NCBI GenBank assembly: GCA_021803345.1
Contig: JAJZLS010000022.1
Location: 1 to 56,570, forward strand
Reading direction: 5' to 3'
DNA: 56,570 bases
Source: Actinomycetes bacterium
GTDB taxonomy: Bacteria; Actinomycetota; Acidimicrobiia; Acidimicrobiales; Acidimicrobiaceae
In this document: one piece after another, positions 1 to 56,570 of the stretch
Position numbering within the stretch: the first letter of the stretch is position 1
Layout: every line of letters starts with the position of its first letter
The notes under the pieces: generated by a model
The model's database searches: none
Told to the model about the DNA's origin: nothing
The model's input: the letters and a program-made list of their open reading frames with translations, nothing else
Program-made: the position numbers and the translations under genes

Positions 1-94
1 CCCCTGTCAACGCTTCACCTTCGCCCTTGCGGACGCCGATGCATGACACGGGGCCACCGTGGATCGCTACTCCTTCGATGTTGGACTCTTTCAT
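1..94 (-). CDS. Partial small ORF of the kind that precedes group II intron reverse transcriptases
   Basis: Reading leftwards from an ATG at 94, the frame is open to the window edge. It starts MKESNIEGVAIHGGP and continues with SCIGVRKGEGEALTG. From memory, conserved ORFs beginning MKESYxEGVAxHxxPESC and containing GEALTG lie just upstream of ltrA-type group II intron reverse transcriptase/maturase genes; I could not check this with a search. An AAAGGA sits directly before the ATG, which is too close for a normal ribosome binding site, so the frame may belong to intron RNA structure instead of being translated. The reverse transcriptase would lie left of the window on the same strand. Only 31 codons are visible. 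Confidence 0.5.
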   Translation of the reverse strand, partial: MKESNIEGVAIHGGPVSCIGVRKGEGEALTG

Positions 95-562
95 TCCTTT
101 CTACATGCCGGTTTATCCCGGCGCTCTATCCATTCACGGCTCAATTCCGAGTCCATAAATTCCTCTTTCTCTCCGCAGCACAGACCATATCCATGCCGTT
201 ATGGCACCAGTCTCGCCAACAAATCTTCGAGCCAATCAACTCAACATCTTTACCTATCGATCCTCAAAGCTATCAAAACAAAGCGCTGTTTTTACTATAT
301 GCAAAAAGATATAACAATGGTTTCAATCCTCACTCCCCCGCAAGGGGAAGTGCAACTTCACTATCTCGGCTAGGTCAGCATAAAAAGTGCCGCTTAGAGA
401 GCACACACCTCGGGACCAATGCCATAATTCAGATATTTACTTCCAATAAAGACGACGCGGCAACACTGCAAAAACTATCCTTCCATTTGAAGACCTATCC
501 ATTGAAGGTACACATAAAGTTTGAAATATTATCAGTAGCTGGAATCGGCCGCCGCTTTCAAA
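95..562. other. Intergenic region; possible 5' part of a group II intron and a single CRISPR-type repeat
   Basis: No convincing gene is present. The long rightward frame across 43-702 runs antisense into the ABC transporter gene, has poor coding character and is rejected. Read leftwards, the stretch nearest the MKES frame could be the structured 5' RNA of a group II intron. GTGTG, the consensus start of such introns, occurs on the minus strand around 402-408, but I cannot place the intron end reliably. The region also contains the solitary repeat at 320-356. Confidence 0.4.
320..356 (-). CRISPR. Solitary 37-bp CRISPR-type repeat
   Basis: On the minus strand the unit starts GTTGCACTTCCCC, has a palindromic centre (TTCCCC, TTGC, GGGGGA) and ends GAGGATTGAAAC. 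A 5' GTTGCA, a central stem and a 3' ATTGAAAC are the hallmarks of many type I and type III CRISPR repeats. No second copy occurs within a spacer length on either side or elsewhere in the window, so this is not an array here. It may be a leader-proximal first repeat cut off from its array, a relict, or a chance resemblance. Confidence 0.5.
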
Positions 563-3500
563 CTAGGCAACCCCGGCTTCTTCAAACGATTCCCACATTG
601 ATTTATAAATACCATCTCTGGCTATCAACTCCCGGTGTGACCCTGATTCAGCTACCACACCATTTTCGACAACTATTATTCGATCAGCCCTGGCGGCAGT
701 AGGTAACCTATGGGCCACAATTATTGTGGTACGTCCTTTGGAAAGTACACCCAGAGCGGAGTTTACTTTCGATTCTGTAGCCAGATCCAGATTTGCAGTG
801 GCCTCGTCCAGAAGCAAAATCACAGGATTGGCTAAGTGTGCCCGGGCGAGTGCAACCAGCTGACGTTGACCTGCCGAAATAGCATTACCTCTTTCGGCCA
901 CGAAAAATGAATAGCCTCCCGGAAGCGCTGAAATAAACTCATGGGCACCTACCGCTCGGGCTGACTGTTCGATCTGACTCATCGTTGCGTCACTGTTTGC
1001 GTAGCTAATATTTTCGGCTATGGTTCCGGTGAAAAGAAACGGCTCCTGAGGCACGAACCCCAGCTTGCGACGGTAATCACCCAGATCGTACTGTCTCAAA
1101 TCTATCCCATCGATTTTTACCGAACCAGAGCTAGGGTCATAAAATCTCTCTATCAGCTTGACCACCGTTGATTTACCCGCCCCGGTTGAGCCAACCAGTG
1201 CAACTGACTCTCCAGGTTCAATCACGAGGTCCATCCCAGCCAATGCCTCGGCAGAGGAGTTCGGATAACAGAAGTGGACGTCATCGAATACGATCTCTCC
1301 CCGGAGGTGACCAGCCTGTGCCGGATGGTCCTGAATGGGAGTGGCAATCCTCTTCTCCATCAACTTGCTTATCTGAGTCATAGAGACACGTGCCTGCTGC
1401 CACTGGTCAAACGTCTGCGAAAGTTGTTGCAGCGGCGCAAAGAGCTGATCCATATACAAAGAAAAAGCTATCAGCACACCTACCTTGATTACCTGAGCGT
1501 GGACTAATCCAGTTCCGGCGCCCAAAATCAGCGCGGACGCTAAATCGGACAGGAGAAGAATGAATGGAAAATAGATAGCCACAAGTTTTTGGGCGTTTAC
1601 TCTGGCATCCCTATAATCCCCCGATACCTTTGAAAAATCTCGCGAGTTCTTGGCTTGCCGCCTGAACGCCTGAGCCACTCTAACTCCAGAAAGCCCCTCT
1701 TGAAGGTTGGCATTTACTTCAGCAATTCGCTCCCTGGCAACAGAATATGCCTTACTCGAAGCCCGTTGATACCAAATTGTGGCTAAAGCTAGAGGCGGGA
1801 TTACAGCAAATGCGTAAAGTGTCAACCTTGGACTCATGACCAGGAGAGCAATTGCAACCCCAACAAAACTTAGAATACTCACCAGAGCATTTATCAACCC
1901 GGTTTGAAGCAGGTTCGACAAAGCGTCGACATCGGTTGTCATCCTGGTCATGATCCGGCCGCCCATCTCGGACTCATAAAAATCCATACCCAGACGCTGA
2001 AGATGGGAAAATATCCTTACTCTAAGCGCCAATAGGAGACGCTCTGAGGTTCTGCCTGTGATGAAATTCTCCCCCCACATAACAAACAGATCAGCTACCG
2101 CAGATATTAAATACCCACTGAAAGCCAGAATAAGCACTGATCGGGATCCGACCAGTACACCAGAGTCGATCCCGGTCTTGGTGAAAATTGGTCCTAATAT
2201 AGTCAGTCCGGTATCGAGGGCAACCAGTAACAGTCCAACCAATAAACCTATGCGAAATGGGCGGACGAGCTCACCAAGAGAAAAACTACCTCTCGGTTTG
2301 GCTTGATCTTTCAAGTCAACTTTATGTTCATCATTGGCAGGGGACAACTTTTCAAGCGCTTGAAGCAACTCAGGTGTTGCGGTAAGTGCAACCCCCATCA
2401 TTCCACGACCTCCCCCCGATCCGCCTCCTGCCCTAGGCGAAGAAATCCGTGGAGCAACGCTTTGCAACGGAACAGCCGGTTTGGGGTTTACAAGAGGAGC
2501 GGGAGCGATCGAAGCGTTCTCATTCAGAGATTCAGAGTCTCCTTCAAACAGTGACCGATACAACGAAGACTTAGCCATCAAATAGTCGTGACTTCCTTCT
2601 GCGAGCACCTTGCCACCATCGATCAAAACGATACGGTTGGCTAGCGAGAGACTCGAACGCCTGTGTGCGATCAGAAGGACTGTTTTATTTTTTTTGAATC
2701 TCGCAAGTGCCAGGTTGATATCGGATTCAGTAACAGAGTCCACTGCAGACGTAGCATCATCAAGGATGAGTATCTCAGGATTGGTTAGTAAAGCCCGTGC
2801 AAGTGATATCCGCTGGCGCTGCCCTCCTGAAAGAGTCAAGCCACGTTCACCCACCACCTCGTCATAACCATTCTCAAATTCTGAAATAAACTTGTCAGCC
2901 CCAGCCATCTTGGCTGCTGTCTCGACCATTTCAAATGTTGCTTCAGGCCTCCCGTAAGCAATATTGGATCGAATCGTATCGGAGAATAAAAAGCTTTCCT
3001 CAAAGACGACTCCAACTTTAGAACGCAGGGAATCAATTTTAAGCGTAGAAATCTCTTGATCATCCAGCAATATGCTTCCCTGCGATGGATCATAAAAACG
3101 GGGTACTAAAAGCGCTATCGTCGATTTTCCCGAACCAGATAAACCTACAAGAGCTACCGTTTCTCCGCTGTTCACAGTAAGCGAAAAGCGATCCAACACC
3201 TTGTTATCCTTGGTGTAGCCAAAGGTAACATCTCTAAACTCTATCTTTCCACCGCTGGCAATGAAATCGACCGCATCGGGAGCCTCTTGAACGATTGGAT
3301 TGGCATCTAAAAGGTCGAAAATCCGCTCGGCACCGGCTCTGGCCTGCTGAGAGAACGAGACCAGGGTAGAAAGCTGGCGTACAGGAGCACCAATTTGTAC
3401 TACATATGAAGAGAACAGTAAAAAGGACCCGATACTCAGATGGTGATGAAGTGCAAGATAACCACCAAATCCAAGCACCCCAACCTGAGTTAGAGAAGGG

Positions 3501-4249
3501 ACGAAAGACAGAAAAGCCTGCAACTTGCTTTGAAGCCTAACCAGCCTGACCCTGGACCGGAATAGGCTTTCGGCCGAATTTGAGAGCTTTTCGAGCTCCC
3601 GGGTCTCCATTCCAAAGCCTTTTACTACCCGAACCCCAGTGACAGCCTCTTCCACGACCGTAGCCACTTCACCCTCCTTTTGCTGAGCATCCCAGCTGGC
3701 AGGAAATACTGAAGTGCGAAGTTTGAAAGATGTAAATGCCAACACCGGTATCGAAGCAATCTCCACCAGGGCCAATGGCGGCGACACCACCACCATTACG
3801 ACTACGGCAAACAGGAGCATAGCCACATTGCCTACCAAAAGGGGCATAAACGAAAGCAGACCTTGAACTAGTCCAACATCCGAATTTGCCCTTGATACCA
3901 GTTGGCCGGTAGCCATTTCGTCATGACGTGCAAAATCCAGCCGCTGCAGGTGGTCAAAGATAGAATTCCTCAACTGATGCTGCACGTCGAATGCAAGACG
4001 ACCACCGGCATAGCGACGGACAAATGAGAGCGCAAAACCCACAACGCCCAGGCCGACGAGAACTATCACCCATTGGTCGAGCGGTTCTGACTTGGCTATA
4101 ACCACTTTGTCAATAATTGTGCGCTCGACTATTGGCACAATAGCGGAAATAATCATACCCGCTATTGATGCTCCAAGGGCCACAAACGCATTACGCCTAT
4201 GACTAAGTACTAAAATCGCCAGTCTTTTAGCCCAAGACGGCTTACTCAC
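563..4249 (-). CDS. Fused heterodimeric ABC exporter (TMD-NBD-TMD-NBD)
   Basis: A 1228-residue multidrug or lipid-type exporter with both half-transporters in one chain, like the fused mycobacterial Rv0194 type. The first membrane domain covers about residues 1-310, with Walker A GLSGSGKST near 369, signature LSGGQ near 473 and Walker B LILDDATS with Asp498 in place of the catalytic Glu. A Gly/Pro/Ser-rich linker spans roughly 575-660. The second half has Walker A GSTGAGKST, a degenerate signature ISAGQRQ (1124-1130) and a canonical LLLDEATA (Glu1149). The two deviations fall in the same composite site, as in heterodimeric exporters. The GTG start overlaps the stop of the upstream small membrane gene (GTGA), so the two are translationally coupled. 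The substrate cannot be told from sequence. Confidence 0.93.
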   Translation of the reverse strand: MSKPSWAKRLAILVLSHRRNAFVALGASIAGMIISAIVPIVERTIIDKVVIAKSEPLDQWVIVLVGLGVVGFALSFVRRYAGGRLAFDVQHQLRNSIFDHLQRLDFARHDEMATGQLVSRANSDVGLVQGLLSFMPLLVGNVAMLLFAVVVMVVVSPPLALVEIASIPVLAFTSFKLRTSVFPASWDAQQKEGEVATVVEEAVTGVRVVKGFGMETRELEKLSNSAESLFRSRVRLVRLQSKLQAFLSFVPSLTQVGVLGFGGYLALHHHLSIGSFLLFSSYVVQIGAPVRQLSTLVSFSQQARAGAERIFDLLDANPIVQEAPDAVDFIASGGKIEFRDVTFGYTKDNKVLDRFSLTVNSGETVALVGLSGSGKSTIALLVPRFYDPSQGSILLDDQEISTLKIDSLRSKVGVVFEESFLFSDTIRSNIAYGRPEATFEMVETAAKMAGADKFISEFENGYDEVVGERGLTLSGGQRQRISLARALLTNPEILILDDATSAVDSVTESDINLALARFKKNKTVLLIAHRRSSLSLANRIVLIDGGKVLAEGSHDYLMAKSSLYRSLFEGDSESLNENASIAPAPLVNPKPAVPLQSVAPRISSPRAGGGSGGGRGMMGVALTATPELLQALEKLSPANDEHKVDLKDQAKPRGSFSLGELVRPFRIGLLVGLLLVALDTGLTILGPIFTKTGIDSGVLVGSRSVLILAFSGYLISAVADLFVMWGENFITGRTSERLLLALRVRIFSHLQRLGMDFYESEMGGRIMTRMTTDVDALSNLLQTGLINALVSILSFVGVAIALLVMSPRLTLYAFAVIPPLALATIWYQRASSKAYSVARERIAEVNANLQEGLSGVRVAQAFRRQAKNSRDFSKVSGDYRDARVNAQKLVAIYFPFILLLSDLASALILGAGTGLVHAQVIKVGVLIAFSLYMDQLFAPLQQLSQTFDQWQQARVSMTQISKLMEKRIATPIQDHPAQAGHLRGEIVFDDVHFCYPNSSAEALAGMDLVIEPGESVALVGSTGAGKSTVVKLIERFYDPSSGSVKIDGIDLRQYDLGDYRRKLGFVPQEPFLFTGTIAENISYANSDATMSQIEQSARAVGAHEFISALPGGYSFFVAERGNAISAGQRQLVALARAHLANPVILLLDEATANLDLATESKVNSALGVLSKGRTTIIVAHRLPTAARADRIIVVENGVVAESGSHRELIARDGIYKSMWESFEEAGVA

Positions 4250-4506
4250 TTTTGAGGATCTAATACCGAAGCCTCACTACTTGGCTCCGCAAGGTTGGTT
4301 CGAGACTTGATTTCGCTGGAGATTGCATTTGAAACCCACCAGGTGGCTGCGGCCAGGGCAAATGAAACCACCGCCAAGCTAATGTGGACCGCTCTGAAAG
4401 CAAGAGTATTGCTATGGTCGATGATCATATTTCGCACCAAAACAGCCCAGACATAAAAAGTCCAGACTGCAGCGACCCTGAGTATCAAAACGTGTTTTTT
4501 GGTCAT
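4246..4506 (-). CDS. Small two-helix membrane protein, SCO4848-like
   Basis: An 86-residue protein with two predicted membrane helices (about 9-26 and 41-63) and a polar C-terminal tail. The pattern VAAVWTFYVWAVLVRN then AFRAVHISLAVVSFALA resembles the actinobacterial SCO4848 family of small membrane proteins of unknown function; this is a recollection of the family pattern, not a search result. Its stop overlaps the GTG start of the fused ABC exporter by 4 bases, so the two genes are probably one operon and the protein may act with the exporter. Confidence 0.7.
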   Translation of the reverse strand: MTKKHVLILRVAAVWTFYVWAVLVRNMIIDHSNTLAFRAVHISLAVVSFALAAATWWVSNAISSEIKSRTNLAEPSSEASVLDPQK

Positions 4507-4612
4507 ACTTCCAACTTAGCCCGCTATATCTGTATTGGCATTGTTCGCCACCATATTGCGACTGAACCACTTCAAACCGTCGACCGGTTCAAACTTCTTT
4601 TACTAACTATTG

Positions 4613-5581
4613 TCAGCCTCTGCGCTTTGCTATTGATTTCAAATCAGTGAACAGATCCCCAACGGCAAAAGGTTCAAAGGAATCGGCAAACCCGTCTATT
4701 GATTCCAGCTCTGATCTGGAAAGTTCGATATCTGCAGCTGCAACATTCGATTCAAGCTGTGCAACCGTGGCCGCTCCGGGTATTGCCACAACGTTGGGCT
4801 TCGATATCAGCCAAGCCAGAGAAATCTGGGCCACTGAGGCTTGATGGGAATCTGCCACCCTTTTCAACTCTTCCAATAAAGGGCGCAGTCTATTCAGATT
4901 TGTTGGTAAAAAATACTTCCTCAATGCCCTCATTTTTCCAGGGCGGTTTTTTGCGTTATACTTCCCGCTTAGAACACCCTGCTCCAACGGAGAATAAGCT
5001 ATTATCAGCCTGTCGTTCGCCTGGGCATAAGGGAGTAGCTCCTTCTCCGGTCCACGCGTCAGCAGCGAAAAATGCACCTGATTAGAGACTATCGAAGCAC
5101 CCAATGCCTCTTCAGCAGCACGCCACTGGCTAAGCGAATAGTTTGAAACGCCTATCTGACGAACCAGTCCCTGGGCAGTTAGATCCTTGAGTCCCTTTAC
5201 GGTCTCCGTGATCGGCACCAGTGGATTCGGCCAATGGAGTTGGTACAGGTCAATTTCGTCGATTTGAAGTCTCCTGGCACTAGCTTTGGCTCTAGAGACG
5301 ACCACCGAACGTAATGGAAGTATCGGAAACAGTTTTGTAGCTACAAAAACTTGATCACGCAGACCTTCTATTGCATTACCGACCACGCTCTCAGATTTTC
5401 CAAAACCGTAAAATTCCGCGGTGTCAATCAGATTCACTCCGAGCTCGAGTGCCCTTCTGACAAGGATCCGTGCGGTAGATTCGGAGTATTCTGGTCCGTA
5501 TCCCCATTCTACTGAACCAAATTGCCAGGTACCCAAACCGATAGCCGAAACCTTGACACCTGCAACTTCAACGTATTTCAT
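4613..5581 (-). CDS. Aldo/keto reductase
   Basis: A 322-residue NAD(P)H-dependent oxidoreductase with a TIM-barrel fold. The full tetrad is visible: Asp53 in NLIDTAEFYG, Tyr58, Lys83 in VATKLFP and His116 in LYQLHWPN. The C-terminal part carries the cofactor-binding pattern AIPGAATVAQLESN. It resembles the general stress-type AKR11/AKR13 reductases acting on small carbonyls; the substrate is unknown. It lies 51 bp downstream of the SDR gene on the same strand and could be cotranscribed with it. Confidence 0.9.
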   Translation of the reverse strand: MKYVEVAGVKVSAIGLGTWQFGSVEWGYGPEYSESTARILVRRALELGVNLIDTAEFYGFGKSESVVGNAIEGLRDQVFVATKLFPILPLRSVVVSRAKASARRLQIDEIDLYQLHWPNPLVPITETVKGLKDLTAQGLVRQIGVSNYSLSQWRAAEEALGASIVSNQVHFSLLTRGPEKELLPYAQANDRLIIAYSPLEQGVLSGKYNAKNRPGKMRALRKYFLPTNLNRLRPLLEELKRVADSHQASVAQISLAWLISKPNVVAIPGAATVAQLESNVAAADIELSRSELESIDGFADSFEPFAVGDLFTDLKSIAKRRG

Positions 5582-5632
5582 TCTCTTAGCATAGACATGT
5601 TGAAAGTTTAATTCAGTAGCATTGACCCAGTC

Positions 5633-6403
5633 TTACTTAGGGGACATCCTGAGGGCACCATCAACTCGAATCACTTCACCGTTTATATAGCTGCTCCTGA
5701 TTATCATTTCGGCTACTACCGCGTAATCCTCCGGCAATCCCAATCTTTTAGGAAAGGGAACCTCTCGGGCAAGTCTGTCCCTTACTTCGCCCGGCAATTG
5801 TCCCAATAACGGAGTGTCAATGATACCTGGCGCAATACATGCAACACGGATTCCTACACCAGCTAAATCCCGAGCTGCCGGAAGCGTGAGTGATACTACT
5901 GCTCCTTTCGACGAGGCGTAGGCAGCCTGTCCGATCTGTCCATCAAAAGCCGCAATTGAAGCTGTGTTAATAATCACTCCACGCTCACCGCCTTCAAGGA
6001 CTGGCATCCTTGAGATCACACCAGAGGAAAGCCTCAGAACGTTGAATGTTCCAATCAGATTTACCCGAATAACCCGCTCAAAAGTTTCAAGACTATGAGG
6101 CGAGCCATCCTTCTGCAGGATTCGATCGGCGTGACCGATACCTGCACAGTTAATTGCCACCCTAAGCGGCAAAGGCCATGTCGTTGCCGCTTCCAGAGCT
6201 GAATTGACGTCGCCTGGATTTGTGACGTCCCCGGCAAATCCATTTGCCCGTTCTCCGAATTCTGCCAATACCGCTGAAAGTCTTTCGGAATTAGCATCCA
6301 TAACTGTGACGTGCGCACCTTTGGATAATAAAAACCGTGCTGTGGCGGCTCCTATGCCAGAGGCTCCACCGGTAATAAAGGCTGAAATACTTTTAATCTC
6401 CAT
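5633..6403 (-). CDS. 3-hydroxyacyl-CoA dehydrogenase type 2 (SDR, HSD10-like)
   Basis: A 256-residue short-chain dehydrogenase. The NAD-binding GGASGIG is at 12-18, INCAGIG near 84, and the catalytic Ser149, Tyr162 and Lys166 lie in INTASIAAF and AAYASSKG. Stretches such as ETFERVIRVNLIGTFNVLRL, GEVIRVDGALRM and QVPFPKRLG-like VPFPKRLG match the mitochondrial/actinobacterial 3-hydroxyacyl-CoA dehydrogenase type 2 family (beta-oxidation, NAD-dependent oxidation of 3-hydroxyacyl-CoA) better than generic SDRs. The length is normal. Neighbours on the same strand are an aldo/keto reductase and RNase HI, so no dedicated beta-oxidation operon is visible here. Confidence 0.88.
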   Translation of the reverse strand: MEIKSISAFITGGASGIGAATARFLLSKGAHVTVMDANSERLSAVLAEFGERANGFAGDVTNPGDVNSALEAATTWPLPLRVAINCAGIGHADRILQKDGSPHSLETFERVIRVNLIGTFNVLRLSSGVISRMPVLEGGERGVIINTASIAAFDGQIGQAAYASSKGAVVSLTLPAARDLAGVGIRVACIAPGIIDTPLLGQLPGEVRDRLAREVPFPKRLGLPEDYAVVAEMIIRSSYINGEVIRVDGALRMSPK

Positions 6404-6501
6404 GGCACCAAACTAGAGCATCCAGATGCTCTAAGTGAGCACTTCGTAGGGCAATCTCATGCTTTGGATCAACCAAAGGTGTAACCCATGCTTATCAAAT
6501 A

Positions 6502-6963
6502 TTAAAACAGTGTCGATTGACCCTTTCTGGGATCGACCATCTTCGAAGCAATTGCAGCCTGCTCATTGGCCAGCTGATCCGCTCGTTCGTTAAGTGGCAC
6601 ACCGGAATGACCTTTCACCTTTTTGAATGTCACCCCTTCGCGAGCCTTGTACAGTGCAATTAATGGCCGCCAGATGTCCTGATTTGCCACCGCTGCTCCT
6701 TTCGCATTCTTCCAACCCTTAGCCTCCCACCCCTTCCACCAGCTATTGAGGAAACAGTTCACCACATATGCAGAATCAGAATAGATTTCCACTTCCCCCG
6801 GGTGTTGCTGCAGCGCCTGCAACACGGCCATGGTTTCCATTCTTTGATTAGTGGTGTGTATTTCGTATCCACTTCCCCAAACGCCATCTTCCCGAACCCA
6901 GGCCCAGCCTCCCGGTCCGGGGTTACCGAAACATGCCCCATCTGTATATATAACTAAAGTCAT
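6502..6963 (-). CDS. rnhA: Ribonuclease HI
   Basis: A 153-residue RNase HI that cleaves the RNA strand of RNA-DNA hybrids (R-loops, primers). The four metal-binding acidic residues are present: Asp8 in IYTDGAC, Glu43 in RMETMA, Asp63 in YSDSAYV and Asp129 in NERADQLA. His119 lies in KGHSG. The compact length with a basic WWKGWEAKGWKNAKG handle resembles the E. coli enzyme. It is transcribed divergently from aceE. Confidence 0.95.
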   Translation of the reverse strand: MTLVIYTDGACFGNPGPGGWAWVREDGVWGSGYEIHTTNQRMETMAVLQALQQHPGEVEIYSDSAYVVNCFLNSWWKGWEAKGWKNAKGAAVANQDIWRPLIALYKAREGVTFKKVKGHSGVPLNERADQLANEQAAIASKMVDPRKGQSTLF

Positions 6964-7200
6964 TACCTATACTCTGCCTGGTCCTAAAGAACACCCTGCA
7001 TCTAATTTCGCTTTTTGCCAAAACTACTGCTCCGATTGTGCCCCACAAGGGGAAGTGTTAAGATATAGGTACCAATCCAGCCAACTGATATAACATACGA
7101 GCAAAGTGTGCCTAAAGTATCTATTAGATGCATCAGACAAGGTTGCGCACTTGGTCATGCAAGAAAATTTAGACATCTAAAAGTGGAAGTGTAGAAGAAA
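6964..7200. promoter_or_regulatory. Divergent promoter region between rnhA and aceE
   Basis: A 237-bp gap between divergent starts, so it should carry promoters for both genes. A short inverted repeat CCCC-ACAA-GGGG lies at 7041-7052. No clear -35/-10 pair is evident and the aceE ribosome binding site is weak (GAAGAAA just before GTG). The 12-mer CAAGGGGAAGTG at 7045-7056 also occurs in the CRISPR-type repeat at 320-356. Confidence 0.4.
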
Positions 7201-9927
7201 GTGATATTCGACGGATTTTCTCATCAATTGCCAGATACTGACCCCCAGGAAACCGAAGAGTGGGTTGACTCATTGGCATCAGTAATTGATGCCAAGGGAC
7301 GACCCAGGGCTACATTCCTCCTGATGAAACTGCTCGAAAAAGCGCGAGAACAGCAAGTCGGATTTCCAGCTTCGGTCTCAACACCATATATCAACTCAAT
7401 TCCTCCGGAACAGGAGCCATGGTTTCCTGGGGATGATTACATGGAGCGGCGTATAAGAGCCTTCATCCGATGGAATGCTGCGGTCATGGTGACCAGGGCA
7501 AACATGTTGTCTGACGGCATAGGAGGCCACTTGGCAACATATGCATCGTCGGCGTCTTTATATGAAGTAGGGTTCAACCACTTCTTCCGTGGAAAATCCG
7601 ATGGTAATGCAGGCGACCAGGTGTACATTCAGGGACATGCATCCCCGGGGATCTATGCAAGGGCATTCCTGGAAGGAAGGCTGAGCGAAAAACAACTCGA
7701 CAACTTTAGACAGGAAGTAGCTGGCGAAGGCCTTTCTTCCTATCCGCACCCGAGAACAATGCCCGATTTCTGGGAGTTTCCAACAGTTTCAATGGGAATT
7801 GGTCCGATCAATGCTATATACCAGGCCAGATTCAACAGATACCTTGAAAACCGACATATAGCCGAAACGTCGAACAGCAGGGTCTGGTGTTTCGTAGGTG
7901 ACGGAGAAGTTGATGAACCTGAAACTCTGGGTTCTTTATCCCTGGCCGCCAGGGAAAAATTAGATAACCTTATATTTGTCGTTAACTGTAATCTTCAGAG
8001 GCTTGACGGGCCAGTTCGTGGAAACGGAAAAATCATACAGGAGCTGGAAGCCGTCTTCAGAGGTGCCGGTTGGAATGTAATAAAAGTTATTTGGGGCAGC
8101 GGTTGGGACAAGCTGCTGGCCCAGGATGTCGACGGTGTGTTACTCAATAAGATGAATACTACACTTGACGGCGACTTCCAAAAATATGCCACAGAGAGCG
8201 GAGCCTATATCCGGGAGCACTTCTTTGGTCCTGATCCCCGGCTTCGCAAGATGGTGGAAAAAATGACTGATAAGGAGCTGGAAGATCTGCCACGCGGTGG
8301 ACATGATTACTCCAAGCTTTATGCAGCATATAAAGCGGCAACCGAACATCAGGGTACTCCCACTGTAATCTTGGCCAAAACTATCAAGGGGTGGACCCTC
8401 GGTCCCGAAATAGAAGCCCGCAATGCCACTCACCAGATCAAAAAGATGAACAAGGCGCAGTTGCTTACCCTTCGTGACAGACTTAAGCTGCACGACGAGA
8501 TACCTGAACACCTTCTGGATGAAAAACTCCCGCCGTATTTCCAGCCATCTCCAGAATCCGCAGAATACCAATATTTAATGACTCGAAGAAAGGCTCTTGG
8601 CGGACCAGTGCCATCCCGAATCGTTCACTCACAGCCTCTAGCCCCTCCCACTGAGGAAACAATATCTGAGTTCTTTGAGGGATCTGCAAAAATGGCAGTC
8701 TCCACCACCATGGCATTTGCCAAAATGCTCAGAAATTTGGTTAGAGATCCATCTGTTGGCAAAAGAATCGTCCCAATTGTGCCTGACGAGGCACGAACCT
8801 TCGGACTGGATGCGCTGTTTAAAGAGATCAAAATATATTCATCGCTCGGACAAAACTATACGCCGGTTGACGCAGGACTTTTGCTTTCCTATACAGAATC
8901 CGTTGACGGTCAGATACTTGAGGAGGGAATAACCGAATCCGGTTCTATGGCCTCCTTTACTGCCGCCGGAACTTCCTATGCAACTTTCGGCCAGCCCATG
9001 GTCCCTATGTACCTGTTCTATTCCATGTTTGGATTCCAAAGGACAGGCGACCTTATTTGGGCGGCCAATGATGCCAGAGCCAAGGGCTTCCTCCTTGGAG
9101 CTACCGCAGGCAGAACGACACTCCATGGCGAAGGACTTCAGCACGATGACGGCCATTCTCTTGTGCTGGCGTCGACTGTTCCCAGCGTAAGAGCCTATGA
9201 TCCCGCCTTTGCATACGAGCTGGGCCTCATAGTTCGAGATGGATTCGATGTCATGTACGGTAATGCCGCCAAGGACTGCATGTACTACATAACTCTTTAC
9301 AACGAGAACTATGTTCAGCCTCCGATCCCCAAGCATGCATCAATGGAGGAGATAAAGACCGGGGTTATAAAAGGCATCTATAAATTTATGGAGGCACCGG
9401 AGATTAATGGTTCGGAGCCTGCCCGAAAAGCTGTAATTTTATTTTCGGGAACTACCTGGCATCTGGCTAAGGCTGCACAGGAGATACTGGCCGAAAACTA
9501 CGGGGTTGCCGCGACGCTTTATTCTGTGACTTCATACAAAAATCTCCGTGAAGATGGGCTGGAAGTAGAGCGTTACAACCGGCTCAACCCTGGATCAACT
9601 CCAAAACAGGCATACATAACCGAAGTGCTGAAATATGAAGAGGGCCCGGTGGTTGCAGTAACTGACTTTATGAAGACAGTGCCGGATCAGGTATCCCGCT
9701 TTATACCACAAAGAGCTTTTATCCCGCTTGGAACCGATGGATTCGGCCGATCCGATACCCGAGAAGCATTGCGGAAGCACTTTGAAATAAACGCTGAACA
9801 TATAGTAGTTTCAGTACTCTATGGACTGATGAGTATCGGGGAAGCCAAAGCAGAAGAGGTTCAGGATGCCATATCGGCATTTGGGATCGATCCAAACTCA
9901 CAGGATCCAAGAAGCTACAACCTATAA
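7201..9927 (+). CDS. aceE: Pyruvate dehydrogenase E1 component, homodimeric type
   Basis: A 908-residue thiamine-diphosphate enzyme that decarboxylates pyruvate and acetylates the lipoyl groups of E2. The N-terminal ThDP/Mg site is GDGEVDEPETLGSL near residue 234, followed by the family-typical LIFVVNCNLQRLDGPV and GAGWNVIKVIWGSGWD. The later part contains TLHGEGLQHDDGHS, a strong AceE signature, and a C-terminal transketolase-like domain. The start chosen is the GTG at 7201; homologues begin at about this distance from their DPQETEEWVDSL segment. No E2 or E3 gene is adjacent, so the complex is assembled from several loci. An inverted repeat follows 18 bases after the stop codon. Confidence 0.96.
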   Translation: MIFDGFSHQLPDTDPQETEEWVDSLASVIDAKGRPRATFLLMKLLEKAREQQVGFPASVSTPYINSIPPEQEPWFPGDDYMERRIRAFIRWNAAVMVTRANMLSDGIGGHLATYASSASLYEVGFNHFFRGKSDGNAGDQVYIQGHASPGIYARAFLEGRLSEKQLDNFRQEVAGEGLSSYPHPRTMPDFWEFPTVSMGIGPINAIYQARFNRYLENRHIAETSNSRVWCFVGDGEVDEPETLGSLSLAAREKLDNLIFVVNCNLQRLDGPVRGNGKIIQELEAVFRGAGWNVIKVIWGSGWDKLLAQDVDGVLLNKMNTTLDGDFQKYATESGAYIREHFFGPDPRLRKMVEKMTDKELEDLPRGGHDYSKLYAAYKAATEHQGTPTVILAKTIKGWTLGPEIEARNATHQIKKMNKAQLLTLRDRLKLHDEIPEHLLDEKLPPYFQPSPESAEYQYLMTRRKALGGPVPSRIVHSQPLAPPTEETISEFFEGSAKMAVSTTMAFAKMLRNLVRDPSVGKRIVPIVPDEARTFGLDALFKEIKIYSSLGQNYTPVDAGLLLSYTESVDGQILEEGITESGSMASFTAAGTSYATFGQPMVPMYLFYSMFGFQRTGDLIWAANDARAKGFLLGATAGRTTLHGEGLQHDDGHSLVLASTVPSVRAYDPAFAYELGLIVRDGFDVMYGNAAKDCMYYITLYNENYVQPPIPKHASMEEIKTGVIKGIYKFMEAPEINGSEPARKAVILFSGTTWHLAKAAQEILAENYGVAATLYSVTSYKNLREDGLEVERYNRLNPGSTPKQAYITEVLKYEEGPVVAVTDFMKTVPDQVSRFIPQRAFIPLGTDGFGRSDTREALRKHFEINAEHIVVSVLYGLMSIGEAKAEEVQDAISAFGIDPNSQDPRSYNL

Positions 9928-9945
9928 AACACTAATACTCATTTC

Positions 9946-9981
9946 CTATCTGCGATAGAGACGAAACTCTATCGCAGATAG
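9946..9981 (+). terminator. Perfect 15-bp inverted repeat downstream of aceE
   Basis: Arms CTATCTGCGATAGAG and CTCTATCGCAGATAG pair without mismatch around a 6-base loop ACGAAA. The position, 18 bases after the aceE stop, suits a transcription terminator or an mRNA 3' stabiliser. No T-run follows, so it is not a classical intrinsic terminator. Confidence 0.55.
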
Positions 9982-10239
9982 TGATTCGACTGACCGATCT
10001 TCAACTGCCAGCGGTTGAGTTCTTGCTTAACTCCCTATTGATAGAATTCAGGATCAATCTGGCTGCTTGAAATCGGCCTTCAGTTAGTTTCTGATCCGCG
10101 GAATAATAGAGTCCATCTGGAGTAAACTGATGCCGGTATCTTTTCGGCGGCAAGGGTGGCTGATGCTGGTTTTAATAATAGATAATCTGGCAATAACCAA
10201 TCACTTTAGATTTCTTGACCGACGCAACGGGGGTTTATT
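9982..10239. other. Intergenic region before the HhH-GPD/thiE genes
   Basis: With the hairpin before it, this makes a 312-bp gap. I find no gene. A roughly 50-codon open stretch on the minus strand (about 10020-10170) has no good start or ribosome binding site. I looked for a thiamine pyrophosphate riboswitch ahead of thiE and found none. The gap presumably holds the promoter of the 10240 gene. Confidence 0.35.
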
Positions 10240-10818
10240 TTGACAAAATTGGTACTAACCCAAAATGAACAAGCTGATCAGCTGTTGGCGGAGTCACCGC
10301 TTGCACTACTGATTGGGCTTGTCCTAGACCAGCAAATTACCCTCGAAAAGGCATTTATTGCCCCGTACCTTCTACAGGAAAGGCTAGGAGAACCGCTTGA
10401 TGCCTCTCGATTAGCGGAAATTGATCCTTCAGAGTTAGAAAAAATATTTGCTATAAAACCGGCTCTGCATAGATTTCCGGCATCGATGGCCAAAAGAGTT
10501 CAAGAAATATGCACAGTAGTTGCATCCCAGTACCAAAATGATGCCAGCAAGATTTGGAAATTGGCTCAAGATGGCCAAGACCTCAAAAATAGAATAAATA
10601 AGCTCCCCGGATTTGGCGAAATGAAAACAAAAATATTCATCGCCCTGCTCGGTAAGCAATTAGGACTTTCCGTTACGGGTTGGCAGGAAGCGGCAAAACC
10701 ATTTGGAGATCCAAACACATTCATGTCAATTGCTGACATTACTGATGCACAATCACTGTCCCGGGTGCGCCAGTACAAAGCGGAAATGAAAGCTAAGAGT
10801 AAAACCGCTAATGGATAG
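10240..10818 (+). CDS. HhH-GPD-type base-excision-repair-like protein
   Basis: A 192-residue protein of the small actinobacterial HhH-GPD family (TIGR03252-like). The opening ALLIGLVLDQQITLEKAF resembles the start of the glycosylase fold, and the helix-hairpin-helix is INKLPGFGEMKTKIFIALLG near 119-138, expected to bind DNA backbone. It is shorter than endonuclease III and has no Fe-S cluster cysteines. The true substrate of the family is not established to my knowledge. The TTG start at 10240 follows a G-rich stretch. The 3' end overlaps thiE by 8 bases. Confidence 0.8.
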   Translation: MTKLVLTQNEQADQLLAESPLALLIGLVLDQQITLEKAFIAPYLLQERLGEPLDASRLAEIDPSELEKIFAIKPALHRFPASMAKRVQEICTVVASQYQNDASKIWKLAQDGQDLKNRINKLPGFGEMKTKIFIALLGKQLGLSVTGWQEAAKPFGDPNTFMSIADITDAQSLSRVRQYKAEMKAKSKTANG

Positions 10819-11449
10819 CTCCCGAATGTTTGATATAACGTCTCGCAACTTATACCTTTGCGCGCCCCTTAGAGACGACTTGGCAGATTTTGTCGTCTCG
10901 GCTCTAAAAGGTGGTGTGGACGTGCTTCAAATTCGAGATAAGACAGCTGACGCGAAAACAATAATTCAGTACTCGAGGGAAATCCGCAAGATCACCAAAG
11001 ATTTCGGAGTCCCCTTTATCATTAACGACAGGCCTGACATAGCAATCGAAGTAGAGGCTGACGGAGTCCACCTAGGCCAAGAAGATATTCCGGTTTCGCT
11101 GGCTAGAAAGATCTTTCCTGAGGCAATAATTGGACTTTCAACACATGGCGACAAAGAACTCAAGGCAAGCCTTTCTGAAGACGTCGATTACATCTCCGCG
11201 GGACCCATAGTTCCGACCCCGACCAAGCCGGGACGACCCGGAGTCGGACAAACCTATGCCGACAAAGCAAGCAAACTTTCGCCCAAACCGGTATTCGTAA
11301 CGGGTGGGATTCAACCCTCTCAAATAAATGACCTTGTCTCAGTGGGAATCCGCCATTTCGTTGTTGTCAGATATCTCACCCTTTCCGAAGATCCCTACAA
11401 AGCCGCTCGCCTATTGCGAGAAGCTATAAATCAAGCACTGGGAATTTAA
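10811..11449 (+). CDS. thiE: Thiamine-phosphate synthase
   Basis: A 212-residue TIM-barrel enzyme that joins HMP-pyrophosphate and thiazole phosphate to give thiamine phosphate. Signatures seen are VLQIRDKTAD near the start, INDRPDIA, ADGVHLGQEDIP, the pyrophosphate loop SAGPIVPTPTKPG and VTGGIQPSQI. The ATG at 10811 lies inside the end of the HhH-GPD gene, so the two are coupled. No other thi genes are in the window. It converges with the alpha/beta hydrolase gene, overlapping by 4 bases at the stops. Confidence 0.93.
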   Translation: MDSSRMFDITSRNLYLCAPLRDDLADFVVSALKGGVDVLQIRDKTADAKTIIQYSREIRKITKDFGVPFIINDRPDIAIEVEADGVHLGQEDIPVSLARKIFPEAIIGLSTHGDKELKASLSEDVDYISAGPIVPTPTKPGRPGVGQTYADKASKLSPKPVFVTGGIQPSQINDLVSVGIRHFVVVRYLTLSEDPYKAARLLREAINQALGI

Positions 11450-12198
11450 TTATTTCGCTCCATCCACCCCAAAAGGATGGCCACCATTCTGGGATCGGTA
11501 ACCAGTTGGTGATCGGCTGCGCTTACAAAATGGGACTCAGCTGCCGATCCGTGGATATTTAAAAAATCACGAAGTTCGCCTTCCCTTACTTGTTCATCGT
11601 CACGACCATGAATCACAAGCCATTCCTTGTCTTTAAGGCGATTAGCTGACTCGATAGGACTTATCTCTCTCAACTGATCCGACCAGGGAACTAGCTCCGA
11701 CGATTTTCTGGGAACTTTTACTCCAACACCCTGAGCCTTCGCTGCAAGCTGGAGAGGATTATCAATATAGGACTCCAGAGATATGATCGGCGACACAGTC
11801 GCCACACCGCGTACGAATTCTGATCTCGCAGCTACTGCCAGACACACATCAGCGCTAAAATCATAGCCCACCAACAGTACTGATTTGACTTTCGTACTTT
11901 CCACAAAATAGCGAGAGACTGTCTCAATGTCATCGCACCATCCCATTGGCGAAAAGCTGCCGGATGAGCCCCCAAGTCCTGAGCAAACCAAGGAAACAAC
12001 CGTCCAACCTGATTGATTTGCCACGCGCTCGATAAGCTCCTTATGAAATAGGTCAGTGCCCTGGATCGGCTTGACGATTGGAAAGCCAAAATTGGCAATC
12101 AATAATTGATTACCTTGCCCAGCATGCTTTACTTTGGAACTACTTTGAGAGATGTAGCACTTTAGTACGCCTGAATTTCCCTCAATCTCTGTCTCCAC
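11446..12198 (-). CDS. Alpha/beta-hydrolase-fold protein with Asp at the nucleophile position
   Basis: A 250-residue protein with an alpha/beta-hydrolase pattern. The strand before the nucleophile elbow is VKSVLLV and the elbow reads GYDFS (111-115), so the usual Ser of GxSxG is Asp113. The likely acid is in IHGRDDEQV and the likely base in SAADHQL near the end. SGLGGSSGSFSP resembles the loop seen in dienelactone-hydrolase-like and esterase-like members. Asp nucleophiles occur in haloalkane dehalogenases and epoxide hydrolases, but overall similarity does not assign it to those. The function is unknown. The gene converges with thiE. Confidence 0.7.
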   Translation of the reverse strand: METEIEGNSGVLKCYISQSSSKVKHAGQGNQLLIANFGFPIVKPIQGTDLFHKELIERVANQSGWTVVSLVCSGLGGSSGSFSPMGWCDDIETVSRYFVESTKVKSVLLVGYDFSADVCLAVAARSEFVRGVATVSPIISLESYIDNPLQLAAKAQGVGVKVPRKSSELVPWSDQLREISPIESANRLKDKEWLVIHGRDDEQVREGELRDFLNIHGSAAESHFVSAADHQLVTDPRMVAILLGWMERNN

Positions 12199-12231
12199 TT
12201 ACGGCACCCTTTTCGACAATTGCCTGACACC

Positions 12232-12429
12232 CTACCTGCGTGATCTTGTAGCTGCAGCCACTATAACTACCGATCCGGCGCCCACCACCGCAATCAACAG
12301 CCAATGTAAGTCACCTAATACCCAAGGCGGCAAAGCCAGCAGAAGAATAGACCCGCCAATGGTGACTAGCCTCAGGTATCGCTGACGGAGCAGTCTCGGT
12401 TCCCGATAGTGCGACGGCTTTAAATCCAT
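12232..12429 (-). CDS. Small membrane protein, function unknown
   Basis: A 65-residue protein with a basic N-terminus (HYREPRLLRQRYLR), two hydrophobic helices (about 22-38 and 43-60) separated by GDLHW, and a basic tail TRSRR. I do not recognise it. It lies 33 bp upstream of the alpha/beta hydrolase gene on the same strand and may be cotranscribed. The basic ends suggest both termini face the cytoplasm. Confidence 0.5.
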   Translation of the reverse strand: MDLKPSHYREPRLLRQRYLRLVTIGGSILLLALPPWVLGDLHWLLIAVVGAGSVVIVAAATRSRR

Positions 12430-12611
12430 TTGATTACCAGCTTAAGCGAAAACCCTAAAAGGCCAGTAATCGGCAAACTATTACTGCCGCGGCGTTTTAC
12501 TGGAACTACCCAACCTTCTACCAACCGAGTCGAATCTGATTTGGATTCCAGTAAACTTTATGATTGCTAAATCCTGACCCGGTGGTTCCCTGCTCTTTTG
12601 AATCCAATGGA

Positions 12612-13751
12612 CTAATTGATTCCCAGCCGCTCAGCCAATCTTTCCCGGAACTCCATAGGAGTTCCAAACATCTGCTCCGAAGACTTAGCCCGTTTCAAAT
12701 AAAGATGGGCATCGTGTTCCCATGTGAAACCGATCCCACCATGAATCTGAATGTTTTCCTCTGCCGCATGGCTTAGGGCAGCCGAACAATACGACTTGGC
12801 AGTGCATGCAGCCATCTCCAAATTTGATTCGTCGTTATCGACGACCCAACTTGCATAGTATGAGGCGGATCTGGCTGACTCAACCTCAACCAACATGTCA
12901 GCACATTTGTGTTTGATGGCCTGAAAAGAACCTATAGGACGGCCAAACTGAGTTCTGCTTCGACTATAACCCACTGCCATATCTAGGATAGCCTGGGCTG
13001 ATCCAACCTGTTCTGATGCCATCGATATCAATGCCCTATTTAGCATTTGAAAATAGTATCCTGCCCCCTTTCCCCGCTCTCCGACCAATCGTGCTGGTGT
13101 TGAATCAAAACTTACCTCTGCAAATTTTCGGGTCAAATCGAAGGTGGACAAAGAGGCTTTATGCAAAGTGGGACTGGCTGCATCAATTAGGTACAGACTC
13201 TCGAGTCCATCCCCATCAATAGCCAATACCAAAAGTTGAGTGGCGCTAAGTCCATCGAGCACATAAGTTTTACAACCGGTGATCTGTCCAGCATTGTTTG
13301 CGACTGTGGTCATTGCTTGAATATCCCAGTTATTTCCGGGCTCCCATGCACAAACAGCCAACCGGGTAACCCCGGCAGCAACGCCAGGCAAAAGCATTTT
13401 GCATGCTTTTTCATCCCCACTGGCAAGAAGGATATTCACACCCATTCCCACGGTTGACAAATAGGGCAGACAAGCCAAGCAACGGCCTAATTCTTCGAAA
13501 ATAATACCTGCCTCAACCTGGCTAAGCCCAAATCCCCCAAAACGTTCTGGAATTATGACCGAGGTGATTCCAAGCTGTGAAACCATCTGGGTCCAAACAG
13601 CCTGATCGAATCCCTCTGCTGTCTCCATCAATCGCCGGACTTCGCTCATCGGAGATTTGTCGCTCAAAAATCGCCTTAGAGCAGAGCGAAACTCCTCTTG
13701 TTCCGGACTAAATACTAAATCCAAATCGGACTCCCAAATAGTAAAGTTCAT
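12612..13751 (-). CDS. Acyl-CoA dehydrogenase
   Basis: A 379-residue FAD-dependent acyl-CoA dehydrogenase of the actinobacterial FadE type. The N-terminal helical domain begins DLVFSPEQEEFRSALRRFL. The middle domain has VCAWEPGN in place of the usual cofactor loop, and the C-terminal helical domain has SRTQFGRPIGSFQAIKHKCADM and IQIHGGIGFTWEHDAHLYLKR. I chose the ATG at 13751. A longer frame reaching 13877 would overlap the divergent MBL gene and adds residues not typical of the family. The substrate is unknown. It is transcribed divergently from the MBL hydrolase. Confidence 0.88.
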   Translation of the reverse strand: MNFTIWESDLDLVFSPEQEEFRSALRRFLSDKSPMSEVRRLMETAEGFDQAVWTQMVSQLGITSVIIPERFGGFGLSQVEAGIIFEELGRCLACLPYLSTVGMGVNILLASGDEKACKMLLPGVAAGVTRLAVCAWEPGNNWDIQAMTTVANNAGQITGCKTYVLDGLSATQLLVLAIDGDGLESLYLIDAASPTLHKASLSTFDLTRKFAEVSFDSTPARLVGERGKGAGYYFQMLNRALISMASEQVGSAQAILDMAVGYSRSRTQFGRPIGSFQAIKHKCADMLVEVESARSASYYASWVVDNDESNLEMAACTAKSYCSAALSHAAEENIQIHGGIGFTWEHDAHLYLKRAKSSEQMFGTPMEFRERLAERLGIN

Positions 13752-13861
13752 AGAATGGGGTGCACTAAAAAGGACTACCCTCACTTTCAGGTAACCTTTT
13801 AATAGATTGTCTGTCACAAATTTACCAAATACTGAAGAGACATATCCTTCTAGGAGGAGAT

Positions 13862-14476
13862 TTGAAACTGGAACCATTCATTCGCCAAGACGGCGTCGAG
13901 ATCTACAAGACAGTAGTGGGACCGATTGACAACAACGTCTTTGTCATCAGGTGTAGCGACAGCGGAGAATCAGTGCTCATCGATGCCGCCAACGAGCACC
14001 ATAAGCTAATGGAGCTTTCGCGTGACTTAAATGTCAAAACGATCGTCGAAACTCATGGGCATTGGGACCACATTGGAGCAGTCGACCAGCTCAGGGAGCA
14101 AGGTTACAGCGTGGGAGTAACTGAAGGCGATGCAAAGATGCTGCCAAGCTATGACTATCTCATCGAAGATGGCCAAACAATCACTATAGGCAAATTACAG
14201 TTACGCGCTATTAAAACACCTGGCCACACCCCAGGCTCAGTCTGTTTTTTGCTTGACAAACATCGAATCCTCTTCAGTGGAGACACCTTGTTCCCTGGTG
14301 GGCCGGGTGCCACCAAATTTGAAGGTGGGGATTTTCCAACCATAATAAACTCCATCGAAAACAGGCTGTTCAAGGAGCTGAGCCCGGAAACTCTCGTACT
14401 GCCGGGTCACGGAAGTTCTACTACGATTGGTAACGAACTTCCACACCTGGACGAGTGGATCAAACGAGGGTGGTGA
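13862..14476 (+). CDS. MBL-fold hydrolase, glyoxalase II-like
   Basis: A 204-residue metallo-beta-lactamase-fold protein. Metal ligands are visible in THGHWDH (HxHxDH), in GHTPGS, in the SGDTLFPGGPG loop and in LPGHGSST. This arrangement fits the glyoxalase II/YcbL group of thioesterases; the substrate is unknown. The start is TTG at 13862, set by a strong AGGAGG at 13852-13857. The downstream nitroreductase frame starts inside its 3' end. Confidence 0.85.
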   Translation: MKLEPFIRQDGVEIYKTVVGPIDNNVFVIRCSDSGESVLIDAANEHHKLMELSRDLNVKTIVETHGHWDHIGAVDQLREQGYSVGVTEGDAKMLPSYDYLIEDGQTITIGKLQLRAIKTPGHTPGSVCFLLDKHRILFSGDTLFPGGPGATKFEGGDFPTIINSIENRLFKELSPETLVLPGHGSSTTIGNELPHLDEWIKRGW

Positions 14477-15098
14477 CAAAATCTCCTACAACTCTTCGAA
14501 TCCCCGAACAATAACATCAAACCAGTATCTAAATCTGCTGTTTACAAGAAAATCAATAGGGAGGTTAACTCCACCGGGACCCAACACCGATGAGATAGAA
14601 ACGATCATCAAAGCCGGGGCCGCTGCACCAGATCATGGCCGCTTAACCCCATGGCGGTTCATCGTTATCGAGGGTGACCAACGAGCCAAGTTTGGTGAAT
14701 TCCTAGCTGAGGCGCTAACAATCCGACTCGCTGCTCAAGGTATAGAGGCTAGCGACGCTCAGATTGCAAAAGAACAAAATAAACTTCTTCGAGCTCCAGT
14801 GGTTATAGTTGTGGCAGTTAAAGTTGAGGCAAACAATAAAATCCCCACTATAGAACAGATGCTCTCCGGCGCAGCAGCCTGTGAAAACATGCTTCTAGCC
14901 GCTACTGCCATGGGATTTGGATCCATGTGGAGAACAGGTGACCCCAACTATGACCCATATGTAAAACGAGCACTCGGATTTGATGAAAATGACCATCTGA
15001 TCGGCTGGTTATATTTTGGTACCGGTCCTGAACTCCAGAAAAATCCAAAGCATGAGATCAATGTTAACCCCCTAATCACTTACTGGGGGCAAAAATAA
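14427..15098 (+). CDS. Nitroreductase family protein, YdjA-like
   Basis: An FMN-binding nitroreductase-fold protein, 223 residues as drawn. The core starts FTRKSIGRLTPPGP, then AGAAAPDHGRLTPWRFIVIEG (the PDH...PW pattern is typical of YdjA), and ends with WLYFGTGPE. YdjA-type proteins are minimal nitroreductases with an unknown physiological substrate. The start is uncertain. The only standard in-frame start is TTG at 14427, which overlaps the MBL gene by 50 bases and adds about 30 residues over homologues. Confidence 0.85.
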   Translation: MVTNFHTWTSGSNEGGDKISYNSSNPRTITSNQYLNLLFTRKSIGRLTPPGPNTDEIETIIKAGAAAPDHGRLTPWRFIVIEGDQRAKFGEFLAEALTIRLAAQGIEASDAQIAKEQNKLLRAPVVIVVAVKVEANNKIPTIEQMLSGAAACENMLLAATAMGFGSMWRTGDPNYDPYVKRALGFDENDHLIGWLYFGTGPELQKNPKHEINVNPLITYWGQK

Positions 15099-15112
15099 CG
15101 CCACCGGGGTTT

Positions 15113-15134
15113 CTCCTATCGTCATAGGAGTAAT
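15113..15134 (+). promoter_or_regulatory. Candidate suf operator (inverted repeat) upstream of sufC
   Basis: CTCCTAT-CGTC-ATAGGAG followed by TAAT, 12 bases before the sufC ATG. The CCTAT-N4-ATAGG core and the right half ATAGGAGTAAT match the palindrome upstream of sufB and the half-site upstream of sufD. The position so close to the start suits a repressor site or a site in the 5' leader. No cognate regulator gene is in the window. Confidence 0.6.
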
Positions 15135-15146
15135 AGACTGCTAACT

Positions 15147-15893
15147 ATGCCTACACCTTTATTTGAAGTTAAAGACCTACACGTCACAGCCGAAGGACAA
15201 AGTATCGTTAAGGGACTGTCTCTAACAATCAATAAGGGTGAAGTACACGCAATTATGGGGCCAAACGGTTCTGGCAAGTCAACGTTGGCTAATACTCTTC
15301 TCGGAAACCCAGACTACAAAATAAAATCTGGGCAGATCATTTTCCATGGCGAAGATATATCAGGATGGTCTACTGACGCACGAGCAAAAGCTGGAATGTT
15401 CCTGGCGTTTCAGTATCCTCAGGAAATTGCAGGGGTTTCCGTAATTCAGTTTCTCCGCCAAGCAGTGTCAGCCAGGAAAGCCACTGACATTTCCGCTCTC
15501 GAAATCCGCTTCGAAATGATGGAATGGATGGACAAACTGGGAATGGATCCGTCATTTTCCCAGAGATACCTCAACGAAGGATTTTCCGGCGGAGAAAAAA
15601 AGAGAAATGAAATTCTCCAAATGGCACTTTTAGAACCTGAGATAGCGATACTGGATGAAACTGACTCCGGTTTGGATATAGATGCTTTACGCGTTGTAGC
15701 CAGAGGAGTAAATGAAGTCCGCAAGAAAAACCCAGACCTGGGGGTAGCTCTTATTACCCACTACCAACGAATTCTTGATGAACTGTCCCCAGATTTCGTA
15801 CATATTATGATCGATGGAAACATTGTGGCATCAGGCGGGATGGAGCTCTCAGAAAGGCTGGAATCCGAGGGATACGAAGGATGGCGAAAATGA
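15147..15893 (+). CDS. sufC: Fe-S cluster assembly ATPase SufC (first copy)
   Basis: A 248-residue soluble ABC-type ATPase that works with SufB and SufD in building iron-sulfur clusters. Walker A is MGPNGSGKST, the SufC-type signature is FSGGEKKRNEILQ, Walker B is AILDETDSGLDID, and the H-loop is ALITHYQR. The length is normal. It heads a three-gene operon with sufS and sufU; the sufS ATG overlaps its TGA. A second, divergent SufC is encoded at 21795-22583, so this copy is one of two. Confidence 0.95.
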   Translation: MPTPLFEVKDLHVTAEGQSIVKGLSLTINKGEVHAIMGPNGSGKSTLANTLLGNPDYKIKSGQIIFHGEDISGWSTDARAKAGMFLAFQYPQEIAGVSVIQFLRQAVSARKATDISALEIRFEMMEWMDKLGMDPSFSQRYLNEGFSGGEKKRNEILQMALLEPEIAILDETDSGLDIDALRVVARGVNEVRKKNPDLGVALITHYQRILDELSPDFVHIMIDGNIVASGGMELSERLESEGYEGWRK

Positions 15894-17137
15894 GCAAAAC
15901 CCTGACCACGCAACTGAATGTCGATCAGATCAGAAAAGATTTCCCTATATTCAACCAGCCTGAGGGGAAACCACTTTATTTCCTCGATTCAGGAGCATCA
16001 TCCCAAAAACCTCAATGTGTTCTCGATGCAATGGATAATTATTATTCAACCACTCACGCCAACGTACATCGAGGGGTTTACCACATCGCGGAACAGGCTA
16101 CTGAGCTATACGAGAGTTCCCGAATTAAAGTTGGCAGGTTCATTTCAGCCCCGCATCCGGCCAGAGAAATTCTGTTTAGCAAAAATGCCACTGAATCGCT
16201 CAATCTGTTATCCACCTCGCTGACCAGAAAGCTGCTGAAAACAGGAGACATCGTGGTACTTAGTGAGATGGAGCACCATGCAAATATGGTTCCTTGGCTC
16301 ATAGCAAAGGAACAGTTCGGAATCGAGCTTCGATATATTCCAATCGATGATAACGGCTACTTAATTCTCGACAACATAGACCAGATTCTCAAGGGAGCCA
16401 AAGTTCTCAGCATTACTCTCACCTCCAACGTTCTGGGAACCTTGAATCCAATTTCAGAATTGGCTGAAATGGCCCATAATGAAGGTGCCCTTGTTATCGG
16501 CGACGGCGCCCAGTATGTTCCACATATAAAGACCGATGTGAATACTCTTGGGATTGATTTTTTAGCCATGACTGGTCATAAAATGCTTGGCCCAACCGGA
16601 ATTGGCATGTTGTGGGGCAAATCCCATCTGCTTGAGTTATTACCGCCTTTCATGGGCGGTGGAGATATGATTTCAGATGTGCGCCTGGATGGCTTTACCC
16701 CCAATGAAATCCCATGGAAATTTGAAGCCGGTACGCCACCGATAGCAGAAGCGATAGGACTCGGTGCCGCAATAGACTATCTGGAAAATCTGGGAATGGA
16801 AAATATTAGAGTCCATGAAGTTTCGCTGATGGAGTACGCTTTCGACCAATTAAAGTCAAGGTTTGGCGAAGACATAAAAATTCATGGTCCAACCAACATA
16901 GCCGACAGAAGCGGCGTAATCTCGTTTGAGTTTAAGAACATTCATCCCCACGACGTGTCTCAGATTCTAGATCAAAGCGGAGTCTGCGTTCGAGCTGGCC
17001 ATCATTGCGCCAAGCCACTAATGCGCCATCTGGGAGTCAACGCAACCGCAAGAGCGTCATTTTACATTTACAACCAGCAAGACGATGTCGACGCATTAGT
17101 TGACGCACTGGCCAAGGCTGAAGCCTTTTTTGCCTAG
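15890..17137 (+). CDS. sufS: Cysteine desulfurase SufS
   Basis: A 415-residue PLP-dependent group II cysteine desulfurase that delivers persulfide sulfur for Fe-S assembly. The PLP lysine is in MTGHKMLGPTGIGML, the PLP-contacting His in EMEHHANMVPW, and the active cysteine in VCVRAGHHCAKPLM. I chose the ATG at 15890, which makes a classical ATGA overlap with sufC and leaves GAAGG at a good distance. An in-frame ATG at 15881 is too close to that site. sufU follows after 18 bp. Confidence 0.95.
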   Translation: MSKTLTTQLNVDQIRKDFPIFNQPEGKPLYFLDSGASSQKPQCVLDAMDNYYSTTHANVHRGVYHIAEQATELYESSRIKVGRFISAPHPAREILFSKNATESLNLLSTSLTRKLLKTGDIVVLSEMEHHANMVPWLIAKEQFGIELRYIPIDDNGYLILDNIDQILKGAKVLSITLTSNVLGTLNPISELAEMAHNEGALVIGDGAQYVPHIKTDVNTLGIDFLAMTGHKMLGPTGIGMLWGKSHLLELLPPFMGGGDMISDVRLDGFTPNEIPWKFEAGTPPIAEAIGLGAAIDYLENLGMENIRVHEVSLMEYAFDQLKSRFGEDIKIHGPTNIADRSGVISFEFKNIHPHDVSQILDQSGVCVRAGHHCAKPLMRHLGVNATARASFYIYNQQDDVDALVDALAKAEAFFA

Positions 17138-17155
17138 ATCCCAAAAGGAGTAGAA

Positions 17156-17626
17156 ATGCCCGGTCTGGAAGACCTTTACCGAGAGATAATTCTTGATCAC
17201 TATAAAAACCCAAGGAATGAGGGAGAATTTCCAAGTCCACCAGCTATAAAAGCTGAGGGCCACAACCCTTTGTGCGGCGATGAGCTTACAGTTTATGTCG
17301 TTATGGACGGCGACGCCATAAAAGATATACGAATCTCCGGACAGGGATGTTCAATTTCCAGATCCTCGGCCTCTTTGATGACGGTTGCGGTAAAAGGTAA
17401 AACCCTAGACGAGGTGGATAGGCTGATGAAGATATTTAAATCCATGATGTCGATCTCCACAAATTCAAGCGGCGAAACAGAAGTAATTGAACCCATCGAA
17501 TACTCTGAAAAAGAATTGGGGGAGATGATTGCCCTTCAGGGAGTAGTTAAATTTCCAGTCAGAATCAAATGTGCCACTTTATCCTGGAATACACTGATGC
17601 AGGCCCTAGAAAACAGGTCCAGCTAA
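17156..17626 (+). CDS. sufU: SufU sulfur-transfer/scaffold protein
   Basis: A 156-residue IscU-like zinc protein. The three conserved cysteines are in NPLCGDE, GQGCSISRSSASLM and IKCATLSWNTL. The roughly 20-residue insertion between the second and third cysteine (region KSMMSISTNSSGETEVIEPIEYSE) is typical of SufU as opposed to IscU. In Gram-positive bacteria SufU accepts the persulfide from SufS. An AAAGGAG precedes the ATG. It is last in the sufC-sufS-sufU operon and converges with the secreted protein gene downstream. Confidence 0.93.
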   Translation: MPGLEDLYREIILDHYKNPRNEGEFPSPPAIKAEGHNPLCGDELTVYVVMDGDAIKDIRISGQGCSISRSSASLMTVAVKGKTLDEVDRLMKIFKSMMSISTNSSGETEVIEPIEYSEKELGEMIALQGVVKFPVRIKCATLSWNTLMQALENRSS

Positions 17627-17642
17627 AAACGCCAATTAAGGG

Positions 17643-18854
17643 CTATCCGATAGCGGTTTTCCTAGCAAATACACCTATGAAATCCCTCGCCGTTCCCTCA
17701 AAGTACCTTTGCGGCGGTCGCATCATATCGTAAACCAATTTCGATCCATTTGCCGGGGTCGCGGGTCCGTTATTGGTTGGTGGGTTAAAGTAGAAGTAAT
17801 TAACCCAGGTGGTATTGATATCCATCTCCATCGCCCGCACTGCTCCCGCCCTCTGGAGAATTTTTGCTAAGGTAGCAACGCTAAGTCCAGGCCCAGCGGC
17901 ATAAATAATTGCCCCCGTGCTGGTTACTCCCACCCCTGATCGCCAAACAAGCACGCTATTACCCACTGTAGCTCCCCACTGAGCATAGTTGGGAGAATAT
18001 ACTCCGGGAGTAATCTTGCCGTTATCGAGTATCAGGGAAAGGTTCTGCCGTACTGAAACCACATTTGGAGTAAGCGCCTGGCTCCCTCCCCATTTCACAA
18101 CATTTGCAGTTCCATTGGAGTAGATTACAAAAGAGGCCTGACCTTTGACCAAAGGATAAGCTGTTCGGCCATTTGAATAATACCCACCCATTGCCCCATG
18201 CATTCTGAAACCTGAGTTAAAGGCTGCCACTAACGATTTGGCCTGGGTAGAGTTAATCGGACCCATATTAGGCCATCCACCTCCGCCCGGTTCCTGACCT
18301 CCCGCAAATAGAGTAAAGGAAAGTAGCTTAGGATTCATCCAGGCCAGCCCTGCCACCAGAGAGGTGTGGACTGGATCGGGCCTCATTGTGGTGACATAAA
18401 GTCCATGCACACCATTGGTTGTTCGCCCTTCGGGCTGCCAGACTCCCTCTCCTGGCAAAGCGGGAGATACAAATGGTTTTACATTTTTAGGAACCTGGGA
18501 ATTAGCACCAGTTCCTGACACACCAGATACATGAGTTTTGGTATCTAAAATAGCCCCTTTGGGAGGTAAGCCTCCCTTGGGTGGCTGATGCCAGGTATAC
18601 CATACGTCCTCAGCCACCCTAAGGAACTGAGCACCGCCGTGACCTCGAATCCATTCCACTGCCTTAAGCGGAACGCTCTGCTGATTGGCTGCAGTAAGGG
18701 CATTACCAAAAGACCATCCGAAGCTGGAAAGCAACACCGCCAAAACCAGCAAGATGGCAATCCTTGCCCGTCTCGATCTCACCCGAAACCGTCGACGGCG
18801 TCGTGGTTGCGGGTTGGTTGGTTGGTTGGTCCGTATGTCTGGAAAAGTTTTCAC
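17643..18854 (-). CDS. Membrane-anchored or secreted phosphodiester-glycosidase (NAGPA-like) protein
   Basis: A 403-residue protein. The first 30 residues include RRRRRFRVRSRRARIA and are followed by one hydrophobic segment (about 31-54), so it is a signal anchor or signal peptide. The C-terminal half (from about residue 205) has patterns of the NAGPA/DUF2233 phosphodiester glycosidase family: AAFNSGFRMHGAMGGYYSNG, SLILDNGK, IYAAGPGLSV and RAMEMDINTTWVNYFYF. It probably acts on a cell-envelope glycan phosphodiester; the substrate is inferred only from the family. Codons 9-16 are encoded by a tetranucleotide repeat. Confidence 0.8.
   Translation of the reverse strand: MKTFPDIRTNQPTNPQPRRRRRFRVRSRRARIAILLVLAVLLSSFGWSFGNALTAANQQSVPLKAVEWIRGHGGAQFLRVAEDVWYTWHQPPKGGLPPKGAILDTKTHVSGVSGTGANSQVPKNVKPFVSPALPGEGVWQPEGRTTNGVHGLYVTTMRPDPVHTSLVAGLAWMNPKLLSFTLFAGGQEPGGGGWPNMGPINSTQAKSLVAAFNSGFRMHGAMGGYYSNGRTAYPLVKGQASFVIYSNGTANVVKWGGSQALTPNVVSVRQNLSLILDNGKITPGVYSPNYAQWGATVGNSVLVWRSGVGVTSTGAIIYAAGPGLSVATLAKILQRAGAVRAMEMDINTTWVNYFYFNPPTNNGPATPANGSKLVYDMMRPPQRYFEGTARDFIGVFARKTAIG
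18812..18830. repeat. GGTT tetranucleotide repeat, 4.75 copies, at the start of a coding region
   Basis: GGTT is repeated four full times plus GGT, with no interruption. It lies about codons 9-16 of the secreted glycosidase-like gene, encoding the NQPTNPQP region on the minus strand. Loss or gain of one unit would shift the frame. Confidence 0.8.
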
Positions 18855-18916
18855 GTAGCCTTAAATAGTATTGACTAAAATTAACAAATTGATAAGTGAG
18901 CTTACCACCCTACGGC

Positions 18917-20461
18917 TCAAACCGTCGGTATCCTAACTATAAAGCGTGCCCCGCTGGGGCTATCTGGGTTATCTGAAACCTCCACCGTTCCACCATGCGC
19001 CTCCACAATTGTACGTACGATCGATAAGCCAAGACCGGATCCGCCTTCATCTCTGGATCTGGCCTCGTCCAACCTGGTGAACCGCTCAAATATTTTTTCT
19101 CGAAGTTCAGGCGGTATCCCACGTCCATCATCTGCAATTTCAAGGTGCACCACACCCTGACTTTTAAAGAGTACAAAGGTAACCTTACTTCTCGCATGCC
19201 TGGCGGCATTGTTTGCCAGGTTGCGCACCACTCGAAGGAGGTAGTGAGGATCACCCGTTACTCGGCCTCCACTTACAGCCTTAGTATCCACACTCAATAC
19301 TCCAGACAGCCTTATCCTAGCTGCCTCAGCTAAAACGATTTCATCAAGGTCAACCGGAAGCAACGTATGAACCAAAACTTTTCCTGAATCAGCTCTAGCC
19401 AATATAAGAAGGTCTTCAACAATTCGCTGCATTCTTCGCGATTCTTCCAACGCATCGGCAGCGGTCTGCTGCCAATCAGTTCCGTCGGGATGCAAAAGGC
19501 CTACCTCCAATTCAGTTTGGATCACAGAGAGAGGACTTCTGAGTTCATGAGAAGCATCGGCAATAAAGCGCTTTGATCGCTCAGCTGAACTATCCAAACG
19601 TTCTAACATCTGATTCATAGTTACAGCCAACTCGGATATTTCATCCTTTGAAGGCGGGACCGAAATTCTATTATGGAGATTACTTCCGGTTATAGATGCT
19701 ACTTCCCGGTTGATGCGCTCGACTGGTTTGAGCGCTCTGGCAGTGAGAAATATTACAAGAAATGCCAATACAGCTAAAAGAAGTGGAAAAACAATCGCTA
19801 TCACCCTGACTACGGTCACTGATGACTGATCAACAGTAGCCAGTGAAGCCAGCGCCACCACCCTAAAAACCGAATGATAGTGTTTTATTACGCTTTTACC
19901 GGTTGCAGAAGAGACTGACGTCCCACTAAAACCCGTTCCCGTGGAACCGTTCAACCTCAGAGTTGGACCAACCGGCTGGCTGTCCACGCTAAGGTTAATT
20001 CCCCTTCCACTCCCCACTACAGTTGACACCAGTACCGCCCGCCGATCGGCTTCATCAGGGTCGCTAAGTGCGAAACGCTTGGCATTGCTGACAAACGACA
20101 CAGTACTCTTTGGACTATTGAATGAAGACAGAAGCGACAGCTGGCCAGCAATATTAGCAGTTGAGGCTACGACATTATTTTGCCGATCCAGTACCTGAAC
20201 TGATACGTCGCTCCGGGGAAGAGGTAACGGGTTGGTAATCGATCCGGAATTGACCAACGCAGCAATTGCAGACTCTTGGGTTCTAGTCTGATTGACTACC
20301 AAATTTTGAAGCTGTGACCTTAAGGTTCCAAACAATATCTGTGACGCTACAAATAAAGCCACCCCCACCACCAGTACTGCGGCGAGGGTGATTTTGAATC
20401 TAACCGAATAAAAAAGACGTTGGAACCAGGAATGGCTACGAAACCCCTCGTCCAATACCAC
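18917..20461 (-). CDS. Sensor histidine kinase
   Basis: A 514-residue membrane kinase. Helix 1 is about 24-46, an extracytoplasmic sensor region of about 165 residues follows, and helix 2 is about 218-240. A HAMP linker follows, then HisKA with phospho-acceptor His305 in ADASHELRSPL, and a HATPase domain with NLANNAARHA, DDGRGIPPE and GGSGLGLSIV. The sensor domain is not recognisable. The GTG start is 4 bp from the stop of the response regulator gene, so the pair is an operon with the regulator first. Confidence 0.93.
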   Translation of the reverse strand: MVLDEGFRSHSWFQRLFYSVRFKITLAAVLVVGVALFVASQILFGTLRSQLQNLVVNQTRTQESAIAALVNSGSITNPLPLPRSDVSVQVLDRQNNVVASTANIAGQLSLLSSFNSPKSTVSFVSNAKRFALSDPDEADRRAVLVSTVVGSGRGINLSVDSQPVGPTLRLNGSTGTGFSGTSVSSATGKSVIKHYHSVFRVVALASLATVDQSSVTVVRVIAIVFPLLLAVLAFLVIFLTARALKPVERINREVASITGSNLHNRISVPPSKDEISELAVTMNQMLERLDSSAERSKRFIADASHELRSPLSVIQTELEVGLLHPDGTDWQQTAADALEESRRMQRIVEDLLILARADSGKVLVHTLLPVDLDEIVLAEAARIRLSGVLSVDTKAVSGGRVTGDPHYLLRVVRNLANNAARHARSKVTFVLFKSQGVVHLEIADDGRGIPPELREKIFERFTRLDEARSRDEGGSGLGLSIVRTIVEAHGGTVEVSDNPDSPSGARFIVRIPTV

Positions 20462-20465
20462 CTAT

Positions 20466-21143
20466 CTATCCACCATTTTCTTCCAACAGATACCCCACCC
20501 CACGTATGGTTCGAATACCCTTCTTGTCGAATGGGGTGTCAATCTTTTTCCGTAAATACCCAATGTAAACTTCAACGATGTTGGAGTCGCCCTCAAAATC
20601 GTAATCCCACACGTGCTCCAGAATGGTCTTTTTGGTCAGCACCTCACCTTTTCGGCGAATTAGAAGCTCAAGCAGGGAAAACTCTCTGGATGTAAGGACT
20701 ATATCGACTGAACCTCTGGTGACCGAATGACTAGCTGGGTCAAGGTGAAGATCGCCGGCGGAAAGGACCACAGGGCGCTCCGTTGCCCCTCTTCTAAGCA
20801 GAGCCCTCATGCGGGCCAGTAAAACAGTGAATGAAAATGGCTTCGATAGAAAATCATCAGCGCCGGTATCGAGCGACTCCGCCTCGTCGAGCTCCCCATC
20901 CTTGGCGGTCAGCATTAAGATTGGAGTCCACACCTCGCGTTCGCGCAGGGTACCACATATTTTGAACCCATTAGTACCTGGAAGCATAATGTCCAAAAGG
21001 ATAAGATCGTAGGGGTTTTCAGTTGCCATCCAAAGACCCTCTGTCCCATTTTGGATTAGATCGACCGCGAATCCTTCAGCTTCAAGCCCACGTTTGAGGG
21101 CTTCACCTAACCGCACTTCATCCTCTATGACAAGCACCCTCAT
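20466..21143 (-). CDS. OmpR/PhoB-family response regulator
   Basis: A 225-residue regulator. The receiver domain has acidic residues in IEDEV, phospho-acceptor Asp51 in ILLDIMLPG and Lys in LSKPFSF. The C-terminal winged helix has LTSREFSLLELLIRRKGEVL and ends RTIRGVGYLLEE. It is the partner of the kinase that follows on the same strand. The 197-bp gap to the divergent ferredoxin gene should hold its promoter. Confidence 0.94.
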   Translation of the reverse strand: MRVLVIEDEVRLGEALKRGLEAEGFAVDLIQNGTEGLWMATENPYDLILLDIMLPGTNGFKICGTLREREVWTPILMLTAKDGELDEAESLDTGADDFLSKPFSFTVLLARMRALLRRGATERPVVLSAGDLHLDPASHSVTRGSVDIVLTSREFSLLELLIRRKGEVLTKKTILEHVWDYDFEGDSNIVEVYIGYLRKKIDTPFDKKGIRTIRGVGYLLEENGG

Positions 21144-21340
21144 AACTGCCGCCTCTCTAAAATCTCAGTGACACTTCGGATACAACTCATCCATATCCAG
21201 ACTCGAAATATTCACGCTCTCAACCGCACTAACCTATTCGAATATTTGTTAGCAAAAGATAAGAAAAATTTCCAATAGAACAACTTTCAATTTAGTCCAA
21301 AAAATGCAATGATCTTATATAGATAATCAGGAGGAAACCA

Positions 21341-21538
21341 ATGCGTGTAAACGTCGATTTCGACAGATGCCGATCCAATGGAGTATGTGTAGATCTAGCA
21401 CCTGAAATATTCGAGATTCGCGATGATGGCTACCTCTATCTTTTAACCGAGGAAGTATACGGAGCTGACATCAATCTAGTCGAAGAAGCAATTGACGGGT
21501 GTCCAACCCAAGCCATCTCACTCGTCGACGAATCGTGA
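21341..21538 (+). CDS. [3Fe-4S]-type ferredoxin
   Basis: A 65-residue ferredoxin with cysteines at 10 and 16 (CRSNGVC) and at 54 in DGCPTQAI. This CX2-X-X2C...CP pattern is that of actinobacterial single-cluster ferredoxins that often feed cytochrome P450s. The residue in the variable cluster-facing position is Asn13. A perfect AGGAGG at 21329-21334 sits 6 bases before the ATG. No P450 or ferredoxin reductase gene is adjacent, so the partner is unknown. Confidence 0.9.
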   Translation: MRVNVDFDRCRSNGVCVDLAPEIFEIRDDGYLYLLTEEVYGADINLVEEAIDGCPTQAISLVDES

Positions 21539-21614
21539 TCTAGTTACAGAACTGTTCCGGTCCTGCGCCTGCAGATTTGAAAAGATCCTTTTAGGGTTTA
21601 AGAAGTCGCAAAGG

Positions 21615-21648
21615 AAAAATGTCGAGCCAAGGTTACTTGGCTCGACAT
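21615..21648 (-). terminator. Intrinsic terminator for the leftward sufD-Rieske-sufC2 operon
   Basis: Thirteen-base arms ATGTCGAGCCAAG and CTTGGCTCGACAT pair perfectly around a 4-base loop. On the minus strand the hairpin runs into TTTTT, the classical intrinsic terminator form. It is about 150 bp past the sufC2 stop. On the plus strand, after the ferredoxin gene, no T-run follows. Confidence 0.75.
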
Positions 21649-21794
21649 CAACATACACGTCGCCAAATGCGACGCCCCCTCCGCAAAGAATGGTGGAAAA
21701 CGAAGTGGATTGCTTGTTTTTCCTCTACCCATAATACAGCCAAAAAGTGAAATAGATCACAAATCGACTAACAATTTGTGAAAACTGTCACTAA

Positions 21795-22583
21795 TTACAG
21801 GGGAAATCCGAAAGGGTCGCCCACCGCAGCTTTATTTGCCACTTCAGACTCGCCAAATTCAGCGTATCCAGTCAGCTCCAGTTCATTTGCAAGCTCAGGA
21901 CCACCAGTCTTGACGATTTCCCCCTTTATCAGAACATGAACTTTGTCTGGACGTAGCTCCCGGAGCAGCCTGGAGTAGTGAGTGATGGCCAACACCCCCA
22001 AGTCATTTTCGTTAGTGCCTGCTTCCACTCTCCTCGAAACGTCCCGAAGAGCATCTATATCTAATCCGGAATCTATTTCATCCAGGATTGCGAACTTGGG
22101 ACTCAGCACTGCAAGCTGAACCATCTCGTTTCGTTTCTTCTCACCGCCAGAAAAATCTACGTTCAAAGAACGGCGCAGCATCTGAACCGGAAGTCCAATT
22201 CGATGACTCTCCGCCATCATCAAATCGCTCAACCCGAAACGATCCCGTTCCATGGCTACATATGCAGCACTAAGAGCGCTTTCCATAGTCACACCTGGCA
22301 CTTCCGAGGGATACTGGGAAACTAGAAACAGACCTGCTTGTGCTCGTTTCCAAGTGGGGAGGGCGAGAAGGTCCAGATCATCTAAAAATATAGTTCCAGT
22401 GGTTACTGTGTAGCCTGGTTTGCCCATCAAGACATGGGACAGCGTTGATTTGCCCGATCCATTTGGACCCATCAACGCGTGAACCTCACCACTTTTAATC
22501 TCAAGATTTATTCCCCGAAGGATCTCCAGTTCCCCGACATTTGCGTGTAGATTTTCCACCCGAAGGACATGTTTGGTACTCAA
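21795..22583 (-). CDS. sufC: Fe-S cluster assembly ATPase SufC, second divergent copy
   Basis: A 262-residue SufC-type ATPase: Walker A MGPNGSGKST, signature FSGGEKKRNEMVQ, Walker B AILDEIDSGLDIDALRD and H-loop AITHYSRLL. It differs from the first copy throughout the middle region (WKRAQAGLFLVSQYPSEVPGV versus ARAKAGMFLAFQYPQEIAGV) and has a 20-residue C-terminal extension. The TTG start overlaps the stop of the Rieske gene. Being in one operon with sufD, this copy is the more obvious partner of SufB and SufD. Confidence 0.93.
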   Translation of the reverse strand: MSTKHVLRVENLHANVGELEILRGINLEIKSGEVHALMGPNGSGKSTLSHVLMGKPGYTVTTGTIFLDDLDLLALPTWKRAQAGLFLVSQYPSEVPGVTMESALSAAYVAMERDRFGLSDLMMAESHRIGLPVQMLRRSLNVDFSGGEKKRNEMVQLAVLSPKFAILDEIDSGLDIDALRDVSRRVEAGTNENDLGVLAITHYSRLLRELRPDKVHVLIKGEIVKTGGPELANELELTGYAEFGESEVANKAAVGDPFGFPL

Positions 22584-22912
22584 CTCACGACCACCATTAC
22601 CCTTTCGCCTTCTATAACGACGTCATAGACAGGAACTGCTTTTGTTGCCGGCAAGCAGGTTGGCTTACCGGTAACCAGTGAGAATGTCGAGCCGTGTTTC
22701 CAGCATTCAATCTCCTTTTCCTCCGCATACACTTCTCCCTCGGCGAGCGAGTAGTTGGCATGGGTGCACCTGTCCCCTATTGCGTAAAAACTCTCCTCGA
22801 TGCGAACCAAAGCGATTCGGTGACCATCAACATCAAATCGTGCAGCGGTGCCACTTTTTACTTCGTCAATGTGGCAGAGGTCAATTTTCTGACTCAACGT
22901 AGTTCCTCCCAT
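22580..22912 (-). CDS. Rieske [2Fe-2S] ferredoxin-like protein in the suf operon
   Basis: A 110-residue Rieske protein. The cluster ligands are Cys49 and His51 in DRCTHANYSL and Cys70 and His73 in IECWKHGSTF. It resembles the ferredoxin component of non-heme iron dioxygenases, but no oxygenase is nearby. It is sandwiched between sufD (19-base overlap) and sufC2 (4-base overlap), a placement known from other actinobacterial suf operons. It may be an electron donor in cluster assembly; that role is an inference. Confidence 0.9.
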   Translation of the reverse strand: MGGTTLSQKIDLCHIDEVKSGTAARFDVDGHRIALVRIEESFYAIGDRCTHANYSLAEGEVYAEEKEIECWKHGSTFSLVTGKPTCLPATKAVPVYDVVIEGERVMVVVS

Positions 22913-24117
22913 TTTCTGGCTGCCAGCTCGAATAAAACTTCCTTGACCCCTCCAATATCCGACCTTTCCGCCATCTCTGCAAAAAATCCACCCACTATAA
23001 GCCTTTGAACTGATTCCGGATCAATTCCCCTACTTTCAAGGTAATAACTCTGCTCTTGGTCAATTGGACCGACTGATGAAGCATGGCTGCATCGTACGTC
23101 ATTTTCCTGAATATCAAGATTGGGTACAGAGTCAGCCCTTGCACCTTGAGACAGCACAAGATTCTTATTAGTCTGAAAAGCATCAGTTGAAGTCGCACCT
23201 TTATCAACTTTGATTAGGCCCGAATAGACCAGATGCGCCCTGTCTGCCGCTGCTCCCTTGAAATACAGTTCGCTTCGTCCATTTTTGGCGCTGTGCTCTT
23301 GGAGCGTGCGAAAATCGAGGACCTGGTCCCCATTGCCAAAATAGGCCGCGTTGAGATTTGACCTGGCGCCGGCACCGGCGATTGTGGAGGTTGTAAATAT
23401 CCTCGCATAGCTTCCGCCGGAAACGATTGACATCGATTTAAAGCTTGCCTCGCTTTCGAGACGCGATATTTGGTGTCCTATCATTTGAGTCCGGGCACCT
23501 AAATCCTCAATTAAAAGATACTCACATGTAGAGTTCGATTCCTGATAAACCTTGGTTACAGGTACCACGAGTATTTCTGCCTGATCGGACGAAACAAGCA
23601 CCTCTATAACTTTCACCCTGGTACCAGCCTCAACTTTGATGCAAAGGTTGGGAAAGACGACCTTATGATCACCATCTAAATATCTGACAATCATCAGCGG
23701 CTGATCCGTATCAAAATCGTTCTTGACGATCAAAGTGACCGGTGACGACAGTAAAGCGTTAAGATTATAAAAAATATCCGCCCCGGAAAAATCGTGCGAT
23801 ATGTCCTGGGGATCAAAATCCTCCAAGACTACCCCTCTTGGCACCTCCCTGCTGATCTCCACACCACGATTACCCGAAGTGATGGTCACGGCTTGGGGAT
23901 GAAATTTATTAACGATATCAAACAGCGCTGAATCTAGAACTTTACGATCTGAGGTTCCGACAGCTGGACCGTATTCATTTAACTCGAGCTCATCAATTTT
24001 TGAATATCGCCACTCTTCGATAGAAGTAGTAGGCATCTTGGCTGCAATGATAGCTTGCTTTAGTTGGTCCAGACTGGAATCTCGTCGAGTTCTAACCGCG
24101 TCTTCCAGGCTATCCAT
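22894..24117 (-). CDS. sufD: Fe-S cluster assembly protein SufD
   Basis: A 407-residue SufB/SufD-family protein with the right-handed beta-helix core of the SufBCD scaffold. The C-terminal part has TSTDAFQTNKNLVLSQGARA, NDVRCSHASSVGPIDQEQ and YLESRGIDPE, matching the SufD/SufB C-terminal signature. The N-terminal part (SIEEWRYSKIDEL) is the SufD-type WRYT-like start. It heads a sufD-Rieske-sufC2 operon. An AAGGAG lies on its strand ahead of the ATG. Confidence 0.92.
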   Translation of the reverse strand: MDSLEDAVRTRRDSSLDQLKQAIIAAKMPTTSIEEWRYSKIDELELNEYGPAVGTSDRKVLDSALFDIVNKFHPQAVTITSGNRGVEISREVPRGVVLEDFDPQDISHDFSGADIFYNLNALLSSPVTLIVKNDFDTDQPLMIVRYLDGDHKVVFPNLCIKVEAGTRVKVIEVLVSSDQAEILVVPVTKVYQESNSTCEYLLIEDLGARTQMIGHQISRLESEASFKSMSIVSGGSYARIFTTSTIAGAGARSNLNAAYFGNGDQVLDFRTLQEHSAKNGRSELYFKGAAADRAHLVYSGLIKVDKGATSTDAFQTNKNLVLSQGARADSVPNLDIQENDVRCSHASSVGPIDQEQSYYLESRGIDPESVQRLIVGGFFAEMAERSDIGGVKEVLFELAARKWEELR

Positions 24118-24227
24118 CCATGCTTGTGAGAGTTGAATTTTTACTCCTTAGCTAATGCGAAATGTATGAACACTACCGGGGTGTGCAAAGATAAATTCTA
24201 ATCGAGAAAAGGTAATTTATAACAAAC

Positions 24228-24241
24228 AGATAGGAATAATT
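24228..24241 (+). promoter_or_regulatory. Candidate suf operator half-site between sufD and the ECH-like gene
   Basis: AGATAGGAATAATT is an exact 14-base copy of one half of the 28-bp palindrome upstream of sufB. It lies 110 bp upstream of sufD and 84 bp upstream of the divergent enoyl-CoA-hydratase-like start. No left half is visible at the expected spacing. Confidence 0.5.
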
Positions 24242-24324
24242 ACATGCAAGTGCCGCAAAGCTCTTAATTTCCCTTGTTTGATTATTCTCCCGCTTACAAT
24301 CCGGAGTGTATTAGCATCTTTCCC

Positions 24325-25137
24325 ATGACTTCAAACCAAGAGATTCTGTGCGAACCGTCATCATCGGGAATCGGATACATCTGGTTAGCGCGCGAATCGA
24401 AAGCTAACGCTATGGGATCCGAATTTTTTGCCTTATTACCAGAGGTTGTTAAAAAGATGGAAAACGATGATCAAGTTCGGGTAATAATCCTCAGCAGCAC
24501 TTCCAACAATTTCTCAACTGGTATTGATTTGGATTTACTCAACGAGTTAACCGCTGAACAGTCCGATGACGGATATCAAATGGTCAAGTCCAAAATAAAA
24601 GAATTCCAAGCATCTCTCACGAGCCTGGCCCAATGCGGAAAACCGGTCATAGCCGCCATAAGTGGCTTCTGTATTGGAGGCGGACTGGATCTTGCCTGCT
24701 GTGCTGATCTCCGACTCTGTTCCCGTGACGCTGTATTTTCTGTCAGAGAAACACGTCTCGGAATGATACCCGATCTTGGTTCGATTCAACGGTTGGCAAG
24801 AATCCTGTCTCGCGGACAACTTTCTGAAATTGCTCTGACTGGCGACGACTTTTCAGCTGTAAAGGCCTTAGAAATCGGTCTGGTCGACCATCTCTGTGAT
24901 GATAAAACTAAACTGCTGGAACAAGCCAATGTGTTAGCATTGCGAATTGCAGAAAACTCTCCCGCAGCCATTAAAGGCATAAAAAGGAGTATCGAAAACA
25001 GTTTAGATATTGGATTAACTGAAGAACTCGATTTTGCAGCAGAACTAAATAGCCGTCAGCTTCTGTCTGCCGAGTTTAGGAGATATAAGAAAGATTATCT
25101 TAGTCAAATCCAAAACGAGCGACGTTTGACCAGGTAG
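24325..25137 (+). CDS. Enoyl-CoA hydratase/isomerase family, dienoyl-CoA isomerase-like
   Basis: A 270-residue crotonase-fold protein. The oxyanion-hole patterns are NNFSTGIDLDLL and ISGFCIGGGLDLACCADLRL. Downstream, VRETRLGMIPDLGSIQRL places Glu142 and Asp150 where delta(3,5)-delta(2,4)-dienoyl-CoA isomerases carry their acidic pair, so isomerisation of unsaturated fatty acyl-CoA is more likely than hydration. I chose the ATG at 24325. A TTG 51 bases upstream would add 17 residues not expected in the family. Confidence 0.85.
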   Translation: MTSNQEILCEPSSSGIGYIWLARESKANAMGSEFFALLPEVVKKMENDDQVRVIILSSTSNNFSTGIDLDLLNELTAEQSDDGYQMVKSKIKEFQASLTSLAQCGKPVIAAISGFCIGGGLDLACCADLRLCSRDAVFSVRETRLGMIPDLGSIQRLARILSRGQLSEIALTGDDFSAVKALEIGLVDHLCDDKTKLLEQANVLALRIAENSPAAIKGIKRSIENSLDIGLTEELDFAAELNSRQLLSAEFRRYKKDYLSQIQNERRLTR

Positions 25138-25141
25138 TTAC

Positions 25142-25474
25142 CTAGTTTGGTTTTTTCCTCTTAAAAAACGACCGCCGGGAGGAGCGATTTATCTCATCCT
25201 CAATCCCAGGAATAGCATCGTTGACCACTTCCTCGGCACCTCTGAGCAATTCAGCAATGGCTTCTGGATCTTCGTCGGGTTCATCCTCAATCTTTGGCGG
25301 AACAAGTGATCCGTGCACCCATGCAGCATCGGCCAATCTTCTCTCATATTTTGGGCAACCTTCAGGGCAGCGCCAGGGAGCCTCCGGAGCCAAATCAAGC
25401 TGGCAATAGCGTGCCACCTCGCCAGACGGATAAGTCCTACTCTGAAAATGTTTGCATTCTTCGCGCATCGCCAT
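25142..25474 (-). CDS. Small Cys-containing protein, function unknown
   Basis: A 110-residue protein with four cysteines in the N-terminal third (7, 24, 36, 40) in the contexts EECKHF, RYCQL and WRCPEGCPKY, which could bind zinc or a cluster. The middle is acidic (EDEPDEDPEAIAELL) and the C-terminus strongly basic (RRSFFKRKKPN). I do not recognise a named family. The start is the ATG at 25474, preceded by GAGGTAGG; an alternative ATG lies two codons in. It converges with the ECH-like gene with a 4-base gap. Confidence 0.65.
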   Translation of the reverse strand: MAMREECKHFQSRTYPSGEVARYCQLDLAPEAPWRCPEGCPKYERRLADAAWVHGSLVPPKIEDEPDEDPEAIAELLRGAEEVVNDAIPGIEDEINRSSRRSFFKRKKPN

Positions 25475-25726
25475 TACAACCTACCTCACAGGGTTAGTGT
25501 GCCTCATACCATCTTAGATTACAGGCTCTGCTAACAGAGAGTTTTTCAAGCAACCATTGGAGGCATCTTCCGATGACGACCTTTATATGGGAAAACATGC
25601 TGGACTCGACTTCAATAACCACAATCGCTCTCCTGAAATGTTTTAAAAGATACTCAGAGCATCCCCAGCATTCTCAAAGCTTCACCGTACAGAATGTAAC
25701 TCGTAACATAAGTCGCAACAATTCGG

Positions 25727-27283
25727 GTGGTAAAAGTGGATAACGATCAGGATAAGAACTCAGCTGAAAATCAGCAACCAGAAGACGTCGGCGCCATTAA
25801 TCCAACAAACGAGGGTTCGGACCTCCATCAGCCTGAGTCGAGCATTTACAACCAGAATCAGCTCGATCAAACCGAGCAGTTCAGTGGGATGGGAGATGAC
25901 CAACCCACGGAGCCTAGATTCGATACAGAATCCGATAAAACGGAAGAGGTATCAGTAATTCCACAGTCACCATCTGGACACGAATCGTATCCTTCTACCC
26001 CAAAACCATTCCCGGAGCCTGATTACCCCCTCTCAGATTCCGGGAATGGTTCCCCCCTTTCTGGCTCTGAAAACACTGGAAGCAAGAAACAAAAGAAAAT
26101 CAGAGTGAAAAAACAAAGAAAACCACTCTCGCCTGTAGCCAAAGCCGCAGCCATTGCTGCGGTGGTTTCGCTTATACTCGGAGGTTCAGCAGGAGCCCTT
26201 ACAGCAAAGCTGACCTCAAATAACAACAGCAGCAGCAGCCCCGTACAGACTCCCACCTTTAGCAAAAATTCATCGGTTATAGCTTCCCCTACCGGCATTC
26301 AGGCAATTCTTTCCAAGGTCGAGCCGGCGGTTGTTGATATTCAAACCAGCGGCACCGTGAACCAGGGCGGGTTTTTCGGAGGCACCTCCAGTTTTCAAGC
26401 AGCTGGTACTGGAATGATCATCTCGTCCAACGGTGAAGTACTTACAAATAATCATGTCATAGCAAATGCAAGTACAATCAAAGTTCAGTTATTCAACCAG
26501 ACAAAGCTCTATAACGCGGTTGTAGTCGGCACCGATCCCACTCACGATGTGGCAGTAATTAAAATTGAAGGTGTTTCCAAGCTGCCGACAGTAAGTTTTG
26601 GGAAATCCTCCGCACTGCAAGTTGGTGACTCAGTGGTGGCGGTTGGAAACGCACTTGCACTTCAAGGTCTTCCCACTGTTACTCAAGGAATAGTTTCAGC
26701 CCTCCACAGGTCGATCACCACCAGCCCGAATGGGATTACCAGCTCAACGACACTCTCTGACATGATTCAAACTGATGCCCCAATTAATCCAGGTAACTCC
26801 GGCGGACCTTTGGTTGATTCAAACGGTCAGGTTATCGGTATGAATACAGCTATAATCTCAGGTACCGGGTCGCAGCCTGCACAAAACATAGGATTTGCAG
26901 AAGCTATTGACTCGGTGCTTCCGGTCGTACATCAAATACAAACGCATCCCAATTCAAGCAATGGCACTATCACCAATGGAAAGGCCTTCCTGGGCGTAGG
27001 TGTTGAGACCTTGACATCTCAAATTGCGAACCAAATTGGCTTACCGAGCAACCTAAAAGGTGTTCTTGTGGCACAGGTCGTACCAGGGTCACCAGCAAAT
27101 AACGCGGGAATAACTGCTGGTTCGGTCATTACCAAGGTTGATTCGACCAAAGTGACTACCGCCTCTCAACTTGTAAAAATAATTCAACAAAAATCGCCAG
27201 GTACCACAGTGACAATTTATTGGACAACTAGCAACGGATCTGGTTCTGCGGTTGTAACCTTAGGAAGTGCACCCACCGCATGA
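25727..27283 (+). CDS. HtrA/DegP-type membrane-anchored serine protease with PDZ domain
   Basis: A 518-residue trypsin-like protease. An acidic, Pro/Ser-rich cytoplasmic region (1-115) is followed by a basic stretch KKQKKIRVKKQRK and one membrane helix (about 136-160). The protease domain has His243 in LTNNHVIANAS, Asp274 in DPTHDVAVIKI and Ser358 in NPGNSGGPLV. A PDZ domain covers about 415-500 (GVLVAQVVPGSPANNAGI). The actinobacterial HtrA type degrades or senses misfolded envelope proteins. A response regulator and kinase follow on the same strand, like the mycobacterial mprAB-pepD arrangement. The start is GTG at 25727; GTG at 25736 is also possible. Confidence 0.93.
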   Translation: MVKVDNDQDKNSAENQQPEDVGAINPTNEGSDLHQPESSIYNQNQLDQTEQFSGMGDDQPTEPRFDTESDKTEEVSVIPQSPSGHESYPSTPKPFPEPDYPLSDSGNGSPLSGSENTGSKKQKKIRVKKQRKPLSPVAKAAAIAAVVSLILGGSAGALTAKLTSNNNSSSSPVQTPTFSKNSSVIASPTGIQAILSKVEPAVVDIQTSGTVNQGGFFGGTSSFQAAGTGMIISSNGEVLTNNHVIANASTIKVQLFNQTKLYNAVVVGTDPTHDVAVIKIEGVSKLPTVSFGKSSALQVGDSVVAVGNALALQGLPTVTQGIVSALHRSITTSPNGITSSTTLSDMIQTDAPINPGNSGGPLVDSNGQVIGMNTAIISGTGSQPAQNIGFAEAIDSVLPVVHQIQTHPNSSNGTITNGKAFLGVGVETLTSQIANQIGLPSNLKGVLVAQVVPGSPANNAGITAGSVITKVDSTKVTTASQLVKIIQQKSPGTTVTIYWTTSNGSGSAVVTLGSAPTA

Positions 27284-27330
27284 GTGCCAACATTACGTAC
27301 TTTCTAAACATATAGAGAAGGCAATCGAAA

Positions 27331-28056
27331 ATGCAACCGTCGCAGAAAAATGGAGACGCAGGCCGGATCCTGGTTGTGGATGATGAAACTCCGATAACCG
27401 AGCTTGTAACGATGGCTTTACGGTACGAGGGTTTCCAAATGGAACAGGCTCACTCTGGTCGTGAAGCAATTGACAAAGTGAGCCAGTTCCATCCAGACCT
27501 TATGATACTTGACATTATGATGCCGGATCTGGATGGATATGAAGTGGCGCGCAGACTACGCCAAGAAAATCAGCAAGTCCCAATAATATTTTTAACCGCG
27601 AAAGATGCGACAGAAGACAAAGTTCGAGGTCTTGAGATGGGTGGCGATGACTACGTTACCAAGCCTTTCAGCCTAGAAGAACTTTCCGCCAGAGTGGCAG
27701 CGATTCTAAGACGGACCAAGGGTGACAAGTCGGTATCTTCCCGATTGGTATTCGAAGATCTTGAACTAGATGAAGAGACCAGGGAAGTCTACAGAGGCGG
27801 AAAAGTCATTGAACTAACCGCAACTGAATTTAGACTGTTGAGATTTTTAATGTTGAACGCCAGACGTGTCGTTTCCAAAGCTCAAATACTTGACCACGTT
27901 TGGGAGTACGACTTCGGTGGAGATGCCAACATAGTGGAGACCTATATTTCCTATCTGCGTAAAAAGATAGGTTCCACCGATGACTCTCCACTAATTAAAA
28001 CAATAAGAGGTGTCGGCTACTCACTTCGGAGCAATTCCAGTTCAAAAGCAGGTTAG
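27331..28056 (+). CDS. OmpR-family response regulator (MprA/TcrX-like)
   Basis: A 241-residue regulator. The receiver has ILVVDDETP, phospho-acceptor Asp61 in MILDIMMPD and Lys in YVTKPFSL. The C-terminal winged helix has LTATEFRLLRFLMLNARRVV, DHVWEYDFGGDANIVETYISYLRKK split across it, and ends RGVGYSLR. It lies 47 bp after the HtrA gene and 7 bp before the kinase, in one probable envelope-stress operon. Confidence 0.94.
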   Translation: MQPSQKNGDAGRILVVDDETPITELVTMALRYEGFQMEQAHSGREAIDKVSQFHPDLMILDIMMPDLDGYEVARRLRQENQQVPIIFLTAKDATEDKVRGLEMGGDDYVTKPFSLEELSARVAAILRRTKGDKSVSSRLVFEDLELDEETREVYRGGKVIELTATEFRLLRFLMLNARRVVSKAQILDHVWEYDFGGDANIVETYISYLRKKIGSTDDSPLIKTIRGVGYSLRSNSSSKAG

Positions 28057-28063
28057 AACCTAG

Positions 28064-29590
28064 GTGCGAATGAAGAAACTGTCGCTAAAGGCCCGACTGG
28101 TGGTCACAGTGACAACCTTACTATTTGTGGGCGTTTTCATTTCCGATATCGCAACATATTCCGCCCTTAAGTCCTTTCTTGTGTCAAAACTTGACCAACA
28201 ACTTGCAGCAGCGGTTCATCCAGCTTCCAGAGCCCTAGACAGAGCTATGCTTGGTCAGATTCAAAATGAAGCAGCCTTTTCTTTCGTACCTTACGGCAGC
28301 TACGGCGAATTAATTAATAAAAATGGAGCCTCATTCATAGCTGCATTTGTTCAAAGTCCAAACCAGGCCGGGTCACCCCCCAACATACCCCAGCTCAAAC
28401 AAAAGGGGCTTCCGCTACCCCTGGATGTCCCATTCAATGTGGGAAGCATAGATGATCCAACAATGAATTACCGGGTTATCGCGGAAAAAGACCCTACAAC
28501 CGGGGCTACCACTATCCTGGCAATACCTTTGACTGGGGTTACAGATACTCTCTCCAGACTAATATTAATCGAGTTGCTCGTATCTCTCGGTGCCTTGATT
28601 ATCCTTGTAGGCAGCGGGTGGTATCTGGTGTCTCTTGGTCTTAAACCCCTGGATAAGATGGCGGAAACGGCGAACCGAATTTCAGAAGGAGACCTTGGGG
28701 CAAGAGTTGAAACCAATTCAGGCCAGGGAACCGAAGTGGCGCGCCTGGCAAGAGCATTGAACTCGATGCTTAGTCAGCTAGTAACCGCTTTAGAGCGCCG
28801 CGGTCAGTCCGAAGCAAAACTCAGAAGGTTTGTTGCCGACGCCTCTCATGAACTTAGAACCCCACTTACCTCCATTCGAGGCTATGCAGAGCTGGTAAGA
28901 AATCGATCCGCGTTTCTTGACGAGTCGGAAACAAAAAGGGCTATGGAAAGAATTGAATCCGAATCGATCCGAATGGGTAGCCTGGTCGAAGACCTTTTAC
29001 TCCTAGCCAGACTGGATCAGAATCGTCCGATGGAAAAAGTTCCTGTAGATCTATCCGAAATTGCAGTTGACCTCGTCCAGGACTTTCATACCGTCGATCC
29101 GTGTCGAAACATAGAAACCGAATTGGAACAGGACCTGTGGGTGATGGGCGATAGAAATCGCCTCTCGCAAGTGGTCGCCAATCTGCTCTCAAATGTGCGC
29201 TACCACACTCCGGACTGCACGCCTGCCAAAATAACAGCATCCAAAATAACTGCTGAGCAGCTCGATCATTTTCAAGGAATACCGGTGACCCGTGCCGATG
29301 ACAATGATTTCGGAATTAATCTCCAAAATGAATTCGAAATCATCAGATTTACAGTCTCCGATAGCGGTCCAGGAATCGATGAAGCTTCTCTCAAAAATGT
29401 ATTTGAAAGATTTTACCGAACAGAATCATCTAGATCCAGAGACTCCGGGGGAACCGGGCTTGGACTCTCGCTCGTGGCATCTATCGTTAAAGCTCACAAC
29501 GGAAGCGCCTGGGTGGCAAGCAATGGCATCGGAAGTGGATCCACATTTGGCTTCGATCTGATCCTCGACGTTAGCAATGATGGCGAATAA
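28064..29590 (+). CDS. Sensor histidine kinase (MprB/TcrY-like)
   Basis: A 508-residue membrane kinase. Helices are about 12-34 and 166-190 with an extracytoplasmic sensor between them. HAMP is about 190-242, HisKA has His262 in ADASHELRTPLTSIRGYAEL, and HATPase motifs are NLLSNVRYHTP, DSGPGIDEA and GGTGLGLSLV. About 40 residues are inserted between the N and G1 boxes (ITAEQLDHFQGIPVTRADDN region), longer than usual. GTG start. It is the cognate kinase of the regulator just upstream. Confidence 0.93.
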   Translation: MRMKKLSLKARLVVTVTTLLFVGVFISDIATYSALKSFLVSKLDQQLAAAVHPASRALDRAMLGQIQNEAAFSFVPYGSYGELINKNGASFIAAFVQSPNQAGSPPNIPQLKQKGLPLPLDVPFNVGSIDDPTMNYRVIAEKDPTTGATTILAIPLTGVTDTLSRLILIELLVSLGALIILVGSGWYLVSLGLKPLDKMAETANRISEGDLGARVETNSGQGTEVARLARALNSMLSQLVTALERRGQSEAKLRRFVADASHELRTPLTSIRGYAELVRNRSAFLDESETKRAMERIESESIRMGSLVEDLLLLARLDQNRPMEKVPVDLSEIAVDLVQDFHTVDPCRNIETELEQDLWVMGDRNRLSQVVANLLSNVRYHTPDCTPAKITASKITAEQLDHFQGIPVTRADDNDFGINLQNEFEIIRFTVSDSGPGIDEASLKNVFERFYRTESSRSRDSGGTGLGLSLVASIVKAHNGSAWVASNGIGSGSTFGFDLILDVSNDGE

Positions 29591-29732
29591 AATTCAGTTT
29601 GGTTAAAGAAATCCTCATATAAGGTTACTTTCACCGACTCCAGATATTGAAATCGAAATAAATTGGATCACTTTTTGCATTAAATTATCCCAACCAGTGG
29701 ATAGCTGGTAAAAAATTTGCAAGACTCTTCGC

Positions 29733-30494
29733 ATGGAGCTAAGCAATCTTAAACAGCATTTCAAAAAAGAAGTCCAAACTTTCAGCAACCTATGCCAGTC
29801 GACTTTAGATCATGCAGTGCCGACTTGTCCCGGATGGACGGTGCAGGATCTGATCGAACATCTCGGTACCGTACACAGACGAGCAGCAGCTCGAGTTGGA
29901 TCAGTAACAGATCCAACCAGCTTTGAATTGGATATCCCAAATGATTCGCAGGAGATTTTAAACTGGTTCGAAAAAGGTTGGCAAGAACTTTATGAGATCT
30001 TCGAATCCAACGATTCAGATTATCCCGCCTGGAACTGGACAGGGACCAACCTGACACTTGGATGGATGATCCGTCGACAAGCCCACGAAGCGGCAATTCA
30101 TCGATACGACGCCGAACTGGCACAGATGGGTCTTCCGAATTTAAATTCATTCAAGTCATTGCCGGCAGAATCACTTCCCTTCGGTTTTGACCCTGACTTT
30201 GCGGTAGACGGCTTAAATGAAAGACTGGAGGTGTCCATAGGAGGAAAACCCCACCTTAAAGCAAACCTCCCAGGTTCAATTCACCTCCATGCAACTGACG
30301 CCGACGCAGAGTGGACTATTACCATAACTGAAGGAATCGTTACAGTTGCAAGAGACCACCAGAAGGCCGATGCGGCAATTCGAGCTACTGCATCAGAGCT
30401 TTACCTTTGGAGCTGGGATAGGTTGCCGGTTGAAATACTTGAGCACTTTGGCAATATCGATGTGATCGAGGCCTGGAAGAAGCTGCCCGGATGA
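29733..30494 (+). CDS. Maleylpyruvate isomerase family mycothiol-dependent enzyme
   Basis: A 253-residue protein with the DinB-like four-helix N-terminal domain and a C-terminal SCP2-like domain. The opening pattern TCPGWTVQDLIEHLGTVHRRAA, with His43 and His48, and RRQAHEAAIHRYDAEL, with His118 and His123, are typical of the actinobacterial family; these histidines likely bind a divalent metal. Members use or are thought to use mycothiol. The substrate is unknown. This protein is one of the reasons for the actinobacterial assignment. Confidence 0.85.
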   Translation: MELSNLKQHFKKEVQTFSNLCQSTLDHAVPTCPGWTVQDLIEHLGTVHRRAAARVGSVTDPTSFELDIPNDSQEILNWFEKGWQELYEIFESNDSDYPAWNWTGTNLTLGWMIRRQAHEAAIHRYDAELAQMGLPNLNSFKSLPAESLPFGFDPDFAVDGLNERLEVSIGGKPHLKANLPGSIHLHATDADAEWTITITEGIVTVARDHQKADAAIRATASELYLWSWDRLPVEILEHFGNIDVIEAWKKLPG

Positions 30495-30582
30495 GGCGGA
30501 CGGGCAATCACATTCTCAAAATTCCCCTATGTACTCAGATACCAGTTGCTAGGGGCACCAATTTTGAAATACGGCTAGGAAT

Positions 30583-30622
30583 TGTCGAGATGCTCAAGCC
30601 TAAAGACCTGAGCATCTCGACA
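30583..30622. terminator. Inverted repeat between convergent genes
   Basis: Fourteen-base arms TGTCGAGATGCTCA and TGAGCATCTCGACA pair perfectly around a 12-base loop. It lies between the ends of the maleylpyruvate-isomerase-like gene and sufB, so it may terminate both strands. No T-run is present on either strand. The base of the stem, TGTCGAG, is the same as in the terminator at 21615-21648. Confidence 0.55.
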
Positions 30623-30651
30623 TAGCTACAAATTACTGCTTTAAGATTGTT

Positions 30652-32052
30652 TTACCCTATTGAGCCATCCATTTGTAATTCTATGAGACGGCTCCATTCC
30701 ACTGCATACTCCATCGGAAGTGTTCTTGTAATTGGCTCGATAAACCCGTTTACAATCAAACTCATTGCCTGAGACTCTGAAAGTCCTCGGGACATAAGGT
30801 AGAAGAGCTGATCATCTCCAACTTTTGATACGGTGGCTTCATGACCAATCTGGGCGTCTCTCTCCTCCACTTCCATATATGGTTTTGTCTCAGAAATTGA
30901 GTAGTCATCAAGCAACAGTGCGTCACACCTTACAAAACTTTTTGAGCCTGTGGCACCCTGATCCACATGAACCAAGCCCCGGTAAGTGGAAGTTCCACCA
31001 TCTTTAGATATGGATTTGGAAACAATTGTTGAGGTAGTTTCTGGAGCTGCATGGACCATTTTGGCTCCTGCATCTTGATGTTGCCCTTCGCCCGCATAAG
31101 CTACCGAGAGTACCTCTCCCGAGGCCTTGGGTCCAACCAGATAGACCGCAGGATACTTCATCGTCAGACGCGAACCAATGTTACCGTCGATCCATTCGAC
31201 TCTTGCCTCTGCCTCAGCTCGAGCCCTCTTTGTCACAAGGTTGTAAACATTGTTAGACCAGTTCTGGATGGTGGTATACGTAATCCGGGCCCCAGGCTTT
31301 GCAATCAGCTCTACAACTGCCGAGTGCAACGAATCGGTACTGTAAACGGGTGCAGAGCAGCCCTCAATATAGTGAACCTGAGAACCCTCATCCGCAATAA
31401 TCAGGGTTCTTTCAAATTGCCCCATGTTCTCCGCATTTATACGGAAATAGGCTTGAAGCGGCATCTCAACCTTAACTCCAGGCGGCACGTAAATAAATGA
31501 TCCACCCGACCATACGGCGCTGTTCAGTGCGGCAAACTTATTGTCATTAGGAGGAATGACGGTACCAAAATAGGAACGAACAATCTCTGGGTACTCTCTA
31601 AGCGCAGTATCCATGTCGGTAAATATCACACCCTGAGTCTCAAGATCCTCACGGTTTTTGTGATACACCACTTCGGACTCATACTGAGCTGTCACTCCTG
31701 ATAGATACTTTCGTTCTGCCTCAGGGATACCGAGCTTTTCGTACGTACGCTTGACTGACTCAGGCAACTGATCCCATGAGTTAACTTGCTTCTCGGTAGG
31801 CTTGATGTAGTAAAAAATATCTTGAAAGTCAAGATCAGGCATGTTAACCGCAAACCAGGGAGCCATAGGCTTTTTCTCAAAATAGCGCAGTGAACGCAAC
31901 CGGAAGGTACGCATCCACTCGGGCTCCCCCTTCATCCATGACATTTCCTTGACTATTTCTTCGTTTAGTCCCTTCTTGGGCTTGAAAACATAGTCCTCAA
32001 CGTCAGACCATCCGAGTTGGTATTTGCCAAGATCTAGATCAGCTGTAGACAT
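30652..32052 (-). CDS. sufB: Fe-S cluster assembly protein SufB
   Basis: A 466-residue core subunit of the SufBCD scaffold. Typical SufB stretches are [39 protein letters not shown], the cysteine motif [27 protein letters not shown], and the C-terminal [11 protein letters not shown]...[17 protein letters not shown] chose the ATG at 32052, which has AAAGGCGG at a good distance; an upstream in-frame start at 32085 adds 11 unlikely residues. It stands alone, separate from sufD and both sufC genes, downstream of a strong palindrome. Confidence 0.95.
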
Positions 32053-32088
32053 ACTTGATCCGCCTTTAAAGATTTCGAAAACCACTTA

Positions 32089-32104
32089 TAGGTTTATTTA
32101 CCTA
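32089..32104. promoter_or_regulatory. Inverted repeat TAGGT-N6-ACCTA in the sufB upstream region
   Basis: TAGGT and ACCTA flank TTATTT, 37 bases upstream of the sufB ATG and inside the likely promoter or leader. The half-sites resemble those of IdeR/DtxR iron-regulator boxes (TAGGT-N7-ACCTA), but the spacing is one base short. Confidence 0.3.
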
Positions 32105-32122
32105 CATTCTAAAGCACTAATC

Positions 32123-32150
32123 AATTATTCCTATCTAGATAGGAATAATT
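32123..32150. promoter_or_regulatory. Perfect 28-bp palindrome upstream of sufB, candidate suf operator
   Basis: AATTATTCCTATCT followed directly by its exact complement AGATAGGAATAATT. It lies 71 bp upstream of the sufB ATG. The right half is repeated exactly at 24228-24241 upstream of sufD, and the CCTAT-N4-ATAGG core with ATAGGAGTAAT recurs at 15113-15134 upstream of sufC. A homodimeric regulator binding here is the simplest reading. Confidence 0.7.
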
Positions 32151-32375
32151 CAAGTTAAAAATGGCCGCCTCAGGTACTTCATCATCATGCTAGCCAAACT
32201 GAAACCAGTACTTACAACCGAGGTGTCCAATCTCATTTGCAAGTTTCAGAGATTTGTAGGACCCTGAAATCCAGGACATGAATTGATGCAGATCAACTGA
32301 ACCGGCCCCTAAAGCCTCCAGAATCAAAAATGTTCGGGAACAGCAAGGCACGGCATACAACTAACCTTGATACCA
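32151..32375. other. Remaining upstream region between sufB and the oligopeptidase gene
   Basis: Together with the two inverted repeats above this makes a gap of over 300 bp between divergent starts. No gene is apparent. A 14-base sequence CCGGCCCCTAAAGC at 32302-32315 recurs exactly at 32412-32425 inside the oligopeptidase coding region. Confidence 0.5.
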
Positions 32376-34439
32376 ATGACAACTCTTGAAGAACTTTTCG
32401 ATAACGCTGGTCCGGCCCCTAAAGCTAACCGAATTCCAACCACCCTAAGTCACTTTTCTGACCAGAGAATTGACGAGTATTACTGGCTAAAAGACAAAGA
32501 CTCACCTGAAGTAATCCAGCTGCTAAAAGAAGAAAATCTCTACTGTGAGAAGGTCATGGGACCTCTCACACAGCTCAAAGAGGAACTCTTTCACGAAATC
32601 AAGTCACGAATAAAAGAAACCGACCTCTCGGTTCCAGTCCGTCACAAAAATTATTTCTATTCCACCAAGACCGAGGAAGGACTTCAGTATCCGATTCACA
32701 TAAGAAAACGTCAGGGCTCCGACCGCGAAGAAATACTTCTGGATGAAAATATGGAAGCACAAAATAACCAGTTTTTTGCTCTGGGAGGGCTTTATGTATC
32801 CCCAGACGAGGAACTTGTAGCATACCTGATCGACAACAACGGATCAGAACTATATTCGCTTACCGTAAGAAGCATCGCCAAGCCGGAAATAGTGGTTGCA
32901 ACATTAGACGATTGCTATTACGGCCTCGCGTGGTCGCTCGATTCCAAATCAATTTACTATACAAAAACTGATGACCAAATGCGACCCTACCAAATTTGGA
33001 AACTCAATCTGGAAACCTGTGCCAGTGAAGTGATATTTCAAGAAGATGATGAAGGTTTTTATATTGGAATAGGTACAACCAAAGACGAAAAATTCATAGT
33101 TATAGAATGTGGCTCCAAAACCACCACCCAATCGTTTATCATCGACGCAGCCGACAGCAATGCAAAGCCGATGCCATTTACGGACAGAGTAAAGGATCTG
33201 GAATACTCGGTTGAACATCATGGTGACAGTTTCTTCGTTGTTTCGAACCGAGACAATCCAAATTTTAGTCTGATGCGGGTGGACCAGAATATTCATGATC
33301 ACAGAGCGTGGGTACCCTATCTAGAGTCAGAACAAGACGTTCGATTACTTGGTATTGAAGTGTTCACCCGCTATTTGGCGCTGCTGGAAAGGCAGAACGC
33401 TGTTACTCGACTGAGAGTCGTCGATCTAGAAACCAAAGAAATCTACGAGATTGAAAAAGGGGAGGAAGTTTCCACCATTTACATTGGCGACAATGAAGAG
33501 TTCGAATCAGAGATTCTGAGATACGAATATACCTCAATGATTACTCCACGTTCAGTATTCGAAATCAACATGAAAAGCAGAGAAATCACCCTACTCAAAC
33601 GTAGCGAAGTATTGGGAACTTTCAGTAGCTCTAATTACAAAACTATTAGGGTATGGGCTAATGCCGACGATGGGTCAAAGATACCGGTATCTCTCCTGTG
33701 CCGGAGTGACGTCTCTCCTAGCTCTAGCGGTCACCCGGTGGTAATTTACGGTTACGGTTCCTACGAACATTCCATAGATCCAACATTCTCCTCAATGCGA
33801 CTCAGCCTTGTCGACCGTGGTGTCGTCTTTGCCATCGCTCACGTAAGAGGAGGTGGAGAGTTAGGAAGAAACTGGTACCTGGATGGAAAGTTTGACAAAA
33901 AACCCAACACCTTTACGGATTTTATTACCGCCACGCAGTCTCTGATAGACCTTGGTTGGGCAGATCCAAATAGAATCGCAGCCCGAGGCGGCAGCGCAGG
34001 AGGAATGCTGATGGGAGCAGTTGCCAACCTTGCAGCTGAAAAGTATAAAGCCATAGTCGCCGAAGTTCCATTCGTTGACTGTCTGACCACAATACTGGAT
34101 CCTTCACTCCCTCTAACCATCTTCGAATGGGAAGAGTGGGGCAACCCAGTCGAGGATCAAAATATCTACAATACGATGAAGTCTTACTCACCATATGACA
34201 ATGTAACCAACCAGCAGTACCCAATGATTCTTGTTACTGCGGGACTCAACGATCCCAGAGTTTCATACTGGGAACCAGCCAAATGGGTTCACAAACTCCG
34301 AAGCACCAGCAATAATGCCAGGGTGATTCTTAAGACTGAAATGGAAGCAGGTCACCAGGGTCCATCAGGCCGCTACGAAATTTGGAACGATGAAGCATTC
34401 GTTTATGCGTTCCTACTTAGCGCCCTCGAACTTGCCTAG
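32376..34439 (+). CDS. ptrB: Oligopeptidase B-type S9 prolyl oligopeptidase family protease
   Basis: A 687-residue cytoplasmic serine peptidase. An N-terminal beta-propeller (from DEYYWLKDKDSPEV) gates the C-terminal alpha/beta hydrolase domain. The catalytic triad is Ser540 in RGGSAGGMLMG, Asp in VTAGLNDPRVSYWEP and His in MEAGHQGPSGR. SYDNV-like SPYDNV and DPRVSYWEPAKWVHKLR are oligopeptidase B hallmarks, suggesting cleavage of short peptides after Arg/Lys. I chose the ATG at 32376 over a TTG three codons earlier; no strong ribosome binding site distinguishes them. It converges with the next gene, overlapping by 4 bases. Confidence 0.93.
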   Translation: MTTLEELFDNAGPAPKANRIPTTLSHFSDQRIDEYYWLKDKDSPEVIQLLKEENLYCEKVMGPLTQLKEELFHEIKSRIKETDLSVPVRHKNYFYSTKTEEGLQYPIHIRKRQGSDREEILLDENMEAQNNQFFALGGLYVSPDEELVAYLIDNNGSELYSLTVRSIAKPEIVVATLDDCYYGLAWSLDSKSIYYTKTDDQMRPYQIWKLNLETCASEVIFQEDDEGFYIGIGTTKDEKFIVIECGSKTTTQSFIIDAADSNAKPMPFTDRVKDLEYSVEHHGDSFFVVSNRDNPNFSLMRVDQNIHDHRAWVPYLESEQDVRLLGIEVFTRYLALLERQNAVTRLRVVDLETKEIYEIEKGEEVSTIYIGDNEEFESEILRYEYTSMITPRSVFEINMKSREITLLKRSEVLGTFSSSNYKTIRVWANADDGSKIPVSLLCRSDVSPSSSGHPVVIYGYGSYEHSIDPTFSSMRLSLVDRGVVFAIAHVRGGGELGRNWYLDGKFDKKPNTFTDFITATQSLIDLGWADPNRIAARGGSAGGMLMGAVANLAAEKYKAIVAEVPFVDCLTTILDPSLPLTIFEWEEWGNPVEDQNIYNTMKSYSPYDNVTNQQYPMILVTAGLNDPRVSYWEPAKWVHKLRSTSNNARVILKTEMEAGHQGPSGRYEIWNDEAFVYAFLLSALELA

Positions 34440-35560
34440 GCTTTAACACCTTGATTGAATGTAAAGTCATAGACCCCTGGTGAAGCCGTAAAATTTACTT
34501 TTCGGCCATTAAGGGTCATATTCAGTACATCAACATTTCCAGTCTTGATCCACATGGAGCTATTAAGCGATAACGTCTTACTCCCTCCAGCCGGAATGAT
34601 GCCTTCCCATAAGACGGCTGAACCTGGCGAAACCGACTCTTCCACCCAGGATGGCGCACTGGCATGTATCGCAAGGGTAAGCGTGGAAGCATTGATGTAA
34701 TAAACTGCCCCAGAATTATTAGAAGTAGTCGGATTGAGCGGCCCGTTACTGGCTATAGGAGCAACTGTGGTGCTCGGTGCGGCTGCAACTGGTGAATTCT
34801 GGCGTCCGGCGGTTTTGCTACTTTTAGTGGCAGCTGGTGGAACTTTATTCTGGCTCGTAGGCGAGGAACTGCTACTGATGGAAAATATAATCGCTCCGAT
34901 TCCCACCAGTAAGGCGAGAGACGCAACCGCCAGTACTTTGGTATTTACTTTTCGCTCATAACCTCGTAAATCCCCGTCAGTATCCGGGGTTTCTGAAACC
35001 CCACTATCGTCAAACCGTAAAAATTCGGTCCGGACTTTGGTCAAAGATCCTCTTGAAAAACTACTAACTTTAGATGGCTTTTTAGATTCTTTTTTGGATC
35101 CAAAATTCTCATTGACGCCCGAATTTTCACCATTACCAGATTCATTTTCCACCACCAAATCCTTAACTTGATCAGGAGGACCTAGAGTCTCAGGCTTGTT
35201 AACCGCTCGAGAACGTGACAGAGAAGATGACTGCCTCCCAGGCTTCGACGGGGATCCACTCGGACCGGTCGGTTTTCTAGACGGCTGATAGACTCTCCGC
35301 TTGGAAGTACTTGAACCCTTAGAGGGCTGGGCTTTTCCTACAACTCTCACATGGGTGGGAACCTCTGTAAACAATTCCTGGTCCAAAGGATCCCCATCAT
35401 GACTGCTTGAACCTTCAGCCTGGACCACGCCGGAAAGCTGGCCCATTTTTTCATGAAAATTGGCAATTGATTTCCGTTCAAGCCGTGCCCTCGAAGAGAG
35501 GCCAGCACCCAGGAACCCCAGCAGGACTATAATTATTAGGACCAATCCGACTAAAGCCAA
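34436..35560 (-). CDS. Two-helix membrane protein with RodZ C-terminal-like (DUF4115) domain
   Basis: A 374-residue protein. Helix 1 is about 2-21 and helix 2 about 206-228. Between them lies a long Ser/Lys/Pro-rich, probably disordered region. After helix 2 a Ser/Thr/Pro linker leads to a C-terminal domain (about 285-374) with TLTLAIHASAPSWVEESVSPG, LWEGIIPAGGSKTL, MWIKTGNVDVLNMTLNGR, the pattern of the RodZ extracellular domain. The N-terminal helix-turn-helix of true RodZ is absent. Topology would put the linker inside and the C-terminal domain outside. A cell-shape or division role is inference. Confidence 0.7.
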   Translation of the reverse strand: MALVGLVLIIIVLLGFLGAGLSSRARLERKSIANFHEKMGQLSGVVQAEGSSSHDGDPLDQELFTEVPTHVRVVGKAQPSKGSSTSKRRVYQPSRKPTGPSGSPSKPGRQSSSLSRSRAVNKPETLGPPDQVKDLVVENESGNGENSGVNENFGSKKESKKPSKVSSFSRGSLTKVRTEFLRFDDSGVSETPDTDGDLRGYERKVNTKVLAVASLALLVGIGAIIFSISSSSSPTSQNKVPPAATKSSKTAGRQNSPVAAAPSTTVAPIASNGPLNPTTSNNSGAVYYINASTLTLAIHASAPSWVEESVSPGSAVLWEGIIPAGGSKTLSLNSSMWIKTGNVDVLNMTLNGRKVNFTASPGVYDFTFNQGVKA

Positions 35561-35695
35561 CTTATACCTCCGGATTCACCGTCACTCGGGAGACAGACTT
35601 TCTTGGATAATTGCACCCCGACGATTGGCTAAATACTTTTAATTCTGCCTACCTCTATATTCAGCATCATTGTATTTGAGGTTAAGGCTAGTTGA

Positions 35696-36247
35696 TCAGG
35701 TTCTAAGAACTGCACGTGGCAGTAAATACTCCTTAATCTTTCTCTTAACTGGGTTATTGGCGTCGCGCTCCGAATAGACCGGGTCTGATATTTTCCAATC
35801 CGCGGCTATCTCCGGATCGTCCCAGGCTACCCCTAACTCATCTGACGGATTATAGTAATTGTCCACTAAATAAGTGAGAGTCATATCGGTTAATGCTGCA
35901 AATCCATGTGCAACACCTGGAGGAATGTATATCCCAACCTGGCTGTTGTCTCCAGCCTCGATCTCGAGAGTAGCCCCCTCTGTGACTGAACCAATTCGAA
36001 GATCATGAAGAACCACCTGGGCTACACCCTTGGTGACATACCAATAATCTGCCTGGTGCAGGTGGTAATGCAGCCCAACCAGGGAGCCAGCAACTTTATC
36101 TGAACGAGATGATTGCACCATCTCTCTACCGAGTGGAAACCAGGACCGACGGTAAGTCTCAAGAAATCTTCCACGGTCATCACCAAAACTTTGAGGTTCG
36201 ACGATTATCACGTCGGCTATTTTTTCAGATTCCCTTAGCGTCGCCAT
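35696..36247 (-). CDS. rfbC: dTDP-4-dehydrorhamnose 3,5-epimerase family protein
   Basis: A 183-residue cupin-fold epimerase of the RmlC/RfbC family. Visible features are the start VEPQSFGDDRGRFLETYRR, VGLHYHLHQADYWYVTKG with catalytic-type His60, VVLHDLRIGS, IYIPPGVAHGFAALTD and YLVDNYYNPSDELGVAWDDPE. It acts in making dTDP-rhamnose or a related deoxysugar for the cell surface. No rmlA, B or D genes adjoin, so it may serve a variant sugar pathway. Confidence 0.85.
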   Translation of the reverse strand: MATLRESEKIADVIIVEPQSFGDDRGRFLETYRRSWFPLGREMVQSSRSDKVAGSLVGLHYHLHQADYWYVTKGVAQVVLHDLRIGSVTEGATLEIEAGDNSQVGIYIPPGVAHGFAALTDMTLTYLVDNYYNPSDELGVAWDDPEIAADWKISDPVYSERDANNPVKRKIKEYLLPRAVLRT

Positions 36248-36416
36248 ATTAACCCCAACTTTGTCCTGGGCTGACTCTGTACCCGAAAAGAGCTTACGCG
36301 ATATTTCACCAGGACAGTTCGATCCAAATTAAATTGACTTTCCCACAGAGCCGTCAGCACTTTCGGTGGACATCCAAATCTTTACTTTTCCAAAATGGGC
36401 ATCGGTAACCAAAGAT

Positions 36417-36914
36417 CTACCTAGAGAGCTTCTTGAATCCGCCAAAACTCCCGCGAAAATAAGCCAGGGGCGCTTCCGAGCCCTCTGAACAGCCTAACGT
36501 AAGAACCCTCCCCAGGATTATTAGATGATCTTCCACATCGATAGTCTCCGATAGGTCACAATCCAGCCAGGCCAGCGCTGCCGCTAAGACGGGATTCCCC
36601 CCGCTGTTCATTTTCCAAGGATGCTTGACGAATCGGATTTCGGGCTCCACTTCAGCGAAGTCTCTGGCTATCGGTTCCCCATCAACATCTAAAATGTTAA
36701 CGCAAAATCTTTTACACTGCGAAATAGTTGAGTAAGTTCTGGAGGTCTTTGCCACAGAAATCAGTATCATGGGGGGACTCAGCGAAAGAGAAGTAAAACT
36801 TTGACACGTGAAACCCACAGGTCCGAACTTCGAAGTGGCGCTAACTACCGTAATTCCAGTAACAAACGATCCTACGGCCTTTTTGAAATCGTTTATGTCT
36901 ATCCCAGTTTCCAT
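36417..36914 (-). CDS. Flavin reductase family protein
   Basis: A 165-residue FMN-binding split-barrel protein. The sequence starts FKKAVGSFVTGITVVSA, typical of flavin reductase-like small subunits of two-component monooxygenases (HpaC/DszD type), followed by GFTCQSFTSLSLSPPMILISV and ending YFRGSFGGF. It would supply reduced flavin to a monooxygenase, but none is next to it. A short palindrome CCTATAGG lies just upstream of the start. Confidence 0.88.
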   Translation of the reverse strand: METGIDINDFKKAVGSFVTGITVVSATSKFGPVGFTCQSFTSLSLSPPMILISVAKTSRTYSTISQCKRFCVNILDVDGEPIARDFAEVEPEIRFVKHPWKMNSGGNPVLAAALAWLDCDLSETIDVEDHLIILGRVLTLGCSEGSEAPLAYFRGSFGGFKKLSR

Positions 36915-36951
36915 TTCTACAACCTATAGGAGTGCGAAATAATATCTGGTG

Positions 36952-37803
36952 CTAAATCTCCAGCTTCATTCCCTCACGAGCAGCGAATACCAACATTCCT
37001 GATGCAATTGCAACCGCCTCGAATGATTTCTCGATACGGTCTAGTTCGTCATCGGTTCTGCCTGGATCATGATGATAAAAAGCCAGGGATTTTACACCGG
37101 ACTGCAATGCTACCTGAACTGCAAAATTATAAGTAGAGTGTCCCCAATGAGATTTCTGTTGAAATTCGTCCGAAGTGTACTGCGCATCATGTATCAACAA
37201 GTCGGCAGCTCGGCACAATTCGACCACTGAGTCATCTACCGAATGCGAATCCAGCGGCGCCTGATGGTCCGCAATATACACAATTACCTTTCCATCAATT
37301 TCAAGCCTGTAACCGTAAGTGGAATTAGTGTGACTCACATGAGAAACGGTCACTATTGGATTTCCTGGTTGATCAAGAGTCATCGAACCGGGATCCAACG
37401 GCTCGATGACTATTTCTCCCCTCAAGTCACCTAGTTTCACGGGGAAAAATGGGGAACTGAACAAAAGATCAAAACTTTCTTTGGCTGTCAAGTCAACTTC
37501 CGATGGAGCAAGTATCCTAAGTCGGGAACCGACCCTGTCCACAGGCCAGAAAAACGGCAATCCTTGGATATGGTCAAAGTGAAGATGCGATACGAAAGAA
37601 ACTCCAGAAAATATCTGACTCGGGTCTAATTCCTGAGCCAACCTGGTGAGTCCAGTCCCAAGATCAAATATTATTGGGAACTCTCGTCCCGAGTCATCAT
37701 CAGAATATACCAACACACAGGAGGTATTGCCTCCAAATCTCAAATTCTCAGTCCTTGGTGTAGGATGGGACCCTCGGACTCCAAAAAACTCAACCTTAGC
37801 CAT
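36952..37803 (-). CDS. MBL-fold metallohydrolase, PhnP/cyclic-nucleotide-phosphodiesterase-like
   Basis: A 283-residue metallo-beta-lactamase-fold protein. The start GVRGSHPTPRTENLRFGGNTSCV is typical of the PhnP/ElaC-like branch. Metal ligands are seen in SHLHFDHIQGLPFF, VSHTNSTYGY, ADHQAPLD and YHHDPGRTDDEL, with GHSTYNFAVQVALQSG before the last. Members of this branch include class III cyclic-nucleotide phosphodiesterase-like enzymes; the substrate is unknown. I chose the ATG at 37803; a TTG 12 bases upstream sits too close to AAGG. Confidence 0.85.
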   Translation of the reverse strand: MAKVEFFGVRGSHPTPRTENLRFGGNTSCVLVYSDDDSGREFPIIFDLGTGLTRLAQELDPSQIFSGVSFVSHLHFDHIQGLPFFWPVDRVGSRLRILAPSEVDLTAKESFDLLFSSPFFPVKLGDLRGEIVIEPLDPGSMTLDQPGNPIVTVSHVSHTNSTYGYRLEIDGKVIVYIADHQAPLDSHSVDDSVVELCRAADLLIHDAQYTSDEFQQKSHWGHSTYNFAVQVALQSGVKSLAFYHHDPGRTDDELDRIEKSFEAVAIASGMLVFAAREGMKLEI

Positions 37804-38018
37804 TGACTCATTCAACCTTAGTCACACATTGCAAAGCCTGATAAATGAAAACCAGCCGAAAGATAAGGGCTGCGCAAGAATAAATCACTCTCTGTCGAGA
37901 AAACACTGCTTTAAGAATCCCGGATCCTACCCATTGACCCCTACGGCAACTAGCCAATAGGTGACACTTCGTCGAGTCGCCATCTACTGATAGATCAGAT
38001 CTTAGACTTCTTGCTTGA

Positions 38019-38534
38019 CTACTGCCAAACTGAACCGCTGTCGTAAGGCCTAAGTCTATTTGGAGCAAAAGCGCTCTTCCAAATCAGCACCTTGCGTTTG
38101 AAATAGCACACTTCCTGACCGTGTTGATTAAAACCTTTGGTTTCCACTGTAACAACGCCACGGTCAGGTTTAGACTTTGACTCCACGACCTCTAGGATCC
38201 GTGTTTCTGCGTAGATCGTGTCACCATGAAAGGTCGGGTTCAAATGCTTCAAACTTTCGACCTCAAGGTTAGCTATAGCCGAACCCGAAATGTCTGGGAC
38301 ACTCATACCTAGAACCAGGGAGTAAACCAGATTCCCCACTACTACATTTTTCTTTTGTGGCGTCTCGTGCTCAGCAAAAAAAATGTTGGTATGAAGCGGA
38401 TGGTGGTTCATGGTGATCATGCAGAACAGGTGATCATCCGCCTCAGTTATAGTTTTCCCTGGCCAGTGCCTGAATATATCCCCCGGAACAAAATCCTCAA
38501 AATACCCTCCAAATGGCCGCTCGTGCTCAGTCAT
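38019..38534 (-). CDS. MaoC-family dehydratase of ethylmalonyl-CoA-pathway type
   Basis: A 171-residue hot-dog-fold hydratase. The pattern HWPGKTITEADDHLFCMITMNHHPLHTN carries the MaoC catalytic Asp/His, followed by NVVVGNLVYSLVLGMSVPDISG and FHGDTIYAETRI. I recall very similar proteins next to citE-like and ethylmalonyl-CoA mutase genes in Streptomyces. With the Mcd-like and malyl-CoA lyase genes nearby, mesaconyl-CoA hydration is the likely job, although the proteobacterial enzyme is twice as long. I chose the ATG at 38534, which has AAAGG upstream and overlaps the previous gene by 8 bases. Confidence 0.8.
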   Translation of the reverse strand: MTEHERPFGGYFEDFVPGDIFRHWPGKTITEADDHLFCMITMNHHPLHTNIFFAEHETPQKKNVVVGNLVYSLVLGMSVPDISGSAIANLEVESLKHLNPTFHGDTIYAETRILEVVESKSKPDRGVVTVETKGFNQHGQEVCYFKRKVLIWKSAFAPNRLRPYDSGSVWQ

Positions 38535-38991
38535 TGAAGTCAGACCTTTGGGGTTGCTCAAATCCATTCTCGTCCAGAGCCCTGGTCGCGAATGAAAGTA
38601 TCCAGTTTTCGTCCGACTGGCCGTCGACTACTAATTTCCAATTAAAGCGTTGTCCAGGAGTAAACGGTAGCGGACCGATGTTTACGGCAAGATTGACTGA
38701 AACTGGAGCACCTTCAACCGCTTCTGGTGGCCTACCCACTTGGAAATCGCCTCTTACCTCAACCGGACGGGGTCCCTCAGGTGTATCGAATACCAGCTCC
38801 TTGCCATCTGCATCCTCAAGGAACAATTCCCAATGATGCGGATCGTCAAGCTCAGTCCAGGAAACATCAAGTTTAAGAGCGATCGCCATAGGAGTGGGCT
38901 GAGGGCCAATAACCGTCCAACCCCCTCCTAAGATAAATAATTTCCCCTCTGCTACTAAAGCAGAGTCACAAAGTAACATTGTCGCATTCAC
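38527..38991 (-). CDS. DUF6941-like protein, function unknown
   Basis: A 154-residue soluble beta-rich protein starting ATMLLCDSALVAEGKLFILGGGW. The DSA...GKL.ILGGGW start is recurrent in small actinobacterial proteins of unknown function (DUF6941-like by my recollection). It contains no catalytic motif that I recognise. It overlaps the downstream MaoC gene by 8 bases, so the two are translationally coupled. Confidence 0.65.
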   Translation of the reverse strand: MNATMLLCDSALVAEGKLFILGGGWTVIGPQPTPMAIALKLDVSWTELDDPHHWELFLEDADGKELVFDTPEGPRPVEVRGDFQVGRPPEAVEGAPVSVNLAVNIGPLPFTPGQRFNWKLVVDGQSDENWILSFATRALDENGFEQPQRSDFND

Positions 38992-39229
38992 GATTTACCA
39001 CGCTAGCTTAAATTTCTCATTTCGCTGACCCTTTTACCGTAACCCAATCATTTCATCACATACCATACTTTATACAGCAGGCGGGCACTTATACTAACAA
39101 CCCTTTAGGGTAGGCTTATTGACACGGCCATCTTTGATAGCAGTCACCAAACATCAAACTTTTAAAATTTCAAAATTATTAATTTTTCCACCAATTTAAC
39201 TGTTACAAAACGGCAGAGGAGGGACCTAA

Positions 39230-39901
39230 TTGAGCGATCGCGTCAAAATCGACCTAAGAGACGATGTTTACAGGAGGCCACTACTAACTGCGATCGAGAG
39301 GCTCGGATTAGGACCAGGTTGGAAATGCGCAGACGTCGGAGCTGGAGGAGGCGATGTCAGTGTCGCACTTGGAAAGATCGTAGGTCCAAGTGGACGGGTA
39401 TTTGCAATAGATATCGATCCAAAACGACGAGATGAAGTAGCCGAAATAGCTGCTCGAGAAACCCAAGTAATTGCACTGACTCAACCCGCTGAAGAAATGA
39501 TGCTACCGGAGAAAGTGGATCTCGCTTTCTGCCGCTTTTTGCTGCTGCAGGTTATGGATCCTTTGACGGTGATTATTCAAATGTCCAAAGCCGTAAGAGA
39601 TGGAGGATGGATCGTCATTCAAGAAGCCGTAACTTCGGCTGGGCGAGTCGGACTGACTCCAATAAAGATGTCGGCTGACTCCGTGAGAAATCCTGATGTG
39701 GGGATCATGGTACCTAAATTGATAACCGAGATCGGACTTGAACTGGTCGATTGCTGGGCAGAAGCCCCCGTAGGATTGGGGGACACGCCAGAAACCCGAT
39801 ATTTGCAAGTAATGACCGAGGTCGAAGTTCTAGATGAACCGGTAATGCTGCCTCCGGTAATCACCACAATTGCCCGAAAACCAAACTTAAATAACCTCTG
39901 A
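39230..39901 (+). CDS. Class I SAM-dependent methyltransferase
   Basis: A 223-residue Rossmann-fold methyltransferase. Motif I is CADVGAGGGDVSVALGKIVG, motif II FAIDIDPKRR, and the post-I acidic region is VDLAFCRFLLLQV. It resembles UbiE/Coq5-like small-molecule methyltransferases; the substrate is unknown. The TTG start at 39230 is supported by a strong GAGGAGGGA just upstream. The Mcd-like gene follows 54 bp downstream. Confidence 0.85.
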   Translation: MSDRVKIDLRDDVYRRPLLTAIERLGLGPGWKCADVGAGGGDVSVALGKIVGPSGRVFAIDIDPKRRDEVAEIAARETQVIALTQPAEEMMLPEKVDLAFCRFLLLQVMDPLTVIIQMSKAVRDGGWIVIQEAVTSAGRVGLTPIKMSADSVRNPDVGIMVPKLITEIGLELVDCWAEAPVGLGDTPETRYLQVMTEVEVLDEPVMLPPVITTIARKPNLNNL

Positions 39902-39955
39902 TAAATTCCCCCAATCCTGTTAGCTCTTCAAGTTCGTTAGGAGTATTATCTCATT

Positions 39956-41542
39956 ATGTTAAAGCCAGATATGAATTTCGCTAAATCGGTACTTGAATCT
40001 GCAGAAAGAATAGTGCTGGGTACAATAAATACCCTCCAGAGCTGCAATTATGATCAAGAACAGGTCGTAACCTACGACCTTGCCCACATAGCCGCTGAAG
40101 TTGAAGCGGCCAAGTCTGTCCTTGCATATGGCACAACCGGAGAATCAGAAGGAAACCTTGCCTGTGCATTCATTGCCGATGTCTTAGCAAATCTGGTTGG
40201 CAAAGCATTTGGAAATGAACAATACTGGGCAATCGAAGTTGCAGATATGGAACGGTTTCGAAACTTCAATAACATCTACGGTTCCCCAGGATTCTTAGCG
40301 CAGTTGGCTGACACGAAAGACTCCAGCCCACTGGATCCTGATTTCGAAATGGTAAGAGATGTGTTCCGACGCTTCGCTACGGAGAAAATAGCTCCAGTTG
40401 CAGATGATATTCACCGGTACAACCTGGATATCCCAGAAGAAGTCATTGCCGGCTTAGGAGAAATGGGAGCTTTTGGACTATCGATTCCTGAGGAATATGG
40501 CGGGTTCGCTTCAGGAACCGGAAATGATTATTTAGCTATGATCATCGCCACCGAAGAGCTCTCTAAGGCATCACTTGGTGCTGGGGGTTCGCTTATAACC
40601 AGACCTGAGATTCTGGCTCGAGCGCTAATTAAGGGTGGAACTCCTGAACAAAAAAACTACTGGCTTCCCAGATTGGCCAGTGCGGAAATCATCCCTGCAG
40701 TAGCGGTGACTGAGCCTGATTTTGGCTCCGATGTGGCCAGCCTAACGACCTCTGCCACAAAAAATGAGAGTGGCTGGATTATAAATGGTGTAAAAACCTG
40801 GTGCACATTTGCCGCTCGAGCGAACGTGCTAATGCTGCTGGCCCGGACTGATCCTGATAGATCATTGGCACACCGGGGCTTATCGATGTTTATCGTGCCT
40901 AAACCACAAGGTGAGGCAAAAGGATTTCTTTTCACACAGGATCCAAGGCCCGATGGAACCATTGGAAAGATGGAAGGCAGACCAATCGACACTATCGGTT
41001 ACAGGGGCATGCATTCGTACGAAATAGCATTTGAAAATTGGTGGGTTTCTGATGACCACCTTGTGGGCATGGAGGATGGCCTCGGAAAAGGATTTTATTT
41101 CCAGATGGAAGGATTTGAAAATGGCAGAATTCAAACAGCTGCCAGAGCAATAGGTGTCATGGAAGCTGCATATGGTGCAGCGCTCGAATATGCAAGAAAT
41201 CGGAAAGTTTTCGGTGAACCGATATTTAACTACCAGTTGACTCAAGCAAAACTAGGGAAAATGGCGGCCATTATCACTGCTTCCAGGCAATTCAGCTATC
41301 ATGTTGCCACCTTGATGTCAAAGGGAGAAGGGTCAATGCAAGCATCCATGAGCAAGGCCTTCGCATGTCGGGCGGCAGAATGGGTCACCAGAGAAGCAAT
41401 GCAAATTCATGGTGGAATGGGTTATGCGGAGGAGTTCTCCGTGAGTAGGTACTTCGTGGACGCCAGAGTGCTGTCGATTTTTGAAGGTGCCGACGAAACA
41501 CTCTCCCTGAAAGTCATTGCCAAAAAACTCATTACTAAATAG
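39956..41542 (+). CDS. mcd: Acyl-CoA dehydrogenase with N-terminal extension, probable (2S)-methylsuccinyl-CoA dehydrogenase
   Basis: A 528-residue protein: about 120 residues of extra N-terminal helical domain, then a standard acyl-CoA dehydrogenase fold (FEMVRDVFRRFATEKIAPVA, AVTEPDFGSDVASL, NGRIQTAARAIGVMEAAYGA, IHGGMGYAEEFSVSRYF, SIFEGADETLSLKVI). The extension and total length fit (2S)-methylsuccinyl-CoA dehydrogenase, which makes mesaconyl-CoA in the ethylmalonyl-CoA pathway. A MaoC hydratase and a malyl-CoA/beta-methylmalyl-CoA lyase gene nearby support this. The assignment is by length and context; no experiment or search supports it here. Confidence 0.75.
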   Translation: MLKPDMNFAKSVLESAERIVLGTINTLQSCNYDQEQVVTYDLAHIAAEVEAAKSVLAYGTTGESEGNLACAFIADVLANLVGKAFGNEQYWAIEVADMERFRNFNNIYGSPGFLAQLADTKDSSPLDPDFEMVRDVFRRFATEKIAPVADDIHRYNLDIPEEVIAGLGEMGAFGLSIPEEYGGFASGTGNDYLAMIIATEELSKASLGAGGSLITRPEILARALIKGGTPEQKNYWLPRLASAEIIPAVAVTEPDFGSDVASLTTSATKNESGWIINGVKTWCTFAARANVLMLLARTDPDRSLAHRGLSMFIVPKPQGEAKGFLFTQDPRPDGTIGKMEGRPIDTIGYRGMHSYEIAFENWWVSDDHLVGMEDGLGKGFYFQMEGFENGRIQTAARAIGVMEAAYGAALEYARNRKVFGEPIFNYQLTQAKLGKMAAIITASRQFSYHVATLMSKGEGSMQASMSKAFACRAAEWVTREAMQIHGGMGYAEEFSVSRYFVDARVLSIFEGADETLSLKVIAKKLITK

Positions 41543-41656
41543 CTACCAAGAATATTTACGATACTGAGATGCGGCGATTCAGCGCGGCTTCCCCAAACTG
41601 GAAGTTAACCAAGAAAATTAAACACGAAATTCCAGTCAATATAAGGAGCTCTTCGG

Positions 41657-42448
41657 TTGGCATTCATCAGACAACGAGTCGCTGGAATCCTGCTCCTTGT
41701 GGGGCTCCTTTGTTCCTGGGTCGGCTTAACATCCGTCGTTCTGCGTCAGACAATCCTTATCCCCGGCCAGTTTACTAGCTATGCCTACAAAGCCCTGGGC
41801 AACGCAGCTGTTCGTTCGGAAGTTGCTGGAATAATAGCAACCGACGTCGAGAATTCGCACCCGATCCTTCAAAGTATTCCTAAGCCCAAGCTAGCATCTG
41901 CAATAGATAGCGCTCTGACTAAGCCGAGTGTAAAAGCTGAATTTGCAAATGTCGCACTTCAAATCCAGCAACACATTCTTGGGCTTCAGAATGGGCCAAT
42001 CCAAGTTGGAGGACCAACTCTGTCCACTGCAATTGCACAAATTATTGCCCCTGGCAATTCTCCAGAGGAACAGGCTTTAGCTCAAATTCCTTTTGGATTT
42101 CAGATCAGTGGCTCTTCGATTCCTTCGCTGAAAAGTTACTACCAAAAGTTGAACGCAATCATAAAAATATCTTTAGTAGCCGCAGCAGCCACTCTTTTGA
42201 GCGCCCTAATGATATCCGCCAAAAAAAGTAAGACTCTGCGAAAAATAGGAATTGCATTTATAGGCTTTTCAGCATTTGAGGTGTTGCTATTTTGGGCCGT
42301 ACCGAAATATTTTCTACCCCACATCAAAAATGGACCTCTTGAGGTGATAGCAGCAATAGTAAACGCCTCATCATCGTCGGTCGATCCAATATATTTGACT
42401 GCCTTTGGGGCTGGTATCAGCCTCAGCCTGATTTCGTTTCTTATCTAG
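41657..42448 (+). CDS. Membrane protein, function unknown
   Basis: A 263-residue protein with an N-terminal hydrophobic helix (about 8-34), a roughly 140-residue probably extracytoplasmic region (VRSEVAGIIATDVENSHPIL...), and three C-terminal helices (about 172-186, 197-216, 244-263). This layout resembles a group of actinobacterial membrane proteins without a known role. TTG start at 41657 with AAGGAG 10 bases upstream. It converges with the CitE-like gene. Confidence 0.65.
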   Translation: MAFIRQRVAGILLLVGLLCSWVGLTSVVLRQTILIPGQFTSYAYKALGNAAVRSEVAGIIATDVENSHPILQSIPKPKLASAIDSALTKPSVKAEFANVALQIQQHILGLQNGPIQVGGPTLSTAIAQIIAPGNSPEEQALAQIPFGFQISGSSIPSLKSYYQKLNAIIKISLVAAAATLLSALMISAKKSKTLRKIGIAFIGFSAFEVLLFWAVPKYFLPHIKNGPLEVIAAIVNASSSSVDPIYLTAFGAGISLSLISFLI

Positions 42449-42475
42449 CGCCAGGAAAGCCGTAAATTTATACCT

Positions 42476-43408
42476 CTACGACCCTGCCATCCCAGCCCTC
42501 TGGCCTCTTGCCACAAATTTCAGAGCCATCTTACGACTTGCCTCGTCAATCATTTCGTCGCCAAACATGACCGCGCCCTTGAGTTCAACGTCGGTGGCAT
42601 TTTTATAAGCGTTCAGTATCTGATTTGCCCGATCAAACTGCTCTTGTGTAGGAGAATAAATCTCATTAACCACAGTCACCTGATCAGGATGCAGGGCCCA
42701 TTTCCCGTCATACCCTAATGCCACAGTTCTCTGGCAATACTTGCGTAATCCGTCCAGATCCTTAATTTTCAGATATGGACCGTCAATAACCTGCAAACCG
42801 TTAGCTCTTCCAGCCATCAGAATCTTCGAAAATACGTAGTGAAAGTGGTCGCCGGGGTATTCAGAGATTTCTACCCCGCCCGTAAGCACTGGCATCTCCA
42901 TCGATGCGGCAAAATCTGCCGGACCGAAAACCACTGTCTCCAATCTGGGAGAAGCCGAGCATATCTCCTCAACATTTATAAGTCCCAAAGTTGACTCTAT
43001 TTGAGCTTCTATCCCTATATGGCCAATAGGCAACCCAGCATTTATTTCCACTTGCGTCAATAGCAAATCTAGTGCCTTTACATCGGAAGCGTGCTGGACC
43101 TTGGGTAGCATTACTTCATCCAACCTGGTACCGGCACTGCCGACAACTTCAATCACATCGCCATAAGTCCATTTGGTATCCCAGGCGTTAATGCGGACAC
43201 AGAGCACCCGATCATCCCAACTGAAATCCCTAATGGCCGAGACCACCTGCTTTCTTGCTGCTTCCTTCTCCCGGGGGGCCACCGAGTCTTCAAGGTCAAG
43301 AAATGACATGTCTGCTTTGATCGTTGGCGCCTTCTCTAAGAACCTCATTGAAGATCCTGGTACCGACAAGCATGAGCGGCGTGGTAAATTTCTGCTTCGT
43401 TCTGACAT
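42476..43408 (-). CDS. HpcH/HpaI aldolase/citrate lyase family, L-malyl-CoA/beta-methylmalyl-CoA lyase type
   Basis: A 310-residue CitE-like TIM-barrel enzyme. The start RRSCLSVPGSSMRFLEKA, SFLDLEDSVAP, VRINAWDTKWTYGDV, GHIGIEAQIESTLGL, FGPADFAASM and LGYDGKWALHPDQVTVVNE match actinobacterial malyl-CoA lyase-like proteins. It would cleave beta-methylmalyl-CoA to glyoxylate and propionyl-CoA, and possibly malyl-CoA to glyoxylate and acetyl-CoA. The Mcd-like and MaoC genes nearby form the same pathway. ccr and the ethylmalonyl-CoA mutase gene are not in the window. Confidence 0.88.
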   Translation of the reverse strand: MSERSRNLPRRSCLSVPGSSMRFLEKAPTIKADMSFLDLEDSVAPREKEAARKQVVSAIRDFSWDDRVLCVRINAWDTKWTYGDVIEVVGSAGTRLDEVMLPKVQHASDVKALDLLLTQVEINAGLPIGHIGIEAQIESTLGLINVEEICSASPRLETVVFGPADFAASMEMPVLTGGVEISEYPGDHFHYVFSKILMAGRANGLQVIDGPYLKIKDLDGLRKYCQRTVALGYDGKWALHPDQVTVVNEIYSPTQEQFDRANQILNAYKNATDVELKGAVMFGDEMIDEASRKMALKFVARGQRAGMAGS

Positions 43409-43475
43409 CTAACAAATACTAGTGAACGTTTTCCGAAACTACCATCCGAATACGTGAATTTTCCGAAATATTGTC

Positions 43476-44690
43476 CTACTGATCAAGATCGGCAGGAATC
43501 AATTGTTCAGAAATCAATTTTCTGAACCTTTCATATCTTGAAAGATAATTGGGGTGCCTCGGATTATTAACGAAATTTCTAACTAACTGAAATCCTTCTA
43601 CGTAGCAGGTAATGTAAGCTCTCCAGGTTGGATCGGTTAGAAACTCGACCGACTTCTCTGCCCTTTTTCTTGACAGCAGGGCGTCTCTTTCCAGACTTAG
43701 AACAACCTGATCTTTTGGTATGCCGTCTTGATGCAAATCCCAGGCCGCATTGGCCCTAACTTTGCCCAAGGTCTCAAACGCTGCTTTAGTTTGCTCGAGT
43801 TCCTGGTCAGGATAGTCGATACCTCGTTTGACCATCAGTGACGATACTTCAGAAAATTGATCATCCCCAAACAGAATCTCAAGTCCAAAATCAGCCAATC
43901 CCTCCGCCAACAAGCACTGTGGAGTACCTACGAGAAAAATTGACTCTTCCAGCTGCTGTCTCCGATTCACCAAATCGACTTCTTTCCTTGAGTGCTCAGT
44001 ATGATGGCCCGGATATGCTTCATGGGCCACCAGATGAGCAAGTGAGGTTGAAAGAACCGGGAGATCAGAGTTGATAGCCACCTTAGACTTTAAGTTTCCT
44101 AAATAATAATTAAATCCAGACCACGGTTTGCCCGTAACAATCTCGAATTCGAGCTCCTCGCCTTCCGGCAATCCAAAAATCATCGCTGTCTGGTCCCTTA
44201 ACAACTCGCAGAGATCGTTTAGAATCAACGGCAGTCTCTCCGGATCAACGGCAAATGATTCCCGGTAGGCTGAAATCCGATACCGCAATTCTCCAGGCCC
44301 CTTGAAGGTCTGCTCCAACACACCTATAGCGTCATCAATCTCTTCCTTAGAAACCCTCCTAGGGGCTACTCCGTAACAGAGCTTGACCTCGGAAAGATAA
44401 TCGATTTCGTCACCAGACAGCTTGCGCGCTGTTGTCAGCAATCCAATCGATTGAGCCTTGAGCCATCTTCGCCTCTGGCCACTATCAACCTGGTCAAACT
44501 GGTCGAGCTTATCGCCTGCGTCGATCCCGGCTATTAGAGAACGGGCTCGATCGGCAAGATATTTTGGATCTAGTAAAGGCCTATGTTCAGCTGCTTGAGA
44601 AAATTCACCTGGTCCATAATAAGCGTCCACTAACCCGGGTATATGCTTACCCAACTCGAGACCCAAGCTGATGTAATCTTCTACAAGCAA
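43476..44690 (-). CDS. DUF885-family putative metallopeptidase
   Basis: A 404-residue protein with the motif HEAYPGHH (223-230), the HExxxxHH signature of DUF885 proteins thought to be zinc carboxypeptidases. A second acidic residue could be in CLLAEGLADFGLE. No signal peptide is seen, so it is probably cytoplasmic; some DUF885 relatives are lipoproteins. The length is shorter than the usual 550-600 residues, lacking part of the N-terminal region. The substrate is unknown. Confidence 0.75.
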   Translation of the reverse strand: MLVEDYISLGLELGKHIPGLVDAYYGPGEFSQAAEHRPLLDPKYLADRARSLIAGIDAGDKLDQFDQVDSGQRRRWLKAQSIGLLTTARKLSGDEIDYLSEVKLCYGVAPRRVSKEEIDDAIGVLEQTFKGPGELRYRISAYRESFAVDPERLPLILNDLCELLRDQTAMIFGLPEGEELEFEIVTGKPWSGFNYYLGNLKSKVAINSDLPVLSTSLAHLVAHEAYPGHHTEHSRKEVDLVNRRQQLEESIFLVGTPQCLLAEGLADFGLEILFGDDQFSEVSSLMVKRGIDYPDQELEQTKAAFETLGKVRANAAWDLHQDGIPKDQVVLSLERDALLSRKRAEKSVEFLTDPTWRAYITCYVEGFQLVRNFVNNPRHPNYLSRYERFRKLISEQLIPADLDQ

Positions 44691-44737
44691 CTGACTTCCT
44701 ACTTATAAATCAATTAACGACAGAGATAATTCCGGTT

Positions 44738-45418
44738 TCAACTGAGATGATCTTTGAGAAAGGGAATCAACCTGTCCCAAGCCTGTTTGGCTGACTGGGC
44801 ATCATACACCTCAGGTCTGGTGTCATTGAAAAATGCATGCTGGGTTCCTGGATAGATGAAAAACTCCACATCCTTACCTAACTCACGCAAACGAGACTCC
44901 AATTCCCTTGAAGCCTCAGGCGACGCCGAGTCGTCATGCTCTGCATAATGACCTTGAATTGAGGCTGAGATTCTTTCAAATGCTGGTCCTGGACTCGGCC
45001 AGGATACAACTCCATAGAATGGCGCCACAGCCGCCACCACATCCGGGCGCTCCGCCGCCAGCACCAGTGCTAGCGCGCCTCCCATGCAGAAGCCGACAAC
45101 CCCCACATTAGACGTGCCAGTTCTTTTGATTAGCTCATCCACGGCACCGCTCATGTCTTTAGCAGCTTTGGGCAGTTCCATTGACATCATTGCTTTTGCG
45201 GCTTCGTCTGGCTCACGCGCCACCGTGCCATGATAAAGATCCGGAGCCAATGCATAAAAACCATTGGCTGCGAACCGATCACATACATCCTTGATATGAT
45301 CGACCAGACCCCACCATTCCTGAATCACCACGATACCAGGTGCATTTTTATTAACAGGTTCCGCTAGGTAGCCCGATCCCATTGTTCCATTACTTGGAAA
45401 TTCAATTATTTGTCCCAT
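44738..45418 (-). CDS. Dienelactone hydrolase family protein
   Basis: A 226-residue alpha/beta hydrolase. The nucleophile is Cys111 in VVGFCMGGALAL, the acid in GHYAEHDDSASP and the base in PGTQHAFFND, the full Cys-Asp-His triad of dienelactone hydrolases. The substrate here is unknown; family members hydrolyse dienelactone or related esters. IVVIQEWWGLVDHIKDVCDRFA carries the substrate-binding Glu and the Trp pair. The next gene on the same strand is the DUF885 peptidase, 47 bp away. Confidence 0.92.
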   Translation of the reverse strand: MGQIIEFPSNGTMGSGYLAEPVNKNAPGIVVIQEWWGLVDHIKDVCDRFAANGFYALAPDLYHGTVAREPDEAAKAMMSMELPKAAKDMSGAVDELIKRTGTSNVGVVGFCMGGALALVLAAERPDVVAAVAPFYGVVSWPSPGPAFERISASIQGHYAEHDDSASPEASRELESRLRELGKDVEFFIYPGTQHAFFNDTRPEVYDAQSAKQAWDRLIPFLKDHLS

Positions 45419-45462
45419 ATCAGCAAAACTAGTACAAAGAAACTCGGATTAAGTCATCGACT

Positions 45463-45927
45463 CTAGCTTAATTTTGAATGATCCCAGCTGACAATGTTCT
45501 CAGGCTCGACAATCACCACTAGCCTCTTGGGCGCCGAAGCGGTAAATGCGTCAATGGAACTATCTGCCAACTGATCGCGATATCTTGCAAATATCGAGCG
45601 GCCAACAGTAAGCACCTTAGCTGGATCTTCGATTAACGTTCCTCTGCCTTCGATTTCAATCCCTTTTAGCTCGCTATAGTTATCACCTGACTCGACCAAA
45701 ACGGTCATGCGGTCGTCACGTCTAAGATTTAGGACTTTCTGGCTTTTACGATAAGTCCAAAACGCTATTCTGTGGTCATAAAATCCATACCACATCGCCA
45801 CTACATGCGGCCAACCCCTTGGACCAATGGTGGCGACATTCAGAATTTTTTGTGAGTCCAAAAAGGAATCGATCTCTGGCTCGGTTATCTGTATCAAATT
45901 GCGACACGAAGGCAAAACCAACCCCAA
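45463..45927 (-). CDS. Pyridoxamine-phosphate-oxidase-fold (F420/FMN-dependent) protein
   Basis: A 154-residue split-barrel flavin or F420-binding protein. NVATIGPRGWPHVVAMWYGF and FWTYRKSQKVLNLRRDDRMTVLVE are typical of the actinobacterial PPOX-class family TIGR03618-like. The cofactor is not assigned. The TTG start at 45927 is preceded by AGAGAG, and an internal TTG 10 codons in would give a more typical N-terminus. The unknown gene upstream on the same strand ends 7 bp away. Confidence 0.8.
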   Translation of the reverse strand: MGLVLPSCRNLIQITEPEIDSFLDSQKILNVATIGPRGWPHVVAMWYGFYDHRIAFWTYRKSQKVLNLRRDDRMTVLVESGDNYSELKGIEIEGRGTLIEDPAKVLTVGRSIFARYRDQLADSSIDAFTASAPKRLVVIVEPENIVSWDHSKLS

Positions 45928-45934
45928 TCACTCT

Positions 45935-46669
45935 CTAACCAAGCAGCGGTCCCGCTGATCTCAATATTTCCTGAGGAACCCGCCATTTCACCAAACTCTC
46001 GATAAGCGAGGGAGGAAACTTGCTACCCCGATACAGGACCTTGCAATTGGAGTCCAAATCAGTCAGCAAAATGCCTTTGCTCACAAATACATCGGTAGAC
46101 ACTCGCTCAGCTAGTGAGGATCTGATCGAAGCAGGAACAAGTGAAAAACTGTTGGCAATTATTAGTTTCTCTCGCTCTACTCCTTGGTAGAAATTAGAGA
46201 GAACCCGCTGCGCTGATGCAGAAACCAGAGCAAATCCTGATCCTACAAGATCGCTTTCCAAAGCTATCCCAACATTGGGTTCGATTTGGAGAAGATCGTC
46301 AACATCGCCTAAGTTCCGCAACAAATCGTGAACCTGGTCAGTTCCAGTCAGATCGATGCTGCCGTCTCTTCGGAAAATCATCCAATCCCGGTCCATCAAA
46401 GCCTGGAAGTTGGCATCCTCCGAACCTGATAGCTCGCCAACCAGATACCATGCCTCTTCTTCTGGGAAAAGTGACCCAAGCACCCTTGCCGCGACCATCC
46501 ACATAACCCCTAAATCGCCATGATGGTCGAGCAATCGCCTGACTGCACTAACGAGAAGTTCTCTATCGCTCGCCATATCAGCAAAAATATAGGAGACTTC
46601 GTTTGCGAGAGCAATCGGGTTGTCACCTTCCATCCGTGCTATATAGCGAAGATACTCAAGAGCGTTCAC
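45935..46669 (-). CDS. Protein of unknown function
   Basis: A 244-residue mostly helical soluble protein that I do not recognise. The first half contains repeated helix pairs (ALANEVSYIFADMASDRELL, SAVRRLLDHHGDLGVMWMVA). The second half has a beta-rich part with LIIANSFSLVP and GILLTDLDSNCKVLYRG. No catalytic motif stands out. It is followed after 7 bp by the PPOX-fold gene on the same strand and preceded by fumC 44 bp upstream, suggesting a fumC-unknown-PPOX transcription unit. Confidence 0.6.
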   Translation of the reverse strand: MNALEYLRYIARMEGDNPIALANEVSYIFADMASDRELLVSAVRRLLDHHGDLGVMWMVAARVLGSLFPEEEAWYLVGELSGSEDANFQALMDRDWMIFRRDGSIDLTGTDQVHDLLRNLGDVDDLLQIEPNVGIALESDLVGSGFALVSASAQRVLSNFYQGVEREKLIIANSFSLVPASIRSSLAERVSTDVFVSKGILLTDLDSNCKVLYRGSKFPPSLIESLVKWRVPQEILRSAGPLLG

Positions 46670-46713
46670 AATTACACCTTATGACGGTCGATGACCAATG
46701 TCATCTTGAGCTA

Positions 46714-48105
46714 CTACTTTAAAATGCCACCCCGGGTCATTGCCATTACGTCTAAAGCCTTATCTACCTCATCCGGAGTCAAAAGTCCCTCTTCTAAAAC
46801 CACTGCCCTTAAATCTTTTTTCTCCTTTAGTGACTTCTTTATCACCCGGGCAGCAGCTTCATAACCAATATAAGGATTCAGAGCTGTCCCGATCGAGGGA
46901 CTGGAAAGTGCGTAGTTTAGGCATCGCTCCCGGTCAGCTTCGATTCCAACAATGCATTTGTCAGCCAACGCATCGGCAACAGATGCCAGCAGGGAGATAG
47001 ATTCAATGATATTTCGAGCGATTACCGGAAGCATTACGTTTAGTTCCAAATTACCGGCAGACCCTCCGAAGGCCACAGCAGCGTCATTGCCAATTACCTG
47101 AGCCACCACCTGACAAACTGCTTCAGGGACAACCGGGTTGACTTTTCCCGGCATGATAGACGAGCCAGGTTGGAGATCCGGAAGATGAATCTCCCCTAGT
47201 CCACACCGCGGGCCAGACGACATCCACCTCAAGTCATTCGCGATCTTGTAAAATGACACGGCAATAGTACGCAAAACTCCAGATGCTTCAACCAGAGAGT
47301 CCCGGGCACTCTGAGCTTCGAAGTGATCCCTGGCCTCGGAAATTGGGAGATCAGTCTCTGATGCCAAAAGCTCTATGGTTCCTCTGGCGAACTCCGCTGG
47401 TGCATTAATGCCCGTACCGACTGCCGTGCCTCCCAGTGGAAGCTCTCCAACCCGGGCTAGAACTGAATTAAACCGCTCGAGACCATACCTTACCTGCGAG
47501 GCATAGCCCGAAAACTCCTGACCCAATGTCACCGGAGTCGCATCCATTAGGTGGGTACGACCTGATTTAACTACGTCAGAAAACTCATCTGCCTTCTCGC
47601 TCAATACGTCAGAAAGTTTGTTTAGAGCCGGAACCAACGAGGACTTGAGCAGCTTGGTTGCTGCAAGGTGTATGGCGGAAGGAAAGATATCATTTGACGA
47701 CTGCGATGCATTGGTATCGTCATTAGGCCTTACAATTCTCCCCAGGGACTCACTAGCTAGAGTTGAGAGCACTTCATTCATATTCATATTTGACGAGGTA
47801 CCTGAACCGGTTTGATAGACATCTACCGGGAAATGATCGTCATACTCCCCGTTGGCGACAGCAATTGCAGCGCTATGTATTGCCTCTGCCACGTCCTTAT
47901 CGATCACACCAAGCTGCGCATTCTGACGGGCAGCAGCGCCTTTGATCGTTGCTAGAGCCCATATCAGATGGCGCGAAATTCTCAATCCTGAAATTGGAAA
48001 ATTCTCAACCGCACGCTGCGTCTGTGCTTGCCATTTCGCTGACGCCGGCACACGAACCTCTCCCATGGAATCGTGTTCAATTCGAAATTCTGCTTCTTGA
48101 GCCAT
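46714..48105 (-). CDS. fumC: Fumarate hydratase class II
   Basis: A 463-residue enzyme of the fumarase/aspartase superfamily interconverting fumarate and malate. It has the start [54 protein letters not shown], the superfamily signature [15 protein letters not shown] and [11 protein letters not shown] near the C-terminus. These patterns, especially the [18 protein letters not shown] start, fit FumC, not aspartase. The ATG at 48105 starts leftward transcription divergent from the NlpC/P60 gene. Confidence 0.95.
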
Positions 48106-48430
48106 CTTCTATCCAGCCTCTCAAATACGTATTTACTGAAACTAAAAAATGAGTTGACCTCACACTACCTTTTTGCAGTCAACCATTTACGCTAAACATA
48201 CTAAAACGACACCCCTGCACATCATTACCACGTTATCCCGGGACCAGTATCAAAGTGAAATTGACATTTGGGAGTTAAATCTGGAAGGCGAAGAAATACT
48301 CACTCTCTCAATAAATACCAAATCATGACCCCTGTGTTCACTATGAATCGAGTTTCATCCCCAAAATCGATCAATTTTTTAAAAATTTTTATGGGAATCA
48401 GAAATTAAAAGGACTATAGTCATTTGCATC
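48106..48430. other. Divergent promoter region between fumC and the NlpC/P60 gene
   Basis: A 325-bp gap with no gene. It includes an AT-rich self-complementary stretch (AATTTTTT then AAAAATTTTT around 48373-48391) close to the NlpC/P60 start. Cell-wall hydrolase genes in actinobacteria sometimes have a c-di-AMP riboswitch; I see no convincing conserved core here. Confidence 0.35.
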
Positions 48431-49570
48431 GTGACAGCAAGTTGGATGATCTCAAAAGTGAAGCTGAAACATTCAGACTCGCTGAAAAGAAAAACCACGG
48501 TTGCATCTGTGGCCATTGTTGTGGGTTCGCTGGTACAAGTGACCTTACCGGGTGGAAGCGCAAGTGGGCAAACCTTGCAAAGCACGCAGGCTGAAGCTGC
48601 TGGTATAGTCGCACGGCTCAACTATTTGGGCACCCAGGTTTCGATACTTTCGGAAAAATATGACCAAGCCCAGCTAAACCTAACCAGCATTAGTCAGAAA
48701 GTGCAAGACACCAAGAACCAGATTTCACTAACCGAACTTAAAATCAAGGACCTAAAGGCTGAACTCTCACGAGAAGCCATCAATGTATACGTAAGTGGCG
48801 GGAACCTACCAGCTGCATCAGCACTGCTTTCTGAGAATCCCACCCAAGTGTCGATCCGCCAGGAATACATCAACATGGTAACCAATTCTCAGGCAGACAT
48901 TGTCGCCACCTTCAAGGCAGCCAATCAAAACCTGAATCAACAGCAAGCACTGCTGAAAAGGATCCAGCAACAAGCTGCTACCGATTTCAAACAAGTAAGC
49001 GCTGCAAGAAACGCTGCCCAGGCTGCAGTCACTCAAGAACAAACTCAGCTCGATTCGATTAACTCCAACATACGAGCTTTAGTCGTTCAACAGCAGCAGA
49101 TCGCGGCAAACCAGGCTGCCACCAAGTCAAGGTCAATAATTAACAGCGGATCTGCTGGATCAGCAACTCCGGTATCAAACTCACCCTCGCTGCCTACGTC
49201 TAATCCAACTGTGAACGGCAACCAGGTACAAATAGCCCTTGCCTGGGCCAGGCAGGAACTTGGGAAACCCTATGTATTTGGAGGAGCGGGTCCCAATTCA
49301 TTTGATTGTTCGGGACTTACGGCGTTTGTTTACGGAAAAGCAGGAATTTACCTGCCGCACTCGGCGGCAGCGCAATATAACGACACCCGCCGGGTTCCAT
49401 TATCAAACCTGCAGCCTGGCGATCTGGTATTCTACTACTCTCCCATCAGCCACGTGGCTATATATATTGGTGGAGGGGAAGTTCTACAGGCTCTGAATCC
49501 CTCGGCTCCGGTGGAAATCTCAGGACTTTACTATGCTGGTGCCCCAGTGGGAGCCGGCCAAGTATCTTAA
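48431..49570 (+). CDS. Secreted NlpC/P60 (C40) peptidoglycan endopeptidase
   Basis: A 379-residue secreted hydrolase. A basic start and hydrophobic segment (about 24-38) with GGSASGQT make a signal peptide. Residues 50-225 are a long coiled coil rich in Gln, like RipA/CwlO-type enzymes. A Ser/Thr/Pro linker follows, then the NlpC/P60 domain with Cys293 in NSFDCSGLTAFVYG and His341 in SPISHVAIYIGGG. It likely cleaves the stem peptide during cell separation or growth. GTG start at 48431. Confidence 0.93.
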   Translation: MTASWMISKVKLKHSDSLKRKTTVASVAIVVGSLVQVTLPGGSASGQTLQSTQAEAAGIVARLNYLGTQVSILSEKYDQAQLNLTSISQKVQDTKNQISLTELKIKDLKAELSREAINVYVSGGNLPAASALLSENPTQVSIRQEYINMVTNSQADIVATFKAANQNLNQQQALLKRIQQQAATDFKQVSAARNAAQAAVTQEQTQLDSINSNIRALVVQQQQIAANQAATKSRSIINSGSAGSATPVSNSPSLPTSNPTVNGNQVQIALAWARQELGKPYVFGGAGPNSFDCSGLTAFVYGKAGIYLPHSAAAQYNDTRRVPLSNLQPGDLVFYYSPISHVAIYIGGGEVLQALNPSAPVEISGLYYAGAPVGAGQVS

Positions 49571-49670
49571 TTGAATTACCACCAGAATTTGTAGACAAGA
49601 AGGCCCTACGTACCCACGGGATCATTCAACTTGAAACTATGATGTCTGATCAAACATATGGAGAACCTAT

Positions 49671-50609
49671 ATGAAGGCTGTCACATTTAAAAACCAACAA
49701 ATCCTAATAACAGAAGTGCCTGAGCCAGATTGTGGTTCTGAAGACCTTCTTGTGAAAGTCTGCTCGGCAGGCATCAACGCTGCTGACATCTTGCAAAAAC
49801 GGGGACTGTATCCAGCGCCTGCCGGTATACCGCAAAATATTCCCGGACTTGAATTTTCCGGTACGGTAGTAAAAGTCGGACGTAAAACATCAGGATTCAG
49901 CCCCGGTGACCGAGTGACTGGAATTGTCGGCGGTGGGGCTCAAGCAGAGCTGATAACTATTCACTATTCCAATGCGCTGATTGTCCCAGACTCGGTCAAC
50001 CTGGTGGATGCAGGGGGATTTAGCGAAACCTATCTAACTGCTTACGACGCATTAGTCAGACAAGCTGGCTTGCAGATGGGCGAAAAGGTACTGATAAATG
50101 GGGCAGCAGGTGGAGTTGGCCTGAGTGCGGTGACTATCGCCGCGCTGCTAAATACACGGGTTACGGCTTCGGCACGACATGTTGAACACCATCAGCACCT
50201 CAAGACCCTGGGAGCCACACCTGTACTGCCAGAAGACGTTTCCAAAAATGCTCCTTATGATGTCGTTCTGGAACTAGTTGGTGGAATCAACATGGAACAA
50301 AACATCAGTAACCTCAGTGATGATGGAAGAATCTCTGTAATCGGAATAGGTGCTGGAGCAAAAAGTGAAATTGACCTGAGACTTGTCATGTCCAAACGAG
50401 CCAGAATTTTTGGATCTACTCTAAGAGCCAGAACCACCCAGTCCAAAGCTGGACTGATAAATGAGGCCAGGACCAAACTAATTCCACTTTTAGATCAGGG
50501 GAAATTGCCAATAACGATTGCCGGTCGATTCGATTTCAATGAAGCGGAAAGCGCCTACGAAAGTTTTTCTACTCCGGGCAAACTGGGAAAGATTTTGTTA
50601 GTCTTTTAG
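49671..50609 (+). CDS. Quinone oxidoreductase-like zinc-free MDR dehydrogenase
   Basis: A 312-residue medium-chain reductase of the PIG3/QOR type. AGINAADILQKRGLYPAP, IPGLEFSGTVVKVG, the NADPH loop INGAAGGVGLSAVTIA and the C-terminal EAESAYESF..GKLGKILLVF are typical. No structural or catalytic zinc cysteines are present. It would reduce quinones or enones with NADPH. It converges with the interrupted SDR gene. Confidence 0.9.
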   Translation: MKAVTFKNQQILITEVPEPDCGSEDLLVKVCSAGINAADILQKRGLYPAPAGIPQNIPGLEFSGTVVKVGRKTSGFSPGDRVTGIVGGGAQAELITIHYSNALIVPDSVNLVDAGGFSETYLTAYDALVRQAGLQMGEKVLINGAAGGVGLSAVTIAALLNTRVTASARHVEHHQHLKTLGATPVLPEDVSKNAPYDVVLELVGGINMEQNISNLSDDGRISVIGIGAGAKSEIDLRLVMSKRARIFGSTLRARTTQSKAGLINEARTKLIPLLDQGKLPITIAGRFDFNEAESAYESFSTPGKLGKILLVF

Positions 50610-50629
50610 TTTTTAGATCCCATAACTCG

Positions 50630-51394
50630 CTAGTTAATCGACCATCCTTCATCTACAACAATCGTCTCTCCTGTTGTATAACTACCCGCGTCTGAAGCTA
50701 GGAGGAGCGTCGGCCCATCTAATTCTGAGAGCCGCCCTGGGCGACCTATTGGAGTGTGACGTCCAATCCAATCAATTCGTCTCTGGCTTGAAAACATTTC
50801 CGACGTCATTTCCGAAAGGAACCATCCTGGAGCCAGTGCATTTACTCGAGCACCTCTACTACTCCACTGCGCTGCCAACTCTCCAGTCAGATTAACTACA
50901 TCGGCTTTTGAAGCTACATAAGAGGCTTGGGGAATTTTACCGGAACCCAGTAGGCCCAGGACGGAGGTAATACTTATAATTGAACCATGTCCAGCCTCAA
51001 TTTTCTTTCGGCCCACAAGCTGAGAGAGGGCAAAAACGCCTTCGAGATTGACCGCCATAACATATCGAAACTCACTCAATGGTTCATCCTCGGCCGCAAA
51101 AGGACGAGTTATACCCGCAGCATTCTAACAAATGTCGATTTTCCCATAAGAATTGGCAACAAACTCCACCAGGATTTCGAGTTCTGAATAATTGGTGACG
51201 TCGCATCTAAATATTTCGCTTTGACCAGATATCTCAGAATCCACTTGCTTCAACATTTCAATCCGGCGAGCCGCCAAAACCACAGACGCGCCAGCAGCGG
51301 AAAGAACCTTTGCCAGATACGCACCGATTCCTGATGACGCTCCCGCCACAATCGCCACTTGGCCATCCAAGCTAAAGATATTCTTTGGGTCCAT
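50630..51394 (-). pseudogene. Short-chain dehydrogenase/reductase interrupted by an in-frame TAG
   Basis: The two frames at 51125-51394 and 50630-51079 are the same reading frame, separated only by one TAG at 51125-51127. The first part has VAGASSGIGAYLAKVL; the stop falls in the segment IDIC-stop-NAAGITRPF, at the position of Val in the usual VNNAG. The second part retains SITSVLG, SYVASKADVVNL and APGWFLSEM, so the catalytic Ser, Tyr and Lys are intact. The ATG at 51394 has a good GGAG. A recent nonsense mutation is likely; a sequencing error or read-through cannot be excluded. Apart from the stop it is full length (about 254 residues). Confidence 0.85.
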
Positions 51395-51509
51395 TGATTG
51401 CTCCAAATCTCAGGAAATTATTCGAAGTCTATCCAAACCTGGCCCTAAATTACGATCCTCTGTGCCTCAATATGAGGTTCAAAAAATACCTTCAGGCAAT
51501 CCTTCCGGG

Positions 51510-51635
51510 CTAAGCGCATCTGCTACTAAAAACTTTTGCCAAGAGAAAGCTGTAAGTGATCGAAACCAAGGTAACCGTTATGACAAAAACCAAAGACAGT
51601 AGCCCTTTAAACCATACATCTTGAACCATATTCAT
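51510..51635 (-). CDS. Possible 41-residue single-helix membrane peptide
   Basis: A frame starting MNMVQDVWFKG with one strongly hydrophobic segment (LLSLVFVITVTLVSITYSFLL) and ending FSSRCA. AAGAG lies about 6 bases before the ATG. It lies between the interrupted SDR and lgt. Nothing else supports expression; the hydrophobic composition could be chance. Confidence 0.3.
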   Translation of the reverse strand: MNMVQDVWFKGLLSLVFVITVTLVSITYSFLLAKVFSSRCA

Positions 51636-51724
51636 CCACTCTTAGGGCCCGCTTACAACTGTCAAATTGGGTGTAGTATCCTTATTCCGTCGGGGATATA
51701 GACTAACAAACTGGGTCATGCAGT

Positions 51725-51754
51725 TATTAAGTCACTGAGTATTAAGTCACTGAG
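51725..51754. repeat. 15-bp perfect tandem duplication ahead of lgt
   Basis: TATTAAGTCACTGAG occurs twice in direct succession. The second copy leads into GAATCACTATG, so its end forms part of the GAGGA ribosome binding site of lgt; the first copy lacks the following GA. Confidence 0.9.
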
Positions 51755-51762
51755 GAATCACT

Positions 51763-52572
51763 ATGAAACCAATACCTGTGTTGTTCCATATTGGACCACT
51801 TACAGTCCATACTTATGGAATAGGTTTAGCCATAACTTTCTACTTTGCGTTTCGGTACTACGAACGTAGGCTTAGAGATAATGGCTATGACTCAAAATGG
51901 CTGCAACGTTCTTTTCTTTGGATCATAGGTGGGGCGATAGTTGGCGCCAGAATCATTCATGTGATTGCCAATGCAACCTACTATATTCACAACCCGGGCG
52001 AGATAGTCATGATTTGGCATGGCGGCCTCTCCTCATTTGGAGGGATAGCTCTCGCTGCACCTACAGCGATTTATTTCAAGCGAAAATATGCTCCCGAACT
52101 TTCTGTGGGAACTGCGGCAGACCTGGTGACTCCAGTCCTGGTAGGCGCCTGGGCCTTGGGAAGACTGCTGGGGCCACAACTAATGTTTCACGGTGGCGGG
52201 AAACCCACAAACGCCTGGTATGGACTTAAATATGCAGGAGAAGTGGGATACAGGATACCAGTTCCAATCTTTCAAGCCCTGGAAGATTTTGTTCTCTTTT
52301 TGATACTTCTGCAGATTGAAAAGTATTTCAAAAAGATCAACGCGCCCAGGAGTGCACTTATGGCAACTGGACTGCTTCTATGGTCTATGCCCAGGTTTTG
52401 GGACGAGTACTTTTGGCTTGCCGTACCAAGAGTGTGGGACGCGGTAGAAGTTTTTTCAATAATACTTTTCGTATGTTCAGCTATTTACCTGATATGGCTG
52501 TTCAAGAAGGCTCCTAGGCCTAATAACACCGTGGAAATAAAAGAGGTAACAGTCGAGCCGTCTGAACTTTAA
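51763..52572 (+). CDS. lgt: Prolipoprotein diacylglyceryl transferase family protein
   Basis: A 269-residue polytopic membrane enzyme that transfers diacylglyceryl from phosphatidylglycerol to the lipobox cysteine. The start FHIGPLTVHTYGI and WHGGLSSFGGIALA (around 86-98) are Lgt signatures, and Arg134 is in ALGRLLGPQLM. The highly conserved GRIGNFINGE segment is replaced here by GRLLGPQLMFHGGG. Membrane helices fit the family. pncB follows after 12 bp and probably shares the transcript. An Lgt-like variant cannot be excluded. Confidence 0.85.
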   Translation: MKPIPVLFHIGPLTVHTYGIGLAITFYFAFRYYERRLRDNGYDSKWLQRSFLWIIGGAIVGARIIHVIANATYYIHNPGEIVMIWHGGLSSFGGIALAAPTAIYFKRKYAPELSVGTAADLVTPVLVGAWALGRLLGPQLMFHGGGKPTNAWYGLKYAGEVGYRIPVPIFQALEDFVLFLILLQIEKYFKKINAPRSALMATGLLLWSMPRFWDEYFWLAVPRVWDAVEVFSIILFVCSAIYLIWLFKKAPRPNNTVEIKEVTVEPSEL

Positions 52573-52584
52573 ACCATCTGTATC

Positions 52585-53967
52585 ATGGACGAGTTAAAAA
52601 ATGAAGGCCTCCTGTCGTTGTTGACCGACCGCTACGAGCTAACCATGCTGGAAGCAGCGCTCAACTCCGGGGTGGCACACAAAAAAGCATCTTTTGAAGT
52701 TTTTTCCAGAGCTCTTCCTCCTGGACGTCGTTATGGAGTCATAGCAGGCGTTGGTCGAATAGTTGATTCGATAAAGAAATTTAGATTCAGTGAAGTTGAA
52801 CTGGAATTCCTAAAAGACAATAATATTGTCGGCCAAGATACTATTGATTTCCTCACCACCTACAAATTTTCCGGTGACATCTGGGCCTACCGGGAAGGCG
52901 AAATCTATTTTCCATTTTCTCCGGTAATGAGGGTAGATGCACCGTTTGGCGAAGCAATTCTCCTGGAAACCCTGATCCTTTCGATTCTCAATTTTGACTC
53001 CGCTATTGCCTCAGCCGGTGCACGGATGATTACAGCGGCCAATGGCAGGATGCTTGTGGAAATGGGGTCAAGAAGAACCCATGAATGGTCGGCCGTCAGT
53101 GCGGCAAGGGCAGCCTATATAATTGGTTTCGCCTCCACCTCAAATCTAAAAGCAGGTCAGCTGTATGCAATACCAACCACGGGGACAATTGCTCATGCGT
53201 TCATCCTCGCCCACTCTGATGAAAAGAGTGCCTTTGAAGCACAACTCTCTTCCCAGGGAACCAATACAACCATCCTCGTCGATACCTACAACATCGAGCA
53301 AGGAATTAAAGAAGCTATATATACTGCAGGGACCTCGTTGAGTGCAGTAAGGATCGACTCTGGAAATCCCGCTGAGGAGTCGCTAAAAGCGAGAAAGCTC
53401 CTGGATTCGCTAGGCGCCACAGGCACCAAAATTATCATTTCCGGAGACTTGGACGAATATAAAATTGAGGCACTTTCGAGCAATCCCATAGACAGTTTTG
53501 GGGTTGGCACCAAACTGGTAACCGGATCTGGAGAAGCCACAGCGAACTTTGTATACAAGTTGGTAGCTATCCAAAACCATCCTTTGGATCAACGCTTGAC
53601 CCCAGTTGCAAAAAAATCCATCTCAAAATCGACTTTAGGGGGAAGAAAGTCCCCACTGCGAATTTTCGATAATAACGGATTTGCACAGGTCGAATTTCTG
53701 GACTGGCTTGATGTCGACGACGGCGGGATAGCTCAGGCAAGTCTCGATCAGGGCGATTACAAAATGTTGCAAGAAAAGGTAGTGAGCGCAGGAGCCCCAA
53801 CTGATATTGTTTCCTTGGACTCGCTTCGCCAATCACACAAAATTGCCAAAGACCAAATTGGCCCAGCCGCAATCGACCTAAGTCCAGGTCCACCTGCTAT
53901 TCCAACGGTCTTCTTAGGTCACGACGGCAAACTGGTTGAAGCGCATAACCAGTCGGCAACAAACTAA
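52585..53967 (+). CDS. pncB: Nicotinate phosphoribosyltransferase
   Basis: A 460-residue enzyme of NAD salvage, making nicotinate mononucleotide from nicotinate and PRPP. LLTDRYELTMLEAALNSGV at the start, FEVFSRALPPGRRYGV, MGSRRTHEWSAVSAARAAYIIG, the substrate strand AVRIDSGN and IISGDLDEYKIEAL are typical. The actinobacterial subtype of about 440-460 residues fits. It lies 12 bp after lgt. Confidence 0.94.
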   Translation: MDELKNEGLLSLLTDRYELTMLEAALNSGVAHKKASFEVFSRALPPGRRYGVIAGVGRIVDSIKKFRFSEVELEFLKDNNIVGQDTIDFLTTYKFSGDIWAYREGEIYFPFSPVMRVDAPFGEAILLETLILSILNFDSAIASAGARMITAANGRMLVEMGSRRTHEWSAVSAARAAYIIGFASTSNLKAGQLYAIPTTGTIAHAFILAHSDEKSAFEAQLSSQGTNTTILVDTYNIEQGIKEAIYTAGTSLSAVRIDSGNPAEESLKARKLLDSLGATGTKIIISGDLDEYKIEALSSNPIDSFGVGTKLVTGSGEATANFVYKLVAIQNHPLDQRLTPVAKKSISKSTLGGRKSPLRIFDNNGFAQVEFLDWLDVDDGGIAQASLDQGDYKMLQEKVVSAGAPTDIVSLDSLRQSHKIAKDQIGPAAIDLSPGPPAIPTVFLGHDGKLVEAHNQSATN

Positions 53968-54022
53968 CAGCATCAATCCTGACCTGGATTTTACCTACCC
54001 ACCCAAGCTTGCCTATAAACCT

Positions 54023-54901
54023 TCAGCTAAAATTTTCAAGCACATAGGTTGAAACAAGAGGCCATGATTTCTGAGCCCAGACTCCAAAATCTTTCTCGGT
54101 AAGCACCCCGAATGCAATCCTTACCTCTGGATCTATCCACAAGAAAGTGCCCGATGCGCCGAAGTGCCCATAGGTTAGTTCTGAATTTAGCCCGGAAGTC
54201 CAATGTGGAAATTTGTTGCCCCTTATCTCAAATCCCAAACCCCAGGTATTGGCATCCATCAATCCGAAACCTGGCAACACTCCAGGTAGCTGAGGTAGAT
54301 ATGGCGTCTTTGCTTGCTCTAAATAGGACATATCTACATGTGGCGTGCCCTGATAAAGTGCAATTGCCAGATTATGAAGGTCGATAATATTTCCTACCAT
54401 TCCAGCAGCCGCACCCGTACTCCCGGCTCCTGGCCAATTCTCTCCACTTACGTTGGAACCAACCATTCCTGCTGGATCCAACAACACCTCTTTTACATAC
54501 TGATCAAATCGAATACCGGATTCAACTTCAAGCCATCTAGCTAAAAACTCGAATCCGGCGCTTGAGTAAATTCTTCTGGTTCTTGGAGCTACAACTGGCT
54601 GCTGGTCAAAGATATCAACATTCGGATCCACATCAGATCCAAGCCCAGAGCTGTGGCCCATTAAATCACGAACCACGATTCTCCCTAAAAGCGTCTGATC
54701 GAGTGCAAACACTCCCTCAGACACAGCAGCCAGAAAGGCCAATGTACTAGCAATTTTAGTGACCGAAGCATAATGGAATTTTTTTGTGCGGTCCCCAAGC
54801 ATGACGGTTCTGCCAGTAGAAAAATTGACCACAAATGCTGCGAAATTAGCTACTGGCCACGAGTTAAAGTGCTCAAGCAAACCAGTTTCGAAATCAGCCA
54901 C
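54023..54901 (-). CDS. Serine hydrolase of the beta-lactamase/penicillin-binding-protein fold
   Basis: A 292-residue class C-like hydrolase. The SxxK motif is SVTK (46-49) in HYASVTKIASTLAFL and the second motif YSS in RIYSSAGFEFLARWLE. No signal peptide is seen, so it is probably cytoplasmic, as in many esterase-like relatives (EstB-type). FGHFGASGTFLWIDP-like GHFGASGTFLWID near the C-terminus is the third motif region. Esterase or peptidase activity is likely; the substrate is unknown. Confidence 0.85.
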   Translation of the reverse strand: MADFETGLLEHFNSWPVANFAAFVVNFSTGRTVMLGDRTKKFHYASVTKIASTLAFLAAVSEGVFALDQTLLGRIVVRDLMGHSSGLGSDVDPNVDIFDQQPVVAPRTRRIYSSAGFEFLARWLEVESGIRFDQYVKEVLLDPAGMVGSNVSGENWPGAGSTGAAAGMVGNIIDLHNLAIALYQGTPHVDMSYLEQAKTPYLPQLPGVLPGFGLMDANTWGLGFEIRGNKFPHWTSGLNSELTYGHFGASGTFLWIDPEVRIAFGVLTEKDFGVWAQKSWPLVSTYVLENFS

Positions 54902-55060
54902 GCTACTCCCAGATTCGAACTTTAAAGTGGGCTAGCGACAAAACTAACCCTAGCAGCTAATTCTAAGTTATTTATTATGTAAGATCCCATGCTAAGGGTA
55001 TAAAAATCCCAGAAAAGTAGACATCGATGGCTGTGCCAATTTTGGTCATTGCCCAATCAG

Positions 55061-55336
55061 CTAAATGAGGGGGTCCTCAGGCTTTCCAACTCTTGGACGG
55101 TCCTTCAGGCCAGCCAGACCCTGTTCAAAAAAACGCTTTCTCCACTTTGATACGATCTCACGATGAGTGTCTAGACGTGAAGCGATCTCATCATTTCTAA
55201 GACCCTCAGCAGCCATCAGTACTATCTTGGCACGTATAACATCACAATACGGTGACGTATAGCGACGAGCCATTTCTTCCAGTTCGTTACGCTGATCTGG
55301 GGTGAGATTCAATAGATATGGGCTTTTTCTCGTCAT
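55061..55336 (-). pseudogene. IS630-family transposase fragment (N-terminal helix-turn-helix)
   Basis: A 91-residue remnant. SPYCDVIRAKIVLMAAEGLRN, EIASRLDTHREIVSKWRKRF and GLAGLKDRPRVGKP are typical of the N-terminal DNA-binding part of IS630-like transposases, which run to about 340 residues with a DDE domain. The frame ends three codons after GKPED and no DDE sequence follows, so the element is truncated. It marks the start of a mobile region. Confidence 0.8.
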
Positions 55337-55459
55337 TATCCTCTCCATTATATGTTATAAAAAGACCAGCAAACCGCAAACTTACATGATAATATTTACG
55401 TGATCGTATTGAATAGTTTATGTAATTGCGAGCTACTTTTGATACCAGAGAGATGCTGA

Positions 55460-56239
55460 GTGAAAACAGAAGAACTTGACGGGAGAACGGAATCGATCAT
55501 AAAAGGAGTTGCCCGTTTCTGTTCTGACAACGGTCTTGGGGGTAATCCCTCCCTCCTATCTAGCCCGGAGATAATAGAGTCATATCTGAAAAGTTCAACT
55601 CTCGCCCCTTCCACTAAAGGCACCTACCGCTGGGTGCTCAGTGCCACCTTTGGCATCGATTTGAAAAAAGGCCTTTCATTTCCTGGTTCGTTAGCCCCAA
55701 AACCGTACTCTAGAGATGAAAGAGCGGAACTGGTCTCTATTGCCAACTCTCAGAACAAAGCCTGGCAGAGATATAGCGCACTTTCAATGATCGCACTTTC
55801 AATAGGTGCAGGCACCAGAGCTAGCGAGCTGCGCAGCATAAGGGGGAAAGACCTCTCTGGTGACGGCGGAAATATAACTATTTCAAACAGGGTGGTTCAG
55901 ATAAAATCACCATGGGACCGCATTCTCAGCTCACTAAAGCCAGTTGATGATGAGGAGTTCCTGTTTCATCCAAATGCCCAAAACCGCAATTCCAAGAATT
56001 TTATCAACAACTTCGCCGATAATCTTATGCGGGACCCCGGCTCGCAGAGATTCCAAGTTGCAAGGGCAAGAGCCAGCTTCATCTGCGACAGATGGAATGA
56101 AAATATATCCCTTAGAGATCTGCTTTATATAACCGGAATAGATGAAGTCGAATCACTCATCCGCTATGTGCATCTAATAGATGGAGCACCTAAGACTAAA
56201 GCCGGGCTTAGGCGCTTAGCTGCAAATGGAACTCCCTAG
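55460..56239 (+). CDS. Tyrosine-recombinase-like protein
   Basis: A 259-residue protein with a tyrosine recombinase fold. ALSIGAGTRASELRSIRGKDL carries the first catalytic Arg. The box II region reads ARARASFICDRW, where the second Arg is present but both usual His are replaced. A Tyr follows in LIRYVHL. The typical GH pair is replaced by TGI. So Arg, Arg and Tyr remain and the histidines are lost. The start is GTG at 55460. A transposase-like gene follows 2 bp after the stop. It may be a degenerate recombinase or the partner of that transposase. Confidence 0.7.
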   Translation: MKTEELDGRTESIIKGVARFCSDNGLGGNPSLLSSPEIIESYLKSSTLAPSTKGTYRWVLSATFGIDLKKGLSFPGSLAPKPYSRDERAELVSIANSQNKAWQRYSALSMIALSIGAGTRASELRSIRGKDLSGDGGNITISNRVVQIKSPWDRILSSLKPVDDEEFLFHPNAQNRNSKNFINNFADNLMRDPGSQRFQVARARASFICDRWNENISLRDLLYITGIDEVESLIRYVHLIDGAPKTKAGLRRLAANGTP

Positions 56240-56241
56240 AG

Positions 56242-56570
56242 ATGTCAAAAGACGGCCCCCTGGACCAGCTGAGTGTGCTAGATGCCGACAGAGTCCAATT
56301 AGCCATCTCACTTATAGAGGGGTCAGAAGAAGTACTGAAGCTGGAAGAATCACTCAAGCGACATACCGGCAGACCCCGTTCACTTTCGGTAAAGGCAATC
56401 CTTAGCGCTCTTCTGCTGTTGGCTCTGGATGATCGGCCACTTATTTTGAAATCAGTGACGGAACTTCTCTACTTCGGGCTCACACCAGGCCAGAAAGAGA
56501 GGCTGGGAGTTGTGGGCAGGCCAAAGGATTATGGGCAATTTCTTGCCTTCTATAGAAGAGTTCGCTATAT
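56242..56570 (+). CDS. Partial transposase-like protein, open to the window edge
   Basis: The frame begins at the ATG at 56242, two bases after the recombinase stop, and runs off the window (109 codons visible). It contains HTGRPRSLSVKAILSALLLL, ALDDRPLILKSVTELLYFGL and FYRRVRY. I recall this pattern from the N-terminal part of an actinobacterial transposase-like family; its DDE residues would lie beyond the edge. The spacing suggests translational coupling to the recombinase. Confidence 0.65.
   Translation, partial: MSKDGPLDQLSVLDADRVQLAISLIEGSEEVLKLEESLKRHTGRPRSLSVKAILSALLLLALDDRPLILKSVTELLYFGLTPGQKERLGVVGRPKDYGQFLAFYRRVRY

Follow-up and report, generated by a model that had tools for sequence, protein, structure and literature searches.

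The window, a 56,570-nucleotide stretch from the genome of an uncultured Acidimicrobiaceae bacterium, carries suf genes at three separate loci. The first comprises sufC copy 1 (15147..15893, + strand), which encodes the Fe-S assembly ATPase (TIGR01978, 321 bits), sufS (15881..17137, +), a class-V aminotransferase (PF00266, E 8e-134) named as cysteine desulfurase from its position, and sufU (17156..17626, +), which has a NifU_N domain (PF01592, E 7e-23). The second locus lies on the - strand and consists of sufD (22894..24117; PF01458, E 8e-64), a Rieske-type ferredoxin gene (22580..22912; PF00355) and a second sufC copy (21795..22583; TIGR01978, 280 bits against a cut-off of 213). The third is sufB (30652..32085, -; PF01458, E 6e-88), with a probable ATG at 32052.

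A shared inverted repeat at the suf promoters

The sequence-only reading of this DNA had reported the motif ATAGGARTAAT upstream of all three loci. A sequence search confirmed it at 15124-15134, 24230-24240 and 32139-32149 and revealed a reverse copy at 32124-32134. At sufB the motif is indeed half of a perfect 28-bp palindrome, AATTATTCCTATCTAGATAGGAATAATT (32123-32150), which contains the predicted 26-bp sufB operator (32124-32149, 31.0 bits). The arrangement CTCCTAT-CGTC-ATAGGAG described for sufC was also found (15113-15130), within the predicted 26-bp operator of sufC-sufS-sufU (15109..15134, 31.0 bits), and the 14-base exact match between sufB and sufD is AGATAGGAATAATT. The statement that only one half is kept at sufD had to be amended: one half is canonical (ATTATTCCTAT), but the other is diverged rather than wholly lost, and the complete predicted sufD operator (24215-24240) reads ATTATT-CCTAT-CTGT-TTGTT-ATAAAT on the - strand and ranks third in the window with 7.4 bits. 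The motif is part of a longer inverted repeat of 26 bp, ATTnnT-ACTAT-N4-ATAGT-AnnAAT, whose inner palindrome is 14 bp long with even symmetry. The CCTAT-N4-ATAGG core proposed earlier describes the window's sufB and sufC sites, but the family consensus is longer and contains ACTAT-N4-ATAGT, CCTAT/ATAGG being a variant of some genera.

The exact pattern CCTATN4ATAGG occurs twice in the window, each time at a suf promoter, and none of 200 equally long Markov sequences contained two copies (mean 0.04); loose matches to the motif, with two mismatches, were not more frequent than expected by chance. The whole genome (G000) holds three copies, at sufC, at sufB and inside a coding sequence that is Dop-like by eye. 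Over ten genomes of the genus the bare pattern was hardly enriched relative to its reversed control (28 vs 19; 3 vs 6 in G000 alone), and counting it genome-wide was discarded as uninformative evidence. Fifteen of those 28 copies precede sufB (1), sufC (6) or nfu (8). The signal resides in position and flanks.

Conservation and predicted targets of the site in Acidimicrobiia

A site matrix was built from 60 hand-picked training sites, near-duplicates and weak sites, including the window's own sufD site, being left out. Sites of at least 15 bits were found in the window's family upstream of sufB at 34 of 35 loci, of sufC at 34 of 34 and of sufD at 21 of 34, many of these loci belonging to the training set. 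The counts leave out L250 (sufB) and L064 and L083 (sufC), which have no upstream sequence, as well as the sufB places of G015 and G019 and the sufD place of G011. The family loci lacking the site are L247 (sufB) and 13 sufD loci, namely ten of the window's genus plus L217, L218 and L224; outside this genus the full site is present at 21 of the 24 family sufD loci.

Outside the training set, the site precedes sufB at 39 of 47 database loci (L087-L133, mostly labelled Acidimicrobiia or Actinomycetota and reaching at most 10 kb to either side of sufB), against 0 of 33 others (L134-L166). L126, with about 10 bp of upstream sequence, was scored as a miss; among the 46 informative loci, six had no recognisable site and L111 had a weak one (9.4 bits). 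The 1.32 Mb of loci contained 50 sites of at least 15 bits, all in L087-L133 and all at suf genes, and block-shuffled control sequence yielded one match of at least 10 bits. The majority of the related Acidimicrobiia genomes examined have this 26-base predicted control site at the corresponding genes, and conservation upstream of orthologous suf genes, which the sequence-only reading had asked about, was found both in the family and out of sample.

A scan of 20 of 43 genomes, chosen by us, scored the best 150 candidates per genome, with both strands merged per place and positions of -20 to 350 nt accepted. It gave 69 places: 60 before sufB, sufC, sufD or nfu, two in the gap separating mrp from a SufR-like regulator gene, six inside ORFs and one in another intergenic region. 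The sufD place of G025 was assigned by reading L278, and 71% identity with G024 sufD bore this out. At E<=0.1, 52 of 53 places preceded sufB, sufC, sufD or nfu, and the 53rd was the sufR/mrp place. The site is not, then, as common ahead of unrelated genes, since 62 of the 69 places are at Fe-S genes (sufR/mrp included). The nfu and sufR/mrp sites lay outside the training set, and 25 of the 30 nfu loci read (42 were found) have sites of at least 16 bits. The comparative data support a common site, as first proposed, and we infer that it coordinates the dispersed suf loci. We predict it to be a real and widespread operator of an Fe-S regulon. No earlier description of this operator was found in the limited literature collection searched, Acidimicrobiia and SufR included.

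Promoter layout

A -10-like TAnnnT element follows the site at all 32 sufC loci used, and in 31 it lies 6-9 nt before the start (shuffles: means 11.9 and 2.2, largest 19 and 7). In the window the predicted element is TAGACT (15134..15139, +), 7 nt before the sufC ATG, and the transcript would be leaderless. At sufB 21 of 34 loci gave a TAnnnT pick, and in 18 of these it is 18-21 nt away from the core, as is the predicted element of the window, TAGAAT (32106..32111, -; 18 nt from the operator core); the 21 picks equal the largest value among 200 shuffles (mean 11.6) and are modestly above shuffles. The sufD picks (5/18) were at the level of shuffles (mean 4.7), and the possible TAGAAT element in the window (24195..24200, -), 20 nt from the operator core, was identified by eye.

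At sufC the transcripts seem to be leaderless and the palindrome precedes the inferred start, so that there it would function at the DNA level, most simply as the binding site of a repressor. The distance from site to -10 element at sufC varies (5, 12, 15, 17 and 22 nt), which would be easier to reconcile with a repressor than with an activator. A perfect inverted repeat near the sufC start could also suggest an RNA hairpin functioning as leader, terminator or riboswitch-like element. However, because a -10-like element sits between the palindrome and the start codon, at 31 of 32 sufC loci 6-9 nt before the start and far above shuffles, the repeat falls outside the inferred sufC mRNA. The best sufB -10 element is likewise downstream of the repeat, less firmly, and the sequence is conserved, not pairing alone. 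The hairpin reading was rejected on the sufC -10 positions and is extremely improbable.

Candidate regulators and the proposed regulon

The most likely reader of the site is a diverged relative of the repressor SufR, an iron-sulfur sensor; in the window's genome this candidate is encoded by an intact ORF (G000:C18, locus L356:1516-2343). The protein has a wHTH and matches TIGR02702 with an E value of 5e-8, its 32.9 bits not reaching the SufR equivalog cut-off of 178.8. C225, C238 and C271 are invariant in 16 aligned proteins (12 of the family, one outside homologue and three of SufR type). With a distant query the gene was found in 30 of 43 genomes, the G023 match being doubtful (27%), and at 27 of the 30 loci it is divergent from mrp, which belongs with the NUBPL/ApbC Fe-S carriers (PF10609); of the rest, two are cut by contig ends and one is the doubtful match, sufR being at a contig edge in G019 and G022. 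The sequence-only reading had suggested looking for a regulator whose own promoter carries the site. The SufR-like gene has this feature in 9 of the 27 genomes with readable upstream sequence (g1 6/7, g3 3/3, elsewhere 0/17) and lacks it in the 17 of g2 and g4-g8; the copy in the window's own genome has decayed (2.1 bits). The target of the sufR/mrp site could be mrp rather than sufR.

The SufR operator consensus is CAAC-N6-GTTG in passages of PMC8593673 and PMC11995493. No exact copy was present in 103 suf promoters (0/35 sufB, 0/34 sufC, 0/34 sufD); six promoters contained it with one mismatch (sufB 1, sufC 3, sufD 2). Among 20 promoters of SufR-type genes from beyond the first 47 loci (L162 having almost no upstream sequence), none had the site described here and two had an exact CAAC-N6-GTTG. 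Canonical SufR beside suf was not detected by tblastn in L087-L133 (up to 10 kb of flank either side of sufB). Among the loci examined, only L140 has a SufR-like gene near suf, a homologue that adjoins sufB divergently, SufR proper being near suf in other lineages. The candidate resembles SufR of Synechocystis, Streptomyces avermitilis, Corynebacterium and Mycobacterium in its wHTH and three conserved C-terminal cysteines, in having its own gene preceded by the site in two genera and, as far as the cited passages go, in a 14-bp inner inverted repeat of even symmetry on suf promoters. It differs in its TIGR02702 score, which falls far short of the cut-off, in its unlinked position relative to suf, with mrp as its partner, and in having several dispersed predicted targets, nfu among them; the site differs, against the same passages, in having ACTAT-N4-ATAGT with outer ATT/AAT arms in place of CAAC-N6-GTTG.

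The main rival to the SufR-like protein is RrfB, an IscR-like Rrf2 protein (G000:C42, L005:1432-1905), with SufR and mrp as mere members of the regulon. RrfB is of the IscR type (TIGR02010, E 2e-28; 98.9 bits, below the cut-off of 207.6), its nearest solved structure is the BadM/Rrf2 regulator 4cic, which we take to be Thermincola IscR, and each residue of GDFxxPHxxGACxHEGQC is conserved in 90% or more of 51 sequences (proteins ended at the first stop, residue 1 set to M, matches of at least 60% identity). It keeps, however, only two of the three IscR cluster cysteines, as C-x5-C plus a conserved His. RrfB and the site tend to occur together across the 47 genomes that were sampled by way of loci: 26 have both, 5 have the site alone, 4 have RrfB alone and 12 have neither one (Fisher p 2e-4). 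RrfB was scored as present from 150 bits upward, a threshold of our own, and two of the matches contain a stop. This association vanishes within L087-L133 (26/5/4/2, p 0.32), and the five site-bearing genomes that gave no RrfB include one of 4.8 Mb. IscR type 1 sites have AT-rich outer arms and inner repeats and are odd-centred; the site resembles them in arms and inner repeat but differs by eye in its ACT blocks, spacing and even centre. RisR of Myxococcus xanthus, according to passages of PMC9973013, recognizes a core GAC-N7-GTC with AT-rich flanks, a likeness that also favours an Rrf2 reader; there too a common palindrome precedes separate Fe-S assembly operons, the core being different from ACTAT-N4-ATAGT. 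The parallel with IscR extends to one regulator coordinating Fe-S assembly genes, nfuA included (part of PMC4055776), but the Rrf2 candidate is unlinked, and no site of at least 15 bits was present within 300 bp upstream of rrfB at any of 51 loci (best 0.4 bits). We consider RrfB unlikely as the reader.

A second Rrf2 protein, RrfA, with three Cys and a C-terminal extension, drew attention through the G000 rrfA promoter, which carries inverted repeats in tandem, ACTATACATATAGT, and through the position of rrfA two genes from nfu in loci of genus g3. The G000 repeat, however, scores 6.7 bits only and lacks the outer arms, and several rrfA orthologues are preceded by a different palindrome-like sequence, TTAG-N7-CTAA (by eye). 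An rrfA-type match was found in none of five g6 genomes, several of which have suf sites, and G035, 95% complete, appears to have sites without rrfA. RrfA was rejected on the weak repeat without outer arms and the missing match in g6, and is very unlikely to be the regulator. Another, unlinked transcription factor could be invoked on the ground that the site is missing from the promoter of each main candidate in at least some genera, but the 69 places revealed no further regulator gene downstream of a strong site (best 150 candidates per genome; neighbours identified at all but the one other intergenic place), and this explanation is quite improbable.

With the SufR-like protein as reader, a dimeric winged-helix repressor encoded divergently from mrp would bind the 26-bp inverted repeat, which overlaps or adjoins the promoters of sufB, sufC-sufS-sufU and sufD-(Rieske)-sufC2 and, in relatives, of nfu and sufR/mrp. 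Transcription of suf would be blocked while clusters are plentiful, and loss of the repressor's own cluster would free the promoters. Repression, the cluster signal and the SufR-like identity of the reader are what we infer here; the model as a whole, one Fe-S assembly regulon operator with a SufR-like winged-helix repressor, seems to us moderately probable from the sequence comparisons. We regard as evenly balanced the further proposal that an Acidimicrobiia SufR paralogue, in which the recognition helix changed along with the operator (LHPNVARHHLDKL; ACTAT-N4-ATAGT for CAAC-N6-GTTG), left suf to pair with mrp and became a trans regulator of dispersed suf, nfu and mrp genes in a class-wide Fe-S regulon. 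For a class that is widespread and largely uncultured, these results offer a concrete operator, a list of targets and two candidate regulators identified by name, and they suggest how a regulon may hold together once its operon is broken up.

Conservation of the operator-like repeat at suf promoters

The sequence-only reading had reported a shared motif ahead of three separate suf loci, and all three copies were present at the positions claimed, upstream of sufC (15147-15893, + strand), sufD (22894-24117, - strand) and sufB (30652-32085, - strand). The window sequence also bears out the two palindromes described there, one of 28 bp at sufB and an interrupted one at sufC, as well as the match of 14 bases at sufD. 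Exact CCTAT-N4-ATAGG occurred twice in the window and in none of 200 Markov sequences of that size did it do so; genome-wide there were three such matches, of which two lie at suf promoters and one within a coding sequence (Dop-like by eye). The bare pattern was hardly commoner than its reversed control in ten genomes of the genus (28 versus 19) and rarer in the window's own genome (3 versus 6), and matches to the degenerate motif occurred at chance frequency. The evidence must therefore rest on position and conservation.

Comparison of 43 family genomes from eight genera (g1-g8, the window's being g1) revealed a single 26-bp inverted repeat, ATTnnT-ACTAT-N4-ATAGT-AnnAAT, upstream of sufB, sufC and sufD, CCTAT/ATAGG being a form often found in the window's genus and in certain others. 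Using a weight matrix built from 60 hand-picked family sites, scores of at least 15 bits were obtained in 34/35 sufB, 34/34 sufC and 21/34 sufD upstream regions, in line with the conservation before orthologous genes on which the sequence-only reading had staked its motif; these counts are a description and not a test, because many of the counted sites trained the matrix. Of the 13 sufD regions that fell short, ten belong to the window's genus, one to g2 and two to g5, the g5 pair reaching 9.5 and 10.4 bits. In the window itself the sufD site retains one good half and scores 7.4 bits; at this place its nine genus-mates have, by eye, a repeat changed in a shared manner. An enoyl-CoA hydratase gene (24274-25137) is divergent from sufD; in g4 and g8 (L277-L279) a comparable gene is also divergent from sufD, across the operator. 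The window also carries two SufC paralogues, the first encoded with sufS-sufU (15147-15893), the second alongside sufD and a Rieske ferredoxin (21795-22583), both above the TIGR01978 cut-off.

A SufB scan of a species-level genome collection matched more than 80 loci, of which the best 80, all named, were used. The first 47 (L087-L133) were labelled mostly Acidimicrobiia, Acidimicrobiales or Actinomycetota, a few carrying other submitter labels. In this out-of-sample set the site preceded sufB in 39/47 loci, with locus G+C of up to 73%; among the eight misses are L126, where hardly any sequence lies ahead of sufB, and L111, whose site is weak (9.4 bits). None of the remaining 33 among the best 80 (L134-L166) had a site before sufB; they include four Actinomarina, one OCS155-cluster, Chloroflexi and Cyanobacteria-labelled records and SufR-bearing Actinomycetes. 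In 1.32 Mb there were 50 sites of at least 15 bits, all within the first 47 loci and all at sufB, sufC or sufD; after shuffling in 50-base blocks a single match of at least 10 was obtained. Locus L113 has a tandem pair of operators (9920 and 9957) ahead of a single sufB. No match to the Rrf2 protein RrfB was found in the genomes of the site-less Actinomarina and OCS155-cluster loci (L134-L138).

Proposed regulon members and promoter position

The sequence-only reading also turned on whether the motif is as frequent ahead of unrelated genes. A profile scan (E<=2) was run on 20 of the 43 family genomes, scoring the top 150 first-look candidates in each. Of its 69 places, 20 precede sufB, 18 sufC, 12 sufD and 10 nfu; the 9 left unassigned comprise 2 between mrp/apbC and a SufR-like gene, 6 within ORFs and 1 in another intergenic space. 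Thus 60 lay before sufB, sufC, sufD or nfu. The nfu product is a NifU C-terminal scaffold (PF01106), and the gene was absent from matrix training. Sites of at least 16 bits, 41-90 nt from the query's start, were present in 25 of the 30 nfu loci read (42 found), and absent in the window's own genome and in the g4, g7 and g8 loci read. Where genus-mates carry the site, the own-genome nfu has a look-alike that appears decayed by eye, unscored by the matrix.

At sufC, TAnnnT followed the site in 32/32 loci, and in 31 its distance to the start codon is 6-9 nt (means for shuffled segments 11.9 and 2.2, maxima 19 and 7, respectively). The transcript is therefore probably leaderless and begins downstream of the palindrome. 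For sufB, TAnnnT was picked in 21/34 loci, and in 18 of them it lies 18-21 nt from the core; shuffles gave a mean of 11.6 and a maximum of 21, so that support for a -10 element is modest; sufD picks were at chance (5/18 loci versus 4.7 in shuffles). The site-to-(-10) spacing at sufC varies (5, 12, 15, 17, 22), which suits a promoter-covering repressor better than an activator; that the site serves repression is inferred.

Candidate readers of the site

A distant SufR homologue, detected with a mycobacterial SufR query, is encoded in 30/43 genomes including the window's (the G023 match is doubtful) and adjoins mrp divergently in 27 of the 30 loci, two of the other three being cut by contig ends. 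Cys 225, 238 and 271 did not vary among 16 aligned proteins, of which 12 come from the family, three are of SufR type and one is a further homologue; three Cys of Rv1460 have been named as predicted cluster ligands (PMC6034842). Against TIGR02702 the protein scored 32.9 bits, far below the cut-off. A regulator with the site at its own promoter, as the sequence-only reading had envisaged, was found in part: the SufR-like promoter carries it in 6/7 genomes of the window's genus and 3/3 of g3, but in 0/17 of other genera, and the window's own copy is decayed (2.1 bits). In L140 a SufR-like homologue is divergent from and adjoins sufB. We favour the SufR-like protein, with some reserve, as reader of the site. 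A gene with the sequence RLPPGQYxTDRFPVLHAG (oxidoreductase-like by eye) recurs beside mrp/SufR-like (L357-L360, L364, L367, L368).

A rival reader, rated unlikely, is RrfB, a widespread and highly conserved IscR-like Rrf2 protein whose nearest solved relative is 4cic. The rrfB promoter lacked the site in 51/51 loci; RrfB and the site co-occur significantly across 47 genomes but not within L087-L133. That the second Rrf2 protein, RrfA, reads the site is very improbable. In the window's genome RrfA (L006:1453-2487) combines an Rrf2 domain with a C-terminal extension that has no Pfam match, and a TTAG-N7-CTAA-like repeat seen by eye upstream of rrfA genes (L168-L195) in several genera is perhaps its own operator.

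Relation to known regulons

SufR operators have the sequence CAAC-N6-GTTG (PMC8593673, PMC11995493); the exact sequence occurred in none of the 103 suf promoters here, in agreement with the sequence-only reading, which saw no match to mycobacterial SufR sites. The RisR operator is GAC-N7-GTC (PMC9973013), whereas the site here has an ACTAT-N4-ATAGT core. No earlier description of the operator was found in the literature searched, subscription papers lying mostly beyond the search. Operator sequence, equivalog score and gene neighbourhood were all tested against the SufR regulon and all differed, and therefore membership in that regulon is not claimed; the operator system appears to act in the manner of a SufR or IscR regulon.
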